This document shows positions 1 through 64,000 of a stretch of 64,000 nt of DNA, piece after piece (positions within the stretch are counted from its first letter, which is position 1; every line of letters begins with the position of its first letter). This DNA is from Leucobacter salsicius M1-8. GTDB lineage: Bacteria > Actinomycetota > Actinomycetes > Actinomycetales > Microbacteriaceae. The position numbers and the translations under genes are program-made. A model generated the notes under the pieces. It was not told the origin of the DNA. It ran no database searches and saw nothing but the letters and a program-made list of their open reading frames with translations. The stretch spans positions 62,001 through 126,000 of the forward strand of contig NZ_AOCN01000008.1 of the NCBI RefSeq assembly GCF_000350525.1. Reading direction: 5' to 3'.

Positions 1-988
1 TCACGCCGAGCACGATCGCGGTCGGCAGGAACTTGAGCTTCAGCTTGGACTGCGCGTTGACGACCGAGGTCACCATGCCGAAGACCACCATGGTGTTGGT
101 CGCCATGACCGACAGGAAGATCACAATACCGAGCGGCCATCCGAATTCGGCGACGATGACGGCGGGGTCGAACGCGATTGCATCGTTACCACTCATGATC
201 ACGACACTGAATGCAACGAGTCCCAGGAACATCGCGATGCTGGTCGACAGCGTGTATCCGATGCTCGAGCCGATGATGCCGGCCTTGCTCGACTTCGCGT
301 GACGGTTCATATCTGCCGAGAGCACAGTCCACGAGATCGCGGTAGCGAGCACCATGTCCAGCACGCTGAGCGGAGTACCCCCGAGCTCGGGATCAACGGG
401 GATCGCGGCAAACTCGCTCGGCGAGAAGGCACCAAACGCACTCGCGAAGACGGTGCCCATCACAACAAGGATCAGGAGTGCGAGCCACGGCTCGATACGC
501 GAGATGCCGGTATGCCCGAAGATCGCCAGCACCACAACTATGCCCTGGCAGATTGCGGAGAACAGCGCCGGGTTCGAGTAACCGGTGGCCTCGTGCACGA
601 GGAAGTTGACCGTGACGCCGGCGAGCATTGCCTGCACCCAGCTCCACCCCATGAGAGTGATCAGGTTTGCGGCAGCGGGCAGCAGGCTCCCGCGAATACC
701 GAACGACCCACGGGTGAGCGCCATGGTGGGCAGGCCCGTGCGGGTACCCATGTTGCCGACCAGCACGAGTACGAACACTCCGAGCAGGGTGCCCGTGAGA
801 ATCATCGTGGTCGCGGTGCCAAACGACACCGACGGCAGAAACAGCGTGCCAGTGAGTAGCGTGGTGACCACGAGGTTGGCCGCGAGCCAGATCATACCGA
901 TCCGGAGCACGCCCTGAGTACCGCGGACCGGGCCCGCCGAATCATCGTCGCCGTCGAGGTTGACGGCCATCGTTACTGGACTGGACAT
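1..988 (-). CDS. NCS1-family purine/cytosine permease-like transporter (3' end off window)
   Basis: I translated the minus strand from the ATG at 988. About 329 residues are present and the C-terminus lies beyond the left edge. The protein has a short acidic N-terminus followed by at least eight hydrophobic segments. It carries the loop GNMGTRTGLPTMALTRGSFG (about residues 79-98), typical of nucleobase:cation symporter-1 proteins of the CodB/PurP type. The start overlaps the stop of the NTF2-like gene (TAATG), so the two are probably translationally coupled. NCS1 members carry cytosine, purines, hydantoins, allantoin or thiamine-like compounds across the membrane, so the substrate cannot be read from sequence. 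The neighbouring ureohydrolase and amidase suggest a guanidino or ureido compound; that is inference. Confidence 0.85.
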   Translation of the reverse strand, partial: MSSPVTMAVNLDGDDDSAGPVRGTQGVLRIGMIWLAANLVVTTLLTGTLFLPSVSFGTATTMILTGTLLGVFVLVLVGNMGTRTGLPTMALTRGSFGIRGSLLPAAANLITLMGWSWVQAMLAGVTVNFLVHEATGYSNPALFSAICQGIVVVLAIFGHTGISRIEPWLALLILVVMGTVFASAFGAFSPSEFAAIPVDPELGGTPLSVLDMVLATAISWTVLSADMNRHAKSSKAGIIGSSIGYTLSTSIAMFLGLVAFSVVIMSGNDAIAFDPAVIVAEFGWPLGIVIFLSVMATNTMVVFGMVTSVVNAQSKLKLKFLPTAIVLGV

Positions 989-1398
989 TAGGCAGCCTCG
1001 GTGCTTTCGGGCACGGTCGAGAGGTGCTCGTGGATAGCAACGAGCGTCTCGCCCTCACCCGCGCGAAACACGATGGTCTCGCGTTCGGTGTAGGAAGCGG
1101 GGCCGTCGTTCGAGTCGATGCTGGTGTTCACGGTGTGCGTAAACACAGCGCCGCCGGGGAACGACTGCACGAGGCGATCGCTCGACGCGCAGGCGGTCAC
1201 GCGCCAGCCCTCAGTGAGCCAGCTGGCCCAGAGCGATTCGTACTCGACGCGCGAGTTCAGGCGCGCATCCTCGGGGTGAAACACAAAGCTGGCATCGGGA
1301 GCGAACCCCGCGAAATAGGCCTCGGTGTTGGTGGCGGTGAATGCCGCGACGATCGCGTCGGCAGCTTCGAGTACCTGACCTTCGGTGGGGGTAAACAT
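988..1398 (-). CDS. NTF2-like / SnoaL-like small protein
   Basis: A 136-residue single-domain protein that looks like the nuclear-transport-factor-2 fold (DUF4440/SnoaL group). It has an N-terminal helix with AADAIVAAFTATNTEAYFAG, then a short strand rich in Phe (FVFHP, near residue 40), a Trp-rich middle and a long beta-rich C-terminal half. Family members are small enzymes or binding proteins of very diverse function. The start is supported by AAGGAG about 8 nt upstream of the ATG. It is co-transcribed with the permease downstream, whose ATG overlaps its stop. A hairpin at 1506-1541 separates it from the ureohydrolase upstream, so it may have its own promoter. The biochemical role is unknown; a small-molecule lyase or binding protein acting on the imported compound is a guess. 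Confidence 0.7.
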   Translation of the reverse strand: MFTPTEGQVLEAADAIVAAFTATNTEAYFAGFAPDASFVFHPEDARLNSRVEYESLWASWLTEGWRVTACASSDRLVQSFPGGAVFTHTVNTSIDSNDGPASYTERETIVFRAGEGETLVAIHEHLSTVPESTEAA

Positions 1399-1505
1399 GT
1401 GGGGATCGCTCCTTGAGCCGGTAAGAGGTGTTCCGAGGTGAGTAGTGCGTTAGATCAAATGTGGCTGGTCGCGGCGCGGCAGGCACGCGGCCAGCAACAA
1501 GCAAA

Positions 1506-1541
1506 CGGTGGGACGGCCGAGAGATTTCAGCCGCCCCACCG
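1506..1541 (-). terminator. Hairpin downstream of the ureohydrolase gene
   Basis: Arms of 12 nt (1506-1517 and 1530-1541, one mismatch) around a 12-nt loop. It lies directly after the ureohydrolase stop on the minus strand. There is no strong U-tract, so it may only attenuate transcription. Confidence 0.5.
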
Positions 1542-1555
1542 CTTGGCAAGGGAAA

Positions 1556-2503
1556 TTAGTCGCGCGCCGCCATGGCGGTCACGAGCTCGTAGATGACGTG
1601 GCTCGCGGCCACGGCAGTGATCTGAGCGTGGTCGTAGGCCGGGGCGACCTCGACGACGTCAGCACCCACGATCTGCAGATCGGCAAGACCGCGAATGATG
1701 CGCAGCATCTCGCGGCTCGTGAGCCCACCGGCCTCGGGCGTGCCCGTGCCGGGAGCATGTGCCGGATCAAGCACATCGATGTCGATCGAGATGTAGAGGG
1801 GCTTGTCACCCACGCGCGCACGAATCTTCTCGAGGGCGGCGGGAACGCCGTGCTCTTCGATGAACTCGGTCGTGACGATCTGGAAGCCAAGCTCCGCGTC
1901 CTGGACCAGGTCTTCCTTGCCGTAGAGCGGGCCGCGGGTGCCGCCGTGCATCGAGGCCGTCATGTCGATGAGGCCCTCTTCTGAGGCGCGACGGAACGGG
2001 GTGCCGTGCGTCATCGGTGCACCGAAGTAGGTGTCCCAGGTGTCGAGGTGGGCATCGAAGTGCAGCACGGCGACGGGGCCGTGCTTCTTGTTGATGGCGC
2101 GCAGCAGCGGCAGAGCGATCGTGTGATCGCCGCCGACGGTCACGATCTTGTCGACCTTTTCACCCAGCTCGGTGGCCGCAGCCTCGATCTGCGAGACGGC
2201 CTCTTCCAGGTTGAACGGGTTTGCAACGATGTCACCGGCGTCAACGACCTGCTTCAGCGCGAAGGGCGATACGTCCTGCGCCGGGTTGTATGGGCGCAGC
2301 AGGCGCGAGGCCTCGCGCACGTGGCTCGGACCGAAGCGTGCGCCAGGGCGGAAGCTCACACCGGTATCAAAGGGCACACCTACGACCGCAATGTCAGCGG
2401 AGGGTACATCTTCAATGCGGGGCAGCTTGGCGAAGGTTGCGATGCCTGCGTAACGCGGGGTGAGGCTCGCGTCGACCGGGCCCTGGGGAGTGTGATCGGT
2501 CAC
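1556..2503 (-). CDS. speB: Agmatinase-family ureohydrolase
   Basis: This 315-residue binuclear manganese hydrolase of the arginase/agmatinase superfamily releases urea from a guanidino substrate. The metal-binding signatures are all present: GGDHT (124-128), FDAHLD (149-154) and SIDIDVLDP (from about 239), followed by [11 protein letters not shown] chose the GTG at 2503 rather than an upstream ATG at 2563 because AAAGGA lies 9 nt before it and residue conservation begins there. Agmatine (giving putrescine), 4-guanidinobutyrate (giving GABA) and other guanidines are all possible substrates. The divergently encoded XRE-cupin protein and the nearby nitrilase-type amidase make the arginine to guanidinobutyramide to guanidinobutyrate to GABA route attractive, but this is not proven. 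The family assignment is certain; the substrate is not. Confidence 0.88.
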
Positions 2504-2534
2504 GGTTCCCGTCCTTTCAAGTTTTCTGAGAGTA

Positions 2535-2546
2535 AACTCTAGAGTT
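2535..2546. promoter_or_regulatory. Palindromic operator inside the speB promoter
   Basis: The perfect 12-bp palindrome AACTCTAGAGTT lies between the divergent speB and XRE-cupin genes. Reading the minus strand, it falls in the 17-nt spacer between TTCACC and TACTCT, which look like the -35 and -10 of speB. A repressor bound here would block speB. The XRE-cupin protein next door is the obvious candidate, by inference. Confidence 0.5.
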
Positions 2547-2631
2547 CTACTGGTGAACTTCATTCACACTATAGGCTGGATCCGGGCCGCGGTCAACGCG
2601 GCAGGTTTGTCTCGACAGCGAGGTAGTTACG

Positions 2632-3213
2632 ATGCGCCCCATTCACCCCACCGCGGGCACAGATCCGGTACTCTTTGGGGCCAAGCTGCGCGCGTCACGG
2701 CTCGCGCAGGGGCTCACCATTGAGCAGCTTGCGCAGGCAGCGGGGCTCACAAAGGGATTCGTGAGCCGGATCGAACGCGATGACACCATGCCGAGCGTGC
2801 CCACGCTCGTGCAGTTATGCCAGGCGCTCTCGCTGCCCGTCGGCGCGCTCTTCGAGGAACCCGATGTGCAGCTCATCGAGCTCGCGCACGCCCCCCACAT
2901 CAACATGGGCGGCACCGGCGCCGACGAGCGCCTCGTCACCCCGCGCTCTGAACAACGCGTGCAGGTGCTGCGTTCCTCCCTCTCCCCCCGCGCGAGCGGC
3001 GGAGCCAAGCTCTACACCGTCAACTGTGAGGTCGAGAGCATTCACGTAATTTCAGGTGAGGTCGAGCTCGTATTCGCCGACCGCCGCACTGCGCTCAGCA
3101 CGGGCGACACCCTCACGTTCCCTGGTCGCACTCCTCACACCTGGGAAACGCAGGAGGCCGGTGCCGAGGTCATGTGGATCCTCGCCCCCGCCGCCTGGAG
3201 CGGCTCGAACTAG
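2632..3213 (+). CDS. XRE-family regulator with C-terminal cupin domain (PuuR-like)
   Basis: This 193-residue protein has an N-terminal Cro/CI helix-turn-helix (about residues 14-74; LTIEQLAQAAGLTKGFVSRIE is the recognition region). Its C-terminal cupin (about 135-190) contains VISGEVELVF and GDTLTFPGRTPH. The layout and length match PuuR, the putrescine-responsive repressor (185 aa in E. coli), and related regulators of amine and amino-acid genes. The cupin normally senses the small-molecule effector. It is transcribed divergently from the speB-like gene and a palindrome lies between them, so local control of that gene is likely. A GAGG motif precedes the ATG. The effector cannot be deduced, though polyamine or guanidino compounds fit the context. 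Confidence 0.85.
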   Translation: MRPIHPTAGTDPVLFGAKLRASRLAQGLTIEQLAQAAGLTKGFVSRIERDDTMPSVPTLVQLCQALSLPVGALFEEPDVQLIELAHAPHINMGGTGADERLVTPRSEQRVQVLRSSLSPRASGGAKLYTVNCEVESIHVISGEVELVFADRRTALSTGDTLTFPGRTPHTWETQEAGAEVMWILAPAAWSGSN

Positions 3214-3240
3214 CGCGCAGCCCCGGCCGGGTTCGCCAGC

Positions 3241-4044
3241 TCAGCTCCAGTCTGCGTAAAGTTCCGGCCGTCGATCCTTGAGGTAGTCAGCTTGGCCCTG
3301 CCCAATCGGGGCAACCTCGGGTAGCTCAGCGACAAGCAGCTCGGCCTCGTGGCCAGCCTGAGCGAGCAGCGCGCCCTCTCGACCCGCGACCGTGCTGAGC
3401 CCGGTGAATCCGAGATCCGGATCATGCCCCTCCCCCGGCCTCGCAGCGTGATCGGCATAGGCCACCACCATTGCGTTCTCGGCGGCACGCGCCCGTACGA
3501 GCACGTTGGGAACGTAGTTCGAGTGGCCGTCGATCGCCGTCGGCACCAGCAGCAAATCGACTCCGCGCGCGGCGAGATGCCGTGCGGGCTCTGGGAACTC
3601 GATGTCGTAACAGATCTGGAAGGCGACGGTGCGCCCGTTCCAACGGGCAACCGCCGGCGCCGCCGTCGAGGGCGTGAACGCGAGGGGCTCGAGATCGGCC
3701 CAGAGGTGCACCTTTTCGTAGACCAACACTTCGTGACCCGAGGCATCCCACAGCCCCGCCGCAATGGCAAAGCTGCCATCCTCACGGGCCAACGGAAAGC
3801 TCGCGGCGACGGCGATGCCGGTCTCGCGCGCGATCACGGCGAGCGCGGGCCGGATCGGGGCGACGCGATCCGGCGTCAACCAGGCCGCGAGTTTCTGGGG
3901 AGCGTATCCGCTCACCCAGAGCTCTGGGGTGAGCAGCAGATCGGCACCCGCGCCCCGGGCTTCTTCGGCCGCGATCGCAACCGCCTGCAGGTTTACTTCG
4001 ATATCGAGCGGGCTAGCTTCGCCCTGCAGCAGCGCAATCTTCAT
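3241..4044 (-). CDS. Carbon-nitrogen hydrolase (nitrilase superfamily amidase)
   Basis: A 267-residue single-domain protein with the Glu-Lys-Cys catalytic triad of the nitrilase superfamily: E41 in LLTPELWVSGYAP, K111 in VYEKVHLW and C145 in FQICYDIEFPE. Length and motif spacing fit the aliphatic-amidase/omega-amidase/N-carbamoyl-hydrolase branches rather than true nitrilases. It would hydrolyse an amide or carbamoyl C-N bond in the cytoplasm. It is convergent with the XRE-cupin gene and on the same strand as the ureohydrolase. In the arginine oxygenase route known from actinobacteria, an amidase of this kind converts 4-guanidinobutyramide to 4-guanidinobutyrate, the substrate for a ureohydrolase, so the pair may act in sequence. 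That link is inference. Confidence 0.85.
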   Translation of the reverse strand: MKIALLQGEASPLDIEVNLQAVAIAAEEARGAGADLLLTPELWVSGYAPQKLAAWLTPDRVAPIRPALAVIARETGIAVAASFPLAREDGSFAIAAGLWDASGHEVLVYEKVHLWADLEPLAFTPSTAAPAVARWNGRTVAFQICYDIEFPEPARHLAARGVDLLLVPTAIDGHSNYVPNVLVRARAAENAMVVAYADHAARPGEGHDPDLGFTGLSTVAGREGALLAQAGHEAELLVAELPEVAPIGQGQADYLKDRRPELYADWS

Positions 4045-4077
4045 GCCGCCACTCTCTCACACGCGCGCAGACACGCA

Positions 4078-4111
4078 AAAGCGGCCGCTGCCCGAAGGCA
4101 ACGGCCGCTTT
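4078..4111 (-). terminator. Rho-independent terminator of tyrS
   Basis: GC-rich stem (arms 4078-4092 and 4097-4111, one mismatch) with a TTCG-type loop on the minus strand. The arm ends in TTTT about 15 nt after the tyrS stop. Confidence 0.8.
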
Positions 4112-4126
4112 CGTGACGGCCCCGAG

Positions 4127-5440
4127 TTAGGCGATGACGCCCGCGAGCGTCTTCTTGCCGCGGCGCAGGATCGCGAACTTGCCGTGCAGCAGGTCTGCGG
4201 CGTCGAGCACCTGATCTTCTGCCGCAACCGCGACGTTGTTGACGTACACGCCACCCTGCTTGATCGCGCGGCGGGCCTCGCCGAGGCTCTTGACGAGCTC
4301 CGCGTCGACCATGAGCTGAGCGATCTCGGCCCCGGCCGATCCGACTGCCTGGGGCAGAGCGTCCGTGGCACCCGCAAGCGTTGCGGCGTCGAGGGTCGTG
4401 AGATCGCCACGGCCAAACAGCGCCTCGGAGGCGTCGATCGCGCCCTGGGTCGCGGCCGAGCCGTGCACGAGCGTGGTGACCTCAAGCGCGAGGCGCTTCT
4501 GGGCGGCGCGCTTGAACGGCTCGTCGGCGACCTGCTGTGCGTACTCCTCGATCTCAGCACGTGACATGAACGTGAATACCTTCAGTCGGTCGATCACGTC
4601 AGCATCGGCCTGGTTGAGCCAGAACTGGTAGAAGGCATAGGGCGAGCACATCTCGGCGTCGAGCCAGATCGCGTTGCCCTCGCTCTTGCCGAACTTGGTG
4701 CCGTCGGAGTTCGTGATCAGCGGGGTGCCGATCGCGTGCGCCGACTTGCCCTCGACCTTGCGAATCAGGTCGGTGCCGCTGACCAGGTTGCCCCATTGGT
4801 CGCTGCCGCCCGACTGCAGCACGCAGTCGTACTGGCGGTTGAGTTCGAGGAAGTCGAAGCCCTGCAGCACCTGGTAGCTGAACTCGGTGTAGCTGATGCC
4901 CTCTTCGGAGTTCAGGCGAGCAGCAACGGCGTCCTTCTTCAGCATCGTGCCGACGCGGAAGTGCTTGCCGACCTCGCGCAGGAAGTCGATCGCGCTGAGC
5001 GGCGCGGTCCAGTCGAGGTTGTTGACGAGACGCATCGCGTTCTCGCCGTCCTTCGACAGGAAGCGTGAGACCTGCGCCTGCAGGCGACTCACCCACTCCT
5101 CCACCGTGTCACGGCTGTTGAGCGTGCGCTCGGCCGTGGGGCGGGGGTCACCGATCAGGCCGGTCGACCCGCCGACGAGACCGAGGGGCTTATGCCCCTT
5201 GAGCTGCAGGCGACGCAGCAGCAGCAGCTGTACCAGGTTGCCGAGGTGCAGGCTCGGGGCCGTCGGGTCGAATCCGCAATAATACGTGAACGGCTCACCC
5301 TCGAGCAGCTCACTGAGTGCTCCAGGGTCGGTCGAAACGTGCACCAGCCCGCGCCATTCCAGCTCGTCCCACAGTGTGGCGAAGCTGTCATCGTTGCGCT
5401 GGGCGGTCATGATCTCGTGGCGTTCATTAGTTACAGACAC
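4127..5440 (-). CDS. tyrS: Tyrosyl-tRNA synthetase
   Basis: Class I aminoacyl-tRNA synthetase that charges tRNA-Tyr. The Rossmann catalytic domain shows YCGFDPTAPSLHLGN, with the HIGH-equivalent HLGN near residue 65. It also has GGSTGLIGDP, the tRNA/ATP loop DGTKFGKSEG (KMSKS-equivalent KFGKS) and a C-terminal S4-like RNA-binding tail (EARRAIKQGGVYVNN). There are two plausible starts. The GTG at 5440 lies exactly 7 nt after a TACGAT box, which fits a leaderless transcript and gives 437 residues. The ATG at 5410 (427 residues) has only a weak ribosome site. The gene stands alone with a terminator behind it. Function is certain; the start is not. Confidence 0.95.
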   Translation of the reverse strand: MSVTNERHEIMTAQRNDDSFATLWDELEWRGLVHVSTDPGALSELLEGEPFTYYCGFDPTAPSLHLGNLVQLLLLRRLQLKGHKPLGLVGGSTGLIGDPRPTAERTLNSRDTVEEWVSRLQAQVSRFLSKDGENAMRLVNNLDWTAPLSAIDFLREVGKHFRVGTMLKKDAVAARLNSEEGISYTEFSYQVLQGFDFLELNRQYDCVLQSGGSDQWGNLVSGTDLIRKVEGKSAHAIGTPLITNSDGTKFGKSEGNAIWLDAEMCSPYAFYQFWLNQADADVIDRLKVFTFMSRAEIEEYAQQVADEPFKRAAQKRLALEVTTLVHGSAATQGAIDASEALFGRGDLTTLDAATLAGATDALPQAVGSAGAEIAQLMVDAELVKSLGEARRAIKQGGVYVNNVAVAAEDQVLDAADLLHGKFAILRRGKKTLAGVIA

Positions 5441-5447
5441 GCCTAAC

Positions 5448-5453
5448 ATCGTA
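5448..5453 (-). promoter_or_regulatory. Candidate -10 box for leaderless tyrS mRNA
   Basis: TACGAT on the minus strand ends 7 nt before the GTG at 5440. No convincing -35 was seen. It is the same arrangement as at argF, mqo, luxS and several other genes in this window. Confidence 0.45.
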
Positions 5454-5551
5454 TCGCGTTCTCGGCAGCGCGATGCCGCACGGCCGGATCCATGCGCGGG
5501 CCGATCCGGAGCCGCGTTGCGAGCTCCGTGAACACGCTCGCGGCAAGACAA

Positions 5552-5593
5552 CGCTCGCGCAGGACAATTCATCAGAATCATCCTGCGCGAGCG
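5552..5593. repeat. REP-like intergenic palindrome
   Basis: 13-bp perfect arms (5552-5564 and 5581-5593) carrying CGCAGGA/TCCTGCG, with a second small stem ATTC/GAAT inside the loop. It lies between argH and tyrS. Related palindromes occur near 36022 and 40216-40289. Confidence 0.65.
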
Positions 5594-5640
5594 CAGAGAA
5601 ACAGTTTGAACGCCGGATCAATGCCCGGCGCGCAATTACA

Positions 5641-7098
<1,458 letters not shown>

Positions 7099-7167
7099 TT
7101 ACGCGTAAATCTTGGGGAGTGGATCCTGCGAGACGCTTCGCGACCGCAAGATGACAGGAGAAGTTGG

Positions 7168-8091
7168 TTACGCGCGCTCAAGCAGCCAGGCCATCAAGGC
7201 CTTCTGCGCGTGGACGCGGTTCTCTGCTTCGTCCCAGACCACACTCTGTGGGCCGTCAATGACCTCGGGAGCCACCTCGAACTCACGGTACGCGGGTAGG
7301 CAGTGCAGGAAAATGGCGTCGTCGTTCGCGTGAGACATCAGATCGCCCGTCACCCGGTACGGTCCGAACGTCGCGATGCGGGCCGCCTTCTCCTCTTCTT
7401 GACCCATGGATACCCAGGTATCGGTGATGACAGCATCGGCCCTAGAGACGGCCGCGACTGGATCGGTGAAGATCTCAACGCTGCCACCGGTCTCGGCTGC
7501 AATCCGGCGCGCATCTTCAACGATGTCAGCGCGAGGTTCGTAACCAGCCGGGCCCGCGAGGCGGATATGCATGCCAGCGGTCGCAAAGCCGAGCAGGTAG
7601 GAGTGCCCCATGTTGTTGGCGGCATCGCCAACGTAGGTTGCGGTGAGCCCGTTGAGCTCGCCCTTCTGCTCGCGAATCGTCTGTAGGTCAGCGAGGATCT
7701 GGCAGGGGTGGAAGTCGTCTGACAGCGAGTTGATGACGGGAACGGTCGAGTTCGCCGCCATCTCTTCGAGGCCCGCGTGCGCGTAGGTACGCCAGATAAT
7801 GATCTCGACCATTCGTGAGAGCACCTTGGCGGTGTCGGAAATCGATTCCTTGCCGCCCATTTGAGAAGACTTGGAATCCATGATGAGTGGGTTGCCACCG
7901 AGGTCAGCGACACCTACCGAAAAACTCACCTGAGTTCGAGTTGAGGTCTTGTCAAAGATCACTGCGGCAGTCTTTTGGCCTTCAAGCGGGCGTCGCAAGA
8001 ATCGATCTCGCTTAAACGCGGCAGCGAGTTCGAGCACCTCACGCTGCTCAGCAGGGGACAGGTCATCATCGCGGAGCATGTTTCGAGTCAC
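7168..8091 (-). CDS. argF: Ornithine carbamoyltransferase
   Basis: A 307-residue carbamoyltransferase that makes citrulline from ornithine and carbamoyl phosphate. The carbamoyl-phosphate site STRT is at 50-53, HPCQ at 128-131, the ornithine loop DTWVSMGQEEE lies around residue 220 and the HCLP signature near 264. The start is GTG. A TACACT box lies 7 nt upstream and there is no ribosome site, so the mRNA is probably leaderless. It heads an argF-argH unit. Immediately upstream begins the low-G+C island, so argF marks the left border of the conserved chromosome. Confidence 0.96.
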   Translation of the reverse strand: MTRNMLRDDDLSPAEQREVLELAAAFKRDRFLRRPLEGQKTAAVIFDKTSTRTQVSFSVGVADLGGNPLIMDSKSSQMGGKESISDTAKVLSRMVEIIIWRTYAHAGLEEMAANSTVPVINSLSDDFHPCQILADLQTIREQKGELNGLTATYVGDAANNMGHSYLLGFATAGMHIRLAGPAGYEPRADIVEDARRIAAETGGSVEIFTDPVAAVSRADAVITDTWVSMGQEEEKAARIATFGPYRVTGDLMSHANDDAIFLHCLPAYREFEVAPEVIDGPQSVVWDEAENRVHAQKALMAWLLERA

Positions 8092-8098
8092 GACACTC

Positions 8099-8104
8099 AG
8101 TGTA
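8099..8104 (-). promoter_or_regulatory. -10 box for leaderless argF
   Basis: TACACT on the minus strand, 7 nt before the GTG start, with no Shine-Dalgarno sequence between. The transcript would begin at or next to the start codon. Confidence 0.55.
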
Positions 8105-8146
8105 GTCGGATGCCGTGACCCGACTTTCCCTCATTAAACCGCTATC

Positions 8147-9316
8147 TCATTTGACCAGCTGTTCATAGGTGGCTCTCAATGACACCGCATAGGCCATCGC
8201 CATCTGATAAATTGAGGCGTCCTCGGGAAGGAACCTTGATGAGTGCAATGGCGGATCATCTGGGCTCTTGTTTGTTCCAACGAACATCATGAGCCCTGGG
8301 AATTTCTCAGTGTAGTAGGAGAAGTCATCAGCCCCGCAAGAGCGCATCGGCTCGACTACCGTAGCTCCAAATTCCTGCAGGGCAACGCTAACTGCATTCG
8401 CCACTCTCGGGTCGTTGTACAACACAGGCTCGCCCTGAATCAGTTCGACCTCGCCGCTGCAGTTGTAAGCCTCCGCGACCTCACTTACTATCCTGGTCAA
8501 CGTGAGGTAGGCCGTTTCACGATCTGTAGCATCCATCGTACGAATAGTGCCGGACGCAAACGATTCCGAGGGCAAGACGTTAGCGACGCTCCCAGCGCTC
8601 AGGTTGCCAAACGAGAGGACCGCCGGGCGCATTGGGTCGAGCGTTCGACTCACGACGGTTTGAGCAGCACCAATCACTGCCGCCATGGCCACGATTGAGT
8701 CGTCGGCCTGATGCGGATACGCAGCGTGCCCGCCGGACCCTCGAATCATAATGCGAAATTCGTCTGACGCTGCGTTGACCGCACCTGCCCCCACAGCAAT
8801 CCCACCTGCCGGAATCCGTGGATGCACATGGGCGCCAAACATGCTGTGCACATCATGGCGCTCCAGTATCTCGCTTTCACTAATGTCTCGCGCCCCCGAC
8901 GGATACGCCTCCTCCCGAGGCTGGAGGACCAGCAAGATTGCGAACGGCAGCGGAGTTCGGATCGCGGCGCGAGCAATTGCAAATGCGGCCGCCATATGGA
9001 TGTCATGTCCGCACGCATGCATAGCGCCGTTCGTTGATGAGAATTCCGCGCCAGTATCCTCCACGATTGGCAACGCATCCAGCTCTGCCCGCACACCAAT
9101 TGCTGGCCCGTCGGCAGGCCCAATCCGTACGACTCCACCGGTTTCCGCTACGGGTTCCCAGGTTGGATTCCCGAGCTCCTTCAAGATGAGATCCCGCGTC
9201 TCACTTTCGTTGCCCGAAACTTGTGGCGACTGATGAATTTGCCACCGCAGTTGCTGAGCACGCGGCATTTCCTCGAGGACTGCCTCAAAAAACTGAGCCC
9301 ACAGATCGCTCGTCAT
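8147..9316 (-). CDS. M20D-type metal-dependent amidohydrolase
   Basis: A 389-residue aminoacylase/hippurate-hydrolase-like enzyme. The metal and catalytic motifs are AELDALPI (78-84), HACGHD (100-105; C102 and H104 as ligands) and LQPREEA with the catalytic glutamate pair E135/E136. Later His residues occur in GAHVHP and LHSSRF. M20D enzymes hydrolyse N-acyl or N-aryl amino acids and related amides in the cytoplasm. It is the last gene of a minus-strand operon that starts with the ABC transporter ATPase at 14962, 39 nt after the glutamine-synthetase-like gene. That pairing suggests release of an acyl or glutamyl group added earlier in the pathway. Base composition is visibly lower in G+C than argF. 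Confidence 0.85.
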   Translation of the reverse strand: MTSDLWAQFFEAVLEEMPRAQQLRWQIHQSPQVSGNESETRDLILKELGNPTWEPVAETGGVVRIGPADGPAIGVRAELDALPIVEDTGAEFSSTNGAMHACGHDIHMAAAFAIARAAIRTPLPFAILLVLQPREEAYPSGARDISESEILERHDVHSMFGAHVHPRIPAGGIAVGAGAVNAASDEFRIMIRGSGGHAAYPHQADDSIVAMAAVIGAAQTVVSRTLDPMRPAVLSFGNLSAGSVANVLPSESFASGTIRTMDATDRETAYLTLTRIVSEVAEAYNCSGEVELIQGEPVLYNDPRVANAVSVALQEFGATVVEPMRSCGADDFSYYTEKFPGLMMFVGTNKSPDDPPLHSSRFLPEDASIYQMAMAYAVSLRATYEQLVK

Positions 9317-9355
9317 AGTCTTTTTGCTCTTCCTTCCGAAGCGATAGCTTCGGGC

Positions 9356-10672
9356 TTAGTACGCTTCGGCGTACGCGCGGTAGCGATCATCGGGGTCAAG
9401 GGCTGATGTGAATTCAATTTCAGCCAGTTTGACCACTCGGAACGTTTCGAGGAGTCGGCTAGGCAACCAACTCATGACCGTTTCATTTGCGAACAGTCCC
9501 TCAATGGCCACCTCAAGGGTGGAAGGCATGACTCCGTAGGTCGCAGCATCGAGGGTCTCCTGCGCAATCTCGGACAGGTCTCCTGACAGTACGGTAGGTG
9601 CTGCCAATTCTTCGGTGATTCCAGCCAGTCCCGCACGAATCAACACGCCCAGTGCAATCCATGGGTTTGAAGTGACATCAGCGCCTCGATACTCGAGGTT
9701 GTACTGCTTGTCGTGGTTCGCGCCTGGAGTGTTAAAAAGGGGGCAAATCCGAAGCAGAGCTTCGCGATTGTTTTCTCCCAAGAACATTCCGCCGACACTC
9801 CAGCGGCCCGGAGCCAAGCGCTCATATGACACTGCAGACGATGCAGTCAACACCTGGAGGGCTTCCGCATACTTCAAAATTCCTGCCGCGAACTTTCCCG
9901 CGGTTTCAGAGAGCCCGCCGGGACGGGACTTGTCAAAGGTAACCGGGGTCCCCGCAGCGTCAGTCAGACTCAAATGAATGTGAACACCATTACCCCCACC
10001 GTCCTCTTCGACGATCGGGCTAAATGTGGCTTCTTCCCCTTGCTCACGAACGACGTTTCGCACGATTTCCCTCAGCAAGATGGCGCGGTCCGCGGCTACC
10101 AATGCTGGAGCAGGGGCAATTGTGACCTCCCACTGACGATCACCAAATTCAGGAAGCCACATCTCTGGTTCAAGTCCAGCGTCCCGAAGCGCCTGAAGCA
10201 CCTTGGACCCCATAGGCTCATATGTGAGCAATGATTCGAGCGTGAATGGCTTGTTTCCAGGGACGCGATCCGCGTCCCGAAGCATAAACTCGTGCTCAAA
10301 TGACGAGACGACCCTCAGTCCAGTTTCGGCTTCGAAATCGCTCACCGCGTTGCGTAGAAATGTCCGGGGGCAGCAATCCCACGCACTCCCATCCGGGTTC
10401 ACAATGTCGCTCAGCAGAACGGTGACCGCCTGCCCGCCTCCCTCGTTGGTGACCTCTGACTGCGTCGAGGGGTCAGGAATCAGGCGAGTGTCACCAATCG
10501 ACCCGAACGGGTTTGGCGTAATAATTCTCCCAAATGGATCCAATGCGAGGTTCCCTGGCACCCAACCCGAGCCGGATCGTTTGTAAGCCTCGATCTCATC
10601 AGCAGGAAATGCGCGCCCCCTCACCTGGGCCACAAGGTCACAGGTGAGGATCGCAGCAACGGGAGTAGTCAT
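9356..10672 (-). CDS. Glutamine-synthetase-like gamma-glutamyl ligase
   Basis: A 438-residue member of the GS superfamily. Active-site features include SFEHEF (E126 and E128), NGVHIHLS (228-235), WSVGGMFLGENNREALLRIC and the NLEYRGADVTSNPW region. The N-terminal beta-grasp part differs from housekeeping GlnA and resembles the catabolic ligases (PuuA, IpuC, FluG C-terminal half), which join glutamate to an amine rather than to ammonia. No adenylylation loop tyrosine was identified. It sits between the RpiR regulator and the M20D amidohydrolase, and a FluG-N-like amidohydrolase is encoded in the same island. A role in gamma-glutamylating an imported or decarboxylation-derived amine is therefore likely, but the substrate is unknown. 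Confidence 0.82.
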   Translation of the reverse strand: MTTPVAAILTCDLVAQVRGRAFPADEIEAYKRSGSGWVPGNLALDPFGRIITPNPFGSIGDTRLIPDPSTQSEVTNEGGGQAVTVLLSDIVNPDGSAWDCCPRTFLRNAVSDFEAETGLRVVSSFEHEFMLRDADRVPGNKPFTLESLLTYEPMGSKVLQALRDAGLEPEMWLPEFGDRQWEVTIAPAPALVAADRAILLREIVRNVVREQGEEATFSPIVEEDGGGNGVHIHLSLTDAAGTPVTFDKSRPGGLSETAGKFAAGILKYAEALQVLTASSAVSYERLAPGRWSVGGMFLGENNREALLRICPLFNTPGANHDKQYNLEYRGADVTSNPWIALGVLIRAGLAGITEELAAPTVLSGDLSEIAQETLDAATYGVMPSTLEVAIEGLFANETVMSWLPSRLLETFRVVKLAEIEFTSALDPDDRYRAYAEAY

Positions 10673-10690
10673 TTGATTTCCTTAATTGAT

Positions 10691-11578
10691 CTATTCGTCG
10701 ACGGCGGCAATGCCGTCGATATTTTTGTCATGTAGAAGTTCTTCAACATCGTCATAGCGCCGCACACGTTCAACGGGGTCCGTCCCCAAGGCATCGACAA
10801 GAGATGCAATGAGCGTCTCCACAAGTGCAAATCCCGGGGTCATCGAATCGAAAGGTGACGCTGCAACCACCGCATTCGTGAGGAGGTAGTCAGAGTGTCG
10901 AGCCGCTGGCGACAGCCACGGGTCAGTAATCAACACGGTGCTTGCTTTTTGTGCCTTCGCCTGCCGAACGAATGCCACGGTCGACTCTTGATACCGGCGG
11001 TAGTCAAACGCGAATACAACGTCCTTCGGACCAATATCGAGAAGAGCAAACGCCCTGTCCTGCTGAGACATCTCGACATGGTTAATGTTTGGGCGCAGAT
11101 GCCGCAAGTGCATCGAAAGGTACTTGGCGAGGAGAATACTAAAGCGACCACCGGTGGTCCAAACTCGACGCTTCGCATTTGAGAGCAATGCAACGATGGC
11201 TTCGAAGTCTTCAATTGCAAGGCCAGAAAACGTTGCGTCAAGTCCTTGGTTCATAACTTGCTGTGATCGTTCAACTACCCCGTTAGAGCTTGCCGCAGTT
11301 GTCGAACGGGCATACATTGTGGCCGGCGAAGACGTCCGCGCAGCGATTTCTCCATGCAGGAGCTTCTGCATATCAGGGTATGAACCAATGTCCAGCTTTG
11401 AGAGCAAGCGGAGAACTGTCGGAGCACTCACATTTGCACGCTCCGCAAGCCGGTTCACGGGCTCGAGGCCGGCCACAGGGTAGTCCGCCAGTAGCGCGCG
11501 TGAAACTCGCTTTTCTGCGGGACTGAGTTGTTCATACGAACGCTTCAGAACTTCAGCAAGTGTCATTGGTTCATCCAT
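10691..11578 (-). CDS. MurR/RpiR-family transcriptional regulator
   Basis: A 295-residue protein with an N-terminal RpiR helix-turn-helix (about residues 5-78; LAERANVSAPTVLRLLSKL is the recognition part). A C-terminal SIS sugar/phosphate-isomerase fold follows (about 135-265; VWTTGGRFSILLAKYL). RpiR proteins usually act as effector-responsive repressors or activators of nearby catabolic genes. It lies inside the operon, 3 nt after the LivM-type permease gene, so it is co-transcribed with the genes it probably controls. The repeated ATGTAAC motifs in the two divergent promoter regions of this island are candidate binding sites. The SIS ligand is unknown; in amino-acid-related clusters it need not be a sugar. 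Confidence 0.88.
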   Translation of the reverse strand: MDEPMTLAEVLKRSYEQLSPAEKRVSRALLADYPVAGLEPVNRLAERANVSAPTVLRLLSKLDIGSYPDMQKLLHGEIAARTSSPATMYARSTTAASSNGVVERSQQVMNQGLDATFSGLAIEDFEAIVALLSNAKRRVWTTGGRFSILLAKYLSMHLRHLRPNINHVEMSQQDRAFALLDIGPKDVVFAFDYRRYQESTVAFVRQAKAQKASTVLITDPWLSPAARHSDYLLTNAVVAASPFDSMTPGFALVETLIASLVDALGTDPVERVRRYDDVEELLHDKNIDGIAAVDE

Positions 11579-11581
11579 GAA

Positions 11582-12616
11582 CTAGTTACCTTTCACACCA
11601 AGTTTTGGCCGCCCGAGCTCTCGAATCCCCATGATTCCGGTCGGTGCCTTGATCAGGACCAGGATAAGGATTGCGGACAGAACCAGGTCAGTCACCCCAC
11701 CGGGAAGCGCATATCCGCCCGTAAATTGTCCATCTTGGAGCCGTCGGAGGACTTCTTGGAGCACGCTGATAGACAGCGCTCCTACGACCGCACCGCTTGT
11801 TGACAGATAACCACCGATGACGATCATCATGATGAACCCAAAGGTCAGCGACAGGAAGAAAGTCCTTGACGAGAATGTTGTGAGGAATGCCGCATATAAG
11901 GCGCCTCCAGCGCCGCAGACTGCCGCACTGAGCACCCAAGCAAGGGCTCGGTGCCGTCCTATCGAGATACCAGAAGCCAGAGCCGCCTCAGGGTCTTCTC
12001 GAGAGGCCCGCAGCTGCAGACCACTACGGCTGTTCTTATACATCAGCGCGACGACCGCAGCTACTGAAGCACAGACAAAGACCACGAGGGGCGTCGTTGC
12101 CTTCGGGATGCCGATCATTGCCGAGGAGCCACGGGTCACATCGGTCCAGGAATTGATGACGGTGAACGTAATAACCAACAGTGCGAGCGTTGCGATTCCA
12201 GATTGCAAGCCACTCAGTCTGGCCATTGCTGGGGCAGTGAGCAAGGCATAAGTTGCTGCGCAGGCTGCCGCGACAAGGATTGCCACCGGGAACGGAGTTT
12301 CGATGTCCTTGAGGAACACCAGACCGTCAGGAAGCTTCGAAAACATAGAAGCTTTTATGCCTTTGGGGATCGTAAGAAAGGCAGTCACATAGGCGCCAAT
12401 TGCCATAAATGACACGTGCCCGAACGACATGATTCCTGAGTTGCCTGAGTAGATGGACAAACCGATGACCACCACTACCGAGATAAGGGCACCAATTGCG
12501 ACGCGCTCAATGATGGGGTCTGTAAGCACCCCCAACAGAGCTACTACCCCAATAATGGCGACCAGAAAGGCACCCGTGATGAGGTTCTGAGTTCGATTCT
12601 GACGGTAGAGCTTCAT
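11582..12616 (-). CDS. LIV-type ABC transporter permease (LivM-like)
   Basis: A 344-residue integral membrane protein with about nine hydrophobic segments and the LivM-type EAA loop (REDPEAALASGISIGRHRA, about residues 207-225). It forms the permease dimer with the LivH-like protein encoded just upstream; its ATG overlaps the end of that gene by 4 nt. It belongs to the hydrophobic amino-acid uptake (HAAT) family. These importers take branched-chain amino acids but also amides, urea, choline-like or aromatic compounds. Its position in a catabolic operon argues for import of that pathway's substrate, not for general leucine uptake. Confidence 0.9.
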   Translation of the reverse strand: MKLYRQNRTQNLITGAFLVAIIGVVALLGVLTDPIIERVAIGALISVVVVIGLSIYSGNSGIMSFGHVSFMAIGAYVTAFLTIPKGIKASMFSKLPDGLVFLKDIETPFPVAILVAAACAATYALLTAPAMARLSGLQSGIATLALLVITFTVINSWTDVTRGSSAMIGIPKATTPLVVFVCASVAAVVALMYKNSRSGLQLRASREDPEAALASGISIGRHRALAWVLSAAVCGAGGALYAAFLTTFSSRTFFLSLTFGFIMMIVIGGYLSTSGAVVGALSISVLQEVLRRLQDGQFTGGYALPGGVTDLVLSAILILVLIKAPTGIMGIRELGRPKLGVKGN

Positions 12617-13494
12617 GACACACGCACCTTTACTCCAGACAACAGACCCTGGGGTCGGATTACGAGGATCCCAATCACAGCGGCATACAGGAAAGCGTCC
12701 CGGAATGCGATGAGATAGGTAGGGAGGAAGGTCTCAAGAAGCACGGTTGCCATTCCGAGCAAGAGCCCGCCAAGTGCCGCACCTTTCAGGCTCCGCATCC
12801 CGCCGATCACAGCACCCACTACACCGATCAACAGCGGCTGGAGTCCCATTTCCGCGCCTACGGCACCCTGCTTAGCGACAAGCACGATTGCAGAAATGGC
12901 GGCAATTGCTCCCGAGATTGCAAATGCGCTCATGATCACAAATGATCCTTTAACGCCCAATACCTTTGCCATCTCGAAATCCTCAGCTGCGGCACGCAAC
13001 TGCATTCCCAAACTGGTCCTCTGCATTGTGACTGCAAGAAGTGCAATCATGGCGGCGCTGAGTACAAGAGTCAGTATTTGGAGCATGCTTATTCGTGCAC
13101 CAAATATTTCGACTGAATGCTGCAAGAACGGCTGTGGCGGAACCCCTTGTACTTTGGGCAGAGCCGTCATACGTGCGATCGCCTGTAGAGCGGAACTTAC
13201 TGCGAAGGATGCGATCATCAGCGTGACAGGGTCAGCATTTCTCAGTTTCCGGAACGCAACCCGCTCGGTAAGTACAGAAATCACAATTCCAACGAGAATC
13301 GCAAGCGGCCAACTGATCCACCAAGGTGACTCGCGAAAAATCAACAATACGATTGCCGCGGACATGATGATCTCGCCATAGGCAAAATTCATGAGCCCCA
13401 GGATGCCAAAGAGCAGAGCAATTCCCAGGGTGAGGAGTGCGTAAAACGTACCAAGACCCAGCATGTCGACTACAAGTTGAATCCACATGGTCAA
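12613..13494 (-). CDS. LIV-type ABC transporter permease (LivH-like)
   Basis: A 293-residue inner-membrane permease with about eight transmembrane segments. Typical LivH features are the N-terminal GLGTFYALLTLGIALLFGIL and NFAYGEIIMSAA, and a cytoplasmic coupling loop with LRAAAEDFEMAKVLGV (about 173-188). Its ATG overlaps the LivF stop (ATGA) and its own stop overlaps the LivM start, so all three are translationally coupled. It forms the transport channel of the island's importer together with the LivM-like subunit. Substrate is unknown, as for the other components. Confidence 0.9.
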   Translation of the reverse strand: MTMWIQLVVDMLGLGTFYALLTLGIALLFGILGLMNFAYGEIIMSAAIVLLIFRESPWWISWPLAILVGIVISVLTERVAFRKLRNADPVTLMIASFAVSSALQAIARMTALPKVQGVPPQPFLQHSVEIFGARISMLQILTLVLSAAMIALLAVTMQRTSLGMQLRAAAEDFEMAKVLGVKGSFVIMSAFAISGAIAAISAIVLVAKQGAVGAEMGLQPLLIGVVGAVIGGMRSLKGAALGGLLLGMATVLLETFLPTYLIAFRDAFLYAAVIGILVIRPQGLLSGVKVRVS

Positions 13495-14234
13495 AGCTCC
13501 TTGTCTTCAGGTCGACCCAACGGGGAGAAGCCGAGGTACTCCACCACTTCCGCGTTCGCCGCAAGCTCTTCAGCGTTGCCGCTGCCAATGATTCGGCCTG
13601 GCGCTTGAACCACATACGAACGGTGGGAAATAGCGATCGAACGAACGGCATTTTGTTCAACCAACAGGATGGTCATACCTTCGGCGTTGAGTTGAGCAAT
13701 CACGTCAAAAATCAAATCAACAATGATTGGCGCAAGCCCCAAAGTAGGTTCATCGAGCAGCAGGAGATTGGGTCGGATCATAAGCGCCCGTGCAATGGCA
13801 AGCTGCTGCTGTTCACCTCCCGAAAGCAGGCTCGCGCCTCGTGACCAGTACTTGCGGAGAATGGGGAACCTGTCCAGTTGTGCCTCAATATCTGCGTCAA
13901 CACCGGCCTTATCCTTTCGAGAAATGGCACCCAGCCGAAGATTCTCCCCCACGGTCAGCGTCCCAAACACTCCTCGATCCTCGGGAACATAGGCGATCCC
14001 AGCGGGAATACGTGCGGCCCCCTTCGCTGTAAGGTCGAGCGCACCGTAGGTAACAGCGCCGGAGAGCGGTGAAACCACGCCAGCGATCGTCTTTAGAACT
14101 GTGGACTTACCCGCGCCGTTCTGGCCCAGGAGTGAAACAATTTCACCTTCCTTGACCGAGAATGAGGCTCCTTGGACAGCGACGATGGACTTTCCGTAGC
14201 GAACGAACAGATCACTGACTTCTAATGTGGTCAT
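13491..14234 (-). CDS. LIV-type ABC transporter ATPase (LivF-like)
   Basis: A 247-residue nucleotide-binding protein. Walker A GQNGAGKST is at 37-45, the Q-loop lies in the usual place, the signature LLSGGEQQQLAIARAL begins about residue 135, and Walker B LLLLDEP is followed by a D-loop and the switch His region (LLVEQNA). It powers the importer together with the LivG-like ATPase encoded 5 nt upstream. All catalytic motifs are intact, in contrast to its partner, whose signature motif is altered. Confidence 0.92.
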   Translation of the reverse strand: MTTLEVSDLFVRYGKSIVAVQGASFSVKEGEIVSLLGQNGAGKSTVLKTIAGVVSPLSGAVTYGALDLTAKGAARIPAGIAYVPEDRGVFGTLTVGENLRLGAISRKDKAGVDADIEAQLDRFPILRKYWSRGASLLSGGEQQQLAIARALMIRPNLLLLDEPTLGLAPIIVDLIFDVIAQLNAEGMTILLVEQNAVRSIAISHRSYVVQAPGRIIGSGNAEELAANAEVVEYLGFSPLGRPEDKEL

Positions 14235-14239
14235 CTTCG

Positions 14240-14962
14240 CTACCCCTTTCCGAAATAGATCTCAATGACCTTCGGGTCTGTGCGGATGGTTTCCGGGTCG
14301 CCCGTGATGACCGTTTCACCGCTGTCGAGCACATGCAGTCGGTCACAGGTGCCCATAACCACTGCCATATCGTGTTCAACGAGAAGCACTCCCAGCCCAC
14401 GTTCCCTGGCGAATGAGGCGATTATCTTCACCAGTTCGAGCGCTTCAGCTTCATTCTGACCAGCGGCTGGCTCATCGAGGAGCAGATACTTGGGCTGCAA
14501 AGCGATTGCACGAGCAATTCCTACGCTGCGGACTTGCCCAGCAGGCACGGCGTCTGCTCGCACTTCGGCGAGTGCTTCAAGCCCAAGCTCGGCAATGGTC
14601 TCGATTGCGACTCGTCTTGCATCTTTGCGCCGCATTCCAGAGCCGAGACATGCAGCTTCAACATTTTCGGCGACCGTGAGCCGTCCAAAAACTTTGACGC
14701 TCTGAAAGGTGCGAACAAGGCCAGACCTGGCTCTGCTTCGGATTGACCTGCGGGTGACGTCCACACCATCGAGAATGATTCTGCCGGCGGACGGCCTCAA
14801 GACGCCGCTCAGCATGTTGAGCGTTGTCGTTTTACCAGAGCCATTGGGCCCGATGAGGCCAAGCACTTCTCCTGGCTCCAACCGAAGACTCACGCCATCG
14901 ACAGCTCGAACCCCGTCAAAATACATGCCACCATCTTGCAGAACTAGGGCTTGGTCAGTCAT
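14240..14962 (-). CDS. LIV-type ABC transporter ATPase (LivG-like) with altered signature motif
   Basis: A 240-residue ATPase with Walker A GPNGSGKT (38-45), Walker B YLLLDEP (159-165) and switch His in LLVEHDMAVV. The ABC signature, normally LSGGQ or LSYGQ, reads VPAGQ here (139-143) with VRSVGIARAIA after it. One of the two ATP sites in the heterodimer may therefore be degenerate, as in asymmetric ABC systems. It is the first gene of the minus-strand operon LivG-LivF-LivH-LivM-RpiR-GS-M20D. Upstream lies a 256-bp A+T-rich region shared with the divergent amidohydrolase gene. Confidence 0.88.
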   Translation of the reverse strand: MTDQALVLQDGGMYFDGVRAVDGVSLRLEPGEVLGLIGPNGSGKTTTLNMLSGVLRPSAGRIILDGVDVTRRSIRSRARSGLVRTFQSVKVFGRLTVAENVEAACLGSGMRRKDARRVAIETIAELGLEALAEVRADAVPAGQVRSVGIARAIALQPKYLLLDEPAAGQNEAEALELVKIIASFARERGLGVLLVEHDMAVVMGTCDRLHVLDSGETVITGDPETIRTDPKVIEIYFGKG

Positions 14963-15218
14963 CGTGCACCGCCCTCAAGCCATAGGCGAGTGCCCCACCC
15001 GCAGGTTTGCCACACATCATTATGCGGTCTCCATTCCGATCCAGGGTCGGGTCATTCCGCCCCAAAAGCATCTACCATAGATAACAAGTCTGAAATATCA
15101 TGAAGCATATGTAACAAGAAGTACAAGCTGTAATTATCGTACCGTACGTTACATTTAACACACAAGATCAATTTATCTATTAGTTTCTTCTATCGCCTTA
15201 TCTCGCGAAAGGACCCAA
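14963..15218. promoter_or_regulatory. Divergent regulatory region of the catabolic island
   Basis: This is the A+T-richest stretch of the window. It separates the importer operon (minus) from the amidohydrolase gene (plus). It contains ATATGTAACA at 15107-15116 and GTTACATTT at 15148-15156, which form a spaced inverted pair, plus TCTGAAAT at 15089-15096. The same ATGTAAC and TCTGAAAT words recur at 21876-21892 in the other divergent promoter of the island. GAAAGGA precedes the amidohydrolase ATG. The RpiR protein is the likely ligand of these sites. Confidence 0.6.
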
Positions 15219-16361
15219 ATGTCGGAGCAGACACTTGCTGATCGCATTGAATCCATGCCGCTTGTCGATCACCACATGCACAGCGTTTTACAGCGCGGCG
15301 TTAGCAAACTCGAATTCGAGCAATTGCTGACCGAATCAGCAGAGCCGCCCCCTACAGGCACGACGCATTTGGATTCGCAGGTAGGGTTTGCGCTTCGCCG
15401 CCACTGCGCACCCCTACTCGGCTTAGAGCCCTTCGCTTCCGTCTCGGAGTACCTCGAGCGACGAGATCAGCTCGGTCACGAAGAGGTCGCTCGACGCCTT
15501 CTTCGATCTGCGGGCGTTTCGACTTCGCTTGTTGACACGGGAACAGTTGGCGGCGAGTCAGAGTTAGCAACGAACGCCGAGTTCGAACTCCTCGCATCAC
15601 ATCAGACTTTCGAAATCGCGCGGCTTGAATCTTTGGCGGAAACCTTGCTCCTGAGCTCCACTCCGGACGAGAACTTTCCTCAAGCATTTCGCGATATTCT
15701 GCTGACAACCAGTGGGCTTGTGGTCGGGTATAAGAGCATCATCGCCTATCGCTATGGGTTCGATTTCACGCCAGAACGACCTTCAGACGAAGAAGTCATC
15801 GAAGCCGTTCGCACGCTAAATGCGGACGGAAGAACTCGACTTTCACACCCCGATGTCCTGAGATTCATCCTCTGGGCCGGTGTCGACACAGGCCTCCCCG
15901 TCCAGCTTCACGTCGGTTACGGAGATGCCGATCTCAACCTCTCGCGCTGCAACCCCGCCCTTCTGATGCCTTGGCTGCGCTTACTGACCAAGGACAACTC
16001 CCCCATCATGTTGCTGCATTGCTACCCATTCCAACGGGAAGCCGGCTACCTCGCCCAGGTCTTTTCTCGCGTATATTTCGATCTCGGGTTGGGTATCAAC
16101 TACTCAGGTGCCGCTTCGTCAGCAATCATCCGAGAGGGCCTCGAGCTTGCCCCGTTTACGAAGCTGCTCTATTCGAGTGACGCATGGGGACTTCCAGAGC
16201 TCCATGCTCTTGGTGCCCGCCTCTGGCGCTCCGGCCTCACGAGTGCGTTACTAGAGTTTGTGAACCGCGGAGAGTGGTGCGAAGCAGATGCAGTCCGAGT
16301 AGCTGCACTTGTGTGCACTGAGAATGCGCGGCGAGTCTACGGACTGGATGTAACCCGGTAG
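15219..16361 (+). CDS. Amidohydrolase-family protein (FluG N-terminal-domain-like)
   Basis: A 380-residue metal-dependent TIM-barrel hydrolase of the amidohydrolase-2 group. Ligand motifs in order are LVDHHMH (H19 and H21), YKSI around residue 170, LHVGYGD near 228, LLHCYPF near 265 and the catalytic aspartate in SSDAWG near 315. In fungal and bacterial FluG proteins this domain is fused to a glutamine-synthetase-like domain; here that partner is a separate gene at 9356-10672 in the same island. It would hydrolyse an amide or decarboxylate an aromatic or carboxylic intermediate. The single plus-strand gene starts at ATG with GAAAGGA upstream and shares its control region with the importer operon. 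Confidence 0.82.
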   Translation: MSEQTLADRIESMPLVDHHMHSVLQRGVSKLEFEQLLTESAEPPPTGTTHLDSQVGFALRRHCAPLLGLEPFASVSEYLERRDQLGHEEVARRLLRSAGVSTSLVDTGTVGGESELATNAEFELLASHQTFEIARLESLAETLLLSSTPDENFPQAFRDILLTTSGLVVGYKSIIAYRYGFDFTPERPSDEEVIEAVRTLNADGRTRLSHPDVLRFILWAGVDTGLPVQLHVGYGDADLNLSRCNPALLMPWLRLLTKDNSPIMLLHCYPFQREAGYLAQVFSRVYFDLGLGINYSGAASSAIIREGLELAPFTKLLYSSDAWGLPELHALGARLWRSGLTSALLEFVNRGEWCEADAVRVAALVCTENARRVYGLDVTR

Positions 16362-16363
16362 AA

Positions 16364-16406
16364 CGCGGCTGAGCCCGGCACCTAGAAGGTGCCGGGCTCA
16401 GCCGCG
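16364..16406. terminator. Bidirectional terminator between convergent genes
   Basis: Perfect 20-bp GC-rich arms (16364-16383 and 16387-16406) around a 3-nt loop. It lies between the amidohydrolase stop and the convergent LivK-like gene. Confidence 0.8.
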
Positions 16407-16423
16407 TCCCGCCATCTGATTGT

Positions 16424-17668
16424 TTAGGCTGCGCAGGGGTTGCCATCGCCGAGGTCGGGAACTACCTCAGCCGTGTGCTGCTCTACGAAAATCGCCTTGC
16501 CTTCTTCAACCTTTACGATCGACATAGGGAAATCGATGATCTTGTGGCAGGTTTTCGAGAAGTAGGTCATTTCACCAATAGGGGTGTCGACTGGACCGGC
16601 CAGCTGGAGCGCATCCCGAATTGCGGGACCATCGTTCAGGTCCGCACCGGTGAGTGCGTTCTGAATCGCGAGCATCAAGTTGTACCCCAACAGCGCGTAG
16701 GAGCTGGAGGGCCCTGCTCCAGTCTCTTTGCTGAAATCAGCTACGAACGCGTTCAGGTCTTCCTCGGTTGAAGCGCCCGAGCAGTATTCATAGCAAGCAA
16801 ATGCCGTGTAGTACACGTCATTCGCGTTGCCCAGAATGTCTAGAAGCGTCTGGCCATCCAATGCGTTGGGCCCAACGAGTGGAACGTCAATGCCCGCTTC
16901 GCGAATCTGTTTCATCGCCGTCGCTCCCGCGGGGTTCCAACTTGCAACATAGATGAAGTCAGGCTTCTCCGAGAGAGCCTTGATGCTAGAAATCTGAGCG
17001 CTCACATCGATATTGTCACCGCCCGGAAAACTATCGGTGCCGACGATATTTCCGCCAAGTTCTTCGAATGCACCGACAAAGTAAGCGCCCGCGGACTTGG
17101 TGTACTCAATGCTTTCATCCTGGAGGACATAGGCATTCTTCCAGCCCTGATCGAAGGCCCAAGACGCACCCACGGAGCCTTCGACATCGGTGCCAGCGTT
17201 GCCACTGAAACTGAAGTCGCCGATGGTGGTCAGGTCTGCCGTCTTCGGGTCGCCTGCACAAATCGAGATTGCAGGAACCTCTGCAGCTTGAGCTGCGATC
17301 AGCGCTGGTGAGCTCAGATCAAAATCGCAAGGTGTCACGATGATGTCCACGCCGTCCTGCAGAAACTCCTGCGCGACCACACCAACGGTCTCTGGATCAG
17401 ATGCAACATCCTTCTGAATGACCGTAATCTTCTTGCCGTCGATTCCACCGGCGGCGTTGATCTCATCAACGGCAAGGAGGGCAGCGGCGCCTGGTTCTAC
17501 GTCGAACCCAGCCATGTTTCCGCTTTGCGACAGTGCAAAGCCAATCTTGATGCCCTCAGCATTATCATCGCTGCTTCCGGTGCTTGACGAACACCCCGCT
17601 ACGACAAGTAGTGTCAGTGCGGCTCCAGTGGCGACAATGCCACGGATTCCTTTTGATTTCCAATTCAT
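16424..17668 (-). CDS. LIV-type ABC transporter substrate-binding lipoprotein
   Basis: A 414-residue secreted binding protein of the LivK/periplasmic-binding-type-I family. The N-terminus MNWKSKG is followed by a hydrophobic stretch and the lipobox LVVAGC with C26 as the lipidated cysteine. The mature part begins with Ser/Asp-rich residues and IKIGFALSQSGNMAGFD. I chose ATG 17668 because it gives a standard lipoprotein signal; an ATG at 17725 overlapping the aminotransferase stop would add a non-signal-like extension. It supplies the importer encoded at 11582-14962 but is transcribed with the aminotransferase and oxidoreductases instead. The ligand is unknown; the binding-pocket region is intact. 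Confidence 0.9.
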   Translation of the reverse strand: MNWKSKGIRGIVATGAALTLLVVAGCSSSTGSSDDNAEGIKIGFALSQSGNMAGFDVEPGAAALLAVDEINAAGGIDGKKITVIQKDVASDPETVGVVAQEFLQDGVDIIVTPCDFDLSSPALIAAQAAEVPAISICAGDPKTADLTTIGDFSFSGNAGTDVEGSVGASWAFDQGWKNAYVLQDESIEYTKSAGAYFVGAFEELGGNIVGTDSFPGGDNIDVSAQISSIKALSEKPDFIYVASWNPAGATAMKQIREAGIDVPLVGPNALDGQTLLDILGNANDVYYTAFACYEYCSGASTEEDLNAFVADFSKETGAGPSSSYALLGYNLMLAIQNALTGADLNDGPAIRDALQLAGPVDTPIGEMTYFSKTCHKIIDFPMSIVKVEEGKAIFVEQHTAEVVPDLGDGNPCAA

Positions 17669-17721
17669 ATTCTCAATCCTCATTGTTGGTAATGCAGTGG
17701 GTGAACTGAACTCACGTTGGG

Positions 17722-19023
17722 TCAAATAGAAGCTGCAGCGGCGAACGCGCCGCGTACGGCATCGATCGCAGCATCAATGTCGTCGTTGGTCGTCGAGGCG
17801 TTGAGACGCCGGTCGCCTGTGGCCGCCGTGGTTTCCAGAACTCGCTGCTTCATCAGTGATTGCTGGTATGCGGCGTAACGATCTGTATTTACATCGAGAG
17901 TGTCACGGAAGTTTCGTGGCGCTTCCGCACGGAAATAGACTGCCCACTCAGAGCCGAGTCCCGTCACGACCGCTTCAACTCCGGTGTCGACGATGGCTCG
18001 GGCGTATCCTTCGCGAAGACGCTCTCCGAGTTCATACAACCGACCAATGGTGTTCTCGCTTTCCATAATGTCAAGCGTCGCGTTGCCCGCAGCCATCGCG
18101 TATGGATTGGCGTTGTACGTGCCGTCAATTGTCACTTCGTTCTGGGCGTAGGCACCCAGATGATCCATAAACTCGTCGCGCCCTGCCAAGCCCGCCAACG
18201 AAAAACCGTTGGCAACTGCTTTACCAAAAGCGGTGAGATCCGGGGTGACTCCCGTTACTTCCTGAATGCCACCTAGCGCTGCACGAAAGCCAGTCTTCAC
18301 CTCGTCAAGGACGAAGATCGTGCCGTGTTGCGTGCAAAGATCCCGCAGGAGTTCCAGAAATCCCGGTGCTGCGGCCACACATCCGTAGCTGTGCACATAA
18401 CCTTCAGCGAATGCCGCGGCAAGCTCTGCACCATGCGCGTTGAACGCGGCGCGCAGACCTTCAGCGTCGTTCCATTCGACTACGATCACATCACCAGTCA
18501 CGGCGGGGTGGAGCCCCGCACTATTTACAGTGTTGAGGGGAGATTCTTTGGTGAGCCCTGCTCGAGAGCCGCCAACAGCCACATGGTCACTCCACCCGTG
18601 GTAGCTTCCGTGAAACTTCAGAACTTTCATGCGCCCAGTTACTGCGCGGGCAATATGAGAAGCATGCATTGTCGCATCGGTTCCCGACGTACAGAAGGCT
18701 ACCTTTTCGGCAGACGGCATGAGTCTGGTGATCTTTTCACCGAGCTCAACTTCGCCCAGCTGTGGCCCTACTCCAGTGAGGTCGCAGGTGTTCACCGATT
18801 TGTAAACTGCATCATTGACCCGGGAGTCTGAATGCCCGAGCACAATCGGCCCCCAGGCGTTGAGAAAGTCCAGGTACTGGTTCCCCTCGCGATCCCACAT
18901 GTAGGCACCTTTGGCCTTGACAAACACTTGTTCGAAGCCAAGTCGGTGCCCCGACGACGCTCCTCTGGGAATAACCTTTCGGGCTTCCTCCCACTGCTGG
19001 AAAGACGGTGTTTCAGTCGACAT
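17722..19023 (-). CDS. Class III PLP aminotransferase (glutamate-1-semialdehyde aminomutase-like)
   Basis: A 433-residue fold-type I PLP enzyme of the omega-aminotransferase group. The phosphate-binding SGTDAT is at 113-118, YHGWSD at 141-146, the cofactor aspartate D240 in FVLDEVKTG, and the Schiff-base lysine K268 in FGKAVANG. It resembles glutamate-1-semialdehyde 2,1-aminomutase and beta-amino-acid or omega-amine aminotransferases. A haem-synthesis role is unlikely because it sits in a catabolic operon. It would move an amino group from a terminal amine or beta-amino acid to a keto acid. Its ATG has AAAGGA upstream. It lies between the GMC oxidoreductase gene and the binding-protein gene. 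Confidence 0.86.
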   Translation of the reverse strand: MSTETPSFQQWEEARKVIPRGASSGHRLGFEQVFVKAKGAYMWDREGNQYLDFLNAWGPIVLGHSDSRVNDAVYKSVNTCDLTGVGPQLGEVELGEKITRLMPSAEKVAFCTSGTDATMHASHIARAVTGRMKVLKFHGSYHGWSDHVAVGGSRAGLTKESPLNTVNSAGLHPAVTGDVIVVEWNDAEGLRAAFNAHGAELAAAFAEGYVHSYGCVAAAPGFLELLRDLCTQHGTIFVLDEVKTGFRAALGGIQEVTGVTPDLTAFGKAVANGFSLAGLAGRDEFMDHLGAYAQNEVTIDGTYNANPYAMAAGNATLDIMESENTIGRLYELGERLREGYARAIVDTGVEAVVTGLGSEWAVYFRAEAPRNFRDTLDVNTDRYAAYQQSLMKQRVLETTAATGDRRLNASTTNDDIDAAIDAVRGAFAAAASI

Positions 19024-19079
19024 GTGTCGATCCTTTCGTTCGCAAAACTACGTTGTTTAAGTTCTCGGCCCAAGCCTTG

Positions 19080-20504
19080 CTATACCAGCGCGCCGCTTCG
19101 ATACGCTGCGCTCATCCGTTCGGCGAGCATGACAACCGGCAAATGAGTATTCGCGCTCGGCACCTCCGGAAGAATCGAGGCGTCCCAGATCGAAAGCCCT
19201 TCGAAACCGAAGACATTTCCTAGTTCGTCAACGACCGCGTCCGGGTCGTTGGCCTGGCCCATCCGAGCCGTGCCTACTGCGTGGAAGTAGTCCCCCACGT
19301 ATTGAGACAGCCATCTTTCAAAGAACTCGTCGTCCTCGATCGCTGAGAGTGGCGTGCCCTTTTCATCAATGAACACCTCTTCAACTATCGGCGCAAAGGC
19401 TTCACCGCTGAGTACTTTCGCGACCGCGGCAAGTGCCTCACGCATGGCCTTTTTATCATCCGGGTGCGCAAGCATCTCCTCGTCAACGATGGGCGGCGCA
19501 AGTAGATTCTTGGGATTAAGGCGCAACGACCCCACAGACTTGGTGCGCATCACTGCTGCCATGAGTAGTCCGTGGGTTCCGGGTAGCAGCTCCCCATGAA
19601 GGGGAAGAAGATGGATGTCTCCTGTTCCCACTGAGGACGAAAGTCGCATCACCGCACCGATACACGGAATCTCTCGATTTGCTTCACGGCATTCTGGCGT
19701 CATCGTGAAATAGACCGAAGCCGCTGGATGGTCCTGGAGCCCACGTCCGATTCCTGAATGTGTCATACCGCTGCGGAGGAGAATACTGGGCGTCTCAAAG
19801 GTGCCTGCACAAAGGATTACGCGATCTCCACGCAGTTCCTCTCCCCCGACGAGCACGACGCCCACAACCCTATTGCCGTCAAACATGAGCCGGTCAACTT
19901 GGGAATCGGGTCGAACGATTAGGTTCTCGCGTGCACGAGCTGGTTCGAGCCATAGCTCCCGTGAGGAACGTCGACCTTCCCGATCAGCGGTGCGGTAAAG
20001 CAGAGCACTCCCGTCCTCGGCTGTGTAGGAATCCACTGACTCTGCAAGTCCCAGCACACGACCTGAAGCTAACAACGCTTGATCCACAGGAGTCTGTTCT
20101 TCTTGCGTGGACCGAGTGAGGGTCGACTGAAGCTTTGCAAACCAGGGTTCGACGTGTAACCAAGACCACCTACTCAGACCGTACTGGCTTGCATAGTTGT
20201 CGTAATCAGACGGAAGTCCGGGCAGCGCGAGCATCGCGTTCGTAGAGGCGGAACCGCCAACGCCGCGACCTCTCTGGTACAGCAGCCGCTTACCACCGTG
20301 GACCTTGCTCGCGAATAGGTCCGGATAAAATGCTTGCCTGTGTTCCAACGCATCAAGCCAGTTCACTGACAGTATCTCAGCGTCACCACCCTGGTCGGCA
20401 CCTGCATCGAGCAAGATGACGTTCCTGTCCCCGTCTTCGGAGAGCCGAGCGGCAACGGTGCATCCCGCTGATCCAGCACCAACAATGATTACAGTTTCAG
20501 TCAC
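19080..20504 (-). CDS. GMC-family FAD oxidoreductase
   Basis: A 474-residue glucose-methanol-choline oxidoreductase. The dinucleotide motif VGAGSAG is at 8-14, the GMC signature region GRGVGGSASTNAML near residue 80, and the C-terminal catalytic elements are HAVGTARMG near 427 and SANTHLP near 455 (His-Asn type active site). Family members oxidise primary alcohols to aldehydes; one subgroup (MftG) works with mycofactocin. It lies 25 nt downstream of an MftD-like gene. At under 500 residues it is on the short side for choline dehydrogenase. A role in oxidising an amino alcohol or hydroxylated intermediate fits the operon but is inferred. Confidence 0.86.
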   Translation of the reverse strand: MTETVIIVGAGSAGCTVAARLSEDGDRNVILLDAGADQGGDAEILSVNWLDALEHRQAFYPDLFASKVHGGKRLLYQRGRGVGGSASTNAMLALPGLPSDYDNYASQYGLSRWSWLHVEPWFAKLQSTLTRSTQEEQTPVDQALLASGRVLGLAESVDSYTAEDGSALLYRTADREGRRSSRELWLEPARARENLIVRPDSQVDRLMFDGNRVVGVVLVGGEELRGDRVILCAGTFETPSILLRSGMTHSGIGRGLQDHPAASVYFTMTPECREANREIPCIGAVMRLSSSVGTGDIHLLPLHGELLPGTHGLLMAAVMRTKSVGSLRLNPKNLLAPPIVDEEMLAHPDDKKAMREALAAVAKVLSGEAFAPIVEEVFIDEKGTPLSAIEDDEFFERWLSQYVGDYFHAVGTARMGQANDPDAVVDELGNVFGFEGLSIWDASILPEVPSANTHLPVVMLAERMSAAYRSGALV

Positions 20505-20529
20505 GATATTGCCTTCTGGAGTTAGTCAA

Positions 20530-21714
20530 TTACTGGGTTGGCGGGACAAAGAAGCCTTGATTGAGCACCATCAAGTCGTCTTTCGTAAGGTCATGGATTG
20601 AGGCCTTCCCAATGCCATACAACGTTTCACGAATGCCGTTCTTCAGGATGTCGAGGACTTCGTATACCCCCGCTTCGCCTGAGACAGCCAGCCCGTACAA
20701 GTAAGCCCGTCCAATGAAGACAGCCTTCGCCCCAAGAGCAACTGCCTTCACCACGTCAGACCCACGCCGGATACCTCCGTCCGCCATAACATCCACTTGG
20801 TCTCCGACGGCGTCCACGATGTAGGGAAGGTATCTCAGCGGCGAAGGGCTGCCATCAATGTTGTTGCCACCGTGGTTCGAGATAGATATGGCATCGGCGC
20901 CCAGATCTACCGCGAGCTTTGCGTCCTTGATGGTATTGATACCCTTCACCATGAAGGGACCTCCCCAAAGCTCACGGATCCATTTGATGTCGTCCCAAGT
21001 CGGGGCAGGAGTCCGCTCAAACTCACCCCAGGCTGCCCCGAAATACGGCACGTCGTTTTTGTCTCTGCCCCAAAGGTTGGGCACCTTTACATCCGGTATA
21101 CGCCCCCGGATAAGGAACTCAGAAAGCCAGCGCGGTCGTGCGATCGCGGCAGGTGCAAAACTGGCCATCGTTTTCAGACCCATGTTCGACGGAGGCGCCG
21201 GCGGCACGCCCCAATCACGGCGCGGTGTATGTGACCAGTCAAGCGTCACAATGAGCCCTTTTGCTCCTTGTTCTTTTGCATCCATGACACGCTTTTCAAT
21301 GTCAGCTTTGGACCCAACCCAATAGAGCTGAAAGAAAATGTCCTGGTTCACTTTGAGAAGGTCGGTCAACGGATCAGTGGCCCATGAGCTGAGACCCATC
21401 GCAGTACCTTGGCGGGCAGCTGCCGAGGCAGCTGCAACTTCACCGCCAGGGTGAATGGCTTGAGCACCAACCGGTGAAACGATAACTGGAAAGTCAATCT
21501 TGGTACCCATGATCGATGTACTCATATCGAATGAGGTGGGTCGGTTAAAGATCGTCGGAGAGAACCCCAACTCATCGAATGCGCGTACATTATCAGCCGG
21601 AGTGAGGCCCTTCTCATTGCCGGCCTTTACTGCGAGCCACACAGGCTTGGGTAGGCGACGTTTGGCCATGCGTTCAGCCTCAGCAAGGTTCTTGAAAGGA
21701 ACTCGAGTGCTCAT
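20530..21714 (-). CDS. MftD-like FMN-dependent alpha-hydroxy-acid/amine oxidase
   Basis: A 394-residue FMN TIM-barrel protein of the lactate-oxidase family. Active-site elements are ITV-type FMN strands, K257 in FMVKGI, the catalytic base H281 in ISNHGGNNIDG, and ADGGIRRGSD near 312-320. Classical 2-hydroxy-acid oxidases have Arg right after HGG (HGGRQ), which holds the substrate carboxylate. Here it is Asn, the same change I recall in MftD, the mycofactocin enzyme that oxidatively deaminates an amino-lactam. From memory, similarity to mycobacterial MftD (Rv0694) extends along the whole length, for example AKRRLPK near the N-terminus. No mftA, mftB, mftC, mftE or mftF is nearby, so it is probably a substrate oxidase of the island, not a cofactor-maturation enzyme. 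Confidence 0.85.
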   Translation of the reverse strand: MSTRVPFKNLAEAERMAKRRLPKPVWLAVKAGNEKGLTPADNVRAFDELGFSPTIFNRPTSFDMSTSIMGTKIDFPVIVSPVGAQAIHPGGEVAAASAAARQGTAMGLSSWATDPLTDLLKVNQDIFFQLYWVGSKADIEKRVMDAKEQGAKGLIVTLDWSHTPRRDWGVPPAPPSNMGLKTMASFAPAAIARPRWLSEFLIRGRIPDVKVPNLWGRDKNDVPYFGAAWGEFERTPAPTWDDIKWIRELWGGPFMVKGINTIKDAKLAVDLGADAISISNHGGNNIDGSPSPLRYLPYIVDAVGDQVDVMADGGIRRGSDVVKAVALGAKAVFIGRAYLYGLAVSGEAGVYEVLDILKNGIRETLYGIGKASIHDLTKDDLMVLNQGFFVPPTQ

Positions 21715-21929
21715 GTCTTGCTTATCTCCATTGATCTAATACGTGGCGACCAGAGTCGCTTCGACGGCTTCGTCTTCCCCACACTTCATCGAACAAACAT
21801 TAGATTCAGGTGGCCTGATGACAACTATCTACTATTAGTTAGAGTTTTTCAAGACCTACATTTGCTTGAGAACGTTCTGAAATGTAACATTTGTGAAACT
21901 AGGTGTTGTTCCAACGATGGAGGCCAGCA
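21715..21929. promoter_or_regulatory. Second divergent regulatory region of the island
   Basis: 215-bp A+T-rich region between the MftD-like gene (minus) and the decarboxylase gene (plus). It contains the palindrome AAATGTAACATTT (21880-21892) preceded by TCTGAAAT (21876-21883). Both words recur in the other divergent promoter at 15089-15156, suggesting one regulator for both units. GGAGG at 21919-21923 is the decarboxylase ribosome site. Confidence 0.6.
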
Positions 21930-23435
21930 ATGACGCGCACACCACTAGACCAGTCGACCACTCCCTATGCCAGCGCACTTCAGGCGCAGGCAGCAAAGGT
22001 ATCCGTCAACCTCATGGTCCCGGGCCACGGCGCAACTTCCGAGGGGCTCGCATCAGAGCTCGCAGACTTTTGTGGCGAGCGGGCGCTAGCCCTCGATATT
22101 CCACCGCTGATCAACGGCATCGATGTCGGGCCAGCTTCTCCGCTCGTCCAGGCCACGGAGTTGGCTGCTGAAGCATGGGGGGCCCAGAAAACTTGGTTCT
22201 TGGCAAACGGCGCTTCACAAGCTAACCGCATGGCAGCTCTCGCCATTGCCGGCTTAGGTCGAGGAGACTCGGTCATCGCGCAACGCAGTGCTCATTCCAG
22301 CTTTACCGACGGTGTAATCCTGGGAGATCTCCTTCCCCTCTTCGTTATCCCCAGCATCGACACGGCCCGCGGGATCAACCACGGCGTGCATCCCGATGCT
22401 CTGCATAGTGCTCTCACCAGCGCAGAGAATGATGGCATCCCGGTCTCAGCCGTCTACATCATCAGCCCAAGCTATTTCGGCGCTGTCGCCGATGTGACAG
22501 GGCTCTCCCGCGTCGCCCATGAGCATGGCGTACCACTTGTCGTTGACGGGGCTTGGGGTCCACATTTTGGTTTTCATGAGGATCTCCCTGAGTCACCCAC
22601 ACGTCTAGGAGCAGATCTCACTGTTTCAAGCACGCACAAACTGGCAGGCAGCCTCACTCAATCAGCTATGCTCCACCTCAGCGACGGACCCTTCGCCAAC
22701 CGGCTCCTTCCACTCCTGGAACGGGCCTACATGACCACTCAAACCACGAGTCCAAGCGCGCTTCTCCTCGGATCTTTGGACATTGCGCGACGCTCGATGG
22801 CGACGGGGCACGACCTCATTGGAGCTAGCATCGTTGAAGTCGAAAAGTTCAGGGATCAAGTGCGCGCCAGCGACACATACACAATCATCTCTGACGGTTT
22901 CTCCGATTTTGATGACATCATCGCCCATGATCCCATGCGCGTATCAATCGATGTGTCTGCAACAGGTTTGAGCGGGCACAAGATTCGCGACATTCTTGAT
23001 TCCGAGTTCGATATTCATCTTGAGATCTCAACTGCTCAAGCCGTCGTAGCTTTCATCGGCCCCGGCAAATTTCCTGATCTCAATCGCTTCGCCAATGCGT
23101 TGCTTGAGATAGCGAGTCGTCTTGATCCTCACCAGGTCCCGCCGGCACTAGATTTTCCCCCGTTACCCCAGCCTGGGCCGATGATCATGCGACCGAGAGC
23201 AGCTTACTTCTCGCAGTATGTGACGATACCGGCGGATCAGGCAGCCGGGCGTGTGTCTGCAGACGCGCTGGCCGCCTATCCGCCCGGCATCCCCAATGTC
23301 ATTCCTGGCGAGGCAATCACTCCGGACATGATTAAGTTCCTTCAGCAGGTAGCAGCCTCGCCGATCGGCTATGTCCGTGGAGCTCTCGACAGCAAAGTCT
23401 CACACTTCCGAGTCGTAATCGAACCGGGAGAGTAG
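21930..23435 (+). CDS. Orn/Lys/Arg decarboxylase-fold PLP enzyme
   Basis: A 501-residue fold-type I PLP protein of the group III basic-amino-acid decarboxylases (YaaO/CadA-like, without the wing domain). It begins with a PGHG motif (NLMVPGHGATSEG). It has NGASQAN for phosphate binding, the ring-stacking His in QRSAHSS (H122), cofactor aspartate D206 in VVDGAWGPH and the Schiff-base lysine K237 in SSTHK. The usual C-terminal domain follows. I chose ATG 21930 with GGAGG 6 nt upstream over an ATG at 21903. It faces away from the MftD-like gene and shares its promoter region. The substrate may be a basic or other amino acid whose amine product feeds the gamma-glutamyl ligase; this is inference. 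It is the last gene of the low-G+C block. Confidence 0.85.
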   Translation: MTRTPLDQSTTPYASALQAQAAKVSVNLMVPGHGATSEGLASELADFCGERALALDIPPLINGIDVGPASPLVQATELAAEAWGAQKTWFLANGASQANRMAALAIAGLGRGDSVIAQRSAHSSFTDGVILGDLLPLFVIPSIDTARGINHGVHPDALHSALTSAENDGIPVSAVYIISPSYFGAVADVTGLSRVAHEHGVPLVVDGAWGPHFGFHEDLPESPTRLGADLTVSSTHKLAGSLTQSAMLHLSDGPFANRLLPLLERAYMTTQTTSPSALLLGSLDIARRSMATGHDLIGASIVEVEKFRDQVRASDTYTIISDGFSDFDDIIAHDPMRVSIDVSATGLSGHKIRDILDSEFDIHLEISTAQAVVAFIGPGKFPDLNRFANALLEIASRLDPHQVPPALDFPPLPQPGPMIMRPRAAYFSQYVTIPADQAAGRVSADALAAYPPGIPNVIPGEAITPDMIKFLQQVAASPIGYVRGALDSKVSHFRVVIEPGE

Positions 23436-23543
23436 CTACACAGCTCGGCGACACAGACGCCGGCTCGGCCCGTGTCCAGAGCACAAGGCAGTTGTTAAGG
23501 CCCCCCGGTAGAGTTGGGAACACTACAATCTGGGGAGACATTA

Positions 23544-23990
23544 ATGCGGGTGGCAGCAGCTTTTCTGGCGGACGCGGCGAATGTGCGCGAGGGTACGCTC
23601 GGCGTGCTCTCGGGGTTCATCAACACGATCAACCGCGAGGAGTTTCCCGCACCACTCGGGGCCGCCCTCGTAGTGGTCGTCGAGTACGACGAGACCGAGG
23701 CCCGACGCGGCGAGCAGCAACGCACGTTCAGGGCTCGCTGCGAGCCCGCGGTCGGTGGCGCCGAGATCTTCAATCTCGACGGCACGTTCAGCCTCGGCGC
23801 CTCGAGCGATGCGTTTGGCTACATTCCGATGGTGTTCTCGCTGCACGAGGTCGAGGTCCCCATGACCGGCAGCTACCGCATCGTCTTCGAAGGCGAAGGG
23901 CTTGAACGTGTCGACGTGCGGTTCTACGCCAACGCGACCAATCTGCCAGATCTCGACGACGAGCTGGCCCCCAATAGCGACTCTGAATAG
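23544..23990 (+). CDS. Conserved actinobacterial hypothetical protein (DUF6941-like)
   Basis: A 148-residue cytoplasmic protein with no membrane segment. The N-terminus MRVAAAFLADAANVREGTLG and the alternating beta-strand pattern through to YRIVFEGEG resemble a family of small actinobacterial proteins of unknown function that I recall as DUF6941. The ATG at 23544 follows GGGGAGA by 5 nt, and TACAAT at 23524-23529 looks like its -10. Its composition is core-like again, so it marks the right border of the low-G+C island. The acidic C-terminal tail is unremarkable. No function can be assigned. Confidence 0.75.
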   Translation: MRVAAAFLADAANVREGTLGVLSGFINTINREEFPAPLGAALVVVVEYDETEARRGEQQRTFRARCEPAVGGAEIFNLDGTFSLGASSDAFGYIPMVFSLHEVEVPMTGSYRIVFEGEGLERVDVRFYANATNLPDLDDELAPNSDSE

Positions 23991-24032
23991 CAGCGCCAGC
24001 GACGCCAGCAGCGCCAGCCACCATCGAAGAAA

Positions 24033-24851
24033 GTGACCTCCCCCACCACCATGACCGCGTCAGTTCCCCTGCCAGTACCGCAAGCACTGCCTGCCCTCGT
24101 CGCATTCGACCTCGACGACACCCTCGCCCCCTCGAAGTCCCCGGCGCCCGAGCGCATCCTCGCGGCCCTCGCAGGTCTGCTCAAGCGCACGAGCGTCGCG
24201 GTGATCTCGGGCGGCAACTTCGAGCAGTTTGAGATGCAGCTGGTGTCGCGGCTCGACGCGTACGCCGACCTCGACGAGTCCGATCTCGAGCGCCTGCACC
24301 TGCTGCCCACCTGCGGAACCCGCTACGAGCGCCGCGAAGACGGCCGCTGGGTCACGGTCTACCAGGAGAGCCTCACCACAGACGAGCGCGACCGCGCCCT
24401 CACCGCACTGCGTGAGGAGGCCGAACGCCTGAACCTCTGGGAAACCGAGACCTGGGGCGACGTGTTGGAGGATCGCGGCTCGCAGGTCACGTTCTCGGCT
24501 CTCGGCCAGCGCGCCCCCGTCGCAGACAAGGCCAAGTGGGATCCCACGGGCGACAAGAAAAACACCTTGCGCGCGGCCGTCGCCGACCGGCTCCCCGACC
24601 TTGAGGTGCGCAGCGGTGGTTCGACATCGGTCGACATCACGCGTCGCGGCATCGACAAGGCGTACGGCATGCGCAAACTCGAAACGCTCACCGGCATTGC
24701 GCTCGACGACATGCTCTTCATCGGCGACCGTCTCGACCCCGACGGCAACGATTACCCCGTCAAGGCGATGGGCGTCGCATGCCATGCGGTCGACGGCTGG
24801 GAGGACACCGCCGCCTATCTCGAGCAGCTGCTCGCGGCGACCGCCGCGTAA
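24033..24851 (+). CDS. HAD-superfamily phosphatase (phosphomannomutase/sucrose-phosphatase-like)
   Basis: A 272-residue haloacid-dehalogenase hydrolase of subclass IIB. Motif I FDLDDTLAPS is at 25-34 with D26 and D28, motif II AVISGGNFEQ at about 56-65, the cap contains CGTRYE, motif III is represented by K in DKAYG, and motif IV by FIGDRLDPDGND. This resembles the eukaryotic-type PMM and trehalose/sucrose phosphate phosphatase fold. It removes phosphate from an unidentified sugar phosphate. Start is GTG at 24033; an in-frame ATG at 24051 is possible. The glycerate kinase gene begins 4 nt after its stop, so the two form a small carbon-metabolism operon. Confidence 0.85.
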   Translation: MTSPTTMTASVPLPVPQALPALVAFDLDDTLAPSKSPAPERILAALAGLLKRTSVAVISGGNFEQFEMQLVSRLDAYADLDESDLERLHLLPTCGTRYERREDGRWVTVYQESLTTDERDRALTALREEAERLNLWETETWGDVLEDRGSQVTFSALGQRAPVADKAKWDPTGDKKNTLRAAVADRLPDLEVRSGGSTSVDITRRGIDKAYGMRKLETLTGIALDDMLFIGDRLDPDGNDYPVKAMGVACHAVDGWEDTAAYLEQLLAATAA

Positions 24852-24855
24852 TTCC

Positions 24856-26010
24856 GTGCGCATCGTCATCGCCCCCGACAAGTTCAAGGGTTCGCTGAGT
24901 GCTGACGCGGTTTGCGCTCACCTCGCGGCCGGCATCACGGCCGCACTGCCGGGAGCCCGCATCGATGTCGCGCCCATGGCCGACGGCGGCGAGGGAACGC
25001 TCGACGCCGCCATTTCGGCGGGCTTCGAGCGCATAACCCGCACGGTGGCGGGGCCGCTCGGGGCCCCGGTGCGCGCGAGCTTCGCGCTGCGCCAGGGCAC
25101 CGGCTCGCAGCCCGGCGAAGCGGTGATCGAGCTTGCGACGGCCTCGGGGCTGCTGCTCATCGATGCGCCGGATCGCCTCCCGCTCGCCGCCCACACGCGT
25201 GGCACCGGCGAACTCATCACGGCTGCCCTCGATGCGGGGGCACGCCGCATCGTGCTCGCCGTGGGAGGCAGCGCCTCGACCGATGGCGGAACGGGCATGC
25301 TCCGGGCACTCGGCGCCAGCTTTCTCGATTCCTCGGGGCAACCGCTACTAGACGGGGGCGGAGACCTCCCTCGACTCCACAACATCGACTGGTCGGGTCT
25401 CGATCCGCGCATTCTCGATACGGAGTTCGTGCTCGCGACCGACGTCGATCACGTGCTCACTGGGCCTCACGGGGCGGCTCGGGTCTTCGCCCCGCAAAAG
25501 GGTGCCACGCCCGACGAGGTCGAACTACTCGAGCACGGGCTCGTGCGCCTCGCCGCGGTCCTGCGGAAGCAGTTCCCCGAGGGTCCGGATCTCGCGCAAG
25601 CCCCCGGATCCGGTGCCGCGGGTGGGGTCGGTTTTGGCGCAATGGCGGCGCTTGGCGCCGCCCGCCGCCCCGGGGTCGACGTCGTAGCCGAGGTAACCGG
25701 GCTCCCGCGCCTCATGCAGTGCGCAGATCTTGTCATTACGGGCGAGGGCTCGTTCGATGCCCAGAGCCTCGGCGGCAAAACTCCGGTGGGGGTGCTGCGC
25801 CTCGCGCAGGCTGCCGGGGTGCCCGCAATCCTCGTAACCGGGCGCAACCTGCTCTCCGACACGGAGCGGCAAGCGACCGGGTTTCTCGCGAGCTATGCGA
25901 TCGCAGATCGCGATCCGGATCCTGACTCGTGCATGAACTACGCCGCACGCTATCTCGAGCAGATCGGCACGGAGATTGGCACCGAGATCGGTCGTACGCT
26001 CGCCGGTTAG
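24856..26010 (+). CDS. glxK: Glycerate 2-kinase
   Basis: A 384-residue GckA/GarK-type glycerate kinase that phosphorylates D-glycerate to 2-phosphoglycerate. The N-terminus VRIVIAPDKFKGSLSA is diagnostic, followed by MADGGEGTLDA, the glycine-rich LAVGGSASTDGGTGMLRALG (about residues 134-153) and LVITGEGSFDAQSLGGKTP. I place the start at GTG 24856, where conservation begins; the reading frame stays open further upstream but overlaps the HAD gene. It would feed glyoxylate or glycerate carbon into lower glycolysis. A near-tandem TEIGTEIG at the C-terminus comes from a short internal DNA repeat. Confidence 0.92.
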   Translation: MRIVIAPDKFKGSLSADAVCAHLAAGITAALPGARIDVAPMADGGEGTLDAAISAGFERITRTVAGPLGAPVRASFALRQGTGSQPGEAVIELATASGLLLIDAPDRLPLAAHTRGTGELITAALDAGARRIVLAVGGSASTDGGTGMLRALGASFLDSSGQPLLDGGGDLPRLHNIDWSGLDPRILDTEFVLATDVDHVLTGPHGAARVFAPQKGATPDEVELLEHGLVRLAAVLRKQFPEGPDLAQAPGSGAAGGVGFGAMAALGAARRPGVDVVAEVTGLPRLMQCADLVITGEGSFDAQSLGGKTPVGVLRLAQAAGVPAILVTGRNLLSDTERQATGFLASYAIADRDPDPDSCMNYAARYLEQIGTEIGTEIGRTLAG

Positions 26011-26058
26011 CGAACAGGTTCAGTGCGGCGGCTCACGCCATGCTCACGAGTCACTATC

Positions 26059-26112
26059 GAAATGACGAGAGGGTATCCAAATCGCGTGATTTGGATACCC
26101 TCTCGTTATTTC
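26059..26112. terminator. Long bidirectional palindrome between glxK and mqo
   Basis: 25-bp arms (26059-26083 and 26088-26112, one mismatch) around a 4-nt loop. Outer ends read GAAAT and inner ends CAAATC/GATTTG. It lies between two convergent genes. Closely related palindromes lie at 47597 and 54675. Confidence 0.75.
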
Positions 26113-26157
26113 AGTACGTTCTCGTGGAACGCAACCGCAGTCGTGCGGCTTGCAAGA

Positions 26158-27654
26158 CTACTTCGCGTCGACCTCGACCGGGGTCAGGCCGAGCACCTCA
26201 GCGGTGTGCGCGAGCGAGGCCTGTGCGCCTGCCAGGTCGCTGTTGAGGCCCTTGCCGAACGCGGGGATCTGATCCTTGAAGGTCTTCTTCCACTGCCTCT
26301 CGAACTGCTCGGGGAAGCACTTCGCCAGCACGCCGAGCATGGCGTGCACTGCGGTCGAGGCGCCGGGCGATGCTCCGAGCAGACCCGAGATGGTGCCCTC
26401 GCCACCGACGATGACCTCGGTGCCAAACTGCAGAACGCCACCCTTTTCGGGATCGTTCTTCATGACCTGTACGCGCTGACCGGCGGTGATCATCTTCCAG
26501 TCACTCGTCTGAGCGCCCGGCATGTACTGGCGCAGCGTGTCCATCTGCTTCTCGCGGCTCGCGAAGACCTCGGATACGAGGTACTTCTCGAGCGAGAATT
26601 CGGTCAGGCCCACCTTGATCATGGGGCCCAGGTTGTGTGCGCGGATCGAGCCGGGCAGATCCCACCACGAGCCACGCTTGAGGAAGTTGGGGCTGAAGCC
26701 AGCGTAGGGCCCGAAGAGGATGCTCTTCTTGCCATCGATCACGCGGGTGTCGAGGTGCGGTACCGACATCGGGGGCGCACCCACCGCAGCCTTGCCGTAT
26801 ACCTTGGCGTCGTGCTGGGCGACGATCTCGGGGTCGTCACACATCAGGAACTTGCCACTGATGGGGAACCCGCCGAAACCCTTGATCTCGGGGATGCCCG
26901 AGCTCTGCAGCAGCGGCAGTGCGCCGCCGCCGGCACCGACGAAGACAAACTTCGCGTTGACGACGTTGGTGCCGTAGCCCGAGCGGTTGCGGGTGAAGAT
27001 GTCCCACGTGCCGTCTTCGCGGCGACGCAGCTTCTGTACCTCGGTGTTGAGGTTCACGCCTGCGCCCTGCTCGGACATGTGATCGATGAGTTGACGGGTC
27101 AGCGCACCAAAGTCAACGTCGGTGCCACTCGTCGAGCGGGTAGCCGCGAACACGTCGTCCTTTGCGCGGCGGTCGATGAGCAGCGGTGCCCACTCGGCGA
27201 TGACCTCGGGGTCGTCGCTGAACTCCATGTCGGAGAACAGCGGCTCGCTCTTGAGAATGTCAAAACGGCGGCGCAGGTATTCGACGTTCTCGGCGCCGCG
27301 CACAAACGTCATGTGCGGGGTCGAGTTAATGAAGGAGGAGGGCTCGCTGAGAATGCCGCGCTCGACGAGCGTTGACCACCACTCGCGTGAGAGTTGGTAC
27401 TGCTCGTTGATGTCGATGGCCTTGGCTGGCGACATGGCGCCGTCCTTGCCCTCGGGCATGTAGTTCAGCTCGCAGAGTGCTGCGTGGCCGGTGCCGGCGT
27501 TGTTCCAGCCGTTCGAGCTCTCCGTCGCGACCTCACTGAGGGACTCGAATACCTCAATGGTCCAGTCAGGCTGTACCTGCTGAATCAGGGTTCCGAGGGT
27601 GGCGCTCATGATGCCACCGCCAACAAGGGCGACGTCTACCGTGTTCTTACTCAC
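26158..27654 (-). CDS. mqo: Malate:quinone oxidoreductase
   Basis: A 498-residue FAD-dependent peripheral membrane enzyme that oxidises malate to oxaloacetate and reduces quinone. The FAD-binding LVGGGIMSATLG is at 10-21. SSNGWNNAGTGHAALCELNY (about 47-66) is the classic Mqo signature, and VPHLDTR and FGPYAGFSP follow in the substrate domain. Length is typical. The start is GTG with TAGACT 8 nt upstream and no ribosome site, so it is probably leaderless. It is monocistronic and ends at a strong bidirectional palindrome. Many actinobacteria rely on Mqo as their main malate oxidiser. Confidence 0.96.
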   Translation of the reverse strand: MSKNTVDVALVGGGIMSATLGTLIQQVQPDWTIEVFESLSEVATESSNGWNNAGTGHAALCELNYMPEGKDGAMSPAKAIDINEQYQLSREWWSTLVERGILSEPSSFINSTPHMTFVRGAENVEYLRRRFDILKSEPLFSDMEFSDDPEVIAEWAPLLIDRRAKDDVFAATRSTSGTDVDFGALTRQLIDHMSEQGAGVNLNTEVQKLRRREDGTWDIFTRNRSGYGTNVVNAKFVFVGAGGGALPLLQSSGIPEIKGFGGFPISGKFLMCDDPEIVAQHDAKVYGKAAVGAPPMSVPHLDTRVIDGKKSILFGPYAGFSPNFLKRGSWWDLPGSIRAHNLGPMIKVGLTEFSLEKYLVSEVFASREKQMDTLRQYMPGAQTSDWKMITAGQRVQVMKNDPEKGGVLQFGTEVIVGGEGTISGLLGASPGASTAVHAMLGVLAKCFPEQFERQWKKTFKDQIPAFGKGLNSDLAGAQASLAHTAEVLGLTPVEVDAK

Positions 27655-27662
27655 GATCTCTG

Positions 27663-27668
27663 AGTCTA
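27663..27668 (-). promoter_or_regulatory. -10 box for leaderless mqo
   Basis: TAGACT on the minus strand, 8 nt before the GTG start. It is directly preceded by GAAATGACGAG, the same word that forms the outer arms of the terminator palindromes. Confidence 0.5.
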
Positions 27669-27748
27669 CTCGTCATTTCTGGGCTCGAGACCAAGTCTCT
27701 CGATTTCGAAATATTCTTGGGCCCGAACAGAATCCACATTGAGCCGGA

Positions 27749-29110
27749 TCATTCCTCCCCCTGACTCGACTTCTTATCGGTGCGCGTGGGCAAGTTGGCG
27801 GCAGCACACGCCCCTTCAATGGTTTCGGTTGCCGCCGCAATGACCTGCGTATAGCCGAGACGCTGCGCCTCACGACTGCGTTGCGCCTCACCGCTCACCG
27901 GTCGCACCTGGGCCGCCAGGCTCAGTTCACCGTACGCGGCGACGTTGCGCGCGAGGGGCACGTTCTTAAACGAGGAGAGGATGGCAAAGGCGATCGCGAG
28001 ATCGGCTGCCGGCTCAGAGAGTTTGATCCCACCCACGGTGGAAACATACACATCCTGGTCGTGCAGCTGCACCCCAAGGTGACGTTCGAGCACCGCGAGA
28101 ATCATGGCCACGCGTGATGGCTCGACACCACTCGTCACCCGACGCGGGTTAGGCGTCGAACTTTTGGCCACGAGCGCCTGCACCTCAACGGGGAGCGCGC
28201 GCCGGCCGTCAATCATCACGGTCGGGCAGGTGCCACTCAGCACCTCGGTGCCGGTACTCAGAAACAGGCCGCTCGGGTCGGGCACCTCGGCGATGCCGCC
28301 GCCCGTCATCTCAAAGCAGCCAACCTCGTCGGTGGGGCCGTACCTGTTCTTCATACTGCGCAAGAACCGCAGCGCCGTGTGACGGTCACCCTCAAAGTGA
28401 CACACGACGTCAACGAGATGCTCGAGCAGCCTGGGCCCGGCAATCGAGCCGTCCTTCGTCACGTGGCCCACCAGAATCACAGGAATATCGCGTTCCTTCG
28501 CCACGCGAATCAACGCTGCCGCCACCTCGCGCACTTGTGAGGGGCCGCCTGGGGTGCCCTCAATCTGGTCGCTCGCGAGCGTTTGCACCGAGTCGACCAC
28601 CACGAAGTGCGGCTTCACCTGGTCAATGTGCCCCAGCACGGTCGCGAGATCCGTTTCGCTCGCGAGGTAGAGCTCGTCGTGCAGCGCCCCGGTGCGCTCT
28701 GCGCGCAGCCGGATCTGCCCAGTCGATTCCTCACCGCTCGCGTACAGCACGCGCGCCCCCTGGCCGGCGACGTGCGCCGCGACAGCGAGCAGCAGCGTGG
28801 ACTTACCCACTCCAGGTTCCCCCGACAGCAATACGGCAGCGCCGGGAACGAGCCCACCGCCCAGCACGCGGTCCAGCTCCCCCACTCCCGTGGAGCGGTG
28901 GTGGGCCACGTGCCCGGTGAGTTCCGTGATGGGTCTGGCACGCCGCTCCTCAAGGGGTGCCGCGCTCGCGACGGTGCGGGCAAGCGTCGCACCCTTTCGC
29001 CCGCGCTCCTGCACGGTGCCCCACTGCTGGCATTCGCCACAGCGGCCCACCCACTTCGCCGCCTGCCACCCACACTCGGTGCATGCGAACGCGTTCGTCG
29101 TTTTTGCCAT
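27749..29110 (-). CDS. radA: DNA repair protein RadA
   Basis: A 453-residue RecA-like branch-migration ATPase. A four-cysteine zinc finger is at the N-terminus (C10, C13, C24, C27), Walker A GEPGVGKST at 97-105, the RadA-specific KNRYG near residue 251, and a C-terminal Lon-protease-like domain (VSTVGGIKLSEPAADLAIA). It promotes processing of recombination intermediates together with RecA. TAGGCT lies 6 nt before the ATG and there is no ribosome site, so the mRNA is probably leaderless. It is divergent from tRNA-Ser. Confidence 0.96.
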   Translation of the reverse strand: MAKTTNAFACTECGWQAAKWVGRCGECQQWGTVQERGRKGATLARTVASAAPLEERRARPITELTGHVAHHRSTGVGELDRVLGGGLVPGAAVLLSGEPGVGKSTLLLAVAAHVAGQGARVLYASGEESTGQIRLRAERTGALHDELYLASETDLATVLGHIDQVKPHFVVVDSVQTLASDQIEGTPGGPSQVREVAAALIRVAKERDIPVILVGHVTKDGSIAGPRLLEHLVDVVCHFEGDRHTALRFLRSMKNRYGPTDEVGCFEMTGGGIAEVPDPSGLFLSTGTEVLSGTCPTVMIDGRRALPVEVQALVAKSSTPNPRRVTSGVEPSRVAMILAVLERHLGVQLHDQDVYVSTVGGIKLSEPAADLAIAFAILSSFKNVPLARNVAAYGELSLAAQVRPVSGEAQRSREAQRLGYTQVIAAATETIEGACAAANLPTRTDKKSSQGEE

Positions 29111-29116
29111 GGCCAG

Positions 29117-29122
29117 AGCCTA
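29117..29122 (-). promoter_or_regulatory. -10 box for leaderless radA
   Basis: TAGGCT on the minus strand, 6 nt before the radA ATG. Confidence 0.45.
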
Positions 29123-29203
29123 ACGCTGGCGTCTGACATTGCCGATGCGGGCCACCCCACCCTCCGCGCGACACGCCCGCACACAAGCACGAAGCCCCCT
29201 CGA

Positions 29204-29233
29204 TTCGCACTCAACCCCACAATCACGTATTCT
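29204..29233 (+). promoter_or_regulatory. Promoter of tRNA-Ser
   Basis: TTCGCA (29204-29209) and TATTCT (29228-29233) with an 18-nt spacer, 7 nt before the mature tRNA 5' end. Confidence 0.5.
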
Positions 29234-29240
29234 CTTTCTC

Positions 29241-29329
29241 GGTGACGTGTCCGAGCGGCCGAAGGTGCAACACTCGAAATGTTGTGTGGTTAATAGCCAC
29301 CGTGGGTTCAAATCCCACCGTCACCGCCA
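29241..29329 (+). tRNA. tRNA-Ser (anticodon CGA)
   Basis: A class II tRNA with acceptor GGTGACG pairing to CGTCACC, discriminator G and encoded CCA (29327-29329). The anticodon stem CAACA/TGTTG encloses the loop CTCGAAA, so the anticodon is CGA, reading UCG. The long variable arm (GTGTGGTTAATAGCCAC) and the T-loop GGTTCAAATCC confirm serine identity. It is followed by a strong terminator. Confidence 0.97.
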
Positions 29330-29331
29330 CT

Positions 29332-29360
29332 GAAAACCCCCTGTCCCGCAGGGGGTTTTC
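29332..29360 (+). terminator. Rho-independent terminator after tRNA-Ser
   Basis: 12-bp perfect arms (29332-29343 and 29349-29360) with TTTTC at the 3' arm end. Confidence 0.88.
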
Positions 29361-29470
29361 TTCTACCCGGCGCCTGTCGCCACAGGTGCGGTCTGCTTCA
29401 GCCCACATCTGGCACTCACTCCCGGGTCGCGATGACGCGCATGCGCCGATTCCGATACCGAGGAGACCAC

Positions 29471-30940
29471 GTGTCGCACACTGCCGAACACGAAACCGTA
29501 CCGAAAAGCCGAGGCTTCTTCGGCCACCCCTGGGGGCTCGCGAACCTCGCGGGTGTCGAGATGTGGGAGCGCTTCAGCTTCTACGGCATGCAGGCACTGC
29601 TTGCGTTCTACATCTACTTCTCTGTTGCTGACGGCGGGCTCGGCCTGTCACAGGCCGCGGCCGGATCGATCGTCGGCGCGTACGGCGGTCTCGTCTACCT
29701 CTCTGCTGTCCTGGGCGGCTGGGTCGCCGACCGCGTACTGGGCGCAGAGCGCACACTCTTCACCGCTGCCTGCCTCATCATGGCTGGCCACCTCGCACTC
29801 GCGTTCATTCCCGGCGCTCTGGGACTTGCGATCGGCCTCATCTGCGTCGCAATTGGATCCGGATCGCTGAAGACAACCACCTCGACCGTTCTGGGCGACC
29901 TCTACTCGCGCGAGGATGGACGCCGCGATTCAGCGTTCTCGATCTACTACATGGGCGTCAACATTGGCGGACTCTTGGGCCCGCTCGCCACGAGCGCACT
30001 GTGGGGCTGGAAGGGCTTCCACTGGGGCTTTGCCCTCGCCGCCATCGGAATGGCGATTGGCCTCACCCAGTACATGCTGATGCGCCGCCGCACGATCTCC
30101 GAGGCGAGCCGCAAGCCACAGAACCCCCTCACTGCCACGCAGAAGAAGGTGTGGCCCGTCATCTTCGCCGTGGCCATCGCGCTCTTGGTGCTCGCAGTCT
30201 CGCTCGGTTTGGTTACCGCCGAGAACCTCTCGAACATCGTCGTGGTGCTCGTCATTATTGCCGTCATCTCGCTGTTCACGGTGATGCTGACCAGCCGTCA
30301 GGTTGACGCCGTGGAGCGCAAGCGCGTCATCGGCTTCATTCCGCTGTTCATCGCTTCGGCCGTGTTCTGGTCGCTGTTCCAGCAGCAGTTCACGGCGCTC
30401 GCGTTCTACGCGGACACCCGCCTTGACCGCGAGATCTTCGGCTGGGAGATGCCGCCGAGCATCGTGCAGTCGATCAACCCGGTCTTCATCATCATCCTCG
30501 CTGGCGTCTTCGCCGCAATGTGGGTAAAGCTTGGCAACCGCCAGCCCTCGACCCCGGTCAAGTTCGCACTGGGCACCGGCATCATGGGCCTCGCGTTCCT
30601 GTGCTTCATCCCCTTCGCTGGCTGGGCAAACGGGTCCGTGCCGCTCATCGCATTTGCGGGCATCCTGCTCTTGTTCACGATCGCTGAGCTGTCGATCTCA
30701 CCCGTGGGTCAGTCGCTTGCGACGAAGCTCGCCCCGCGAGCCTTCCACTCTCAGATGGTGGCACTCTTCTTCCTGACCGTGTCACTCGGCTCTGCAGCTT
30801 CGGGGTCGCTCGCGGGCCTCTACACCGCCGAGGCCGAGGTGTCGTACTTCCTCATCATCGGGCTCTCGTCGATCGCAGTCGCGATCGTACTGTTCCTGAT
30901 CCGGAAGCCGATCTTGAAGCTCTTGGGCGGCGTTCGCTAA
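29471..30940 (+). CDS. POT-family proton-dependent oligopeptide transporter
   Basis: A 489-residue major-facilitator protein of the PTR2/POT family that imports di- and tripeptides with protons. The N-terminus GFFGHPWGLANLAGVEMWERFSFYGMQ holds the ExxERFxYYG-like family motif (E-M-W-E-R-F-S-F-Y-G) on helix 1. About 14 hydrophobic segments follow, with FSIYYMGVNIGGLLGPLA in the middle (PTR2 signature). I chose GTG 29471 because GAGGAG lies 6 nt upstream; the ATG at 29432 would add a basic stretch without homology. It is monocistronic and ends at a perfect palindrome. Confidence 0.93.
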   Translation: MSHTAEHETVPKSRGFFGHPWGLANLAGVEMWERFSFYGMQALLAFYIYFSVADGGLGLSQAAAGSIVGAYGGLVYLSAVLGGWVADRVLGAERTLFTAACLIMAGHLALAFIPGALGLAIGLICVAIGSGSLKTTTSTVLGDLYSREDGRRDSAFSIYYMGVNIGGLLGPLATSALWGWKGFHWGFALAAIGMAIGLTQYMLMRRRTISEASRKPQNPLTATQKKVWPVIFAVAIALLVLAVSLGLVTAENLSNIVVVLVIIAVISLFTVMLTSRQVDAVERKRVIGFIPLFIASAVFWSLFQQQFTALAFYADTRLDREIFGWEMPPSIVQSINPVFIIILAGVFAAMWVKLGNRQPSTPVKFALGTGIMGLAFLCFIPFAGWANGSVPLIAFAGILLLFTIAELSISPVGQSLATKLAPRAFHSQMVALFFLTVSLGSAASGSLAGLYTAEAEVSYFLIIGLSSIAVAIVLFLIRKPILKLLGGVR

Positions 30941-30956
30941 CGAGCGTCTCAGCCGA

Positions 30957-31002
30957 GATGCCCCGCGGGTTCGTTCAGATCTGAACGAACCCGCGGGGCA
31001 TC
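30957..31002. terminator. Bidirectional palindromic terminator
   Basis: 46-bp perfect palindrome without a separate loop (centre AGATCT), followed by TTTCATTTCG on the plus strand. It lies between the convergent POT and alpha/beta-hydrolase genes. Confidence 0.75.
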
Positions 31003-31017
31003 TTTCATTTCGAGCGA

Positions 31018-31797
31018 CTACCGTAGCCCATCGACATAGTCGACGATCATCGTGGCGACGGGCTCGGGGCTCTTGATGATGGCCTCGTGGCCGCGATCCG
31101 GAATTAATTGCATCGTGGATTCAGGTAGTGCGGCCGCCACTTCAGCGACCCACTCCTGTGGGCAGACCCTGTCGGTTTCACCCGCGAGTACTAGCGTGGG
31201 CACCCGAACCCGCGGGCACACGTCCTCAAGGTGATGCTCGAGCATCACCTTGAGCTTGTTCGCAAACCACACGGGGCTCGTCTTGAAATACTCATACATC
31301 CCGGTGAAGAGCACCTTGACGCCCTCGCCCTTCAGGTCCTGCACCATGCGCTCAGCTTGCTTCGTGGCCGAGCGTTCGTGCCGATTGATCGTGGGGGCGA
31401 TGAGTACGAGCCCATCGACGAGCTCGGGCTCATCGACCGCGAGCTGCGCAGTGATCTGCGTACCCATCGAGTGGCCGACGAGCACGACGCGGCCGAGCTG
31501 CTCGTCGCGAATAAACCGAGCGAGGTGCTTTGCGGTCTGCTCGATCGAGCTCTCGCTGCCGGGTTCGGGGGAATCTCCAAACCCGGGAAGATCGAGCGCG
31601 ATCACGCGCCCGCGAGAGGCCAGGATCGGGGCCACCTCGTCGTACACGATGCGTCCCATGCCGATGCCATGGACGAGCACGAAGACCCGTTCTCGCAGCC
31701 CATCAGTGGGCACGCTTGCCGGGGTGTCATTGGATACGATCGTCAGCTCGCCCGACTCGTATCGTCGCTCGATGCTGTTCTGGTCTGCGTTGTCCAT
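31018..31797 (-). CDS. Alpha/beta-fold hydrolase
   Basis: A 259-residue serine hydrolase. The oxyanion loop LVHGIG is near 41-46, the nucleophile elbow GHSMGT has S110, the acid is D209 in AGETDRVCP and the base is H237 in DRGHEAI. This is the standard triad order of esterases, lipases, lactonases and dehalogenase-like enzymes, so the substrate cannot be told. TAGTCT lies 6 nt before the ATG, consistent with a leaderless mRNA. A perfect 30-bp palindrome lies inside the coding region at 31225-31254. It stands alone and convergent with the peptide transporter. Confidence 0.88.
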   Translation of the reverse strand: MDNADQNSIERRYESGELTIVSNDTPASVPTDGLRERVFVLVHGIGMGRIVYDEVAPILASRGRVIALDLPGFGDSPEPGSESSIEQTAKHLARFIRDEQLGRVVLVGHSMGTQITAQLAVDEPELVDGLVLIAPTINRHERSATKQAERMVQDLKGEGVKVLFTGMYEYFKTSPVWFANKLKVMLEHHLEDVCPRVRVPTLVLAGETDRVCPQEWVAEVAAALPESTMQLIPDRGHEAIIKSPEPVATMIVDYVDGLR

Positions 31798-31803
31798 GGC
31801 CCC

Positions 31804-31809
31804 AGACTA
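31804..31809 (-). promoter_or_regulatory. -10 box of the alpha/beta hydrolase
   Basis: TAGTCT on the minus strand, 6 nt before the ATG; the intervening GGGGCC could also act as a weak ribosome site. Confidence 0.4.
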
Positions 31810-31841
31810 GCCCTCACTGGCCTTCACTAGCCCTCAAACAC

Positions 31842-31885
31842 GATGACGGCCTCAGGCCTCCCGCCACGGGAAGCCTGAGGCCATC
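31842..31885 (-). terminator. Terminator hairpin after the GlsB-like gene
   Basis: 10-bp perfect core arms (31848-31857 and 31873-31882) extended by a GATG/CATC-type base and an inner CCC/GGG pairing. It lies 7 nt beyond the stop. Confidence 0.7.
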
Positions 31886-31892
31886 AATGCGT

Positions 31893-32159
31893 CTAGTCCG
31901 TCTTCTTACGCCCGGAGATCAGGCCCCAGATCAGCAGCACGACAACCGAACCGCCGATGGCGAGTGCCCACGTCTGCAGCGAGAAGAACTCCTCGAGATT
32001 TGCGTTGAAGAGCATGCCACCGAGCCATCCGCCCAGCATGGCTCCGACGACACCGAGCAGCAGGGTGACAAACCAGCCACCGGCCTGCTTGCCCGGCAAA
32101 ATTGCCTTCGCAATGGCGCCCGCGATGAGCCCCAGAATCAGAAAACTAAAGAATCCCAT
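31893..32159 (-). CDS. GlsB/YeaQ/YmgE-family stress membrane protein
   Basis: An 88-residue protein with three hydrophobic segments and the glycine-rich pattern of the transglycosylase-associated family (LILGLIAGAIAKAILPGKQ and LLLGVVGAMLGGWLGG). These small inner-membrane proteins are induced by stress or stationary phase in many bacteria and have no known enzyme activity. It lies 53 nt downstream of a CsbD-like gene on the same strand, a common pairing of sigma-B-type general-stress genes. A terminator follows. Confidence 0.88.
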   Translation of the reverse strand: MGFFSFLILGLIAGAIAKAILPGKQAGGWFVTLLLGVVGAMLGGWLGGMLFNANLEEFFSLQTWALAIGGSVVVLLIWGLISGRKKTD

Positions 32160-32211
32160 AATGAAGCTCCTTCAGGTAGAGATCCGCACGAGTTGGGTTT
32201 TTGGAGGCCCC

Positions 32212-32382
32212 TTACTTGAAGGCGTCTTTGACGTTCTCGCCAGCCTTCCTCAGGCTCGCTTTCGCCTGATCGAGCTTGCCTTCGGCCTCCTGCGATTCAT
32301 CACCGGTGAGCTTGCCCATCGCCTCTTTGGCTTTGCCGGTGATGTCTTCTGCTGCGTTTTTCATCTTGTCTTCTGCACTCAT
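32212..32382 (-). CDS. CsbD-family stress protein
   Basis: A 56-residue, highly charged, hydrophilic protein beginning MSAEDKMKNAAEDITGKAKE and continuing with GDESQEAEGKLDQAK, the typical CsbD repeat-like pattern. The ATG at 32382 has GAAAGGA 9 nt upstream, while an ATG at 32412 would add a non-conserved stretch. CsbD proteins are general-stress proteins of unknown mechanism, often under an alternative sigma factor. Co-transcription with the GlsB-like gene downstream is likely. Confidence 0.9.
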   Translation of the reverse strand: MSAEDKMKNAAEDITGKAKEAMGKLTGDESQEAEGKLDQAKASLRKAGENVKDAFK

Positions 32383-32563
32383 GGCGTGTGTCCTTTCGTG
32401 TTCGAATGACAAGACAACGAGTCATCGTTGCCTGTGATGCGGCTTATGCATCTGCATTTCACGCTACCCAGTAAAGCGGCTCTGCGCCAGGGCAGTTTTG
32501 CTCGACGCCAACCAGCGATCAGCTTCTGAAGTACCGAGGGTGGCATTCTTGAGGTCACAGTGA

Positions 32564-32598
32564 GTTTGTAGTTTGTAATTTGTAATTTGTAATTTGTC
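32564..32598. repeat. Heptamer tandem repeat upstream of soxR
   Basis: Five copies of a 7-bp unit, (G/A)TTTGT(A/C), end just before the ATG at 32599 and 15 nt before the preferred soxR GTG. The array is A+T-rich in a G+C-rich setting and has the features of a slippage-prone sequence. Confidence 0.8.
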
Positions 32599-32613
32599 AT
32601 GGGAGTGGGGATC

Positions 32614-33135
32614 GTGGCTGCAAAGAATCTAAACCATGATCTCGAAGCAGGTACCCCTGGTAGCGTCGCCGCCAAAGCCAGCCGGATCGAAGACGAGCTA
32701 CTCAGCGTCGGCGAGGTGAGCCGCCGCACAGGTGTGGCGGTCTCGGCGCTGCACTATTACGAGAAGCTCGGGCTCATCGGGTCTACCCGCACCGTCGGCA
32801 ACCAGCGCCGTTACCGACGCCACATGATCCGGCGCATCACGCTCGTGTCGGTCGCCAAGCGCCTAGGTATTCCGCTCGCCGACGTGCAGCAAGCGTTCGC
32901 GAGCGTGCCGCTCGACTCGACCCCCACGCACGCCGATTGGCAGCGCGCCTCCCGCGCGTGGAAGCTGGTGCTCGAACGCCGCCGAAAGGCCATCGAGGAG
33001 CTCGAGAACCAACTCGTAGGATGCATCGGCTGTGGCTGCCTGTCAATGAAGGCCTGCCTGCTAGTCAACCCCGACGACCGGCTCGGCCTCGAGGGGGCGG
33101 GACCGCGTCGTCTGCCCGTCGAAGATCTCGAGTAG
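32614..33135 (+). CDS. soxR: Redox-sensitive transcriptional activator SoxR
   Basis: A 173-residue MerR-family regulator. The winged HTH LLSVGEVSRRTGVAVSALHY starts near residue 29 and is followed by YEKLGLI, a dimerisation helix, and the [2Fe-2S] cysteine set C137-x2-C140-x-C142-x5-C148. This spacing is diagnostic of SoxR, which responds to redox-active compounds. The best start is GTG 32614 with GGAGTGGGG just upstream; ATG 32599 is possible. A canonical SoxR box is present in front of the flavin reductase gene at 37337, so that gene is probably its target. The heptamer array directly upstream could affect expression. Confidence 0.93.
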   Translation: MAAKNLNHDLEAGTPGSVAAKASRIEDELLSVGEVSRRTGVAVSALHYYEKLGLIGSTRTVGNQRRYRRHMIRRITLVSVAKRLGIPLADVQQAFASVPLDSTPTHADWQRASRAWKLVLERRRKAIEELENQLVGCIGCGCLSMKACLLVNPDDRLGLEGAGPRRLPVEDLE

Positions 33136-33219
33136 GCCACACCACACCAAAGACACACACAGTAAAGACCTGGATGGAGTGTACGATATTCAAATCGACT
33201 GCACTGAGAAGGGTCCAAC

Positions 33220-34887
33220 TTGCATTACTCACACCGACGTTCACTGCTCGGGATTGCCGCCACTGCGGCAATCCTCCTGACTGGCGTGGGGCTGGGCGCG
33301 AGCTCCCCCGCGATCGCAACTTCGGGCGAGGAAGCGCCTGCTTCAGCTTCCGCCGAGCCACTTGCGGCACCGGCGCAGGTCAACTCGACGACAACGATGA
33401 ACCCGGTGCTGGTCCCTGGGCAGTTCGGATCGCCTTTCCTTGCGACCGCCACAGTTGAGCTCGACGGCCCTTCCAACCTCTCCGGCCAGATTGTGGAGCT
33501 TTGGCTCAATGGCGAACTCGCAGTGAGCTCTCCCCTCCTTTACATCGGATCCGGAAAGTTCTCCGGGGTTCTCATCACTCAGAACACGCCCAGCGCGGGC
33601 GACTACAAGGCTGTAGTTAAATTTCCCGGATTCGCGTCCTCAGATCCGGGGATGGCTGGCGCGCTTTCATCGGAGAGCGCTCCCTTCGAGTTTACGGTCG
33701 CCCCGCGCCCGTCCACCACGACGGTCACATCGGCCCCGACTGCAGAGAACGCCTTCGCGCCGATCGACGTGTCAGCGTCCGTTTCCGCGCCCGGCTTCGC
33801 CATCACCGGATCCGCCGCCCTCATGGTGGACGATCTTGAGATCGCCACCGCACCTCTGCAGGCGTCGCCCCAGCCGTTCGCCGACAGCCCCGTCGAGTTC
33901 TCAGGGGTACGTCTCCCCGGCACCGGTGGCACACTGTGGGTGAAGTATCTGGGGTCAGACGACGGTAACTTTGCTCCGTCCGCATCTGCGCGCGGGGCCA
34001 TCGTGATCCACCCGATCGACACGAGCGTCGACGTCGCGCTCTCTTCGGCACAGGTTCGTGCGGACGCAACGTCCAGCCTCGAGATCACAGTCACGAATGA
34101 GACGCTGCGCTCATCGCAAGATCCCGTTGGCGGCGTCGAAGTACTCGTGGACGGCGACGTTATTGTCACCATGGCGCAGGCTCAGGATGAAGATCCCCGG
34201 GCCGGCAATGGTGTCGCGCGCTTTTCGATCCCCCTCGCCGGTGCTGAACTCGGGCTCGGCACGCATGACATCATTGTGAACTTCCTGCCCGAGCCAGGCT
34301 TCAAGGCTTCGAGCAGCGAGACTGCCCCGCTCACGGTGGTCGGCATTCCAACCGTGCTGACAACCGTCGCGAGCACCGTCACCGGCACCCCCGCTCATCC
34401 CCCGGTTGTGTCGGTGCAGGCCACGGTCGGGGCCGGGAACGACGCCGCTGCCCCCGCTAATGCCGCGGGGCTCCAGGCTCCAGTTCAGGCCGATTCCCCG
34501 GCCTCCAACGCCGCGGTTGCTGGCTATCTGGAGGCCTTCGTGGGCACAGAATCGCTCGGGGACGCAGTGCCGCTCGTGGATGGCACGGCCGACGTGCAGC
34601 TTGCAGGTCTCGCGGTTGGTTCGCACGAGGTCGAGCTGCAGTTCACCCCGGTCGGTGACTCCAACGCGCTCGGGGCGAGCACCTCCGTCACCGCCGTGGT
34701 GTCGGCCGATGCGACCCCGGCCCCCCAGCCTGTGACGCCGGAGCACACCACGAAGTCAGCGCTCGCCAAGACCGGCGCCGCGGATGGTCAGGCTTCGCTC
34801 CTTCTCGGCGCAGCGGCAGCGCTTATCATCGGCGCTGGAATTGCCTTCTCGGCCCCGCTACGCCGCGGCAGGCAACGTCAGGTCTAG
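33220..34887 (+). CDS. Sortase-anchored cell-surface protein with Ig-like repeats
   Basis: A 555-residue secreted protein. It has a basic N-terminus (HYSHRRS), a hydrophobic signal peptide ending near ASSPAIA, and at least three beta-rich repeats resembling bacterial Ig-like domains (strings such as GTHDIIVNFLPE and GSHEVELQFTPVGD). The C-terminal sorting signal is LAKTG (515-519), followed by a hydrophobic helix and the basic tail RRGRQRQV. LAxTG is the form used by class E sortases of high-G+C actinobacteria. The start is TTG with GAAGGG 6 nt upstream; no ATG would retain the signal peptide. TACGAT at 33183 may be its -10. Ligand or function is unknown. Confidence 0.87.
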   Translation: MHYSHRRSLLGIAATAAILLTGVGLGASSPAIATSGEEAPASASAEPLAAPAQVNSTTTMNPVLVPGQFGSPFLATATVELDGPSNLSGQIVELWLNGELAVSSPLLYIGSGKFSGVLITQNTPSAGDYKAVVKFPGFASSDPGMAGALSSESAPFEFTVAPRPSTTTVTSAPTAENAFAPIDVSASVSAPGFAITGSAALMVDDLEIATAPLQASPQPFADSPVEFSGVRLPGTGGTLWVKYLGSDDGNFAPSASARGAIVIHPIDTSVDVALSSAQVRADATSSLEITVTNETLRSSQDPVGGVEVLVDGDVIVTMAQAQDEDPRAGNGVARFSIPLAGAELGLGTHDIIVNFLPEPGFKASSSETAPLTVVGIPTVLTTVASTVTGTPAHPPVVSVQATVGAGNDAAAPANAAGLQAPVQADSPASNAAVAGYLEAFVGTESLGDAVPLVDGTADVQLAGLAVGSHEVELQFTPVGDSNALGASTSVTAVVSADATPAPQPVTPEHTTKSALAKTGAADGQASLLLGAAAALIIGAGIAFSAPLRRGRQRQV

Positions 34888-34910
34888 CGCCAACTCTCGT
34901 CTGTACACAC

Positions 34911-34941
34911 CTGTGCCCGCCGATTGAACCGGCGGGCACAG
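34911..34941. terminator. Terminator hairpin
   Basis: 12-bp perfect arms (34911-34922 and 34930-34941) with a 7-nt loop, between the surface-protein gene and the convergent DUF808 gene. Confidence 0.75.
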
Positions 34942-34970
34942 CTGTTTGTGGTGATACTGGCGTGCGCTGC

Positions 34971-35915
34971 CTACGCCTTGTGCGCGACGGGTTTCTTGTA
35001 ACGCAACCGCGCGATCACTGCCAGCACCGCAAGAATGATGGCCCCCCAGATCACTCCGAACACCGCCGACAGGCTGCTGTCGATAATCCACGTGATGAAC
35101 CCCGGAGCCGGGATCGCATGCGTAATGCCAGACACCAGCTCGTAGGGTGCGGCGACGCCCACCTCGGCAAGGTTCACGAGCAGAATGTGGCCGCCCACCC
35201 AGAGCATCGCCACCATCCCGATAACGCTGAGCCCCTTGAACACCCAGGGCATCGCCTTGACGAGCCACGTGCCCAGAATCTTGAGGGACCGGGGGCGCTT
35301 GCGGCGCAGCCAGAACCCGACATCATCCATTTTCACGAGCAGCGCGACCGTGCCGTACACGGCAACCGTCATCATGATCGCGACGACGATGAGGATCGCT
35401 AGGCGGACCCCCCACGAGTCTGTCTCGATCGCGGCGAGCGAGATCAGCATGATCTCAATGGACAACACGAGGTCGGTGCGCACAGCGCTGCTCACGATCT
35501 GCCTTTCGGAGGTTTTCGTGCGTTCGACGACCTCCTCAGCACTGTGCTGGTCGCTGTGCCGCTTGCCCACCGAGTGCCACAGCTTTTCGGCACCTTCGTA
35601 CGCGAGGTACGTGCCGCCGAGCAGCAGCAGCCACGGAAACACCCACGGCGCCCACGTGCTCAGCAGCATGATGCCCACGACGATGAACGCCTTATTGATC
35701 AGCGAGCCGCGCGTGATCTTCCACACCACCGGCAATTCGCGCTTGGGGCTGAGGCCTTGCACGTACTGTGGCGACACTGCAGCGTCATCAATCACCACGC
35801 CGGCCGCCTTCGCGGAGGCCTTCGCGGCGCCCACCGCCACGTCGTCAATCGACGCGGCCGCGGCCTTTGCCAGCACAGCGATGTCGTCAAGAAGTGCGAA
35901 GAAGCTTGCGCTCAC
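34971..35915 (-). CDS. DUF808 (YedI-like) inner-membrane protein
   Basis: A 314-residue membrane protein. The N-terminus SASFFALLDDIAVLAKAAAASIDDVA, with its repeated DD motifs, is characteristic of the DUF808/YedI family. At least five hydrophobic segments follow, including the MLWVGGHILLVNLAEVG region typical of the family. GTG 35915 is preferred because AAGGAA lies 6 nt upstream; earlier in-frame starts lack homology. E. coli YedI has no firmly known role. The gene is isolated, convergent with the surface-protein gene. Confidence 0.88.
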   Translation of the reverse strand: MSASFFALLDDIAVLAKAAAASIDDVAVGAAKASAKAAGVVIDDAAVSPQYVQGLSPKRELPVVWKITRGSLINKAFIVVGIMLLSTWAPWVFPWLLLLGGTYLAYEGAEKLWHSVGKRHSDQHSAEEVVERTKTSERQIVSSAVRTDLVLSIEIMLISLAAIETDSWGVRLAILIVVAIMMTVAVYGTVALLVKMDDVGFWLRRKRPRSLKILGTWLVKAMPWVFKGLSVIGMVAMLWVGGHILLVNLAEVGVAAPYELVSGITHAIPAPGFITWIIDSSLSAVFGVIWGAIILAVLAVIARLRYKKPVAHKA

Positions 35916-35997
35916 GTGGGATTCCTTCGGCCGGGATCGGTGACGGGATGTCAATTCTCGTGAGTTCTACTGTAATCGTGAATTACCCGTGACCTCG

Positions 35998-36061
35998 CCG
36001 TCATACTGTACGCCCACCTCACCGTCACGCTGCGGGCGCCAAGCGAGCCCCGGGATGACGG
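35998..36061. repeat. REP-like palindrome pair
   Basis: CCGTCATACTG at 35998-36008, followed by a palindromic unit with ends CCGTCA (36022) and TGACGG (36061) and internal AAGCGAG. The word CCGTCATACTG recurs at 40255-40265, where an AAGCGAG also follows. Confidence 0.6.
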
Positions 36062-36074
36062 AGGAAAAACCTAC

Positions 36075-36108
36075 AAAGGGGGCGCGCACTCGCGTGCGCG
36101 CCCCCTTT
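36075..36108 (-). terminator. Rho-independent terminator of sodA
   Basis: 15-bp perfect arms (36075-36089 and 36094-36108), with TTTGTAGGTTTTT following on the minus strand. Confidence 0.82.
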
Positions 36109-36149
36109 GAGCCCGGGGCATGTTTGGTGCCGGGGCGTAGATCCGGAGC

Positions 36150-36776
36150 CTATGCCGGGATGATGAGACCGGCAGTCGACGTGGTCGCGCGGTCGAAGCG
36201 CTGCTGCACGTCAGCCCAGTTGACGACCTCCCAGAAAGCCTTGACGTAGTCAGCGCGCACGTTCTGGTAGTCGAGGTAGTAGGCGTGCTCCCAGACGTCG
36301 AGCTGCAGCAGCGGGGTAACGCCGAGCGGCACGTTGCCCTGCTGATCGAACATCTGGAAGATGACGGGGCGAGCACCCAACGAATCCCACGCGAGCACCG
36401 ACCAACCCGAGCCCTGAACGCCCATCGCGGCCGCCGCGAACTGGGCACGGAAGACGTCCATTGAGCCGAAGACTTCGTTCAGTGTCTTGGCGAGGGCGCC
36501 CTCGGGCTCTCCACCGCCATCGGGCGACATGTTCTCCCAGAAGACGCTGTGGTTGATGTGGCCGCCGAGGTTGAAAGCGAGATCCTTCTCGAGCTTGTTG
36601 ATGTTCGCGAGATTGCCCGTTTCGCGGGCCTCAGCGATCTGCTCGAGCGCGGTGTTGGCACCCGTCACATAGGCCTGGTGGTGCTTGGAATGGTGCAGCT
36701 CCATGATGCGCGCCGAGATGTGGGGCGCGAGGGCTGAGTAGTCGTAGGGCAGATCAGGCAGGGTGTACTTAGGCAT
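36150..36776 (-). CDS. sodA: Superoxide dismutase (Mn/Fe type)
   Basis: A 208-residue cytosolic superoxide dismutase. The four metal ligands are H28 (ELHHSKHH), H76 (GGHINHSVFW), D160 and H164 (DVWEHAYYLDYQN). GGGEPEGAL around residues 87-95 and the QGSGWSVL stretch favour manganese, but metal choice is not certain from sequence. It converts superoxide to peroxide and oxygen. Gene order (sodA, flavin reductase, soxR 4 kb away) groups oxidative-stress functions. A strong terminator follows. Confidence 0.95.
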   Translation of the reverse strand: MPKYTLPDLPYDYSALAPHISARIMELHHSKHHQAYVTGANTALEQIAEARETGNLANINKLEKDLAFNLGGHINHSVFWENMSPDGGGEPEGALAKTLNEVFGSMDVFRAQFAAAAMGVQGSGWSVLAWDSLGARPVIFQMFDQQGNVPLGVTPLLQLDVWEHAYYLDYQNVRADYVKAFWEVVNWADVQQRFDRATTSTAGLIIPA

Positions 36777-36845
36777 GGTGATGCTCCTTCTCGTTCTAAT
36801 TGGCGGCCTGAAAGCTTGTGTCGCGGTGGGGTTGCCCCTACGCCG

Positions 36846-37337
36846 CTAGACCCGGGCCGGATCGAGCACGTGAAACACGCGGTCGTGGTAGACGAGCGGG
36901 GCACCCTCGTCGCCACCAATAATCTCGACCACCTCGGCGAGCACCAGCGAAGACGGGCCGATGGGAGTGATGCTCGCGGGTGTGCAGCGCAGCGCGACGC
37001 GTGCGCTTGGCAGGTGGGGCTCCCCCGTAGCAAGCGTGCCCCAGCCTTGGGCGTCGGTAAATCGCTCGGATCCCGACACCGCGAAGGCCTTGAGCACGTC
37101 AAGGTTCTGGGCCGAGGCGAGGTGCACCACAAACGAGTCGGCCTGCAGGATCTTGCCAGCGCTGCCGCCCGATTGAGTGACCGAGAACGCGATCGCCGGA
37201 GGGTCGATTCCGACCGAGGCGACGCTTGAGGCGGTGATGCCGACGGGGCCTTCAGGGGTGTTCGCGGTGATAATTGCAACGCCTGCGGGGTGGTTGCGAA
37301 ACGCGAGCTTGAACTCGTCGACCAAAATCTCTGCCAT
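36846..37337 (-). CDS. Flavin reductase family protein (SoxR target)
   Basis: A 163-residue FMN-binding split-barrel protein of the DIM6/NTAB (HpaC-like) family, with FRNHPAGVAIITANTPEGPVG at the N-terminus (FMN/NADH region), GITASSVASVGIDPP and a conserved LVYHDRVFHVL near the end. These proteins reduce free flavin with NAD(P)H, usually for a partner monooxygenase; no partner is next door. The ATG at 37337 sits 7 nt after the -10 of a SoxR-type promoter with a perfect 18-bp box. Redox-cycling compounds therefore probably induce it. Confidence 0.88.
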   Translation of the reverse strand: MAEILVDEFKLAFRNHPAGVAIITANTPEGPVGITASSVASVGIDPPAIAFSVTQSGGSAGKILQADSFVVHLASAQNLDVLKAFAVSGSERFTDAQGWGTLATGEPHLPSARVALRCTPASITPIGPSSLVLAEVVEIIGGDEGAPLVYHDRVFHVLDPARV

Positions 37338-37344
37338 GCCACCT

Positions 37345-37375
37345 ACGTTAGAACCTCAAGCGCACTTGAGGTCAA
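37345..37375 (-). promoter_or_regulatory. SoxR-controlled promoter with canonical SoxR box
   Basis: Minus strand: -35 TTGACC (37375-37370), 19-nt spacer, -10 TAACGT (37350-37345), start codon 7 nt later. The spacer holds CCTCAAG-N4-CTTGAGG (37354-37371), which matches the known E. coli soxS operator in both half-sites. The long 19-nt spacer is the hallmark of MerR-family activated promoters. Confidence 0.85.
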
Positions 37376-37466
37376 GTTGCGTTCGCTGCGGGGGAATCGA
37401 CCGGGGCACTGCATCAGCCCTGCTTCTGCGCGCGGCGCGACCCCGCCAAACGCACCAATCCGGCGC

Positions 37467-37890
37467 CTAACACCTAATCTCGCGAGAAATTGATGCTTGA
37501 CGCCGGATCGCTGCTTGAAGCGGTGACGCCGCAACGGGCTGCGACAGCAGGTCACCCAGCGTGGCACCCCGTGGCCTGGTCAGGATGTAGGCCATCCAGA
37601 AGGCAGACACCGCCTTCAGGTTCAACCCGGAGCGCGCCAGCGCAATCAGCAGCACGGCGCTCAAGAACACGGTGGCCGAGAGCGCGTACCGGTCCCGAGC
37701 GCATCGAGCAGGTCTCTGCCAGATGTCCCGAGCGTAATACCCCTGAGGTCGATCAGTTTGTCGCTCGCGAGCATGCCGGCGACAGACACCAGGACCACCA
37801 CGCTCACATACCGCGCCGGAACACAACTACGCGCCCGAAACTGCGGCACGAGCGCGACCGCGATCAGTGCGCCCCGATCCGACCCAATTC
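37467..37890 (-). pseudogene. Decayed COG4705/DUF347 membrane-protein gene
   Basis: Two pieces of the COG4705 membrane-anchored protein family can be read in different minus-strand frames. An upstream part resembles ALIAVALVPQFRARS plus a transmembrane segment (about 37740-37890). The downstream C-terminal part contains AFWMAYILTRPRGATLGDLL (about 37540-37600), the family's best-conserved motif. The roughly 90 residues normally between them are missing, and the frame changes near 37700. No intact start or full-length frame exists. The stretch 37338-38131 around it otherwise holds only the SoxR promoter and the operator of the ArsR gene; a 35-codon TTG-initiated frame at 37935-38042 has no recognisable similarity. 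Confidence 0.6.
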
Positions 37891-38091
37891 TGTGGACGCA
37901 ACCCCAAATGAGCTGATGAATGATGATGCACCCTAGTTGGCAACGGTGGTCGAGGTGCTCGGGAAGAGCCTGCTCAAGCAGTCGCTAGTTCGCGGATTTA
38001 CTCGTGTGATGCGCGAGGCATTCGACTACTTGAAGCTGATCTAGCGCCTAGTTCCTACGACTAGTGCCGGGCCCATCGATCCAGGGCTTGA

Positions 38092-38105
38092 TATGATGAG
38101 TTCAT
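38092..38105. promoter_or_regulatory. Palindromic operator overlapping the ArsR-gene promoter
   Basis: TGATGAGTTCATCA is a perfect inverted repeat overlapping the -10 candidate TATGAT (38090-38095), upstream of the ArsR-type gene. It fits autorepression by that protein. Confidence 0.6.
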
Positions 38106-38131
38106 CAAGTCAGAAAGCTGCGTGATCTCCG

Positions 38132-38545
38132 TTGATTCAACAAGAGCAGCGGCCCCTTTACGAGATCAAGGCGAATCTCTTTAAGGGGCTTGCGCACCCG
38201 TACCGCATCCACATACTCGAGATTCTGTCGAGCGCCCCTGAGACCACCGTGTCAGAAATGATCGAGGTCACGGGACTCGAGGCGTCGCACCTGTCCCAGC
38301 ACCTCGCCGTACTGCGCAGGTACGGGCTCGTGACCTCTGATCGTCGCGGCAGCGTGGTGTTTTACCGGCTCGCGTTTGCGCAGGTCGCCGACTTGCTGTT
38401 TGTGGCGCGTCAGCTGCTGACGGAGCTCCTGGGGTCTTCGAGCGAGCAGCTGTCGAGCCTCGGCGATCTGCCAGTGATCGCGCTGACGCCGCCTGGCCCA
38501 ACCCACTCGGCGCAGCCCGCGACACAGCCGGGCGGTGGCTGGTGA
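38132..38545 (+). CDS. ArsR-family winged-helix regulator
   Basis: A 137-residue metal- or stress-responsive type repressor. The HTH spans about residues 13-95 (NLFKGLAHPYRIHILEILSS, then VSEMIEVTGLEASHLSQHLAVLRRYGLV), followed by the wing RRGSVVFYRLA. No ELCVC metal-binding motif is present, so it is not a classical arsenic sensor. Start is TTG at 38132; no good ATG is in frame. Its stop overlaps the GTG start of the SulP transporter gene, so regulator and transporter are translationally coupled, and the transporter is its likely target. The effector may be sulfate, bicarbonate or a redox signal; unknown. Confidence 0.87.
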   Translation: MIQQEQRPLYEIKANLFKGLAHPYRIHILEILSSAPETTVSEMIEVTGLEASHLSQHLAVLRRYGLVTSDRRGSVVFYRLAFAQVADLLFVARQLLTELLGSSSEQLSSLGDLPVIALTPPGPTHSAQPATQPGGGW

Positions 38546-40200
38546 CCCCGCCCACGCGCGCCCACCGCGCCTTCGTCAGCGTGCTCGCGCTACTGCCCAA
38601 CCGGTCCGACTACGCGGGGCTCAAGAAGAGCTGGCGCGCCGACATCGTCGCGGGTATCACCGTCGGCATCGTGGCACTGCCGCTCGCCCTCGCATTCGGC
38701 GTCAGCTCGGGCGTTGGCGCCGAAGCCGGACTCATCACCGCGATCGTCGCCGGGCTCGTCGCCGCGATTTTTGGCGGCTCAAACGTGCAGGTGTCGGGCC
38801 CGACCGGAGCCATGGTCGTAATCCTCGCCCCCATCGTGGCGACCCACGGCGTCGCCACCGTCGCAACGCTCAGCGTGATGGCCGGCATCATCGTGCTCGC
38901 GGCGGGCGCGCTGAGACTCGGCCGCACCGTCAGCTACATTCCATGGCCCGTAATTGAGGGCTTCACCGTGGGCATCGGCATCATCATTTTTATGCAGCAA
39001 GTGCCGGCTGCGGTGGGCGTCAGCGCAGCCGGCGCCAGCCTCTCGACCAACGCCCTCGTGGCAGCCTGGCAAGCCATCACGCTCGCAAGTTGGCCCGCCG
39101 CATTCCTGCCCGTGATGGTGGTCGTCACCGTCGCTATCATCATGGTCGCGCTCGCGCGGGTGAGCGGCAAGTTGCCCGCCTCGTTCATCGCGATCCTCGT
39201 CACGACGCTCGCGGCGACCTTCTTCGCGCTGCCGCTTGCGAACATCGGCGAGCTGCCCACACAGCTCCCGGCACCCAGCATGCCGCCCATGAACCTGCAA
39301 CTGCTCACGAGCCTCGCAGGCCCGGCCTTCGCGGTCGCCGCCCTCGCCGCAATCGAGTCGCTGCTGTCGGCCCGCATCGCCGCGACGATGGCCGACACCG
39401 GCCCCGTCAATGCCGACCGCGAGCTCGTGGGCCAGGGTCTCGCGTCGCTCGCATCGGGCTTCTTCGGCGGCATGCCCGCCACGGGCGCCATCGCGCGCAC
39501 GGCCGTGAACCTACGATCCGGAGCCAAGACCCGCGCCGCCTCTGCAGTGCACGCGCTCGCCCTACTACTCGTGGTCTACGCCGCCTCGACGGTCGTCGCG
39601 CTGATTCCGCTCGCAGCATTGTCTGGCGTGCTGATGGTGACCGCGGCCCGCATGATCTCACCGACCGTCGTGCGCCAGGTGCTGCGTTCGACGCGCACGG
39701 ACGCGGTCGTGTTCGTCGTGACCGCGCTCGTCACGGTGAGCTTCGACCTGATCATCGCGGTCGGCATCGGCATTGCGGCCGCGGCGTTCTTTACGCTGCG
39801 CCGCCTGAGCCTCGACACGCGCGTGCATCGCGAGGAGCTGCCCGGCACCGCGATCCCAGGAGACGAACGCATCGCGCTGTTCCGGATCGATGGCGCGCTG
39901 TTCTTCGCCGCCGCCGAACGCATCCTGGCTGAGATCAACGCGAAGCGAGGCATCGAGGTTGTCGTGCTGCGGCTGTCGCAGGTGCAACACATCGACGCGA
40001 CGGGCGCGCACACGCTCGCCGAGCTCGTGACGGCGCTCGAGCGGCGCGGGGTGACGGTGCTCATCAAGGGAGTGCGGGCGCCGCACCTGCGGGTGCTCGA
40101 GACGCTCGGTGCGATCGATTCACTCCGACATCCGAATCACCTATTCGATGACCTCGATGCGGCGGTCGCGCACGCCCGCACGCACGTATCGCAGGGGTAG
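38542..40200 (+). CDS. SulP-family inorganic anion transporter with STAS domain
   Basis: A 552-residue SLC26/SulP transporter. It starts LKKSWRADIVAGITVGIVALPLALAFG (residues about 29-55, SulP signature), has some 12 hydrophobic segments including FGGSNVQVSGPTGAM, and ends in a STAS domain (about 440-545; VVVLRLSQVQHIDATGAHTL). Members carry sulfate, bicarbonate or other anions. The GTG start overlaps the ArsR stop (GTGA). Two REP-like palindromes follow. The substrate is not decidable from sequence. Pairing with an ArsR regulator occurs in several actinobacteria. Confidence 0.9.
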   Translation: MTPPTRAHRAFVSVLALLPNRSDYAGLKKSWRADIVAGITVGIVALPLALAFGVSSGVGAEAGLITAIVAGLVAAIFGGSNVQVSGPTGAMVVILAPIVATHGVATVATLSVMAGIIVLAAGALRLGRTVSYIPWPVIEGFTVGIGIIIFMQQVPAAVGVSAAGASLSTNALVAAWQAITLASWPAAFLPVMVVVTVAIIMVALARVSGKLPASFIAILVTTLAATFFALPLANIGELPTQLPAPSMPPMNLQLLTSLAGPAFAVAALAAIESLLSARIAATMADTGPVNADRELVGQGLASLASGFFGGMPATGAIARTAVNLRSGAKTRAASAVHALALLLVVYAASTVVALIPLAALSGVLMVTAARMISPTVVRQVLRSTRTDAVVFVVTALVTVSFDLIIAVGIGIAAAAFFTLRRLSLDTRVHREELPGTAIPGDERIALFRIDGALFFAAAERILAEINAKRGIEVVVLRLSQVQHIDATGAHTLAELVTALERRGVTVLIKGVRAPHLRVLETLGAIDSLRHPNHLFDDLDAAVAHARTHVSQG

Positions 40201-40210
40201 CGCGGGCGCG

Positions 40211-40291
40211 ACTGGATCCTGCGACTCGTACCTCGCGCAGGATGACCTGCCCTTCCGTCATACTGCGGGAGCGAAGCGAGTCGCAGTATCC
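40211..40291. repeat. Two adjacent REP-like palindromes
   Basis: First unit ATCCTGCG (40216-40223) ... CGCAGGAT (40236-40243); second unit ATACTGCG (40260-40267) ... CGCAGTAT (40282-40289) with GAGCGAAGCGAG in its loop. Both lie between the convergent SulP and nucleosidase genes and share words with 5552-5593 and 35998-36061. Confidence 0.7.
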
Positions 40292-40296
40292 ACGCG

Positions 40297-40863
40297 CTAC
40301 TTCAGGCGCTCCTCATAGAACGCGCGCAGCTGCTCACTCTTGCGAAACACGATCTCGTCCCACTCCTCGTCGGTGGTGGAGCTGTCGGCAAAGTCCGACG
40401 GAATCTTGAACAGCTGCAGCGGCACCTCGAACTTGGCGCAGACCGAGGCGTACGCGTACGCCTCCATGTCGACGAGCGTCGCGCCGAGCCCAGCAATGTG
40501 CGTGCGCTGCGCATCGTCCTTCACGAATACGTCGCCCGTCGCGATCGTCGCGGTGAACTCGGGCAGCAGCACCTCACCCGCGGGCACGAGCGTGGGCGAG
40601 GGCAGCGAGAAGTCGTGCTGCACGACGCCCGTCACCTGGTAGACGTCTTCGAGGCTGGGGCGATCCGGAGCATCCCCCACGACACCCGCGGTACCCAGCA
40701 CCAGTACTCGATCAAACGCGCCAGCACCCTCGTCGCCGGCGGCGAGCGCGTGCGCGAGCGACGTGGCTGCGTTGATCTTGCCCACGCCGGTCACCAGGTG
40801 CGGCACGTCGGTGAAGGCCGAGGCCTCGTCGCGGTGGGCAAAGACGAGCAGCGTCTGGGTCAT
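40297..40863 (-). CDS. Nucleosidase (MTA/SAH nucleosidase-like, PNP/UDP fold)
   Basis: A 188-residue protein of the phosphorylase/nucleosidase superfamily. It has LVTGVGKINAATSLAHAL and VLVLGTAGVVGD in the N-terminal half and the conserved VDMEAYAYASVC (about residues 136-147), with the ribose-binding Met-Glu pair. IPSDFADSST carries the purine-contacting Asp. It is shorter than E. coli Pfs (232 aa) but has the same core. Cleavage of 5'-methylthioadenosine or S-adenosylhomocysteine would supply LuxS (encoded 8 kb away) with its substrate. AAGGAG precedes the ATG at 40863; upstream starts are less likely. Confidence 0.82.
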   Translation of the reverse strand: MTQTLLVFAHRDEASAFTDVPHLVTGVGKINAATSLAHALAAGDEGAGAFDRVLVLGTAGVVGDAPDRPSLEDVYQVTGVVQHDFSLPSPTLVPAGEVLLPEFTATIATGDVFVKDDAQRTHIAGLGATLVDMEAYAYASVCAKFEVPLQLFKIPSDFADSSTTDEEWDEIVFRKSEQLRAFYEERLK

Positions 40864-41010
40864 GGGGCTCCTTGAGAAGGGGTACTTGGGTGCGGTGACG
40901 ATTGCTCTGCCGCGAGGGCGAGCATGATCCGGATCAAGCGTAATGCACCCGTCCCGGCGCTCAGGGCCTGTGCAGGCTTGACGAGCGCGAGACTCGCAGC
41001 CTAAGCTCTG

Positions 41011-41030
41011 CCTAACGACCATTAGTTAGG
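41011..41030. promoter_or_regulatory. Palindromic TetR operator
   Basis: CCTAAC-N8-GTTAGG, 6 nt before the TetR-gene ATG and between two divergent genes. It is probably the autoregulatory site for the TetR/permease/DUF917/hydantoinase operon. Confidence 0.6.
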
Positions 41031-41036
41031 TGATCA

Positions 41037-41642
41037 ATGACCCGCTCACGCATTCTGCAGGCCGCACTGACGCGGTTTGCTCGGGCCGACTATGTCGAGA
41101 CTTCACTGCGCGACATCGCAGCCGATGTCGGCATTAAGGCCCCCTCGATCTACGCCCACTTCGCCAACAAGGAGGAGCTGTACACCGAGGTGTACGTGCT
41201 CTCACTTGCCGAACACCGCAGCTTCTTTACCGCACTCATTGCAGAGTCGGCGTCGCTCGATCCGCTCGAGCGGCTGCACCGCATCCTGACCGGGGTGAGC
41301 GATTTCTATCGCGACCGCCCCGATCTCCTCGCTCTTCATCTACGCACAGCGCTGGGCCGCACCATGGCACAGCCATCAGGCTTGATCGACGCGTTCCAGG
41401 TTTGGGACGCCGAGCTATCGGCCGCCGTTCGCGAGACATATCTCGACGGCGTGCACCGCGGACAATTCACAAGCTTGCCCCCGGAGGCCTTCACCTCACA
41501 TTTCCTGTGCCTGATGGACGGGCTCTTCCTACAGATGAGTCATTACTCACCAGAGCTCTACGCAGAGCACCTTTCACACACTTGGAGCACGCTGGCGCTG
41601 TTCATCACGCCCCCTGCTTCGACGGAGAACCAAACTTCATGA
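41037..41642 (+). CDS. TetR-family transcriptional regulator
   Basis: A 201-residue TetR/AcrR regulator. The N-terminal HTH (about residues 4-50) reads ILQAALTRFARADYVETSLRDIAADVGIKAPSIYAHF, and an all-helical ligand-binding domain follows. The ATG is immediately downstream of the palindrome CCTAAC-N8-GTTAGG. Its stop overlaps the start of the cytosine-permease-like gene (ATGA), so it heads a four-gene, translationally coupled operon and most likely represses it until the imported substrate or a derivative binds. Confidence 0.9.
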   Translation: MTRSRILQAALTRFARADYVETSLRDIAADVGIKAPSIYAHFANKEELYTEVYVLSLAEHRSFFTALIAESASLDPLERLHRILTGVSDFYRDRPDLLALHLRTALGRTMAQPSGLIDAFQVWDAELSAAVRETYLDGVHRGQFTSLPPEAFTSHFLCLMDGLFLQMSHYSPELYAEHLSHTWSTLALFITPPASTENQTS

Positions 41643-43072
41643 CACACGCACACGACGCGGGCGCCGCCAAGGCACGCGCGGTAGCCACCAAATCCGACTA
41701 TGAGTTGGGCACCGTTCCCGCTTCCGAGCGCAAGAGCTGGCTGCCGATCGCCGGCATCTGGATCGCCATCGGCATCGACCTCTCGGGCACCATCATGGGC
41801 GTGCAGCTCGGCAACGGGCTCCCCTTCAACGAAGCACTCAGCGCCACGATCCTCGGCTCGGTGCTGCTCGGCCTGCTCGCCATGGCCTGCACCTACGTCG
41901 GCGCCGCCACCGGCCTCACGAGCGCGATGCTCTCACGCGCGGTGTTCGGCAGCATCGGCGGCCGCGTCATCGCGATCGCCATGGCGATCTCGTCGCTCGG
42001 CTGGTTCGGTGTGCAGACGGGCTTCTTTGCTGACAACGCCCGGATCGCCGTAGATGAGCTCTTCGGCATTGAACTGCCGGTGCACCTGTTCACCGTCATC
42101 GGCGGAATCCTCATGATCCTCACGGCGCTGTGGGGCTACCGCTCGATTCAGCGCCTCAGCTCGTGGGCCGTGCCCCTGCTCGTGGGCCTGCTCGGCCTCG
42201 CGGTCGTGCTCGCGTTCACCAAGTTCGGCACGGGTGACCTGCTCGCAGACGTCCCCGCACAGTTCACCTTCGGCGGCGCCGTATCGCTCGTCATGGGCAT
42301 CTTCGTGTTTGGCGTCATCGTTTCGCCCGATATCGCGCGCTGGGCAAAGACCCCCAAGCAGGCCATGGCCGCGGGCTTCGTCGGGTTCTTCATCGGCAAC
42401 TCGCTCATCGTGCTCGTCGCCCTCGTGCTGTCGCGCGTCATGGGCATCGAGGATCTGATGCGCATGTTCTTCGTGCTCGGCCTCGGCGCCTTCGCGCTCA
42501 TCGTGCTGACGCTCGCGCAGTGGACCACCAACACGAACAACCTCTACTCGGCAGCGCTCAACCTGTCGGTCGTATTCACGCGCGTCAGCCGCCGCAACCT
42601 CACGCTCATCGGCGGAGCCATCGCCATCGGCGCCGCGATCGCGGGCATCTACGACGCGTTCATTCCGTTCATCTCGGTCATGGGCACCTTCATCGCCCCC
42701 TACGGCGGCGTCTACCTGGCCGAGTTCTTCACCCGCCGATCGAGTCGCCTGCGCCAGCACGCGACACCGGGGGTCGACCACGAAGCGACCGCCGCGAGCG
42801 TGCCCACGGTCGACGCGTGGGCGTTCGTCTCATGGGGCATCGGCTGCCTCGTCGGCGTCATGACGACGCAGGCCGGCGACGGTCTCGGGCTCGGCGTGAT
42901 CTCGCTTACGACGATTCCGGCGCTCGACGCGATCCTCGCGGCTTTCATTGCGCACGCACTGATCTCGCTCGTGCGCGGCCGCATCACCGGCAAAGCCGGC
43001 GCCGTCCAGGTGCCGGCACCCAGCTCAGGGCATGACACCGCACAGCCCGTCGTGGAAGGACCCCAGCGATGA
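41639..43072 (+). CDS. NCS1-family cytosine permease-like transporter
   Basis: A 477-residue CodB-like symporter with about 12 hydrophobic segments. IAIGIDLSGTIMGVQLGNGL (helix 1 region), FGVQTGFFADNARI and FGVIVSPDIARWAKT are typical of the bacterial CodB branch. The ATG at 41639 overlaps the TetR stop; longer in-frame extensions upstream lie inside the TetR gene and are not homologous. Start and stop overlaps with both neighbours show tight translational coupling. The transported compound is presumably the substrate of the DUF917/hydantoinase pair: a hydantoin, thiohydantoin or related five-ring compound is plausible. Confidence 0.9.
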   Translation: MTHAHDAGAAKARAVATKSDYELGTVPASERKSWLPIAGIWIAIGIDLSGTIMGVQLGNGLPFNEALSATILGSVLLGLLAMACTYVGAATGLTSAMLSRAVFGSIGGRVIAIAMAISSLGWFGVQTGFFADNARIAVDELFGIELPVHLFTVIGGILMILTALWGYRSIQRLSSWAVPLLVGLLGLAVVLAFTKFGTGDLLADVPAQFTFGGAVSLVMGIFVFGVIVSPDIARWAKTPKQAMAAGFVGFFIGNSLIVLVALVLSRVMGIEDLMRMFFVLGLGAFALIVLTLAQWTTNTNNLYSAALNLSVVFTRVSRRNLTLIGGAIAIGAAIAGIYDAFIPFISVMGTFIAPYGGVYLAEFFTRRSSRLRQHATPGVDHEATAASVPTVDAWAFVSWGIGCLVGVMTTQAGDGLGLGVISLTTIPALDAILAAFIAHALISLVRGRITGKAGAVQVPAPSSGHDTAQPVVEGPQR

Positions 43073-44226
43073 CCAACCAGCAACTCACCAGCATCACCGA
43101 GGCCGACATCGACGACATCGCCATCGGCGCCGCCGTACTCGGCACGGGCGGTGGCGGCGACCCCCACGTGGGCTCGCTGCACGCGAAACGTGCGATCCGG
43201 AATCACGGTGCCGTTACGGTGCTGCAGGTCGAGGATCTCGATGACGAAGGCCTCGTCGTGCCCGTGGGCATGATCGGGGCGCCCTCCGTTTCGATCGAGA
43301 AGATCGCGGGTGCCGAGGAGATCGGCCGCGCCCTCGACCTGCTCGAGCAGGGCACCGGCCGCAAAATTGCGGCGATCATGCCCATCGAGATCGGCGGCGG
43401 CAACTCACTGATCCCGATCGCGGCTGCCGCCGAACGCGGGCTTCCGATCGTGGACGGCGACGCTATGGGACGCGCGTTCCCCGAGGCCCAGATGGTGACG
43501 TTCCACCTCGCGGGCTACGGCCCCGGCGCGGTCGTACTCGTCGACGCGCAGGGCAACGCCGTACTGTCGTACCCCGTCGACGGCGCCTGGTCTGAGCGCC
43601 TCGCGCGCGTGCTCACGTTCGAAATGGGCGGCTCGGCCACCATGATCGACTATGCATATCCCGGATCGGTGGCTCGTGAGTGCGCGATCCCCGGCACACT
43701 CACGATGGCGCGCGACATTGGGCGGCTGCTGCGCAGCAGCACCGTGCGCGACGACGAGCGCATCGACGTGATGCTTGCCAAGCTCGGCGGCTTCCGCCTG
43801 TTCGACGGCAAGGTGAGCGAGATCGAGCGCGCCATCCAGGGCGGGTTCACGCGCGGTCGCGCCGTGCTCGACGGCACCGGCTCCGACCGGGGCGCAACCT
43901 TCGAGCTGTCGTTCCAGAACGAGATGTTGCTTGGCACGCGTAACGGCCAGGTCGCGGCCGTCACCCCCGATCTCATTGCGGTGCTCGATCAGTCGACGGG
44001 GCAGCCCATTACGACCGAGACCGTGCGCTACGGCGCACGCGTGACGATCGTCGCGTTCCCGTGCAACCCGCAGTGGCGCACGGAGCGCGGGCTCGAGACC
44101 GCTGGACCCGCCTACTTCGGCTACGACGTACCGTTCACCCCGGTGGAACAACTCGCCGCGGGGGCGCTGGCGCCCGCGGGCACTGATCCGGAATCTGTTT
44201 TGACCCTGCAGGAGGCCCGCGTATGA
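43069..44226 (+). CDS. DUF917-family protein (S-methyl thiohydantoin desulfurase-like)
   Basis: A 385-residue cytoplasmic protein. The N-terminal domain has DIAIGAAVLGTGGGGDPHVG (about 17-36), VGMIGAPSVSIEKIAGAEE and IGGGNSLIPIAAAAERGLPIVDGDAMGRAFPE, the conserved core of DUF917. The family is now partly annotated as S-methyl thiohydantoin desulfurase. The C-terminal beta-rich domain includes DLIAVLDQSTGQPITTE. Its ATG overlaps the permease stop and its own stop overlaps the hydantoinase start. DUF917 genes very often neighbour hydantoinase/oxoprolinase genes, and the exact reaction here is unknown. Confidence 0.88.
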   Translation: MTNQQLTSITEADIDDIAIGAAVLGTGGGGDPHVGSLHAKRAIRNHGAVTVLQVEDLDDEGLVVPVGMIGAPSVSIEKIAGAEEIGRALDLLEQGTGRKIAAIMPIEIGGGNSLIPIAAAAERGLPIVDGDAMGRAFPEAQMVTFHLAGYGPGAVVLVDAQGNAVLSYPVDGAWSERLARVLTFEMGGSATMIDYAYPGSVARECAIPGTLTMARDIGRLLRSSTVRDDERIDVMLAKLGGFRLFDGKVSEIERAIQGGFTRGRAVLDGTGSDRGATFELSFQNEMLLGTRNGQVAAVTPDLIAVLDQSTGQPITTETVRYGARVTIVAFPCNPQWRTERGLETAGPAYFGYDVPFTPVEQLAAGALAPAGTDPESVLTLQEARV

Positions 44227-45779
44227 ACTACCGAATTGGCATCGACGTCGGCGGCACCAACACCGACGCGGTCGTGCTCGACGAGCACCGCCGGGTACTC
44301 GCCTCGATCAAGACCCCCACGCAGGCCCGCTCGGGCGACGGTGTCGCCCGAGCCATCGATCTCGTGCTGGAGGCCTCCGGGATTCCCGAGGCCGAAGTGA
44401 GTGCCGCCATGCTCGGCACGACGCACTGCACCAACGCGATTGTCGAGCGGCGCGGCCTCGGCCGGGTCGGCGTGCTGCGCCTCGGCGGCCCCGCGACCAC
44501 TGCCGTGCCGCCGTTCGAGGGCTGGCCCGCTGATCTGCGCGACGCAGTTGCCGGGCCCGCCTACGTCATCAACGGCGGCAACGAGTTCGACGGGCGCGAG
44601 ATCAGCGCGCTCGACGAGCCCGCGATTCGCGCCGCGGCCGCCGAGATGCGGGGCGTTGTGGACGCCATCGCCATCGTGGGCGTATTCGCACCGGTCGCAG
44701 ACGCGCACGAGCTGCGCGCCGAGGCGATCGTGCGCGAGACGCTCGACGTGCCCGTCTCGCGGTCCGTCGAGATCGGATCGATCGGGCTGCTCGAGCGCGA
44801 GAACGCGACGATCTTGAACGCTGCGCTGATTCGTACGCTGGGCGACATGGCCGACGGTTTCGCCCGCTCGCTCATCGAGCACGGCATCGATGCAGACATC
44901 TACTTCGGGCAGAACGACGGTACGCTCATGCGGCTCGACTTCGCGCTGCGCTACCCGGTCTTCACGATCGGGTGCGGGCCGACGAACTCGATTCGCGGCG
45001 CGGCGCACCTGAGCGGCGTGAGTGACGCGCTCGTCGTCGACATCGGCGGCACCACGACCGACATCGGCGTGCTCGTCGATGGGTTCCCCCGGCAGTCGTC
45101 GCACGCGGCAGAAATCGGCGGTATTCGCACGAACTTCCGTATGCCCGACGTGCTGTCGGTGGGGCTCGGCGGCGGCACGATCGTGCGCGGCGGCGAGGGT
45201 GATGCTGGCTCGGCCACGTCCGTCGTGCTCGGCCCCGACAGCGTCGGCTACCGCATCACTTCCGAAGCGCTCGCGTTTGGCGGATCAACGCTCACAGCGA
45301 CCGACGTCGCGATGGCGGTCGGCCGGCTCGACATCGAGGGCAAGCCCGCCCCCGAGATCGAACCGAGTCAGCTTTCGGCGGCGGATGCCGCGATCCGGAG
45401 ATTCCTCGAAGAAGCCATCGACCAGATGAAGCCGAGCGCGGCCCCCGTGCCTGTCGTGCTGGTCGGCGGCGGCGCGGCGATCTCACCCGCCGCGCTCGAT
45501 GGCGTCTCAGACGTGATTCGCCCCGAGCATTCGAGCGCCGCGAACGCCGTGGGCGCGGCCCTCGGCGACGTCGCGGGCCAGGCTGAGCAGGTGTTTTCGC
45601 TGCGCGAAACGACCCGCCAGCAGGCCGTTGATGCAGTGCGAGCCGACGCGACCACCCGCGCAATCGAGGCGGGCGCCGAGCCCGCGTCGGTCGAGGTCAT
45701 CGCACTCGAGGAGCTGCCCGTCGCCTACATGGACGACACCGTAATCGTGCGCGCACGCGCCGCGGGGCGCCTTGCGTAA
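44223..45779 (+). CDS. Hydantoinase/oxoprolinase-family protein (HyuA-type)
   Basis: A 518-residue protein with the two-part actin-like ATPase fold of HyuA. The N-terminal RIGIDVGGTNTDAVVLDEHR is near residue 4, GTTHCTNAIVERRGLGRVGVLRLG near 60, and VDIGGTTTDIGVLVDG (phosphate 2 region) near 270. At 518 residues it is shorter than HyuA of the acetone carboxylase/N-methylhydantoinase type (about 700), so it belongs to the short DUF917-linked branch. ATP-driven ring opening of an amide or lactam is the family reaction; no HyuB partner is present. The coding end is followed by a bidirectional terminator. Confidence 0.88.
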   Translation: MNYRIGIDVGGTNTDAVVLDEHRRVLASIKTPTQARSGDGVARAIDLVLEASGIPEAEVSAAMLGTTHCTNAIVERRGLGRVGVLRLGGPATTAVPPFEGWPADLRDAVAGPAYVINGGNEFDGREISALDEPAIRAAAAEMRGVVDAIAIVGVFAPVADAHELRAEAIVRETLDVPVSRSVEIGSIGLLERENATILNAALIRTLGDMADGFARSLIEHGIDADIYFGQNDGTLMRLDFALRYPVFTIGCGPTNSIRGAAHLSGVSDALVVDIGGTTTDIGVLVDGFPRQSSHAAEIGGIRTNFRMPDVLSVGLGGGTIVRGGEGDAGSATSVVLGPDSVGYRITSEALAFGGSTLTATDVAMAVGRLDIEGKPAPEIEPSQLSAADAAIRRFLEEAIDQMKPSAAPVPVVLVGGGAAISPAALDGVSDVIRPEHSSAANAVGAALGDVAGQAEQVFSLRETTRQQAVDAVRADATTRAIEAGAEPASVEVIALEELPVAYMDDTVIVRARAAGRLA

Positions 45780-45820
45780 GCGTTCACCGACGGGTTTCTG
45801 ACTAGCCGCGTCACGCACAC

Positions 45821-45857
45821 CTGCGCCCGGGTTCCCCTCGTGGGAAGCCGGGCGCAG
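45821..45857. terminator. Bidirectional terminator
   Basis: 16-bp arms with one mismatch (45821-45836 and 45842-45857) and a 5-nt loop, between the convergent hydantoinase and sulfurtransferase genes. Confidence 0.75.
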
Positions 45858-45900
45858 TGCTGCGCGGGCCGCGTCGTTCGAACGGGGCCCGCTCGGATCA

Positions 45901-46872
45901 TTAGGGCAGCGGGCCCGTAGCGACCGGCAGCTCGGGGTGGTTGGCCCACTGCGACCAGGAGCCCGGGAACAGGGCCCCACGGTGGCCTGCGAGCTCGAGC
46001 GCGAACAGGGTGTGGCTGGCCGTGATGCCGGATCCGCAATACGCCGCCACCCGCTCGTCGGCGGCGGGGACGCCTACTCCAGCAGCCTCGAAACGGGCGC
46101 GCAATTCTTGTAGTTCGAGGAATCGTCCGGCCGCGTCGATGTTGCCGGTCGTCGGCAGGCTGCGCGCGCCCGGCACGTGTCCGGCACGCGGATCGATCGG
46201 CTCGCTGTCGCCTGAGTAGCGCTCGGCGGCGCGCGCATCGAGTAGCACCGCATCGCGGGCCCAGACCGCCGCTTCCTCAATTGTGAGCCGGGGCATGCGC
46301 CCGCCCACGAGGGTGATTTCGGGATGCCCGTCGCCGCTGGTACCGACGACGCTGCTCTCGACTGTGCTGGCCTCGACTGCGCTGGCCTCGAGCGCGCCCG
46401 CCTCGTCAGTGCCCGCCTCGTCAGTGCCGGTCTCGATCGGCAGCCCGGCCTCGATCCAGCCGGGCCAGGCCCCGTCGAGCAGCCGTACGTCGACGCCCGC
46501 GTCGCGCAGCAACCACCATGCACGCGCGGCTGCCAGGTTTCCGTCACCGTCGTACGCCACGACCCGGTCCCCCGGCCGAAGACCCCACCGCCTCGCTGCG
46601 TTCGTCAGTAACTCATCGCCCGGCAGTGGATGCCGCCCCGCAGTCGCGGGGCCGTGCCCCGACAGTTGCGATTCGAGATCGACGTAGACGGCGCCCGGCA
46701 CATGGCCGGCGCTGAACGCCGCGCGACCGTCGGGCTCGGCGAGGCTCCAGCGCACGTCAAGCACGAGAGTCCTGGGAAGCTGGGCTCCACCCGAGCGCCA
46801 TGCGTCACGCTCCACAGCAAGTTGTTCTGCGAGCGCCTCTGGGGTGACGAGCAAGGCCTGTCGATCAGTCAT
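45901..46872 (-). CDS. sseA: 3-Mercaptopyruvate/thiosulfate sulfurtransferase with repeat-expanded linker
   Basis: A 323-residue protein with two rhodanese domains. The first (about 5-145) contains LVLDVRWSLAEPDGRAAFSAGHVPGA; the second (about 185-320) ends in the active-site loop AYCGSGITAS with the catalytic Cys near 279. The CG(S/T)G loop is typical of mercaptopyruvate sulfurtransferase, which moves sulfur to thiols or cyanide. The linker is lengthened by about five imperfect copies of a five-residue unit (A-G/S-x-x-E), encoded by a 15-bp tandem repeat. ATG 46872 lies 6 nt after TAGCAT, consistent with a leaderless mRNA; GTG 46878 is an alternative. Confidence 0.88.
   Translation of the reverse strand: MTDRQALLVTPEALAEQLAVERDAWRSGGAQLPRTLVLDVRWSLAEPDGRAAFSAGHVPGAVYVDLESQLSGHGPATAGRHPLPGDELLTNAARRWGLRPGDRVVAYDGDGNLAAARAWWLLRDAGVDVRLLDGAWPGWIEAGLPIETGTDEAGTDEAGALEASAVEASTVESSVVGTSGDGHPEITLVGGRMPRLTIEEAAVWARDAVLLDARAAERYSGDSEPIDPRAGHVPGARSLPTTGNIDAAGRFLELQELRARFEAAGVGVPAADERVAAYCGSGITASHTLFALELAGHRGALFPGSWSQWANHPELPVATGPLP
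46357..46431. repeat. 15-bp in-frame minisatellite in sseA
   Basis: Five adjacent 15-bp units start at 46357, 46372, 46387, 46402 and 46417. All begin CTCG and most end GC. They encode the five-residue repeats of the sulfurtransferase linker, so copy-number change would keep the reading frame. Confidence 0.85.
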
Positions 46873-47228
46873 GCTCACATGCTAGCCACACCCCGCAAAT
46901 TGCGACTGCATCGTCGACATTTCTTGTAATTCACACTTCAACTGGCGATTCTCGAAAATGTGTTCTATACTAAAAAGCTGAGCGCGCGAATGAAACGTGC
47001 GAGTCGCCCGAGGGGCGGCCGCCACAACTTCCGGATCATCCTCGCCGTAAGCGCTCCGCACGCGTAGCCGCGACAACGGTTTCACGCAATCACCACCGCT
47101 CCAGGCGTTGCACTCGATCCCTCGATATTGCATGCATTTACGCCGGGCACACATTCGGCTCTGTAGAGAGCCCGCGAGCTGGTCTCGCACACCGCGCACC
47201 ATGACGGTGCGCACGAAAGGACACCATT
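46873..47228 (+). promoter_or_regulatory. Long 5' region of a small conserved gene
   Basis: This 356-bp stretch lies between the divergent sulfurtransferase gene and the small gene at 47229. TATACT at 46966-46971 is a strong -10, so the transcript would have about 250 nt of leader. The leader contains a 25-codon open frame rich in Arg (46990-47067). It also has a hairpin GGCTCT/AGAGCC near 47156-47171 and a hairpin GCGCACC/GGTGCGC just before the ribosome site GAAAGGA. The role of the leader is unknown; post-transcriptional control is possible. Confidence 0.45.
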
Positions 47229-47558
47229 ATGACCAACATTACGAACCTCAAGAACTTCACTCGCCCGGGCCGCACCGCTGCCCACACTTCGGCTCGCGCC
47301 GCGGCTCCGCTGCGCACCCCGTACCACTCGCTCGGCACCGCCGACGCGATGCGCGTACCCGAGTGGGCCGACCAGCGTTCGGTCTACCGCAGCGCAGGCC
47401 GCACCCTGTACGTCGTCGACACGACCAGCTTCGCTGACGCCCGTGCCGACCTGAAGACCCTCGACCGCGCAGGCTGGGAGGTGCAGGTCGCCAAGGATCC
47501 GGCCGGATCCGGAGCCCGCATCGCTTTCACACGTCGCGACCTCGCTCGCGCGGCGTAA
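47229..47558 (+). CDS. Small hypothetical protein
   Basis: A 109-residue basic protein (many Arg and Ala) without signal peptide or membrane segment. The N-terminal third is Ser/Thr/Arg-rich and probably flexible; the C-terminal half (DTTSFADARADLKTLDRAGWEVQVAKD) looks folded, with one helix and strands. I recognise no family. GAAAGGA lies 8 nt before the ATG, and codon use is that of the core genome, so it is probably real. Its unusually long, structured 5' region and strong -10 suggest a highly transcribed gene. A palindromic terminator follows. Confidence 0.7.
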   Translation: MTNITNLKNFTRPGRTAAHTSARAAAPLRTPYHSLGTADAMRVPEWADQRSVYRSAGRTLYVVDTTSFADARADLKTLDRAGWEVQVAKDPAGSGARIAFTRRDLARAA

Positions 47559-47596
47559 CGCCTCGCGATGAGCGCGCCGCAGCGCCTCGAACGCAC

Positions 47597-47634
47597 ATGA
47601 CGCCACTCAAATCTTGTGATTTGGGTGGCGTCAT
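47597..47634. terminator. Bidirectional palindrome of the CAAATC/GATTTG family
   Basis: 17-bp arms (47597-47613 and 47618-47634, one mismatch) with a 4-nt loop and TTCG following. The inner ends match the palindrome at 26059 and the outer ATGACG is also shared. Confidence 0.75.
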
Positions 47635-47690
47635 TTCGTTGCGCACGGGCCCGGTCGTCTTTCCCGGTCCGCCGCTGGCCCAAGAGTCAG

Positions 47691-48356
47691 CTAGCTGCGG
47701 GGCAGCAGCTCGTTTGTGAGCGCATTGACCCGCACCTCGATGTCGTCGGTGGAGCCGTCGGGCACGACATCGAACTCGTACACAACGCTGCCATCGCTGT
47801 CACCCTCGAGGTTCCACTCGTTGATGATGCCGGGCTGTGATTGGCGCGCGGTGGCGGCGGCCTTGCTCACGTCAATAACGGCGCCGAGGTCGAAGGCCTC
47901 CTGGAGATCGTCGTCGCCCGGGTCGAGCGGTTCGCGTTCTTCTGACAACACCTCGAGGGTGTCTGCGCTGAGTTCAACCTCGTACTTCTCGGTGCTCGAA
48001 ACCAGGTCGATGTCGTACTCGAGCGTGCCGTCGATGCGATGGTCGAGTGCGATCTTCGTGAGCTCTCCGGTGAATAGTTTTTGGGCTGCGGCAAGGGCGT
48101 CTGCGGCCGAAGCATTAGGCGCCTGATCGACCACATCCCGGGCGGCCTGGGCGTCCGCCCCGCCTGAAGCATCGGCCCCCGCCTTGGAATCAGACAGCTC
48201 TTCCTGCGTGGTTCCAAGTGACGGAGGCGCGGCGTCCGGGGTCTGGCTCGCGCTGCATCCGACGACGCCAAACAGCAATGATCCGAGGGCAGCGGCCGCG
48301 AGGAGGCGGCTCGCGATGCGGGTGGACTGAACTGGGGCGAAGAGCATGTCGTTCAT
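47691..48356 (-). CDS. PepSY-domain lipoprotein
   Basis: A 221-residue exported lipoprotein. A hydrophobic signal ends in the lipobox FGVVGC with C34 as the anchor, followed by a Ser/Ala/Asp-rich linker. Two PepSY-like segments follow, each a helix plus beta-hairpin: IDGTLEYDIDLVSSTEKYEVELSA-like sequence from about residue 108, and a second around 175-215 (SVVYEFDVVPDG). PepSY proteins are secreted inhibitors or sensors of unknown targets. The ATG at 48356 is the only start that keeps the signal. It is divergent from luxS. Confidence 0.85.
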   Translation of the reverse strand: MNDMLFAPVQSTRIASRLLAAAALGSLLFGVVGCSASQTPDAAPPSLGTTQEELSDSKAGADASGGADAQAARDVVDQAPNASAADALAAAQKLFTGELTKIALDHRIDGTLEYDIDLVSSTEKYEVELSADTLEVLSEEREPLDPGDDDLQEAFDLGAVIDVSKAAATARQSQPGIINEWNLEGDSDGSVVYEFDVVPDGSTDDIEVRVNALTNELLPRS

Positions 48357-48444
48357 AGTGGCACCCTACGCCCCCATTCTGGGGCCCGCTCAGGGTCGAC
48401 CGTTACGCGGCGTCATACTCCCCCGCTCGCGCCAGCCGCGTGCT

Positions 48445-48450
48445 TAAACT
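48445..48450 (+). promoter_or_regulatory. -10 box for leaderless luxS
   Basis: TAAACT, 6 nt before the luxS ATG, with no ribosome site between. Confidence 0.55.
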
Positions 48451-48456
48451 GTCGCC

Positions 48457-48948
48457 ATGAGTGACGTAGAACTGGCCGAGGTCGAGAGCTTTTCGTTGGA
48501 CCACACGAAGGTGCTGGCGCCGTACGTGCGCCTCATCGGCATCGAACACGGCCCCAAGGGTGACGCGATTTCGAACTACGATATTCGCCTAGTGCAGCCC
48601 AACGAGGAAGAGATTCCCACCGCCGGCCTGCACACCATCGAGCACACCATCGCCGGGCTCCTGCGCACCCGCATCAACGGGCTCATCGACATCTCCCCGT
48701 TCGGGTGCCGCACGGGATTTCACATGATCCTGTGGGGTGAGCCGACGCCGGCCGAGGTTGCTGCGGCGATCAAGAGTTCGCTCGAAGATCTCGCCGAGCG
48801 CATCACCTGGGAGGACGTGCCCGGCACCGAAGCGATCAGCTGCGGCAACTACCGCGACCACAGCCTGCACTCGGCCAAGGAGTGGTCCAAGCGGGTGCTC
48901 GCGCGCGGCATCAGCCTCGACGCGTTCGACCGCACCCACATCGCGTAG
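48457..48948 (+). CDS. luxS: S-ribosylhomocysteine lyase
   Basis: A 163-residue metalloenzyme that splits S-ribosylhomocysteine into homocysteine and DPD, the precursor of autoinducer-2. The metal motif HTIEH is at 59-63, the catalytic Cys84 in PFGCRTGFH and the third ligand Cys129 in [10 protein letters not shown]. Length is normal. It is probably translated from a leaderless mRNA. Its stop is adjacent to that of the convergent HAD gene (48948/48949), leaving no intergenic space. Together with the nucleosidase at 40297 it would complete the Pfs-LuxS route of adenosylhomocysteine recycling; whether it signals is unknown. Confidence 0.96.
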
Positions 48949-49686
48949 CTACGCGCCCGGCCCGTCGGTCGCCGCGCACACGAGCCCCGGCAGCTCGGCC
49001 ATGTCAGACATCACGGCAGCCGCGCCCGCGGCGCGCAGTGCCTCGGGCGGCGCGCTCGTGAGCGATCCGTTCGAGTAGCCCAGCACGGTCGCGCCCGCCG
49101 CGACCCCGGCGGTCACGCCGGCAACGGAGTCCTCGACCACGACGGCGCGATCCGGAGCAACCCCCAGCGCGCGAGCCGCCGCGAGATACACATCGGGCGC
49201 GGGTTTCGACCGCGGCATCTCCATGCCGCTAAACACCCGGTCGCCGAAGAATTCGGCGAGGCCGGTGAGCTCCAGCTGCATCTCGACCTTGGCCCGATCG
49301 GCCCCGCTCGCGACCGCGATCTGGGGACCGTACGCGCGCCGGATCTCCTCAAGCGCGCCCAGCGCCCCCGGGTTCGCCGCAACCCGCTCCCGCAGGGCAG
49401 TGTCGCGGCGTGCCCGGAACTGCCCGATCCACGCGTCGTCAATGCGCACGCCCGTGTGTTCGAGGATCACGGGCCACTGGTCCTTAAGCGCGCGCCCAAT
49501 GAACAGCGCGACACAATCGGCCTCCGAGATGGGCCAGCCGAGCTCGTGCAGCATCTCGCACAGCACCCCGTTCGTGATGCCCTCCGACTCGACGAGCACG
49601 CCGTCGCAGTCGAAGAGCACAGCGGCGTAGGCGGGGCGCACCGCGGCAGTCGCGGGCGAGGCCGTGGGGTGCTGCGCGTTAGCCAT
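48949..49686 (-). CDS. HAD-superfamily phosphatase (beta-phosphoglucomutase-like)
   Basis: A 245-residue HAD hydrolase of subclass IA. Motif I VLFDCDGVLVES (from residue 23, nucleophile D26 and D28), a four-helix cap, motif II AVASGADRAK, the lysine in SKPAPDVYLAAA and motif IV VVVEDSVAGV are all present. These sequences fit sugar-phosphate phosphatases or phosphoglucomutases. It starts directly after the nucleoside phosphorylase stop (0-nt gap), so the two are co-translated. Removal of phosphate from ribose-1-phosphate or a similar product is an attractive guess. Confidence 0.88.
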   Translation of the reverse strand: MANAQHPTASPATAAVRPAYAAVLFDCDGVLVESEGITNGVLCEMLHELGWPISEADCVALFIGRALKDQWPVILEHTGVRIDDAWIGQFRARRDTALRERVAANPGALGALEEIRRAYGPQIAVASGADRAKVEMQLELTGLAEFFGDRVFSGMEMPRSKPAPDVYLAAARALGVAPDRAVVVEDSVAGVTAGVAAGATVLGYSNGSLTSAPPEALRAAGAAAVMSDMAELPGLVCAATDGPGA

Positions 49687-50442
49687 TTAGGAGACCAGTA
49701 CGTCGAGGGCTGCGGTGAGCGCGCCGTCGACGGCCTGCGTGACGATCTCGCGGTAGGGGTCGTAGCCGTCCATCGAGTCGTTCTTCGCGGCGAGCGGGTT
49801 GCCGTCGATCGCGAAGACCGCGCCCGACTCGATGCCGTGCAGCGAGGCGATGACGAAGAGCGCTGCGGCCTCCATCTCGACCGCGACGATGCCGGCGCGC
49901 TGCCACATGGCATGGTCGACGCCCACAATGACCTCGCTCGGGTAGAACATGTCGCCCGTGAGCACGATGCCCGTGTGCACGTTCAGGCCGGTGTCCTGGG
50001 CGGCGCCGCGCAGCGCGATCGTCAGCTCGGGGGTCGCGATCGCGGGGAACTCGGCGGGCACGAGCTGGTGGCTCACGCCCTCGGCGCGCACGGCGCCCGT
50101 CGCGACGACAATCGCGCCGTCGACGACCTCGGGCTGAATGCCGCCCGCGGTGCCGGATCGGATGATTCGGGTCACGCCGCCACGAGCGAGCTCCTCGAAG
50201 CAGACTGCGGCACCGGCGGCGCCGACGCCGTGCGAGGCGACGGTCACGGGAACGCCGTGGTAGCTGCCCGAATAGACGTGGTACTCGCGGTTGGCCGAGA
50301 GCTGCTTGACGTCGTCGAGCATCTCAGCGACGCGGGCGGCGCGGCCGGGGTCGCCGACCACGAGGGCGCGGTCTGCGAGGTCTGAAACGCGTGCGCGCAG
50401 CAGCGGCAGTTCGGCGTCAGCGGGAAGTCGTACGGGTGCCAT
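49687..50442 (-). CDS. Nucleoside phosphorylase (uridine/purine type, NP-I family)
   Basis: A 251-residue hexameric-type nucleoside phosphorylase. VVGDPGRAARVAEML (29-43) binds phosphate, GVGAAGAAVCFEELARGGVTRIIRSGTAGG (from about 73) lies in the centre, and VAVEMEAAALFVIA (about 188-201) carries the ribose-contacting Met-Glu. It would convert a nucleoside and phosphate to a base and (deoxy)ribose-1-phosphate. The MTA/SAH-type deaminase is encoded just upstream (57 nt), so its products, inosine-type nucleosides, may be substrates. The exact specificity is open. Confidence 0.87.
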   Translation of the reverse strand: MAPVRLPADAELPLLRARVSDLADRALVVGDPGRAARVAEMLDDVKQLSANREYHVYSGSYHGVPVTVASHGVGAAGAAVCFEELARGGVTRIIRSGTAGGIQPEVVDGAIVVATGAVRAEGVSHQLVPAEFPAIATPELTIALRGAAQDTGLNVHTGIVLTGDMFYPSEVIVGVDHAMWQRAGIVAVEMEAAALFVIASLHGIESGAVFAIDGNPLAAKNDSMDGYDPYREIVTQAVDGALTAALDVLVS

Positions 50443-50499
50443 GGTGGGGCCTTTCGTTGGTGCGGTGAGAATGGAGAAGTGTAAGTCGTGTGTGCGCCG

Positions 50500-51951
50500 T
50501 TAGCCCTGATCTGCCGGGGACGCCGCGGCGTCTCCCGCGGCGTTGGCGGCGGCATCATCAGCGGCCGCGTGCAGGCGTGCGCGTGCGATGCGCGCTCGCG
50601 CACGCACCGCGTCGGCGTCAATCGTGAGGTGCGTGCCGTCGGCGTAGATATGGCGGCCGCCGATGAATACGTGCCGCACGTCGCTGCCCGTGGCCGCGAA
50701 GCCGAGGTGCGAGGTGAGCGCGGCGGTGTCTGCCCCCGCGAGGTCGAGCGGCGTCGCGCCGGATCCCGTAACGTCGAGCGCGATTACGTCGGCGAGGAGC
50801 CCGACTTCGAGGGACCCCGACTCGGTGAATCCGAGGGCGTCCGCCCCGCCGCTCGTCGCAATGGCGAGCACGTCGGCTGCCTTCACCACCGCGGCGTCTT
50901 GCTTCCCGCCGCGGTGCAGAATCGAGGCGAGCTTGATCTCCTCGAACAGGTCGAGCGAGTTGTTCGAGGCCACTGAGTCGGTGCCGAGGCTGACGCGCAG
51001 CCCCGCCTCTTGCCACTCGGGAAGCGCGGCGATACCGCAACCCAGCTTCAGGTTTGAGACCGGATTGTGGCTCACGGCGGCCCCGTAGCGGGCCATATCT
51101 TCAATTTCAGCTTGTGTAAGATGCACACAATGTGCAGCGAGCACATTGGCATCAAATAGCCCCAGTGAGGCGAGGTGCGCCGCTGGGGTCGCCCCGTACT
51201 GCGCGGTTATCTGCGCCACCTCGGCCGCCGACTCCGAGATGTGCGTATGAATCGGGATGCCCGTCCGCTTCGCCCGCTCAGCGATCTCGCGTAAGAACTC
51301 GGGCGGGCAAGTGTAGGGCGCATGCGGGCCGTAGGCCACGCGAATCTGCGCGTCGCCCGCATACCGCGCGGCAAGCTCTTCCGTCTGCTCGACCGCATCG
51401 GCCCCGTTCCAGGGCGAGACCCCGGGGAATCCAACAGCCTCGGGCGCGAACGACGCAAGTGCCACCATCGCGCGCATGCCGGTGCCCCGCACTAGCTCAA
51501 TCAGGCGCTCGTCCCAGTGGTACATGTCGGCGAACGCGACGGTGCCCGTCTCGATCATCTCGACCATGGCGAGCTGCAGTCCCACCGTAACGTCATCGTG
51601 GGTGAGGTGCTGCTCGAGCGCCTGCACCGCGGCAAGCCAGGGCATGAATCCTTCGTCATCGGACACCCCGCGCAGCAGCGTCATCGCCGAGTGCGTGTGC
51701 CCGTTCACGAGACCGGGCATCAGCACATGGCCGGTGAGATCGCGCACGACGACATCGGCTGCGTGAGCGCCCTCGCCCGGCAGCGTGCCCCCGATCTGCA
51801 CCGAAATCTCTTCGTGCCCGGTGCCCGCGACGCGCGGAGTCCCGGCATACACAATGCGCCCCGCAGCATCGAAGGCGAGCTCTGCCGGTGCGACAACGCC
51901 CGCGGGCGTCAGCATCGCGTCGGCGAGCAAAACAGTCTCTTGGATCCCCAT
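50500..51951 (-). CDS. Amidohydrolase: MTA/SAH-deaminase-type nucleoside deaminase
   Basis: A 483-residue member of the ATZ/TRZ branch of the amidohydrolase superfamily. The metal ligands are H85 and H87 (VNGHTHSAM), H236 (IPIHTHISES), H273 (LAAHCVHLTQ region) and D324 (LGTDSVASNN). This is the pattern of 5'-methylthioadenosine/S-adenosylhomocysteine deaminases and related guanine-type deaminases. The C-terminus is an Ala/Asp-rich tail of low complexity. It begins an operon running to the nucleoside phosphorylase and HAD genes. The route would be SAH or MTA to the inosyl form, then phosphorolysis; the assignment rests on family and context. Confidence 0.86.
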   Translation of the reverse strand: MGIQETVLLADAMLTPAGVVAPAELAFDAAGRIVYAGTPRVAGTGHEEISVQIGGTLPGEGAHAADVVVRDLTGHVLMPGLVNGHTHSAMTLLRGVSDDEGFMPWLAAVQALEQHLTHDDVTVGLQLAMVEMIETGTVAFADMYHWDERLIELVRGTGMRAMVALASFAPEAVGFPGVSPWNGADAVEQTEELAARYAGDAQIRVAYGPHAPYTCPPEFLREIAERAKRTGIPIHTHISESAAEVAQITAQYGATPAAHLASLGLFDANVLAAHCVHLTQAEIEDMARYGAAVSHNPVSNLKLGCGIAALPEWQEAGLRVSLGTDSVASNNSLDLFEEIKLASILHRGGKQDAAVVKAADVLAIATSGGADALGFTESGSLEVGLLADVIALDVTGSGATPLDLAGADTAALTSHLGFAATGSDVRHVFIGGRHIYADGTHLTIDADAVRARARIARARLHAAADDAAANAAGDAAASPADQG

Positions 51952-51985
51952 CAGACTCCCCTATCTACAGTCGTTCTTCGGTTCG

Positions 51986-52774
51986 TTACCAGCCCGGCGT
52001 CGCGAGCATGCCGCCGTCGACCGCCAGATCCTGGCCGGTGATGAAGCTCGCCGCGGGCGACGCGAGCAGCGCGCACGCATTGCCGATGTCGCGGGCCGTC
52101 GCGAGGCGACCGAGCGGCGCGTGGCTGCGCCAGCTCGCGACCCCCTCGGGCCATGCCTCTTCGAGCCCAGGGCGTTCAACGAGTCCCGGTGAGACCGTGT
52201 TGACCCGGATCCCGGCGGGCCCCAGCTCGAGTGCGGCCGCACGCGCGTGCATCATAAGGCCCGCCTTCGCCGCGGCATAGTGGGCGTGCGCGGGCGACGG
52301 GCGATGCGCCTCGACGCTCGCGATGTGGGTGATCCAACGGTTGCAGGCCGAGTCCACTGAGGCCATCGCCGACGCCGCCGCTCGCGACAACTCGAACACT
52401 GCGCCGAGGTTGGTGCCGAGCACGGCGTCCCAGTCTGCGCGACTCGTGTCCTCGAGCATCTGCACGGGCTGCACACCCGCGTTGTTCACGAGGCCGTCGA
52501 TGCCGCCGAGCGCGCGCACGACGTCTTGGATCAGCGCCTCGGCGGATCCGGACTCGCCCAGATCGGCACGCACCGCGACCGCCTCGCTGCCGCGCTCGCG
52601 CAATCGCTCGACGAGCTCGAATGCTGTCTCGGCCGAGCCGCGGTAGTGCACGGCGACCCGGGCACCGGCGTCGGCGAACGCCTCCGCGATGCCGCCGCCC
52701 ACGCCGCCGGAGGCGCCCGTGATCAGTACGCGCTGGCCGGTCAGATCGGGCAGGGAGTGGTCGCGGTGCTGCAT
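51986..52774 (-). CDS. SDR-family oxidoreductase
   Basis: A 262-residue short-chain dehydrogenase/reductase. The cofactor motif TGASGGVGGG is at 19-28 and NNAG at 97-100. The catalytic set is S153, Y166 and K170 (HYAAAK). The C-terminal ITGQDLAVDGG is typical of classical SDRs. An Arg after the early strand (YRGSAET) suggests NADPH, without certainty. It lies 3 nt downstream of the cis-prenyltransferase gene on the same strand. The substrate cannot be inferred. Confidence 0.88.
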   Translation of the reverse strand: MQHRDHSLPDLTGQRVLITGASGGVGGGIAEAFADAGARVAVHYRGSAETAFELVERLRERGSEAVAVRADLGESGSAEALIQDVVRALGGIDGLVNNAGVQPVQMLEDTSRADWDAVLGTNLGAVFELSRAAASAMASVDSACNRWITHIASVEAHRPSPAHAHYAAAKAGLMMHARAAALELGPAGIRVNTVSPGLVERPGLEEAWPEGVASWRSHAPLGRLATARDIGNACALLASPAASFITGQDLAVDGGMLATPGW

Positions 52775-52777
52775 CGT

Positions 52778-53584
52778 TTAGCCTCCGAGGCGTCGGTGTC
52801 GAGTGGAGTAGTCGCGCAGAGCGCGCAAGAAGTCGACCTCGCGGAGGTCTGGGTACAGCGCCTCGACGAAGTAGAACTCGGAGTGCGCCGACTGCCAGAT
52901 CATGAAGTCGCTGAGGCGTTGCTCGCCCGAGGTGCGAATGATGAGGTCGGGGTCGGCCTGGCCGCGGGTCCACAGGTGTTCGCCGATGGTCTCGGGCGTG
53001 AGCCGTTCGGGCAGATTCTCGATCGTGCCGCCAGCGGCCTGGTGCTCGGCGATGATGTCGCGCACCGCGGCGGTGATCTCGCTGCGGCCACCGTACCCGA
53101 CGGCCAGGTTGATGTGCAGCTTCGTGGCGGGCACGGCAGAGTCGGAGACCTCCGAGCAGTTCGCCTCGGCGGCGGCGAGCGCCGCCGCAAGATCGGGCGA
53201 GAGCCCCTCGCTCGAGCCGACGTGCTTCACGCACCAGCCCTCGTGGGCAGCGAGCTCAGTGGCCAGGTCGGCAATGATGCCAAACAGGTCTTGGAGTTCT
53301 TCGGAATCGCGGGCGCCAAGGTTGTCGGCCGACAGCAGGTACAGGGTTACTGTCTTGACTCCGGCCTCCTCGCACCAGGAGAGGAACTCGGGCACTTTCT
53401 TGGCGCCCGCGCGGTGACCGAAGGCGGCGCGCTCCTGCAAGCGCAGTTTCGCCCAGCGACGATTGCCATCAACGATGACGGCGATGTGGCCCGGGACGAG
53501 CTTCGGGTCGAGCTGACGGCGCAGGCGTCGCTGATAGAGCCGGTAGAGCAGACCGGCTCGGGGTGTCGACTGCTGCGCGTTCAC
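52778..53584 (-). CDS. Cis-prenyltransferase (undecaprenyl/Z-farnesyl diphosphate synthase family)
   Basis: A 268-residue UPP-synthase-fold enzyme. IAVIVDGNRRWA (34-45, D39 for Mg and allyl diphosphate) is conserved, GHRAGAKKVPEF follows, and DLIIRTSGEQRLSDFMIWQSAHSEFYF carries the C-terminal allyl/IPP sites. From memory it resembles the short-chain Z-FPP synthase (Rv1086) of M. tuberculosis, and the next gene encodes hemolysin III as in that genome (Rv1085c). It supplies the polyprenyl lipid carrier for the cell wall. GTG 53584 is chosen because TAGAAT lies 7 nt upstream (leaderless); the longer upstream frame is not conserved. Confidence 0.9.
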   Translation of the reverse strand: MNAQQSTPRAGLLYRLYQRRLRRQLDPKLVPGHIAVIVDGNRRWAKLRLQERAAFGHRAGAKKVPEFLSWCEEAGVKTVTLYLLSADNLGARDSEELQDLFGIIADLATELAAHEGWCVKHVGSSEGLSPDLAAALAAAEANCSEVSDSAVPATKLHINLAVGYGGRSEITAAVRDIIAEHQAAGGTIENLPERLTPETIGEHLWTRGQADPDLIIRTSGEQRLSDFMIWQSAHSEFYFVEALYPDLREVDFLRALRDYSTRHRRLGG

Positions 53585-53591
53585 AGGACTG

Positions 53592-53597
53592 ATTCTA
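53592..53597 (-). promoter_or_regulatory. -10 box for leaderless cis-prenyltransferase mRNA
   Basis: TAGAAT on the minus strand, 7 nt before the GTG start. Confidence 0.5.
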
Positions 53598-53699
53598 TCG
53601 GCCAGCCGGGCTTCCCCGCTGGGTGCGTGTTGATGCCGGGCGCGGGGACACCGGCTGGGTGATGTCCACACACATGCCTGCCCAAAACTGTGCAGTACG

Positions 53700-53705
53700 T
53701 ACACT
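53700..53705 (+). promoter_or_regulatory. -10 box for leaderless hemolysin III mRNA
   Basis: TACACT, 6 nt before the ATG at 53712; no ribosome site. Confidence 0.5.
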
Positions 53706-53711
53706 TGAAGT

Positions 53712-54545
53712 ATGACCTCCAACGGCGCCGCAGCGTCCGATTCCGGCACCCCGACCGGCCCCGATCCGCGCTTCAATGGCGGGTCCGACCGCGCCGAGCC
53801 GCACGCAGACCTGCCGTTTCTCGAGGACGCGATCGAGAACGTCGACGCTGCCACATCCAGCGCTGCTCCCACTAACGCCGCCGCCAAGAGCGCCGCCGCC
53901 GAGGAACCCAGGCCGCTCTGGCGCGGATGGCTCCACGCCGGCACCTTTCCCCTCACGATTGCGGCCGGCATCGTCCTCATCTCGGTTGCCCACGGCCCGA
54001 TCGCGAAATGGGCGGCGGCGGTCTACATGCTGTCGAGCATGCTGCTGTTTGGCGTCTCGGCGCTGTACCACCGCTTCAACTGGAAGCCCGCGACGAAGCA
54101 GGTCTTTCGGCGGCTCGACCACGCCAACATCTTTCTGCTGATCTCGGGCACGTACACGCCAATCGCGCTGCTCGCGCTACCGCTCGAAAAGGGCGTCATT
54201 CTGCTGATCGCGGTGTGGGCCGGGGCGGCGCTCGGCATCGGGTTTCGGGTGTTTTGGTTGAGCGCGCCGCGCTGGTTGTACGTGCTGCTGTATGTGGCGC
54301 TCGGCTGGGCGGCCGTCGCATTCCTCGGTGACATTGCCGCGGCGAACCTCGCCGCGATGATTCTCGTGGTGGTGGGCGGGCTGCTCTACACGATCGGCTC
54401 GGTGGTCTACGGGTTCAAGCGCCCGAACCCGGTGCCCGGGGTGTTCGGGTTCCACGAGATCTTCCACGCGCTCACGGTGCTCGCGTTCCTGTGCCACTGG
54501 ACGGCGGCGCTGCTACTCGTGCTCGATCCGGTGTATCTGCGGTAG
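53712..54545 (+). CDS. Hemolysin III family membrane protein (PAQR fold)
   Basis: A 277-residue protein. A hydrophilic Ala/Asp-rich N-terminus of about 65 residues precedes seven transmembrane segments. The hemolysin III motifs are SALYHRFNW, RRLDHANIFLLISGTYTPIAL and the C-terminal FHEIFHALTVLAF, whose His residues form the zinc site of the PAQR superfamily. Bacterial members (YqfA/TrhA type) affect membrane homeostasis; lysis activity is doubtful. It is probably leaderless and divergent from the cis-prenyltransferase gene. Confidence 0.9.
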   Translation: MTSNGAAASDSGTPTGPDPRFNGGSDRAEPHADLPFLEDAIENVDAATSSAAPTNAAAKSAAAEEPRPLWRGWLHAGTFPLTIAAGIVLISVAHGPIAKWAAAVYMLSSMLLFGVSALYHRFNWKPATKQVFRRLDHANIFLLISGTYTPIALLALPLEKGVILLIAVWAGAALGIGFRVFWLSAPRWLYVLLYVALGWAAVAFLGDIAAANLAAMILVVVGGLLYTIGSVVYGFKRPNPVPGVFGFHEIFHALTVLAFLCHWTAALLLVLDPVYLR

Positions 54546-54674
54546 ACCGCGAGGCACTCCGGCCCGCGATTCGGCACTGATCATGTTCGCGCGCCGGATC
54601 TTGGCTCACGTACCGCACCGGATTGGATCCGGACGCGAATTTGCACCTGCGCCCGCGTCTCATACTCCACATCG

Positions 54675-54726
54675 AAATGACGAGTCCACACGATAATTGC
54701 GCAATTTCGGTATGGACTCGTCATTT
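54675..54726. terminator. Bidirectional palindrome between hemolysin III and recQ
   Basis: 14-bp perfect outer arms AAATGACGAGTCCA (54675-54688) and TGGACTCGTCATTT (54713-54726), with imperfect inner pairing. It belongs to the same family as 26059 and 47597. Confidence 0.7.
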
Positions 54727-54766
54727 AGATATGTACCGTGCGCACGTATCCCGATGACGGCACACG

Positions 54767-56950
54767 CTACGCGGCGAGCACGTCAAGCACCGCCGCGCCG
54801 TAGCGCTCGAGCTTCACCGCACCGATGCCCGAGATCGCGAGCAGTTGGTCGTCCGACGCGGGCGCGTGCACCGACAGCGCCGCCAGCGTCGCATCTCCAA
54901 ACACGACGTACCCGGGAACCCCCTGCCGCTTCGCTTCTTCGGCCCGCCAGGCGCGCAGGCGCTCGAAGACCTCTGACTGCGCGGGAGTGAGGTCGGCGGC
55001 TGCGGCCGACTGCTTCGATCCGGATCCAGACGCACCCGCGCCCGACGCACCCCGCACTCGGCGCCCGCGAGTACCAGTGCCCGAGGCCGCGGCCCGCGCG
55101 AGCACCTCCTCACGCATGTGCACCGCGGCCTCGCCGCGCAGCACAGGCTTCGCGTCCTGGGTGGGCTCGAGCACGCCCCACTCGCCGCGGGCCTCAACCA
55201 GCCCGACCGCGAGCATGTGACGCACGACGCCGCGCCACTGCGCGACCGACCACTCCTTGCCGACGCCCCACGTGGTGAGCTCGTCGAGCCGCATCTGGGT
55301 CGCGCGCTCAGACGCGACGCCGCGCAGCACGTCAATATGTTGCCCCGCCGCGTATGTGCGCCCGCGTTCGCGCTGCGTGCGCAACACGGTCGAGAGCAGC
55401 ATCTGGGCGGGCACGGTCGCATCCCACAGCTTGGGCGGGTTGAGGCAGACGTCGCAGTTGCCGCACGCTCCCGTGGCCTCCTGCCCGAAATATTTCAGCA
55501 GGAACTCGCGGCGACACGTCACCGTTTCGCACAGCGCGAGCATCTGGTTCAGGTGCCGAGCCTGGCTCAGTTTGGTCGTCTGATCGCCGTCGCCCGACTC
55601 GATCATTTGGCGCTGCTGCACGACGTCTTGCAGCCCGTAGGCGAGCCAGGCCTGCGAGGGCAGCCCGTCGCGGCCCGCACGGCCGGTCTCCTGGTAGTAG
55701 CCCTCAATCGATTTGGGTAGGTCGATGTGCGCGACGAACCGCACGTCGGGCTTGTCGATGCCCATGCCGAACGCGATCGTCGCGACGACGACCACGCCGT
55801 CCTCGCGCAGAAACCGAGTCTGCGCATCAAGCCGCTCGTGAGCGGGCAGGCCCGCGTGGTACGCAACGGCATCGACGCCCGCATCGCGCAGGGCCTTCGC
55901 CGTCTGCTCAACTCGCTTGCGGCTGAGCGCGTAGACGATGCCGGCGTCGCCCGCGTGCTCGCCGCGCACGAACTGAATCAGCTGCGCGCGGGCGCTCTGC
56001 TTCGACTCGATGCGGTAGCGAATATTGGGGCGATCGAAGCTCGACACGAAGTGACGGGCCCGATCGAGGTGCAGCCGCTCGGTGATTTCGCGGTGCGTCT
56101 CGGGGGTCGCGGTCGCGGTGAGCGCGATGCGCGGCACGTCAGGCCAGCGCTCAGCAAGTGCCCCGAGCCGCAGGTAATCGGGCCGAAAGTCGTGGCCCCA
56201 CTGCGATACACAGTGCGCCTCGTCGATCGCGAACAGCGCGATACGGCCGCGCGCGAGAAAGTCGATCATGCCCGCCGAAGAGAGCCGCTCGGGCGCGAGG
56301 TACAGCAGGTCGAGCTCGCCGCTCACGTAGGCGTCTTCGACCTCGCGCCGTTCGTCGAAGCTCATCGAGGAGTTCAGCGCCGCGGCACGCACGCCGACCA
56401 ACTGCAGCGCGGCCACCTGGTCGTGCATGAGCGCCACGAGCGGCGACAGAACGATGCCCGTGCCTTCGCGCACGAGCGACGGCACCTGGTAACACATGGA
56501 CTTTCCGCCGCCGGTGGGCATGAGCACGACGGCGTCGCCGCCCGCCGCTACGTGCCGAATAATGTCCTCTTGATCGCCACGGAACGCGTCGTAGCCAAAG
56601 ACCTCGGCAAGCACCTCGCGCGGGTCTCGCCCCACGTGCTGGCCGCCCGCGGCGGCGGGTCCGGCAGACGCAGCGCCCACTCCGATTTCTGCGCCGGATC
56701 CCGTTGGCCCGGGAGTTTCCGAGGCTACGGGAGCATCCTGCTGAGCCGACCCCGAGCCTGCGTGCGGCGCGGGAGCACCCCAGGCCTCCCCCGGCCAGCG
56801 CTCGGCGTACTCGCCGCCGGTGTCGAAGAAGTCGGGGTCCCCGTACGCGGCGTCCCCAAACGGGTCATCGAACGGGTCGCCGGCACCGGCGGCTCCGTGC
56901 GCGCCCGCCGGGCTGCCGGGCACGCTTTCGAATCCGCCGGCCACTGCCAC
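54767..56950 (-). CDS. recQ: ATP-dependent DNA helicase RecQ with extended N-terminus
   Basis: A 727-residue superfamily 2 helicase. The first ~107 residues are a low-complexity Gly/Ala/Pro-rich extension. The core starts with [17 protein letters not shown]; Walker A TGGGKS has K150, the DEAH box lies at about 243-246 ([19 protein letters not shown]), and motif VI contains [11 protein letters not shown] zinc-binding domain ([12 protein letters not shown]), a winged-helix RQC part and an HRDC domain ([14 protein letters not shown]) near the C-terminus complete a classical RecQ. It unwinds DNA at stalled or recombining forks. GTG 56950 overlaps the stop of the small upstream gene (TAGTG); a second GTG at 56944 is possible. 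Confidence 0.94.
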
Positions 56951-57279
56951 TACTTCTGGGCTGAGTCGTCGGCGCCGAGAGCGCCCGCAGCGCCGGGCTC
57001 GCCAGCGTCGCCGCGATCCGGAGCAGCTTCGGTCTCAGCAGCATCGGCCGCCTCAGCAAGCTCCGCCTCGATCTGCTCGCGCACCTCGTGACGATAGTTG
57101 TTGGCGCGCATTCGGCGCACGAGCACGAATCCGAGCCCGATCACCGCAACGGCCAGCAGGCCGGTCATCAGAAAGCCCTCGACCCCGGGAGAGACCTTGT
57201 TGGGGTCAAACACGGTGTCGTCGGCGGTCTCTTCGGCAAGCCTCACCGCGACATTTACAGCACTGGTCCACACGTTCAC
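56950..57279 (-). CDS. Small membrane protein between mca and recQ
   Basis: A 109-residue protein with a single transmembrane helix (about 38-55, [15 protein letters not shown]), followed by basic residues [11 protein letters not shown] and an acidic Ala/Glu-rich tail. This layout matches the small membrane protein found next to mca in mycobacteria (Rv1081c); the function is unknown. Its GTG overlaps the mca stop (GTGA) and its stop overlaps the recQ start, so mca, this gene and recQ form one translationally coupled unit. Confidence 0.8.
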
Positions 57280-58145
57280 GCGTGTTCCTCCTCAATTCCC
57301 TGAAACAGATCGGCTTCGAACTCGCTGGTCGCCACACGTGACGCCGCGAGCCGATAATCCTCAAATGGCCATACCTCACGCTGCAGGTCGATGGGCCAGA
57401 AGAAGAATGTGCTGTCGGGCGCCACCTGACTCTGGTGGGCCTTCAGCGCTTCATCGCGCTTTTCAAAGAATCGGCCGACATTGACCTGGGCCGTGCCCCG
57501 GTAGGGACGCTTCGACATCCACTCGCGCAGCTCAGCGAACTGCCCGATGAGGGGCGACTCCGCGTCGTGGTCGAGCAGCCATTGATAGACCGTGTCGACC
57601 CGCTTCGCGTTAAAAATCTCTTCGTAGTACATCTTCGACATGTGCCACGGCTCGCCCGCGTCGGGGTAGTCCGAGGCATTGCCCGCCGCGTTCCACGCGA
57701 TCCTGCTGATCTCGTGGCAACGAATGTGATCGGGGTGCGGGTAGCCGCCCTGCTCGTTGTAGGTGATCATCACGTGCGGCTTGAACTCGCGAATAATGCG
57801 CACGAGCACCTCTGCAGAGACCTCGGCGGGAATGTCCGCGAACGATCCCGGGGGCACGGCAACGCCCTCTGGCGGCAGACCCGAGTCCTGGTAGCCGAGC
57901 CAGCGGTGCTCAAACCCGATGATGTCGCGGGCGCGCGCCATCTCGTCGCGGCGCAGCCCCGACAGGTCGCGTCGGCTCTTCGGGTCGCGGGCCACAAGCT
58001 CGTTGAGCACGTCGCCGCGCTCACCGCCCGTGCAGCTCACGATCATAACTTCGACACCTTCGTCGAGATAGTGTGCGTACGTCGCCGCGCCTTTGCTGGA
58101 CTCGTCGTCGGGGTGTGCGTGTACAGCGATCAACCTCAGCGCCAT
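57276..58145 (-). CDS. mca: Mycothiol S-conjugate amidase
   Basis: A 289-residue zinc amidase of the LmbE/PIG-L family. It hydrolyses mycothiol-toxin conjugates to mercapturic acids plus GlcN-Ins. The metal motif AHPDDE is at 10-15 and the second part is GGYPHPDH, near residue 140. The C-terminus contains WPFEDYRLAAS typical of Mca over MshB. Mycothiol is confined to actinobacteria, so this gene confirms the phylum. GAGAGGAC precedes the ATG. It lies divergent from DUF4307 and greA as in mycobacteria. Confidence 0.94.
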   Translation of the reverse strand: MALRLIAVHAHPDDESSKGAATYAHYLDEGVEVMIVSCTGGERGDVLNELVARDPKSRRDLSGLRRDEMARARDIIGFEHRWLGYQDSGLPPEGVAVPPGSFADIPAEVSAEVLVRIIREFKPHVMITYNEQGGYPHPDHIRCHEISRIAWNAAGNASDYPDAGEPWHMSKMYYEEIFNAKRVDTVYQWLLDHDAESPLIGQFAELREWMSKRPYRGTAQVNVGRFFEKRDEALKAHQSQVAPDSTFFFWPIDLQREVWPFEDYRLAASRVATSEFEADLFQGIEEEHA

Positions 58146-58230
58146 GCGGGTCCTCTCACATCTGCTTCCCGGTGGTTCCAGCTACGCTGGCCAGAGCTTC
58201 TAGTTTACCCAGCACAGATCGGAGCCTCCC

Positions 58231-58767
58231 GTGTCACCGGCAGATCCCGCTCACACAGGCCCCGTTTCAACCGATCCGGCGCGCGAGAACAAGTATGACC
58301 GCGAGTACGAACTCGAGCACCCCGAGGATCCGGATCTCGCCGAGGCCCCGACGCCCGATGCGGTGGACCCCGCGACCCAGCAGGCGCTCGAGAGCCGGTA
58401 TGGCTCGGGTCGCCGCCGCAGTTTCGATCGCCGGGTCGCGTACGGCATCGCGGGCGCGCTCGTCGCTGCAGCCGTCGCATTCTTCGCGTTCAGCGGCTGG
58501 CAGAACGGCCAGCAGGTGTCATGGCAGGACATCGGGTACAGGGCAGAGTCCGACCAGGTGCTCAACGTCAAGTTCGAGGTGACCGCCGCCGCCGGCACCG
58601 CGGTCGCGTGCGCGGTCGAGGGCATCAACGCGTCCAAGGCCACCGTCGGCTGGAAGGTGCTCGAGATCCCCGCGAGCGACCAGCTCACCCACACCGTGAC
58701 CACGAAGCTCATCGTCACGAACCCCGCGGTTGCCGTGACGACCCGCGAGTGCTGGACAATCTCCTAG
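58231..58767 (+). CDS. DUF4307 membrane protein
   Basis: A 178-residue protein with an Asp/Glu/Pro-rich N-terminus of about 60 residues. RYGSGRRRSFDRRVAYGIAG leads into a single transmembrane helix (about 70-90), and a beta-rich extracytoplasmic domain follows (LNVKFEVTAAAGTAVACAVEG, then TTRECW at the end). This is the typical DUF4307 organisation and position (Rv1083 is its mycobacterial counterpart next to mca). The GTG start follows GGAG by 6 nt. Function is unknown. Confidence 0.86.
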   Translation: MSPADPAHTGPVSTDPARENKYDREYELEHPEDPDLAEAPTPDAVDPATQQALESRYGSGRRRSFDRRVAYGIAGALVAAAVAFFAFSGWQNGQQVSWQDIGYRAESDQVLNVKFEVTAAAGTAVACAVEGINASKATVGWKVLEIPASDQLTHTVTTKLIVTNPAVAVTTRECWTIS

Positions 58768-58891
58768 CACACCCTGCTAGCCTGGGAGGCGCGCCCCGCA
58801 CTGTCGGGGCGTAGCTATTATCTACGTGCCTCCGGGCGCACACCGTTGCGCACCCACTGCGCGCTACTTTTCCGGGAATCGAGGATCTACC

Positions 58892-59377
58892 ATGGCCACG
58901 CCCACCCCCACTTGGCTCACTCAAGACGCTTACGACCGGCTCAAGGGAGAGCTCGATCAGCTGACCGGCGCAGGCCGCAAGGACATCGCATCGCGCATTG
59001 AGGCCGCTCGCGAAGAGGGCGACCTCAAGGAGAACGGCGGCTATCACGCTGCGAAGGACGAGCAGGGCAAGATGGAGGCGCGCATTCGCGACCTCGAAGA
59101 GCTGCTCAAGCGTTCCGTCGTGGGCGAGGCCCCCGAGGCATCGGGCATTGTAGAGATCGGCACGATCATCACCGCTGAGGTGTTTGGTGACGAAGAGCGC
59201 TTCCTGCTCGGCAGCCGCGAGCTCGCCGACGGCTCGGATCTCGACGTGTACAGCGCCGAGAGCCCGCTGGGCCAGGCGATCCTCGGCCGCAAGATCGGCG
59301 ATGAGCTGAGCTACGCGGCCCCCAATGGCAACCAGATTCCGGTGAAGATCCTCGCGATCGACACCTACGCTGGCTAG
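58892..59377 (+). CDS. greA: Transcription elongation factor GreA
   Basis: A 161-residue RNA-polymerase-binding factor that rescues backtracked complexes by stimulating transcript cleavage. The N-terminal coiled coil (about 10-80) has the acidic tip residues in AAREEGDLKENGGYHAAKDEQ, and the C-terminal FKBP-like domain (about 85-160) includes SPLGQAILGRKIGDELSY. The ATG at 58892 follows GAGGAT by 6 nt and fits the family N-terminus; a longer frame upstream is not conserved. A strong terminator follows. Confidence 0.95.
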   Translation: MATPTPTWLTQDAYDRLKGELDQLTGAGRKDIASRIEAAREEGDLKENGGYHAAKDEQGKMEARIRDLEELLKRSVVGEAPEASGIVEIGTIITAEVFGDEERFLLGSRELADGSDLDVYSAESPLGQAILGRKIGDELSYAAPNGNQIPVKILAIDTYAG

Positions 59378-59409
59378 GTCGTAACCCGCCGGGTCTTTGA
59401 TCCGGATCG

Positions 59410-59449
59410 ATGGGCCCGTGCGCTGCTTCGCTGCAGCTCACGGGCCCAT
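59410..59449 (+). terminator. Rho-independent-like terminator of greA
   Basis: 11-bp perfect outer arms (59410-59420 and 59439-59449) plus an inner GCTGC/GCAGC pairing; TTGCGTGT follows. Confidence 0.8.
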
Positions 59450-59654
59450 TTGCGTGTAAAAGCATGGGTTTACATAAGGCTGTTCATGCAGATGTCACAC
59501 ATGTGCCTAGCCAAGGCCGTGAGCCGCCCCATAGCATGAAATGCAACCTTGGGTAACACGTGTGAAGTTACTTGTGTCGGACTCGCCGTGTTGTCCGGGG
59601 CTATCCGGGGGCTGAGGTACTTCTTGCTCCGTCACAGCTGACGAAGGGGTTTGC

Positions 59655-61430
59655 ATGCGCTACACAAGCGGTAACTACGAGGCATTTGCTCGACCACGAA
59701 AGCCTCAGGGAGTGGATTCCAAACGCGCCTGGTTCGTGGGATCCGGTCTCGCGGCCCTAGCCGGCGCCGCTTTCTTGATCCGTGACGGACAAATGGACGG
59801 TTCAAAGATCACCATCTTCGAACAGCAGGGCATTCCCGGCGGCGCACTTGACGGTCTTGATATCCCAGAGAAGGGATTCGTGATTCGAGGCGGACGCGAG
59901 ATGGAGAGCAACTTCGAGTGCCTCTGGGATCTCTTCCGTTCAATCCCGTCGCTGGAGGAGGAAAACGCGAGTGTGCTCGACGAGTTCTTCTGGCTGAACC
60001 GCGACGACCCGAACTCAACGCTGCGCCGCACCACGAAGAACCAGGGTGAAGACGGCGGCACCGATTTCAAGTTCGGACTCAGCCAGAAAGCACAGCAAGA
60101 GATCTCGAACATCTTCATGGCGCTGCCCGAGGAGATGGAAGACAAGCGCATCGATGAGGTATTCACGAGCGCGTTCCTTGACAGCAACTTTTGGCTGTAC
60201 TGGCGCACGATGTTCGCCTTCGAGGAGTGGCATTCAGCCCTCGAAATGAAGCTGTACTTGCACCGCTTCATCCACCAGATTCAGGGCCTGCCCGACTTCT
60301 CGACGCTGAAGTTTACGCGGTTCATCCAGTACGAGTCGCTCGTGCTGCCCCTGGTCACCTGGCTGATCGAGCAGGGCGTGAAATTCCAGTACAGCACGGT
60401 AATTTCCGACGTCGATTTCAAGATCGAAGCAGACGAGAACCGCAAGCAGGCGAGCCGCATCCACCTCGTCGAGGCGGGCGAGACGAAGCACATCGACCTC
60501 ACCGAGGACGATCTGCTCTTCATGACGATTGGGTCGCTCACCGAGAACTCCGACGACGGCGACCACAAGACCCCGGCGAAGCTGAAGACCGGACCCGCTC
60601 CCGCCTGGGATCTGTGGCGCAAGATCGCGGCGAAGGACCCCGCGTTCGGCAAGCCCGACGTCTTCGGCCGCGACATTCCCAAGACGAAGTGGGAGTCGGC
60701 CACCGTCACGACGCTCGACAAGCGCATCCCCGAATACATTCAGAAGATCTCGAAGCGCGATCCGTTCAGCGGCAAGGTCGTCACCGGTGGCATCGTCACC
60801 GTGATGGATTCGAGCTGGCTCATGTCGTGGACGGTCAACCGTCAGCCGCACTTCAAGAAGCAGCCCGACGACCAGATCGTCGTGTGGGTCTACGGGCTCT
60901 TCCCCGAGGCCATTGGTGACTACGTGAAGAAGTCGATGCAGGATTGCACCGGTGAGGAGATCACGCAGGAGTGGCTTTACCACCTGGGTGTCCCCCAGGA
61001 TCAGATTGCCGACATGGCGGCGACTGGCGCCAAGACGGTGCCCGTGATGATGCCGTATGTCACGGCCTTCTTTATGCCGCGCAAGCACAGCGATCGCCCT
61101 GCAGTGGTGCCCGAGGGCGCTACGAACTTCGCGTTCATTGGCCAGTTTGCGCAGTCCCAGGAGCGTGACTGCATCTTCACCACTGAGTACTCGGTGCGCA
61201 CCCCGATGGAGGCCGTGTACACGCTGCTGGGTGTTGAGCGCGGCGTGCCCGAGGTCTTCAACTCGACCTACGACGTGCGCGCGCTGTTCAAGGCGGTCAA
61301 CAAGATGCGGGACGGCGAGGACTTCAAGATCCCCGGCGGCCCGCTCGCACGCAAGTTTGCCCATCACCACATCGAGAACAACGTGGTGGGGCAGCTACTG
61401 GAGGACTACGGTCTGGTCGACCGCGGCTAG
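59655..61430 (+). CDS. ohyA: Oleate hydratase
   Basis: A 591-residue FAD-binding fatty-acid hydratase of the myosin-cross-reactive-antigen family. It adds water to the 9-double bond of oleate to give 10-hydroxystearate. The FAD loop is VGSGLAALAGAAF (28-40), with GGREMESNFECLWD a little later, the conserved WLMSWTVNRQPHF in the middle and GVERGVPEVFNSTYD near the end. Length agrees with type-1/2 oleate hydratases. ATG 59655 has GAAGGGG upstream. It often protects against unsaturated fatty acids. The gene is solitary. Confidence 0.94.
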   Translation: MRYTSGNYEAFARPRKPQGVDSKRAWFVGSGLAALAGAAFLIRDGQMDGSKITIFEQQGIPGGALDGLDIPEKGFVIRGGREMESNFECLWDLFRSIPSLEEENASVLDEFFWLNRDDPNSTLRRTTKNQGEDGGTDFKFGLSQKAQQEISNIFMALPEEMEDKRIDEVFTSAFLDSNFWLYWRTMFAFEEWHSALEMKLYLHRFIHQIQGLPDFSTLKFTRFIQYESLVLPLVTWLIEQGVKFQYSTVISDVDFKIEADENRKQASRIHLVEAGETKHIDLTEDDLLFMTIGSLTENSDDGDHKTPAKLKTGPAPAWDLWRKIAAKDPAFGKPDVFGRDIPKTKWESATVTTLDKRIPEYIQKISKRDPFSGKVVTGGIVTVMDSSWLMSWTVNRQPHFKKQPDDQIVVWVYGLFPEAIGDYVKKSMQDCTGEEITQEWLYHLGVPQDQIADMAATGAKTVPVMMPYVTAFFMPRKHSDRPAVVPEGATNFAFIGQFAQSQERDCIFTTEYSVRTPMEAVYTLLGVERGVPEVFNSTYDVRALFKAVNKMRDGEDFKIPGGPLARKFAHHHIENNVVGQLLEDYGLVDRG

Positions 61431-61440
61431 GAGCACAAGC

Positions 61441-61498
61441 TGAACTGCGCAGTGTGACGGGAGCCTCGGGGAAAGTTCTCGTCACACTGCGCAGTTCA
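61441..61498. terminator. Palindromic terminator after ohyA
   Basis: 19-bp perfect arms (61441-61459 and 61480-61498) with a 20-nt loop; TTGTCTTTG follows. Confidence 0.75.
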
Positions 61499-61572
61499 TT
61501 GTCTTTGTGCTGAGCAAATCAAGCCTCGCGAACAGCACCATTCCACCTCCAAACATCACTTTTCACGAAAAA

Positions 61573-61604
61573 TTGATGCTTGAAGCCGGATTGATGCTTG
61601 AAGC
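61573..61604. repeat. Direct repeat TTGATGCTTGAAGC
   Basis: Two copies (61573-61586 and 61591-61604) separated by CGGA. A diverged single copy, TTGATGCTTGACGC followed by CGGATCG, occurs at 37490-37510. Both are in intergenic sequence. Confidence 0.6.
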
Positions 61605-61623
61605 TCGGCGCTGAGGGGAGCGA

Positions 61624-62439
61624 TTACCGCTCCGCCCAGATGTCGTAGCCGAGTTTCACGACGAGCACTGCCACCACCAGCAGAAACAGCACCCGCACAA
61701 ATTTGGCGCCCTTCGCGATTGCCATGCGTGCCCCCAAGAAGCTACCGAGCACATTGGCGAGACCCATCGCGAGGCCCAGCGGCCACAGCACCGCGCCCAG
61801 CGGAATGAAGAACAAGAGCGCCCCCACGTTGGTGGCGAGGTTCACAATCTTGGCCTGCGCGCTCGCCTGCAAGAAGTCATAGCCGAGCAGCCCGACAAGC
61901 GCGATCACCAGGAACACTCCGGTGCCCGGCCCGAGCACGCCGTCGTAGAACCCGATCATGGCGCCGGCGGTCGACGCGATCACTGTGCGCTTCGACGCCC
62001 GGTGCTTGAGCTTCGTCACGGCGCCGAGCGCGGGCTTGAACAGGGTGATGAGGGCGACCGCCACGAGCGCGACCACGATGATCGGTTTGAAGACGCTGGC
62101 GGGCAGCGCCGAGGCCACCGAGGCGCCGGCAAAGGACCCGGCCAGCGCGATCACGGCCATCGGCCAGGTGCTGCGCAGGCTCGGTTTCACCGCCCGGTAG
62201 TAGGTCACGCTGCTCGTAGCGGTGCCGAACACCGAGGCCAGCTTGTTCGTCGCGAGGGCCTGCACCGGCGTGATGCCCGGCGCGAGCAGCAGCGCTGGCA
62301 GCTGCAGCAGTCCGCCGCCACCGACGACCGCGTCGATCCAGCCCGCCGCAAATCCGGCGGCAATCAGCAATGCGACGACCGTCCAATCCCCCTCTTCGGG
62401 CAAGAACTGGACGGTCGCCGCGAGGCTTGTCACTGTCAC
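61624..62439 (-). CDS. TSUP-family sulfite/organosulfur exporter (TauE/SafE)
   Basis: A 271-residue membrane protein with about seven to eight hydrophobic segments. The repeated family motif appears as AGWIDAVVGGGGLLQLPALLL (starting about residue 33) and, in the second half, as IGFYDGVLGPGTGVFL. Members export sulfite, sulfoacetate or other anions and are poorly characterised. GTG 62439 is the likely start. It lies 8 nt after the permease gene upstream on the same strand, so it could be co-transcribed with the amino-acid importer, though a functional link is not obvious. Confidence 0.9.
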   Translation of the reverse strand: MTVTSLAATVQFLPEEGDWTVVALLIAAGFAAGWIDAVVGGGGLLQLPALLLAPGITPVQALATNKLASVFGTATSSVTYYRAVKPSLRSTWPMAVIALAGSFAGASVASALPASVFKPIIVVALVAVALITLFKPALGAVTKLKHRASKRTVIASTAGAMIGFYDGVLGPGTGVFLVIALVGLLGYDFLQASAQAKIVNLATNVGALLFFIPLGAVLWPLGLAMGLANVLGSFLGARMAIAKGAKFVRVLFLLVVAVLVVKLGYDIWAER

Positions 62440-62447
62440 CGATGCAG

Positions 62448-63359
62448 CTACCGTTCACCCTGGGCTGCGATGACCTCGGTGACCGTGCCCTCAATCAGAC
62501 GCGGATCCCCCGGCTGCACAGGAATCGTCGTCGTGTTGACCCCGCCCTGCGCCTTCGGCTTCTTGTGCATGCGGCCCTCGAGCCACTTCGCGATACCCGA
62601 CAGAATGAGACACATCACAATGTAGATGCCACCGATCACGAACGCTGACTGCAGCAGCGGCCGCCCAAACTGCACGTTACTGCTGAGCTGCTTCGCCAAG
62701 TACAACAGCTCGGGATAGGTGATGATGAAGCCCAGCGCGGTGTCCTTCATGGTCACCACGAGCTGCGCCACGATCACCGGCAGCATCGCGCGCACCGCCT
62801 GCGGCAGCAGGATCAGGCGCATCACACCGCTCTTGCGCAGGCCGATCGAGTAACCGGCCTCTCGCTGCCCACGCGGCAGCGACTCGATACCGGCCCGGAT
62901 CGCCTCGGCAAGCACCGAACCGTTGTAGGCCACGAGGGCGATCACGACCGCCCAGTAGGGCTCCATCTTTACCCCGACAGAGGGCAGACCGTAGTACAGC
63001 AGCATCATCATCACGAGCACGGGCACTGCCCGGAAGAGCTCGGTAATGGTGGTGACGGGGATGCGCACCCAGCGGTGATCCGACAGGCGTCCGATCGCGA
63101 GCACGAATCCCAACACCACGCTCAGCACCGCCGCGAGCCCGAATGCCGCGAGCGTCTTCCCCAGCGCGACAAGAATCTGATTCCAGATCGTCGTGTACGT
63201 GAAGATGCCCCACTTTTGGGCTGAGAACTGCCCCGACAGTGCGAAGCGGTAGATCAAGAAGCCCACGAGGGCGGCGACCACGAACACCGTGATGACCGCG
63301 AGGACGCGGTTGCGGGCGATCGCCTTGGGGCCGGGCACGTCATACAGGACCGAAGTCAT
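62448..63359 (-). CDS. Polar amino-acid ABC transporter permease (GluD-like)
   Basis: A 303-residue inner-membrane permease of the His/Glu/Gln/Arg importer family (HisM type). It has five to six hydrophobic segments, with the N-terminal stretch VLAVITVFVVAALVGFLIYRF. The EAA loop reads EAIRAGIESLPRGQREAGYSIGLRKSG (about 160-186). The ATG 63359 overlaps the stop of the second permease gene (ATGA). The two permeases resemble the GluC/GluD glutamate system of corynebacteria; the binding protein and ATPase would lie beyond the right edge. Confidence 0.9.
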   Translation of the reverse strand: MTSVLYDVPGPKAIARNRVLAVITVFVVAALVGFLIYRFALSGQFSAQKWGIFTYTTIWNQILVALGKTLAAFGLAAVLSVVLGFVLAIGRLSDHRWVRIPVTTITELFRAVPVLVMMMLLYYGLPSVGVKMEPYWAVVIALVAYNGSVLAEAIRAGIESLPRGQREAGYSIGLRKSGVMRLILLPQAVRAMLPVIVAQLVVTMKDTALGFIITYPELLYLAKQLSSNVQFGRPLLQSAFVIGGIYIVMCLILSGIAKWLEGRMHKKPKAQGGVNTTTIPVQPGDPRLIEGTVTEVIAAQGER

Positions 63360-64000
63360 CGCACGATCCTCCACTTCTTCTCGAGACGGTTTTGCACCAA
63401 GCTCAGCAGCAGCACGAGCACCACGAACACCGCGGCGACCCACAGCAGCACTTCCATCGGGCTGCCCGGCCGGCCGGCCGCGTCGTTCACGGTGGCGCGC
63501 AGGGCACCCAGCTCAGCCACCGAGAATCCGGCGGCCACGGTCGTGTTCTTCAACAGCGCGATGAACACACTCATCATGGGTGGCACAACCGAGCGAAATG
63601 CCTGCGGCAGCACCACGATCCCCATCACCTGACCGAACGGCAGCCCGATCGCCCGAGCGGCCTCGGCCTGTCCCACGGGCACCGTGTTGATGCCCGCCCG
63701 CAGCACCTCGGCGACGTAGGTCGCCGTGTATACGCCGATGGCGAGGATGCTCAGCGCGAGGGGGTCCATCTTCGGAAGCCCCAACGCCGGGTAGCCGAGC
63801 ACGAAGAAGAAGAAGACCAGGGTGAGCGGCGTATTGCGAATGATGTTGACATACAGGGTCCCGACTCCCCGCGCGATGGGCACGGGTGAGACGCGCATTG
63901 CGCCCACGAGTACTCCGAGCCCCAGGGCGATCACACCGCCAAGCAGGAACACCAGCAGGGTGTTTCTGATGGCCAGGCTCCAGAGATCCAGGTTGCCGAA
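63356..64000 (-). CDS. Polar amino-acid ABC transporter permease (GluC-like, 5' end off window)
   Basis: About 214 residues are present, the reading frame staying open to the right edge (FGNLDLWSLAIRNTLLVFLL), so the start is outside. Hydrophobic segments and the EAA loop EVLRAGINTVPVGQAEAARAIGLPFGQVMG identify a second HisM-type permease. Its stop overlaps the next permease's ATG. An internal GTG at 63952 could be mistaken for the start, but the helix preceding it is conserved in the family. Confidence 0.88.
   Translation of the reverse strand, partial: FGNLDLWSLAIRNTLLVFLLGGVIALGLGVLVGAMRVSPVPIARGVGTLYVNIIRNTPLTLVFFFFVLGYPALGLPKMDPLALSILAIGVYTATYVAEVLRAGINTVPVGQAEAARAIGLPFGQVMGIVVLPQAFRSVVPPMMSVFIALLKNTTVAAGFSVAELGALRATVNDAAGRPGSPMEVLLWVAAVFVVLVLLLSLVQNRLEKKWRIVR

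What the first reader, a model, noticed from the sequence alone, without database searches (positions are those of the whole stretch)
8147..23435. Low-G+C island encoding an uncharacterised catabolic pathway with its own importer and regulator
Thirteen consecutive genes between argF and a core hypothetical gene have visibly lower G+C (a sample line at 12961 has 32 of 60 G/C; one at 43561 has 42 of 60). They include every part of a pathway: LIV-type importer with lipoprotein, RpiR regulator, PLP decarboxylase, GS-like gamma-glutamyl ligase, MftD-like FMN oxidase, GMC oxidoreductase, class III aminotransferase, M20D and FluG-N-like hydrolases. No integrase or transposase is visible. The combination is not one I recognise from a named pathway. 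A Puu-like scheme (decarboxylate, gamma-glutamylate, oxidise, transaminate, hydrolyse) is inference.
Basis: partly seen in the sequence, partly recalled or inferred. Interest (0 to 1): 0.85.

Follow-up and report, generated by a model that had tools for sequence, protein, structure and literature searches.

The report
Swappable amine-breakdown gene cluster
A set of 13 neighbouring genes in a bacterium of the family Microbacteriaceae looks like a self-contained kit for importing and breaking down an unidentified amine by tagging it with glutamate; it includes a flavin enzyme that a standard model would label a mycofactocin-cofactor enzyme, and it sits at a chromosomal spot where related species carry either nothing or a different version of the kit.

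Summary
In detail: 13 genes at 8147-23435 have G+C 0.557 against 0.655 in the rest of the window; the lowest of 100 15.3-kb windows in a 400-kb genome sample is 0.620. A foreign insertion is unlikely: three congeners (one split over two contigs) carry the same genes beside argF at G+C 0.66-0.73. The slot is empty in 20 of 38 congener loci examined, and eight congeners hold a different cassette (type A) with the same core. The ligase tree separates the cassettes; the weakly supported decarboxylase tree mixes them, suggesting exchange. The window copy is best read as a low-G+C allele acquired by homologous recombination (inferred). Function: most likely gamma-glutamylation-dependent amine catabolism (PA5508/GoaS-type ligase, FluG-type amidohydrolase, M20D hydrolase), with candidate RpiR operators in both divergent promoters. 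The unusual part is the oxidation module: its flavoenzyme passes NCBI's pre-mycofactocin-synthase (MftD) cut-off, yet the six cluster-bearing genomes lack MftC and the six proteins form their own clade. Substrate unknown: some evidence favours an aromatic amine, some a basic amino acid or polyamine. New variant of a known kind.

The parts
8147..9316 (-). M20D amidohydrolase; candidate N-acyl / gamma-glutamyl amide hydrolase
   Evidence: TIGR01891 244.6 bits (cut-off 153.75), Peptidase_M20; neighbour of the ligase in many clusters
9356..10672 (-). Glutamine-synthetase-like gamma-glutamyl amine ligase of the PA5508 (PauA7) kind
   Evidence: Best PDB match 4hpp, 314 bits against 112 for the next; GlnA 161 bits against cut-off 429, GGputSyn 231 against 650
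10691..11578 (-). RpiR/MurR-family regulator (HTH_6 + SIS)
   Evidence: Pfam; conserved in both cassette types
11582..12616 (-). LIV-type permease, LivM-like
   Evidence: reading of sequence; orthologues 79-82% in G789 and G810
12613..13494 (-). LIV-type permease, LivH-like
   Evidence: reading of sequence; orthologues 89-90% in G789 and G810
13491..14234 (-). LIV-type ATPase, LivF-like
   Evidence: reading of sequence; orthologues 83-84%
14240..14962 (-). LIV-type ATPase, LivG-like
   Evidence: reading of sequence; orthologues 81-87%
15107..15153 (.). Candidate RpiR operators in the LivG/FluG-N divergent promoter: ATATGTAACA (15107-15116) and palindrome GTACCGTACGTTACA (15139-15153)
   Evidence: binding not shown
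15219..16361 (+). FluG-N-type amidohydrolase with complete binuclear metal site (H19, H21, K172, H231, H267, D321; also Y177)
   Evidence: 2QPX alignment 150.5 bits, ligands as listed for 2QPX in PMC6478659 (passages), motif positions
16424..17725 (-). LIV-type substrate-binding lipoprotein; likely start 17668 (MNWKSK..., lipobox VAGC by reading)
   Evidence: Peripla_BP_6 169 bits; start checked; alignment to Leu/Ile/Val-binding protein
17722..19023 (-). Class III aminotransferase of the glutamate-1-semialdehyde-aminomutase-like group
   Evidence: PRK00062 328 bits, below cut-off 398
19080..20504 (-). GMC-family FAD oxidoreductase
   Evidence: Pfam GMC N (108.8 bits) and C (96.1); best PDB match 4udp, 160 bits, next 6f97, a 5-(hydroxymethyl)furfural oxidase; MftG 182.6 bits, below cut-off 387
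20530..21714 (-). MftD-like FMN oxidase in a genome without MftC
   Evidence: TIGR03966 541.8 bits over cut-off 470.85; no MftC over cut-off in genome; grouped with the five other cluster copies, support 100/100; residues
21880..21889 (.). Candidate RpiR half-operator AAATGTAACA in the MftD/decarboxylase divergent promoter
   Evidence: one of only 2 matches in 64 kb, 0.02 expected
21903..23435 (+). Short Orn/Lys/Arg-family PLP decarboxylase (likely start 21930)
   Evidence: OKR_DC_1 161.5 bits and OKR_DC_1_C 34 bits; alternative start; occurs with both cassette types in the same slot
7168..8091 (-). argF, left flank; its 5' end is inside the low-GC3 tract
   Evidence: GC3 0.53-0.60 at its start; argF next to M20D in G789, G810 and G812
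24033..24851 (+). HAD-family core gene, right border of the slot
   Evidence: match in 53 of 54 genus genomes; next to argF, with no displayed cluster-gene hit between, in 20 of 38 loci

Best explanation
It is a chromosomal, exchangeable catabolic cassette at the argF-HAD slot of one Microbacteriaceae genus. Proposed working: (1) the Liv importer takes up the substrate; (2) where an amino acid is the substrate, the OKR-type decarboxylase turns it into an amine; (3) the PA5508-like ligase spends ATP and glutamate to cap an amine as a gamma-glutamyl amide; (4) the MftD-like FMN oxidase, the GMC oxidase and the aminotransferase oxidise or deaminate the carbon skeleton of the capped or uncapped amine; (5) the FluG-N and M20D amidohydrolases release glutamate and the product; (6) RpiR binds TGTAAC-type sites in both divergent promoters. 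Shown by sequence: families, catalytic residues where stated, gene order, conserved sites, absence of MftC. Inferred: reaction order, substrate, regulation. The window's low-G+C copy most likely replaced a normal one by homologous recombination from a lower-G+C relative (inferred).
For: Conserved unit: the 13 genes in the same order in G789 and G810, and split over two contigs in G812; 12 of 13, with one extra gene and no decarboxylase found from 9 kb left to 14 kb right, in G746. Ligase closest to PA5508, which papers describe as a ligase for aromatic monoamines, for monoamines/polyamines, or for 'aromatic amine substrates (e.g. spermidine, putrescine)' (passages). FluG-N keeps every metal ligand. 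AWATGTAACA occurs twice in 64 kb, both in the cluster's divergent promoters, 0.02 expected, 0 of 100 shuffles reach 2. The palindrome GTAHCGNNNRTTACA has one match in the own genome, at this cluster; its 9 matches in the 185 loci then held (2.12 Mb, overlapping loci included, two of the 9 being the own region) all lie in such promoters. No MftC in the six cluster-bearing genomes. Exchange of cassettes: type A is one clade (98/100) in the ligase tree, whereas 0 of 200 bootstrap trees of the decarboxylase separate A from B.
Against: No activity is known for any of these proteins, and percent identity to PA5508 was not measured. No aldehyde dehydrogenase was found among the nine scanned products, so the route after oxidation is incomplete. 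The operator motif was drawn from these same promoters, so only its rarity elsewhere is informative; in 16 genomes it occurs 0-2 times and the reversed control 0-3 times (own genome: 1 and 2), so one hit alone is at chance level, and no exact match sits at the cluster in G746, G703, G813, G774, G797, G486, G701 or G800. In the decarboxylase tree only 1 of 8 inner branches is strongly supported and the supported branches alone do not exclude a single origin of each type; G789 is missing from the ligase tree. G746 lacks the decarboxylase nearby, so decarboxylation is not part of every version. No low-G+C donor was found.
Confidence: 0.62

Rival explanations
1. Recently acquired foreign genomic island inserted between argF and the HAD gene.
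For: G+C 0.557 against 0.654 in the genome sample, with nothing as low in the 100 windows tested; empty slot in 20 of 38 congener loci.
Against: Three congeners carry the same genes beside argF at G+C 0.66-0.73. Own-to-G810 protein identities are 63.5-90.4% in the cluster and 77.7-87.6% in the flanks; the cluster genes that are lower (M20D 63.5, decarboxylase 71.1, FluG-N 71.8) are about as low between G810 and G789 (65.7, 74.9, 71.0). The low-GC3 tract continues into argF. No recombinase among the nine scanned products and no tRNA at the edges. All 325 plasmid records matched by the MftD-like protein are under 60% identity; the best (53%) is annotated mftD.
Confidence: 0.1
2. Polyamine pathway of the Puu kind for putrescine/cadaverine made by the decarboxylase (lysine or ornithine as substrate).
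For: OKR-family decarboxylase; gamma-glutamylputrescine synthetase is the top NCBIfam model for the ligase (231 bits); PA5508 is called a monoamine/polyamine ligase in one paper and another names spermidine and putrescine among its substrates (passages); an ornithine aminotransferase (476 bits, cut-off 378) sits in the G746 version.
Against: Score far under the GGputSyn cut-off of 650; no PuuC or PuuD model hit among the nine products scanned and no PuuB model hit, though the GMC protein has a weak DAO match (34.5 bits) beside much stronger GMC matches; the MftD-like enzyme has no place in Puu. (Odds raised from 0.25 to 0.27 on rereading.)
Confidence: 0.27
3. Aromatic (phenylethylamine-type) amine pathway feeding homoprotocatechuate.
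For: Ligase closest to PA5508, described as an aromatic-(mono)amine ligase. In G703 a FAH-family gene, HpaE and HpaD abut the cluster; HpaD/HpaE lie near related clusters in G637 (same genus as G703) and Agrococcus baldri. A tyramine oxidase subunit B homologue (571 bits, cut-off 362) lies about 17.5 kb from the G703 cluster. MftD's known substrate is itself made from Val-Tyr (passage).
Against: HpaD hits in only 5 of 215 sequences searched, one of them the own genome's HPA cluster on another contig and two the same Agrococcus contig; G703 and G637 are one genus, so two independent cases at most. The passage that calls PA5508 an aromatic-amine ligase gives polyamines as examples. Liv importer and OKR decarboxylase do not point to aromatics. 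(Odds lowered from 0.30 to 0.28 on rereading.)
Confidence: 0.28
4. Mycofactocin-related: the MftD-like and GMC proteins make or recycle mycofactocin.
For: TIGR03966 over cut-off in all six cluster copies.
Against: No MftC over cut-off in any of the six genomes; separate group on a long branch; GMC under the MftG cut-off, and MftG is reported almost only in genomes with mycofactocin genes (PMC11778925, passages).
Confidence: 0.03

Closest known systems
FluG (Aspergillus) and bacterial GS-like/amidohydrolase gene pairs
   Same: Same two enzymes: 2QPX-type amidohydrolase with all metal ligands, and PA5508-type ligase (PMC6478659 passages).
   Different: Separate genes here, in a cluster with importer, decarboxylase and oxidases; FluG acts in fungal development and its metabolite is unknown.
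PA5508 (PauA7) / GoaS-class gamma-glutamyl amine ligases
   Same: Closest solved relative of the ligase by sequence, 314 bits.
   Different: Percent identity and the gene neighbourhood of PA5508 were not examined here.
Streptomyces GlnA4 ethanolamine route (proposed)
   Same: Logic: glutamylate, oxidise, hydrolyse (PMC6529630 passage).
   Different: There a predicted dehydrogenase, an aldehyde dehydrogenase and a formylglutamate-amidohydrolase-family enzyme are proposed; here FMN/GMC oxidases, FluG-N and M20D.
MftD, pre-mycofactocin synthase
   Same: Family model over cut-off; Asn in place of the Arg that follows the catalytic His in 2-hydroxy-acid oxidases, in 6 of 6 cluster proteins and 25 of 25 comparison MftDs.
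   Different: No MftC in the genomes; Arg165 where the 25 have Gly (23) or Ala (2); Trp (5) or Tyr (1) at 111 where 24 of 25 have Phe; own group in the tree.
Paenarthrobacter aurescens TC1 cluster (L027)
   Same: Liv importer genes, FluG-N, M20D, GS-like, RpiR and decarboxylase (50% identity) together.
   Different: Distant ligase (29%), an ArgE/DapE-family hydrolase and a flavin amine-oxidase-like gene (by reading); no MftD-like or GMC hit displayed in the 16.9-kb locus.

Membership tests
Gamma-glutamyl amine catabolic cluster (PA5508/GoaS kind) | GS-like ligase closer to an amine ligase than to glutamine synthetases | tested here: met
   4hpp (PA5508) 314 bits, next 112; under the GlnA cut-off
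Gamma-glutamyl amine catabolic cluster (PA5508/GoaS kind) | Amide hydrolase encoded nearby to release glutamate | tested here: met
   M20D over TIGR01891 cut-off; FluG-N metal site complete; activity on gamma-glutamyl amides not shown
Gamma-glutamyl amine catabolic cluster (PA5508/GoaS kind) | Ligase forms gamma-glutamyl amides of an organic amine | not testable with these tools
   needs enzyme assay
Puu putrescine pathway | PuuA equivalog | tested here: not met
   GGputSyn 231 of 650 bits
Puu putrescine pathway | PuuB/PuuC/PuuD homologues in the cluster | tested here: not met
   no such model hit among the nine products scanned; GMC protein has a weak DAO match (34.5 bits) but is GMC by 108.8 and 96.1 bits; the four unscanned genes are transporter genes by reading
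Mycofactocin system | MftC radical SAM maturase in the genome | tested here: not met
   best hit 42 bits, cut-off 265; none in the six cluster-bearing genomes
Mycofactocin system | MftD family model | tested here: met
   541.8 bits, cut-off 470.85: shows that this model alone does not prove the system
FMN 2-hydroxy-acid oxidase with carboxylate substrate | Active-site Arg after the catalytic His (HG-R) | tested here: not met
   HGGN; Asn284. The role of this Arg in binding the carboxylate is recalled
Mobile genomic island | Atypical composition | tested here: met
Mobile genomic island | Recombinase or tRNA attachment site at an edge | tested here: not met
   no recombinase among nine scanned products, no tRNA at the edges; direct repeats at the edges were not searched
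Mobile genomic island | Absent from relatives at that site | tested here: inconclusive
   empty in 20 of 38 congener loci, but the same genes occupy the site in congeners
LIV amino-acid-binding proteins | Ligand-contact residues of LivJ (Ser79, Thr102, Tyr150, Tyr202, Glu226; recalled) | tested here: inconclusive
   on the alignment the Tyr150 position is kept; those of Ser79, Thr102, Tyr202 and Glu226 read Phe, Lys, Trp and Asn; low-similarity alignment, residue list recalled

The most novel reading that the evidence does not exclude
The MftD fold is not confined to mycofactocin biosynthesis. Here it is a catabolic flavoenzyme that oxidatively deaminates an amine next to an amide (an aminoacyl- or gamma-glutamyl-arylethylamine, chemically close to AHDP, which is a cyclised valyl-tyramine-like lactam), paired with a GMC oxidase. 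If so, mycofactocin's MftD and this enzyme share an ancestral amide/amine-oxidase activity, and FluG-type ligase-amidohydrolase pairs would gain a first defined substrate class.
Probability: 0.13. Interest if true: 0.72.

Novelty: new variant of a known kind. Interest (0 to 1): 0.52.

Why it matters
It gives a testable bacterial context for two open questions: what FluG-type amidohydrolase/ligase pairs act on, and what MftD-family flavoenzymes can do outside mycofactocin. It shows that a standard annotation model scores as pre-mycofactocin synthase a protein in genomes where no MftC was found. It also documents a chromosomal slot that is empty in some congeners and holds alternative catabolic cassettes in others, and shows that a low-G+C island can be an allele of a locus shared with congeners rather than an insertion.

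Tried and rejected
Foreign island: rejected after finding normal-G+C copies beside argF in congeners. Mycofactocin link: rejected by MftC absence and the tree. Puu pathway: not met. Plasmid carriage: all plasmid records matched by the MftD-like (325), FluG-N (10) and decarboxylase (28) proteins are under 60% identity. Promoter/terminator consensus scan: at chance level, 7 found against 6.9 expected and 18 against 15.0. SBP across the phylum: 3 of 396 genomes at E<=1e-60, the own one included; of the other two, G941 has liv genes beside it and G973 a GS-like hit (28%) about 5 kb away, neither the cluster; uninformative. Literature: two searches for the FluG/NodGS pairing, one on PA5508, one on glutamylation pathways, one on amidoligases, two on mycofactocin/MftD, one on gamma-glutamyl amine catabolism with Arthrobacter/decarboxylase terms and one for RpiR + GS + amidohydrolase + GMC + gamma-glutamyl terms (no papers). 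I saw listings, and passages only of five papers (PMC6478659, PMC11335346, PMC6529630, PMC7491314, PMC11778925); in what I saw this gene set is not described. The library is open-access papers only. Structure prediction was not used: its rule names the window and loci of certain tools, most orthologues came from other tools, and single-sequence models would have added little. The palindrome test is partly circular (see the Against line). Dropped or limited: a mis-called 999-aa ORF of L029 was used as a query and its hits ignored, and only the N-terminal piece of the FAH gene was used; tblastn hits under 60 bits or 70 bits were not displayed, so 'not found' there means not above that; the 38 congener loci were chosen for contig length, not at random; the MftD tree used 25 comparison rows, not every hit.
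Full report
Observation. The window lies in a 3.19-Mb genome. The family (f1) is Microbacteriaceae: genome G606 of the same family has an 8-kb stretch identical to the named Agrococcus baldri contig. The genus name was not established. Thirteen ORFs fill 8147-23435 between argF and a HAD-family gene. Island G+C is 0.557, rest of window 0.655. In 399,482 bases sampled from the same genome the lowest of 100 15.3-kb windows is 0.620. GC3 is 0.54-0.62 throughout, and the drop begins inside the 5' end of argF.

The locus in the genus. The HAD gene was found in 53 of 54 genus genomes. I fetched the region beside it in 38 of them (chosen for contig length, not at random) and searched for cluster genes. 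In 20 of 38 argF and HAD are neighbours with no displayed cluster-gene hit between them; in 6 the slot holds a type A cassette; in 2 (G789, G810) a type B cassette like the window's; in 10 argF is not in the fetched stretch. Two more genomes fetched separately, G486 (L077) and G806 (L184), have type A in the slot. G812 has type B beside argF, split over two contigs and not joined to its HAD gene, which lies on a third. By whole-genome search the type B MftD-like protein (83-100% identity) occurs in 4 of 54 genus genomes (own, G789, G810, G812), and type A ligases (57-60%) in 10 of 54; no genome has both cassettes at these thresholds. In G701 and G800 the slot itself is empty and the type A ligase lies about 5 kb beyond the HAD gene.

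Type A is ligase-RpiR-aminotransferase-M20D-FluG-N-permease; the decarboxylase stands divergently in 6 of the 8 slot copies and was not found in G813 and G486. Type B is the window arrangement. In the ligase tree type A is one clade (98/100; three type B rows, G789 missing). In the decarboxylase tree A and B are mixed and 0 of 200 bootstrap trees separate them; but only 1 of 8 inner branches is strongly supported, the supported branches alone do not exclude one origin of each type, and the outgroup branch is long. The simplest reading is that cassettes have been exchanged beside a shared decarboxylase; it is not proven.

Why the island is not foreign in the usual sense. In G810, G789 and G812 the same genes sit beside argF with G+C 0.66-0.73 per gene. 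Own-to-G810 protein identities are 63.5-90.4% inside the cluster and 77.7-87.6% for tyrS, argH, argF and HAD; the low ones (M20D, decarboxylase, FluG-N) are about as low between G810 and G789. The window copy is thus the same locus with a different base composition. The 38 genus loci range from G+C 0.59 to 0.71, so a lower-G+C congener as donor is plausible; none was found with the cassette. Local drift without exchange cannot be excluded.

Outside the genus. G746 (other genus; locus G+C 0.58-0.60) has 12 of the 13 genes in the same order at 52-72% identity, no decarboxylase within the stretches fetched, and an extra gene that passes the ornithine aminotransferase model. G703 has the importer-SBP-aminotransferase-GMC-MftD module beside a different ligase-FluG-N-M20D set, so the module appears to move as a block. 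The smaller core of ligase, FluG-N, M20D and RpiR recurs in Arthrobacter, Agrococcus, Paenarthrobacter and Nocardioides. Of 398 family genomes 30 have a FluG-N match at E<=1e-60, the own genome included.

The enzymes. The ligase is nearest PA5508. FluG-N aligns to 2QPX with all six metal ligands and the tyrosine listed in PMC6478659 (passages). The MftD-like protein keeps the positions of glycolate oxidase His254, Lys230, Asp157, Tyr129 and Arg164, but has Asn where 2-hydroxy-acid oxidases have Arg257 and a non-tyrosine near Tyr24 (numbering and residue roles recalled; the Tyr24 register is one or two residues uncertain). The 25 comparison MftDs share the Asn. Cluster proteins differ from them at 20 diagnostic columns, among them Arg165 against Gly/Ala. 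The six cluster copies score 514-558 bits on TIGR03966 (cut-off 470.85), against 663-704 for four other MftDs tested, one of them G812's second MftD.

Mycofactocin. MftC over cut-off: 18 of 25 genomes tested; the seven without are the cluster-bearing G000, G789, G810, G746 and G703, the type A genome G486, and G764 (81% complete, with two MftDs of about 50-53%). In one search MftC is present in G770 and G792 and absent in G797 and in G812, the sixth cluster genome. G797 and G812 do hold a mycofactocin-type MftD without MftC, so an MftD without MftC is not unique to this cluster. The unrooted tree puts the six cluster proteins on one side of a branch (100/100) against 25 others.

Regulation. 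AWATGTAACA occurs twice in the window, at 15107-15116 and 21880-21889, each in a divergent promoter of the cluster; 0.02 expected. A palindrome GTAHCGNNNRTTACA drawn from promoters of types A and B has one match in the own genome, at 15139-15153 of the window, and its 9 matches in the 185 loci then held all lie in LivG/FluG-N or permease/decarboxylase intergenic regions. Genome-wide it occurs 0-2 times per genome, like its reversed control (0-3); it sits at the cluster in 4 of 4 type B and 4 of 10 type A congeners (own included) and not in G746 or G703. HexR, another RpiR-family protein, is recalled to bind a similar TGTAAT-ATTACA site. I read these as candidate RpiR operators.

Substrate. Two lines conflict. 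Aromatic: PA5508 is described as an aromatic-monoamine ligase; in G703 a FAH-family gene, HpaE (664.6 bits, cut-off 638) and HpaD (434.5, cut-off 321) end about 100 bases from the cluster's RpiR ORF, and a tyramine oxidase subunit B homologue and an N-methyltryptophan-oxidase-like gene lie 16-19 kb away; HpaD/HpaE also lie within about 10 kb of a related cluster in G637 (same genus as G703) and within 4 kb in Agrococcus baldri. The own genome has HPA genes, but on another contig. Basic amino acid or polyamine: OKR-family decarboxylase, ornithine aminotransferase in the G746 version, and papers that call PA5508 a monoamine/polyamine ligase or name spermidine and putrescine (passages). The SBP alignment suggests that several LivJ ligand contacts are replaced (contacts recalled), which argues weakly against an ordinary branched-chain amino acid.

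Verdict. A real, conserved catabolic cassette, most likely of the gamma-glutamyl amine kind, with an unusual MftD-like/GMC oxidation module, at a slot that is empty or differently filled in congeners. Family-level functions are well supported; order of reactions, regulation and substrate are inference.

Noticed in passing
L083, L084, L094 (genomes G135, G177, G065): Pairs of divergently oriented MftD genes; in each pair one copy has Ser for the Tyr129 position and Asn for the Asp157 position, a diverged second MftD of unknown role.
   Followed up: partly
NCBIfam TIGR03966 on window 20530-21714 and loci L065, L116, L138, L139, L180: The pre-mycofactocin-synthase model passes its cut-off in genomes without MftC, so annotation by this model alone would overcall mycofactocin.
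   Followed up: yes
G797:C13 and G812:C29 (L173, L176): Mycofactocin-type MftD genes in genomes where no MftC was found: loss, assembly gap, or another use.
   Followed up: partly
L187 (own genome, contig C22:60001-80000) 9182-15820: HpaD (83% to G703), HpaE and a FAH-family gene, with transporter-like genes around them by reading, on another contig than the island.
   Followed up: partly
L188 and L205 (own genome): Other low-G+C patches, with 1-kb minima of 0.514 and 0.526, not examined.
   Followed up: no
L187 2-421 and L077 18102-19358: Genes that look like IS110-type transposases (by reading) in the own genome and in G486.
   Followed up: no
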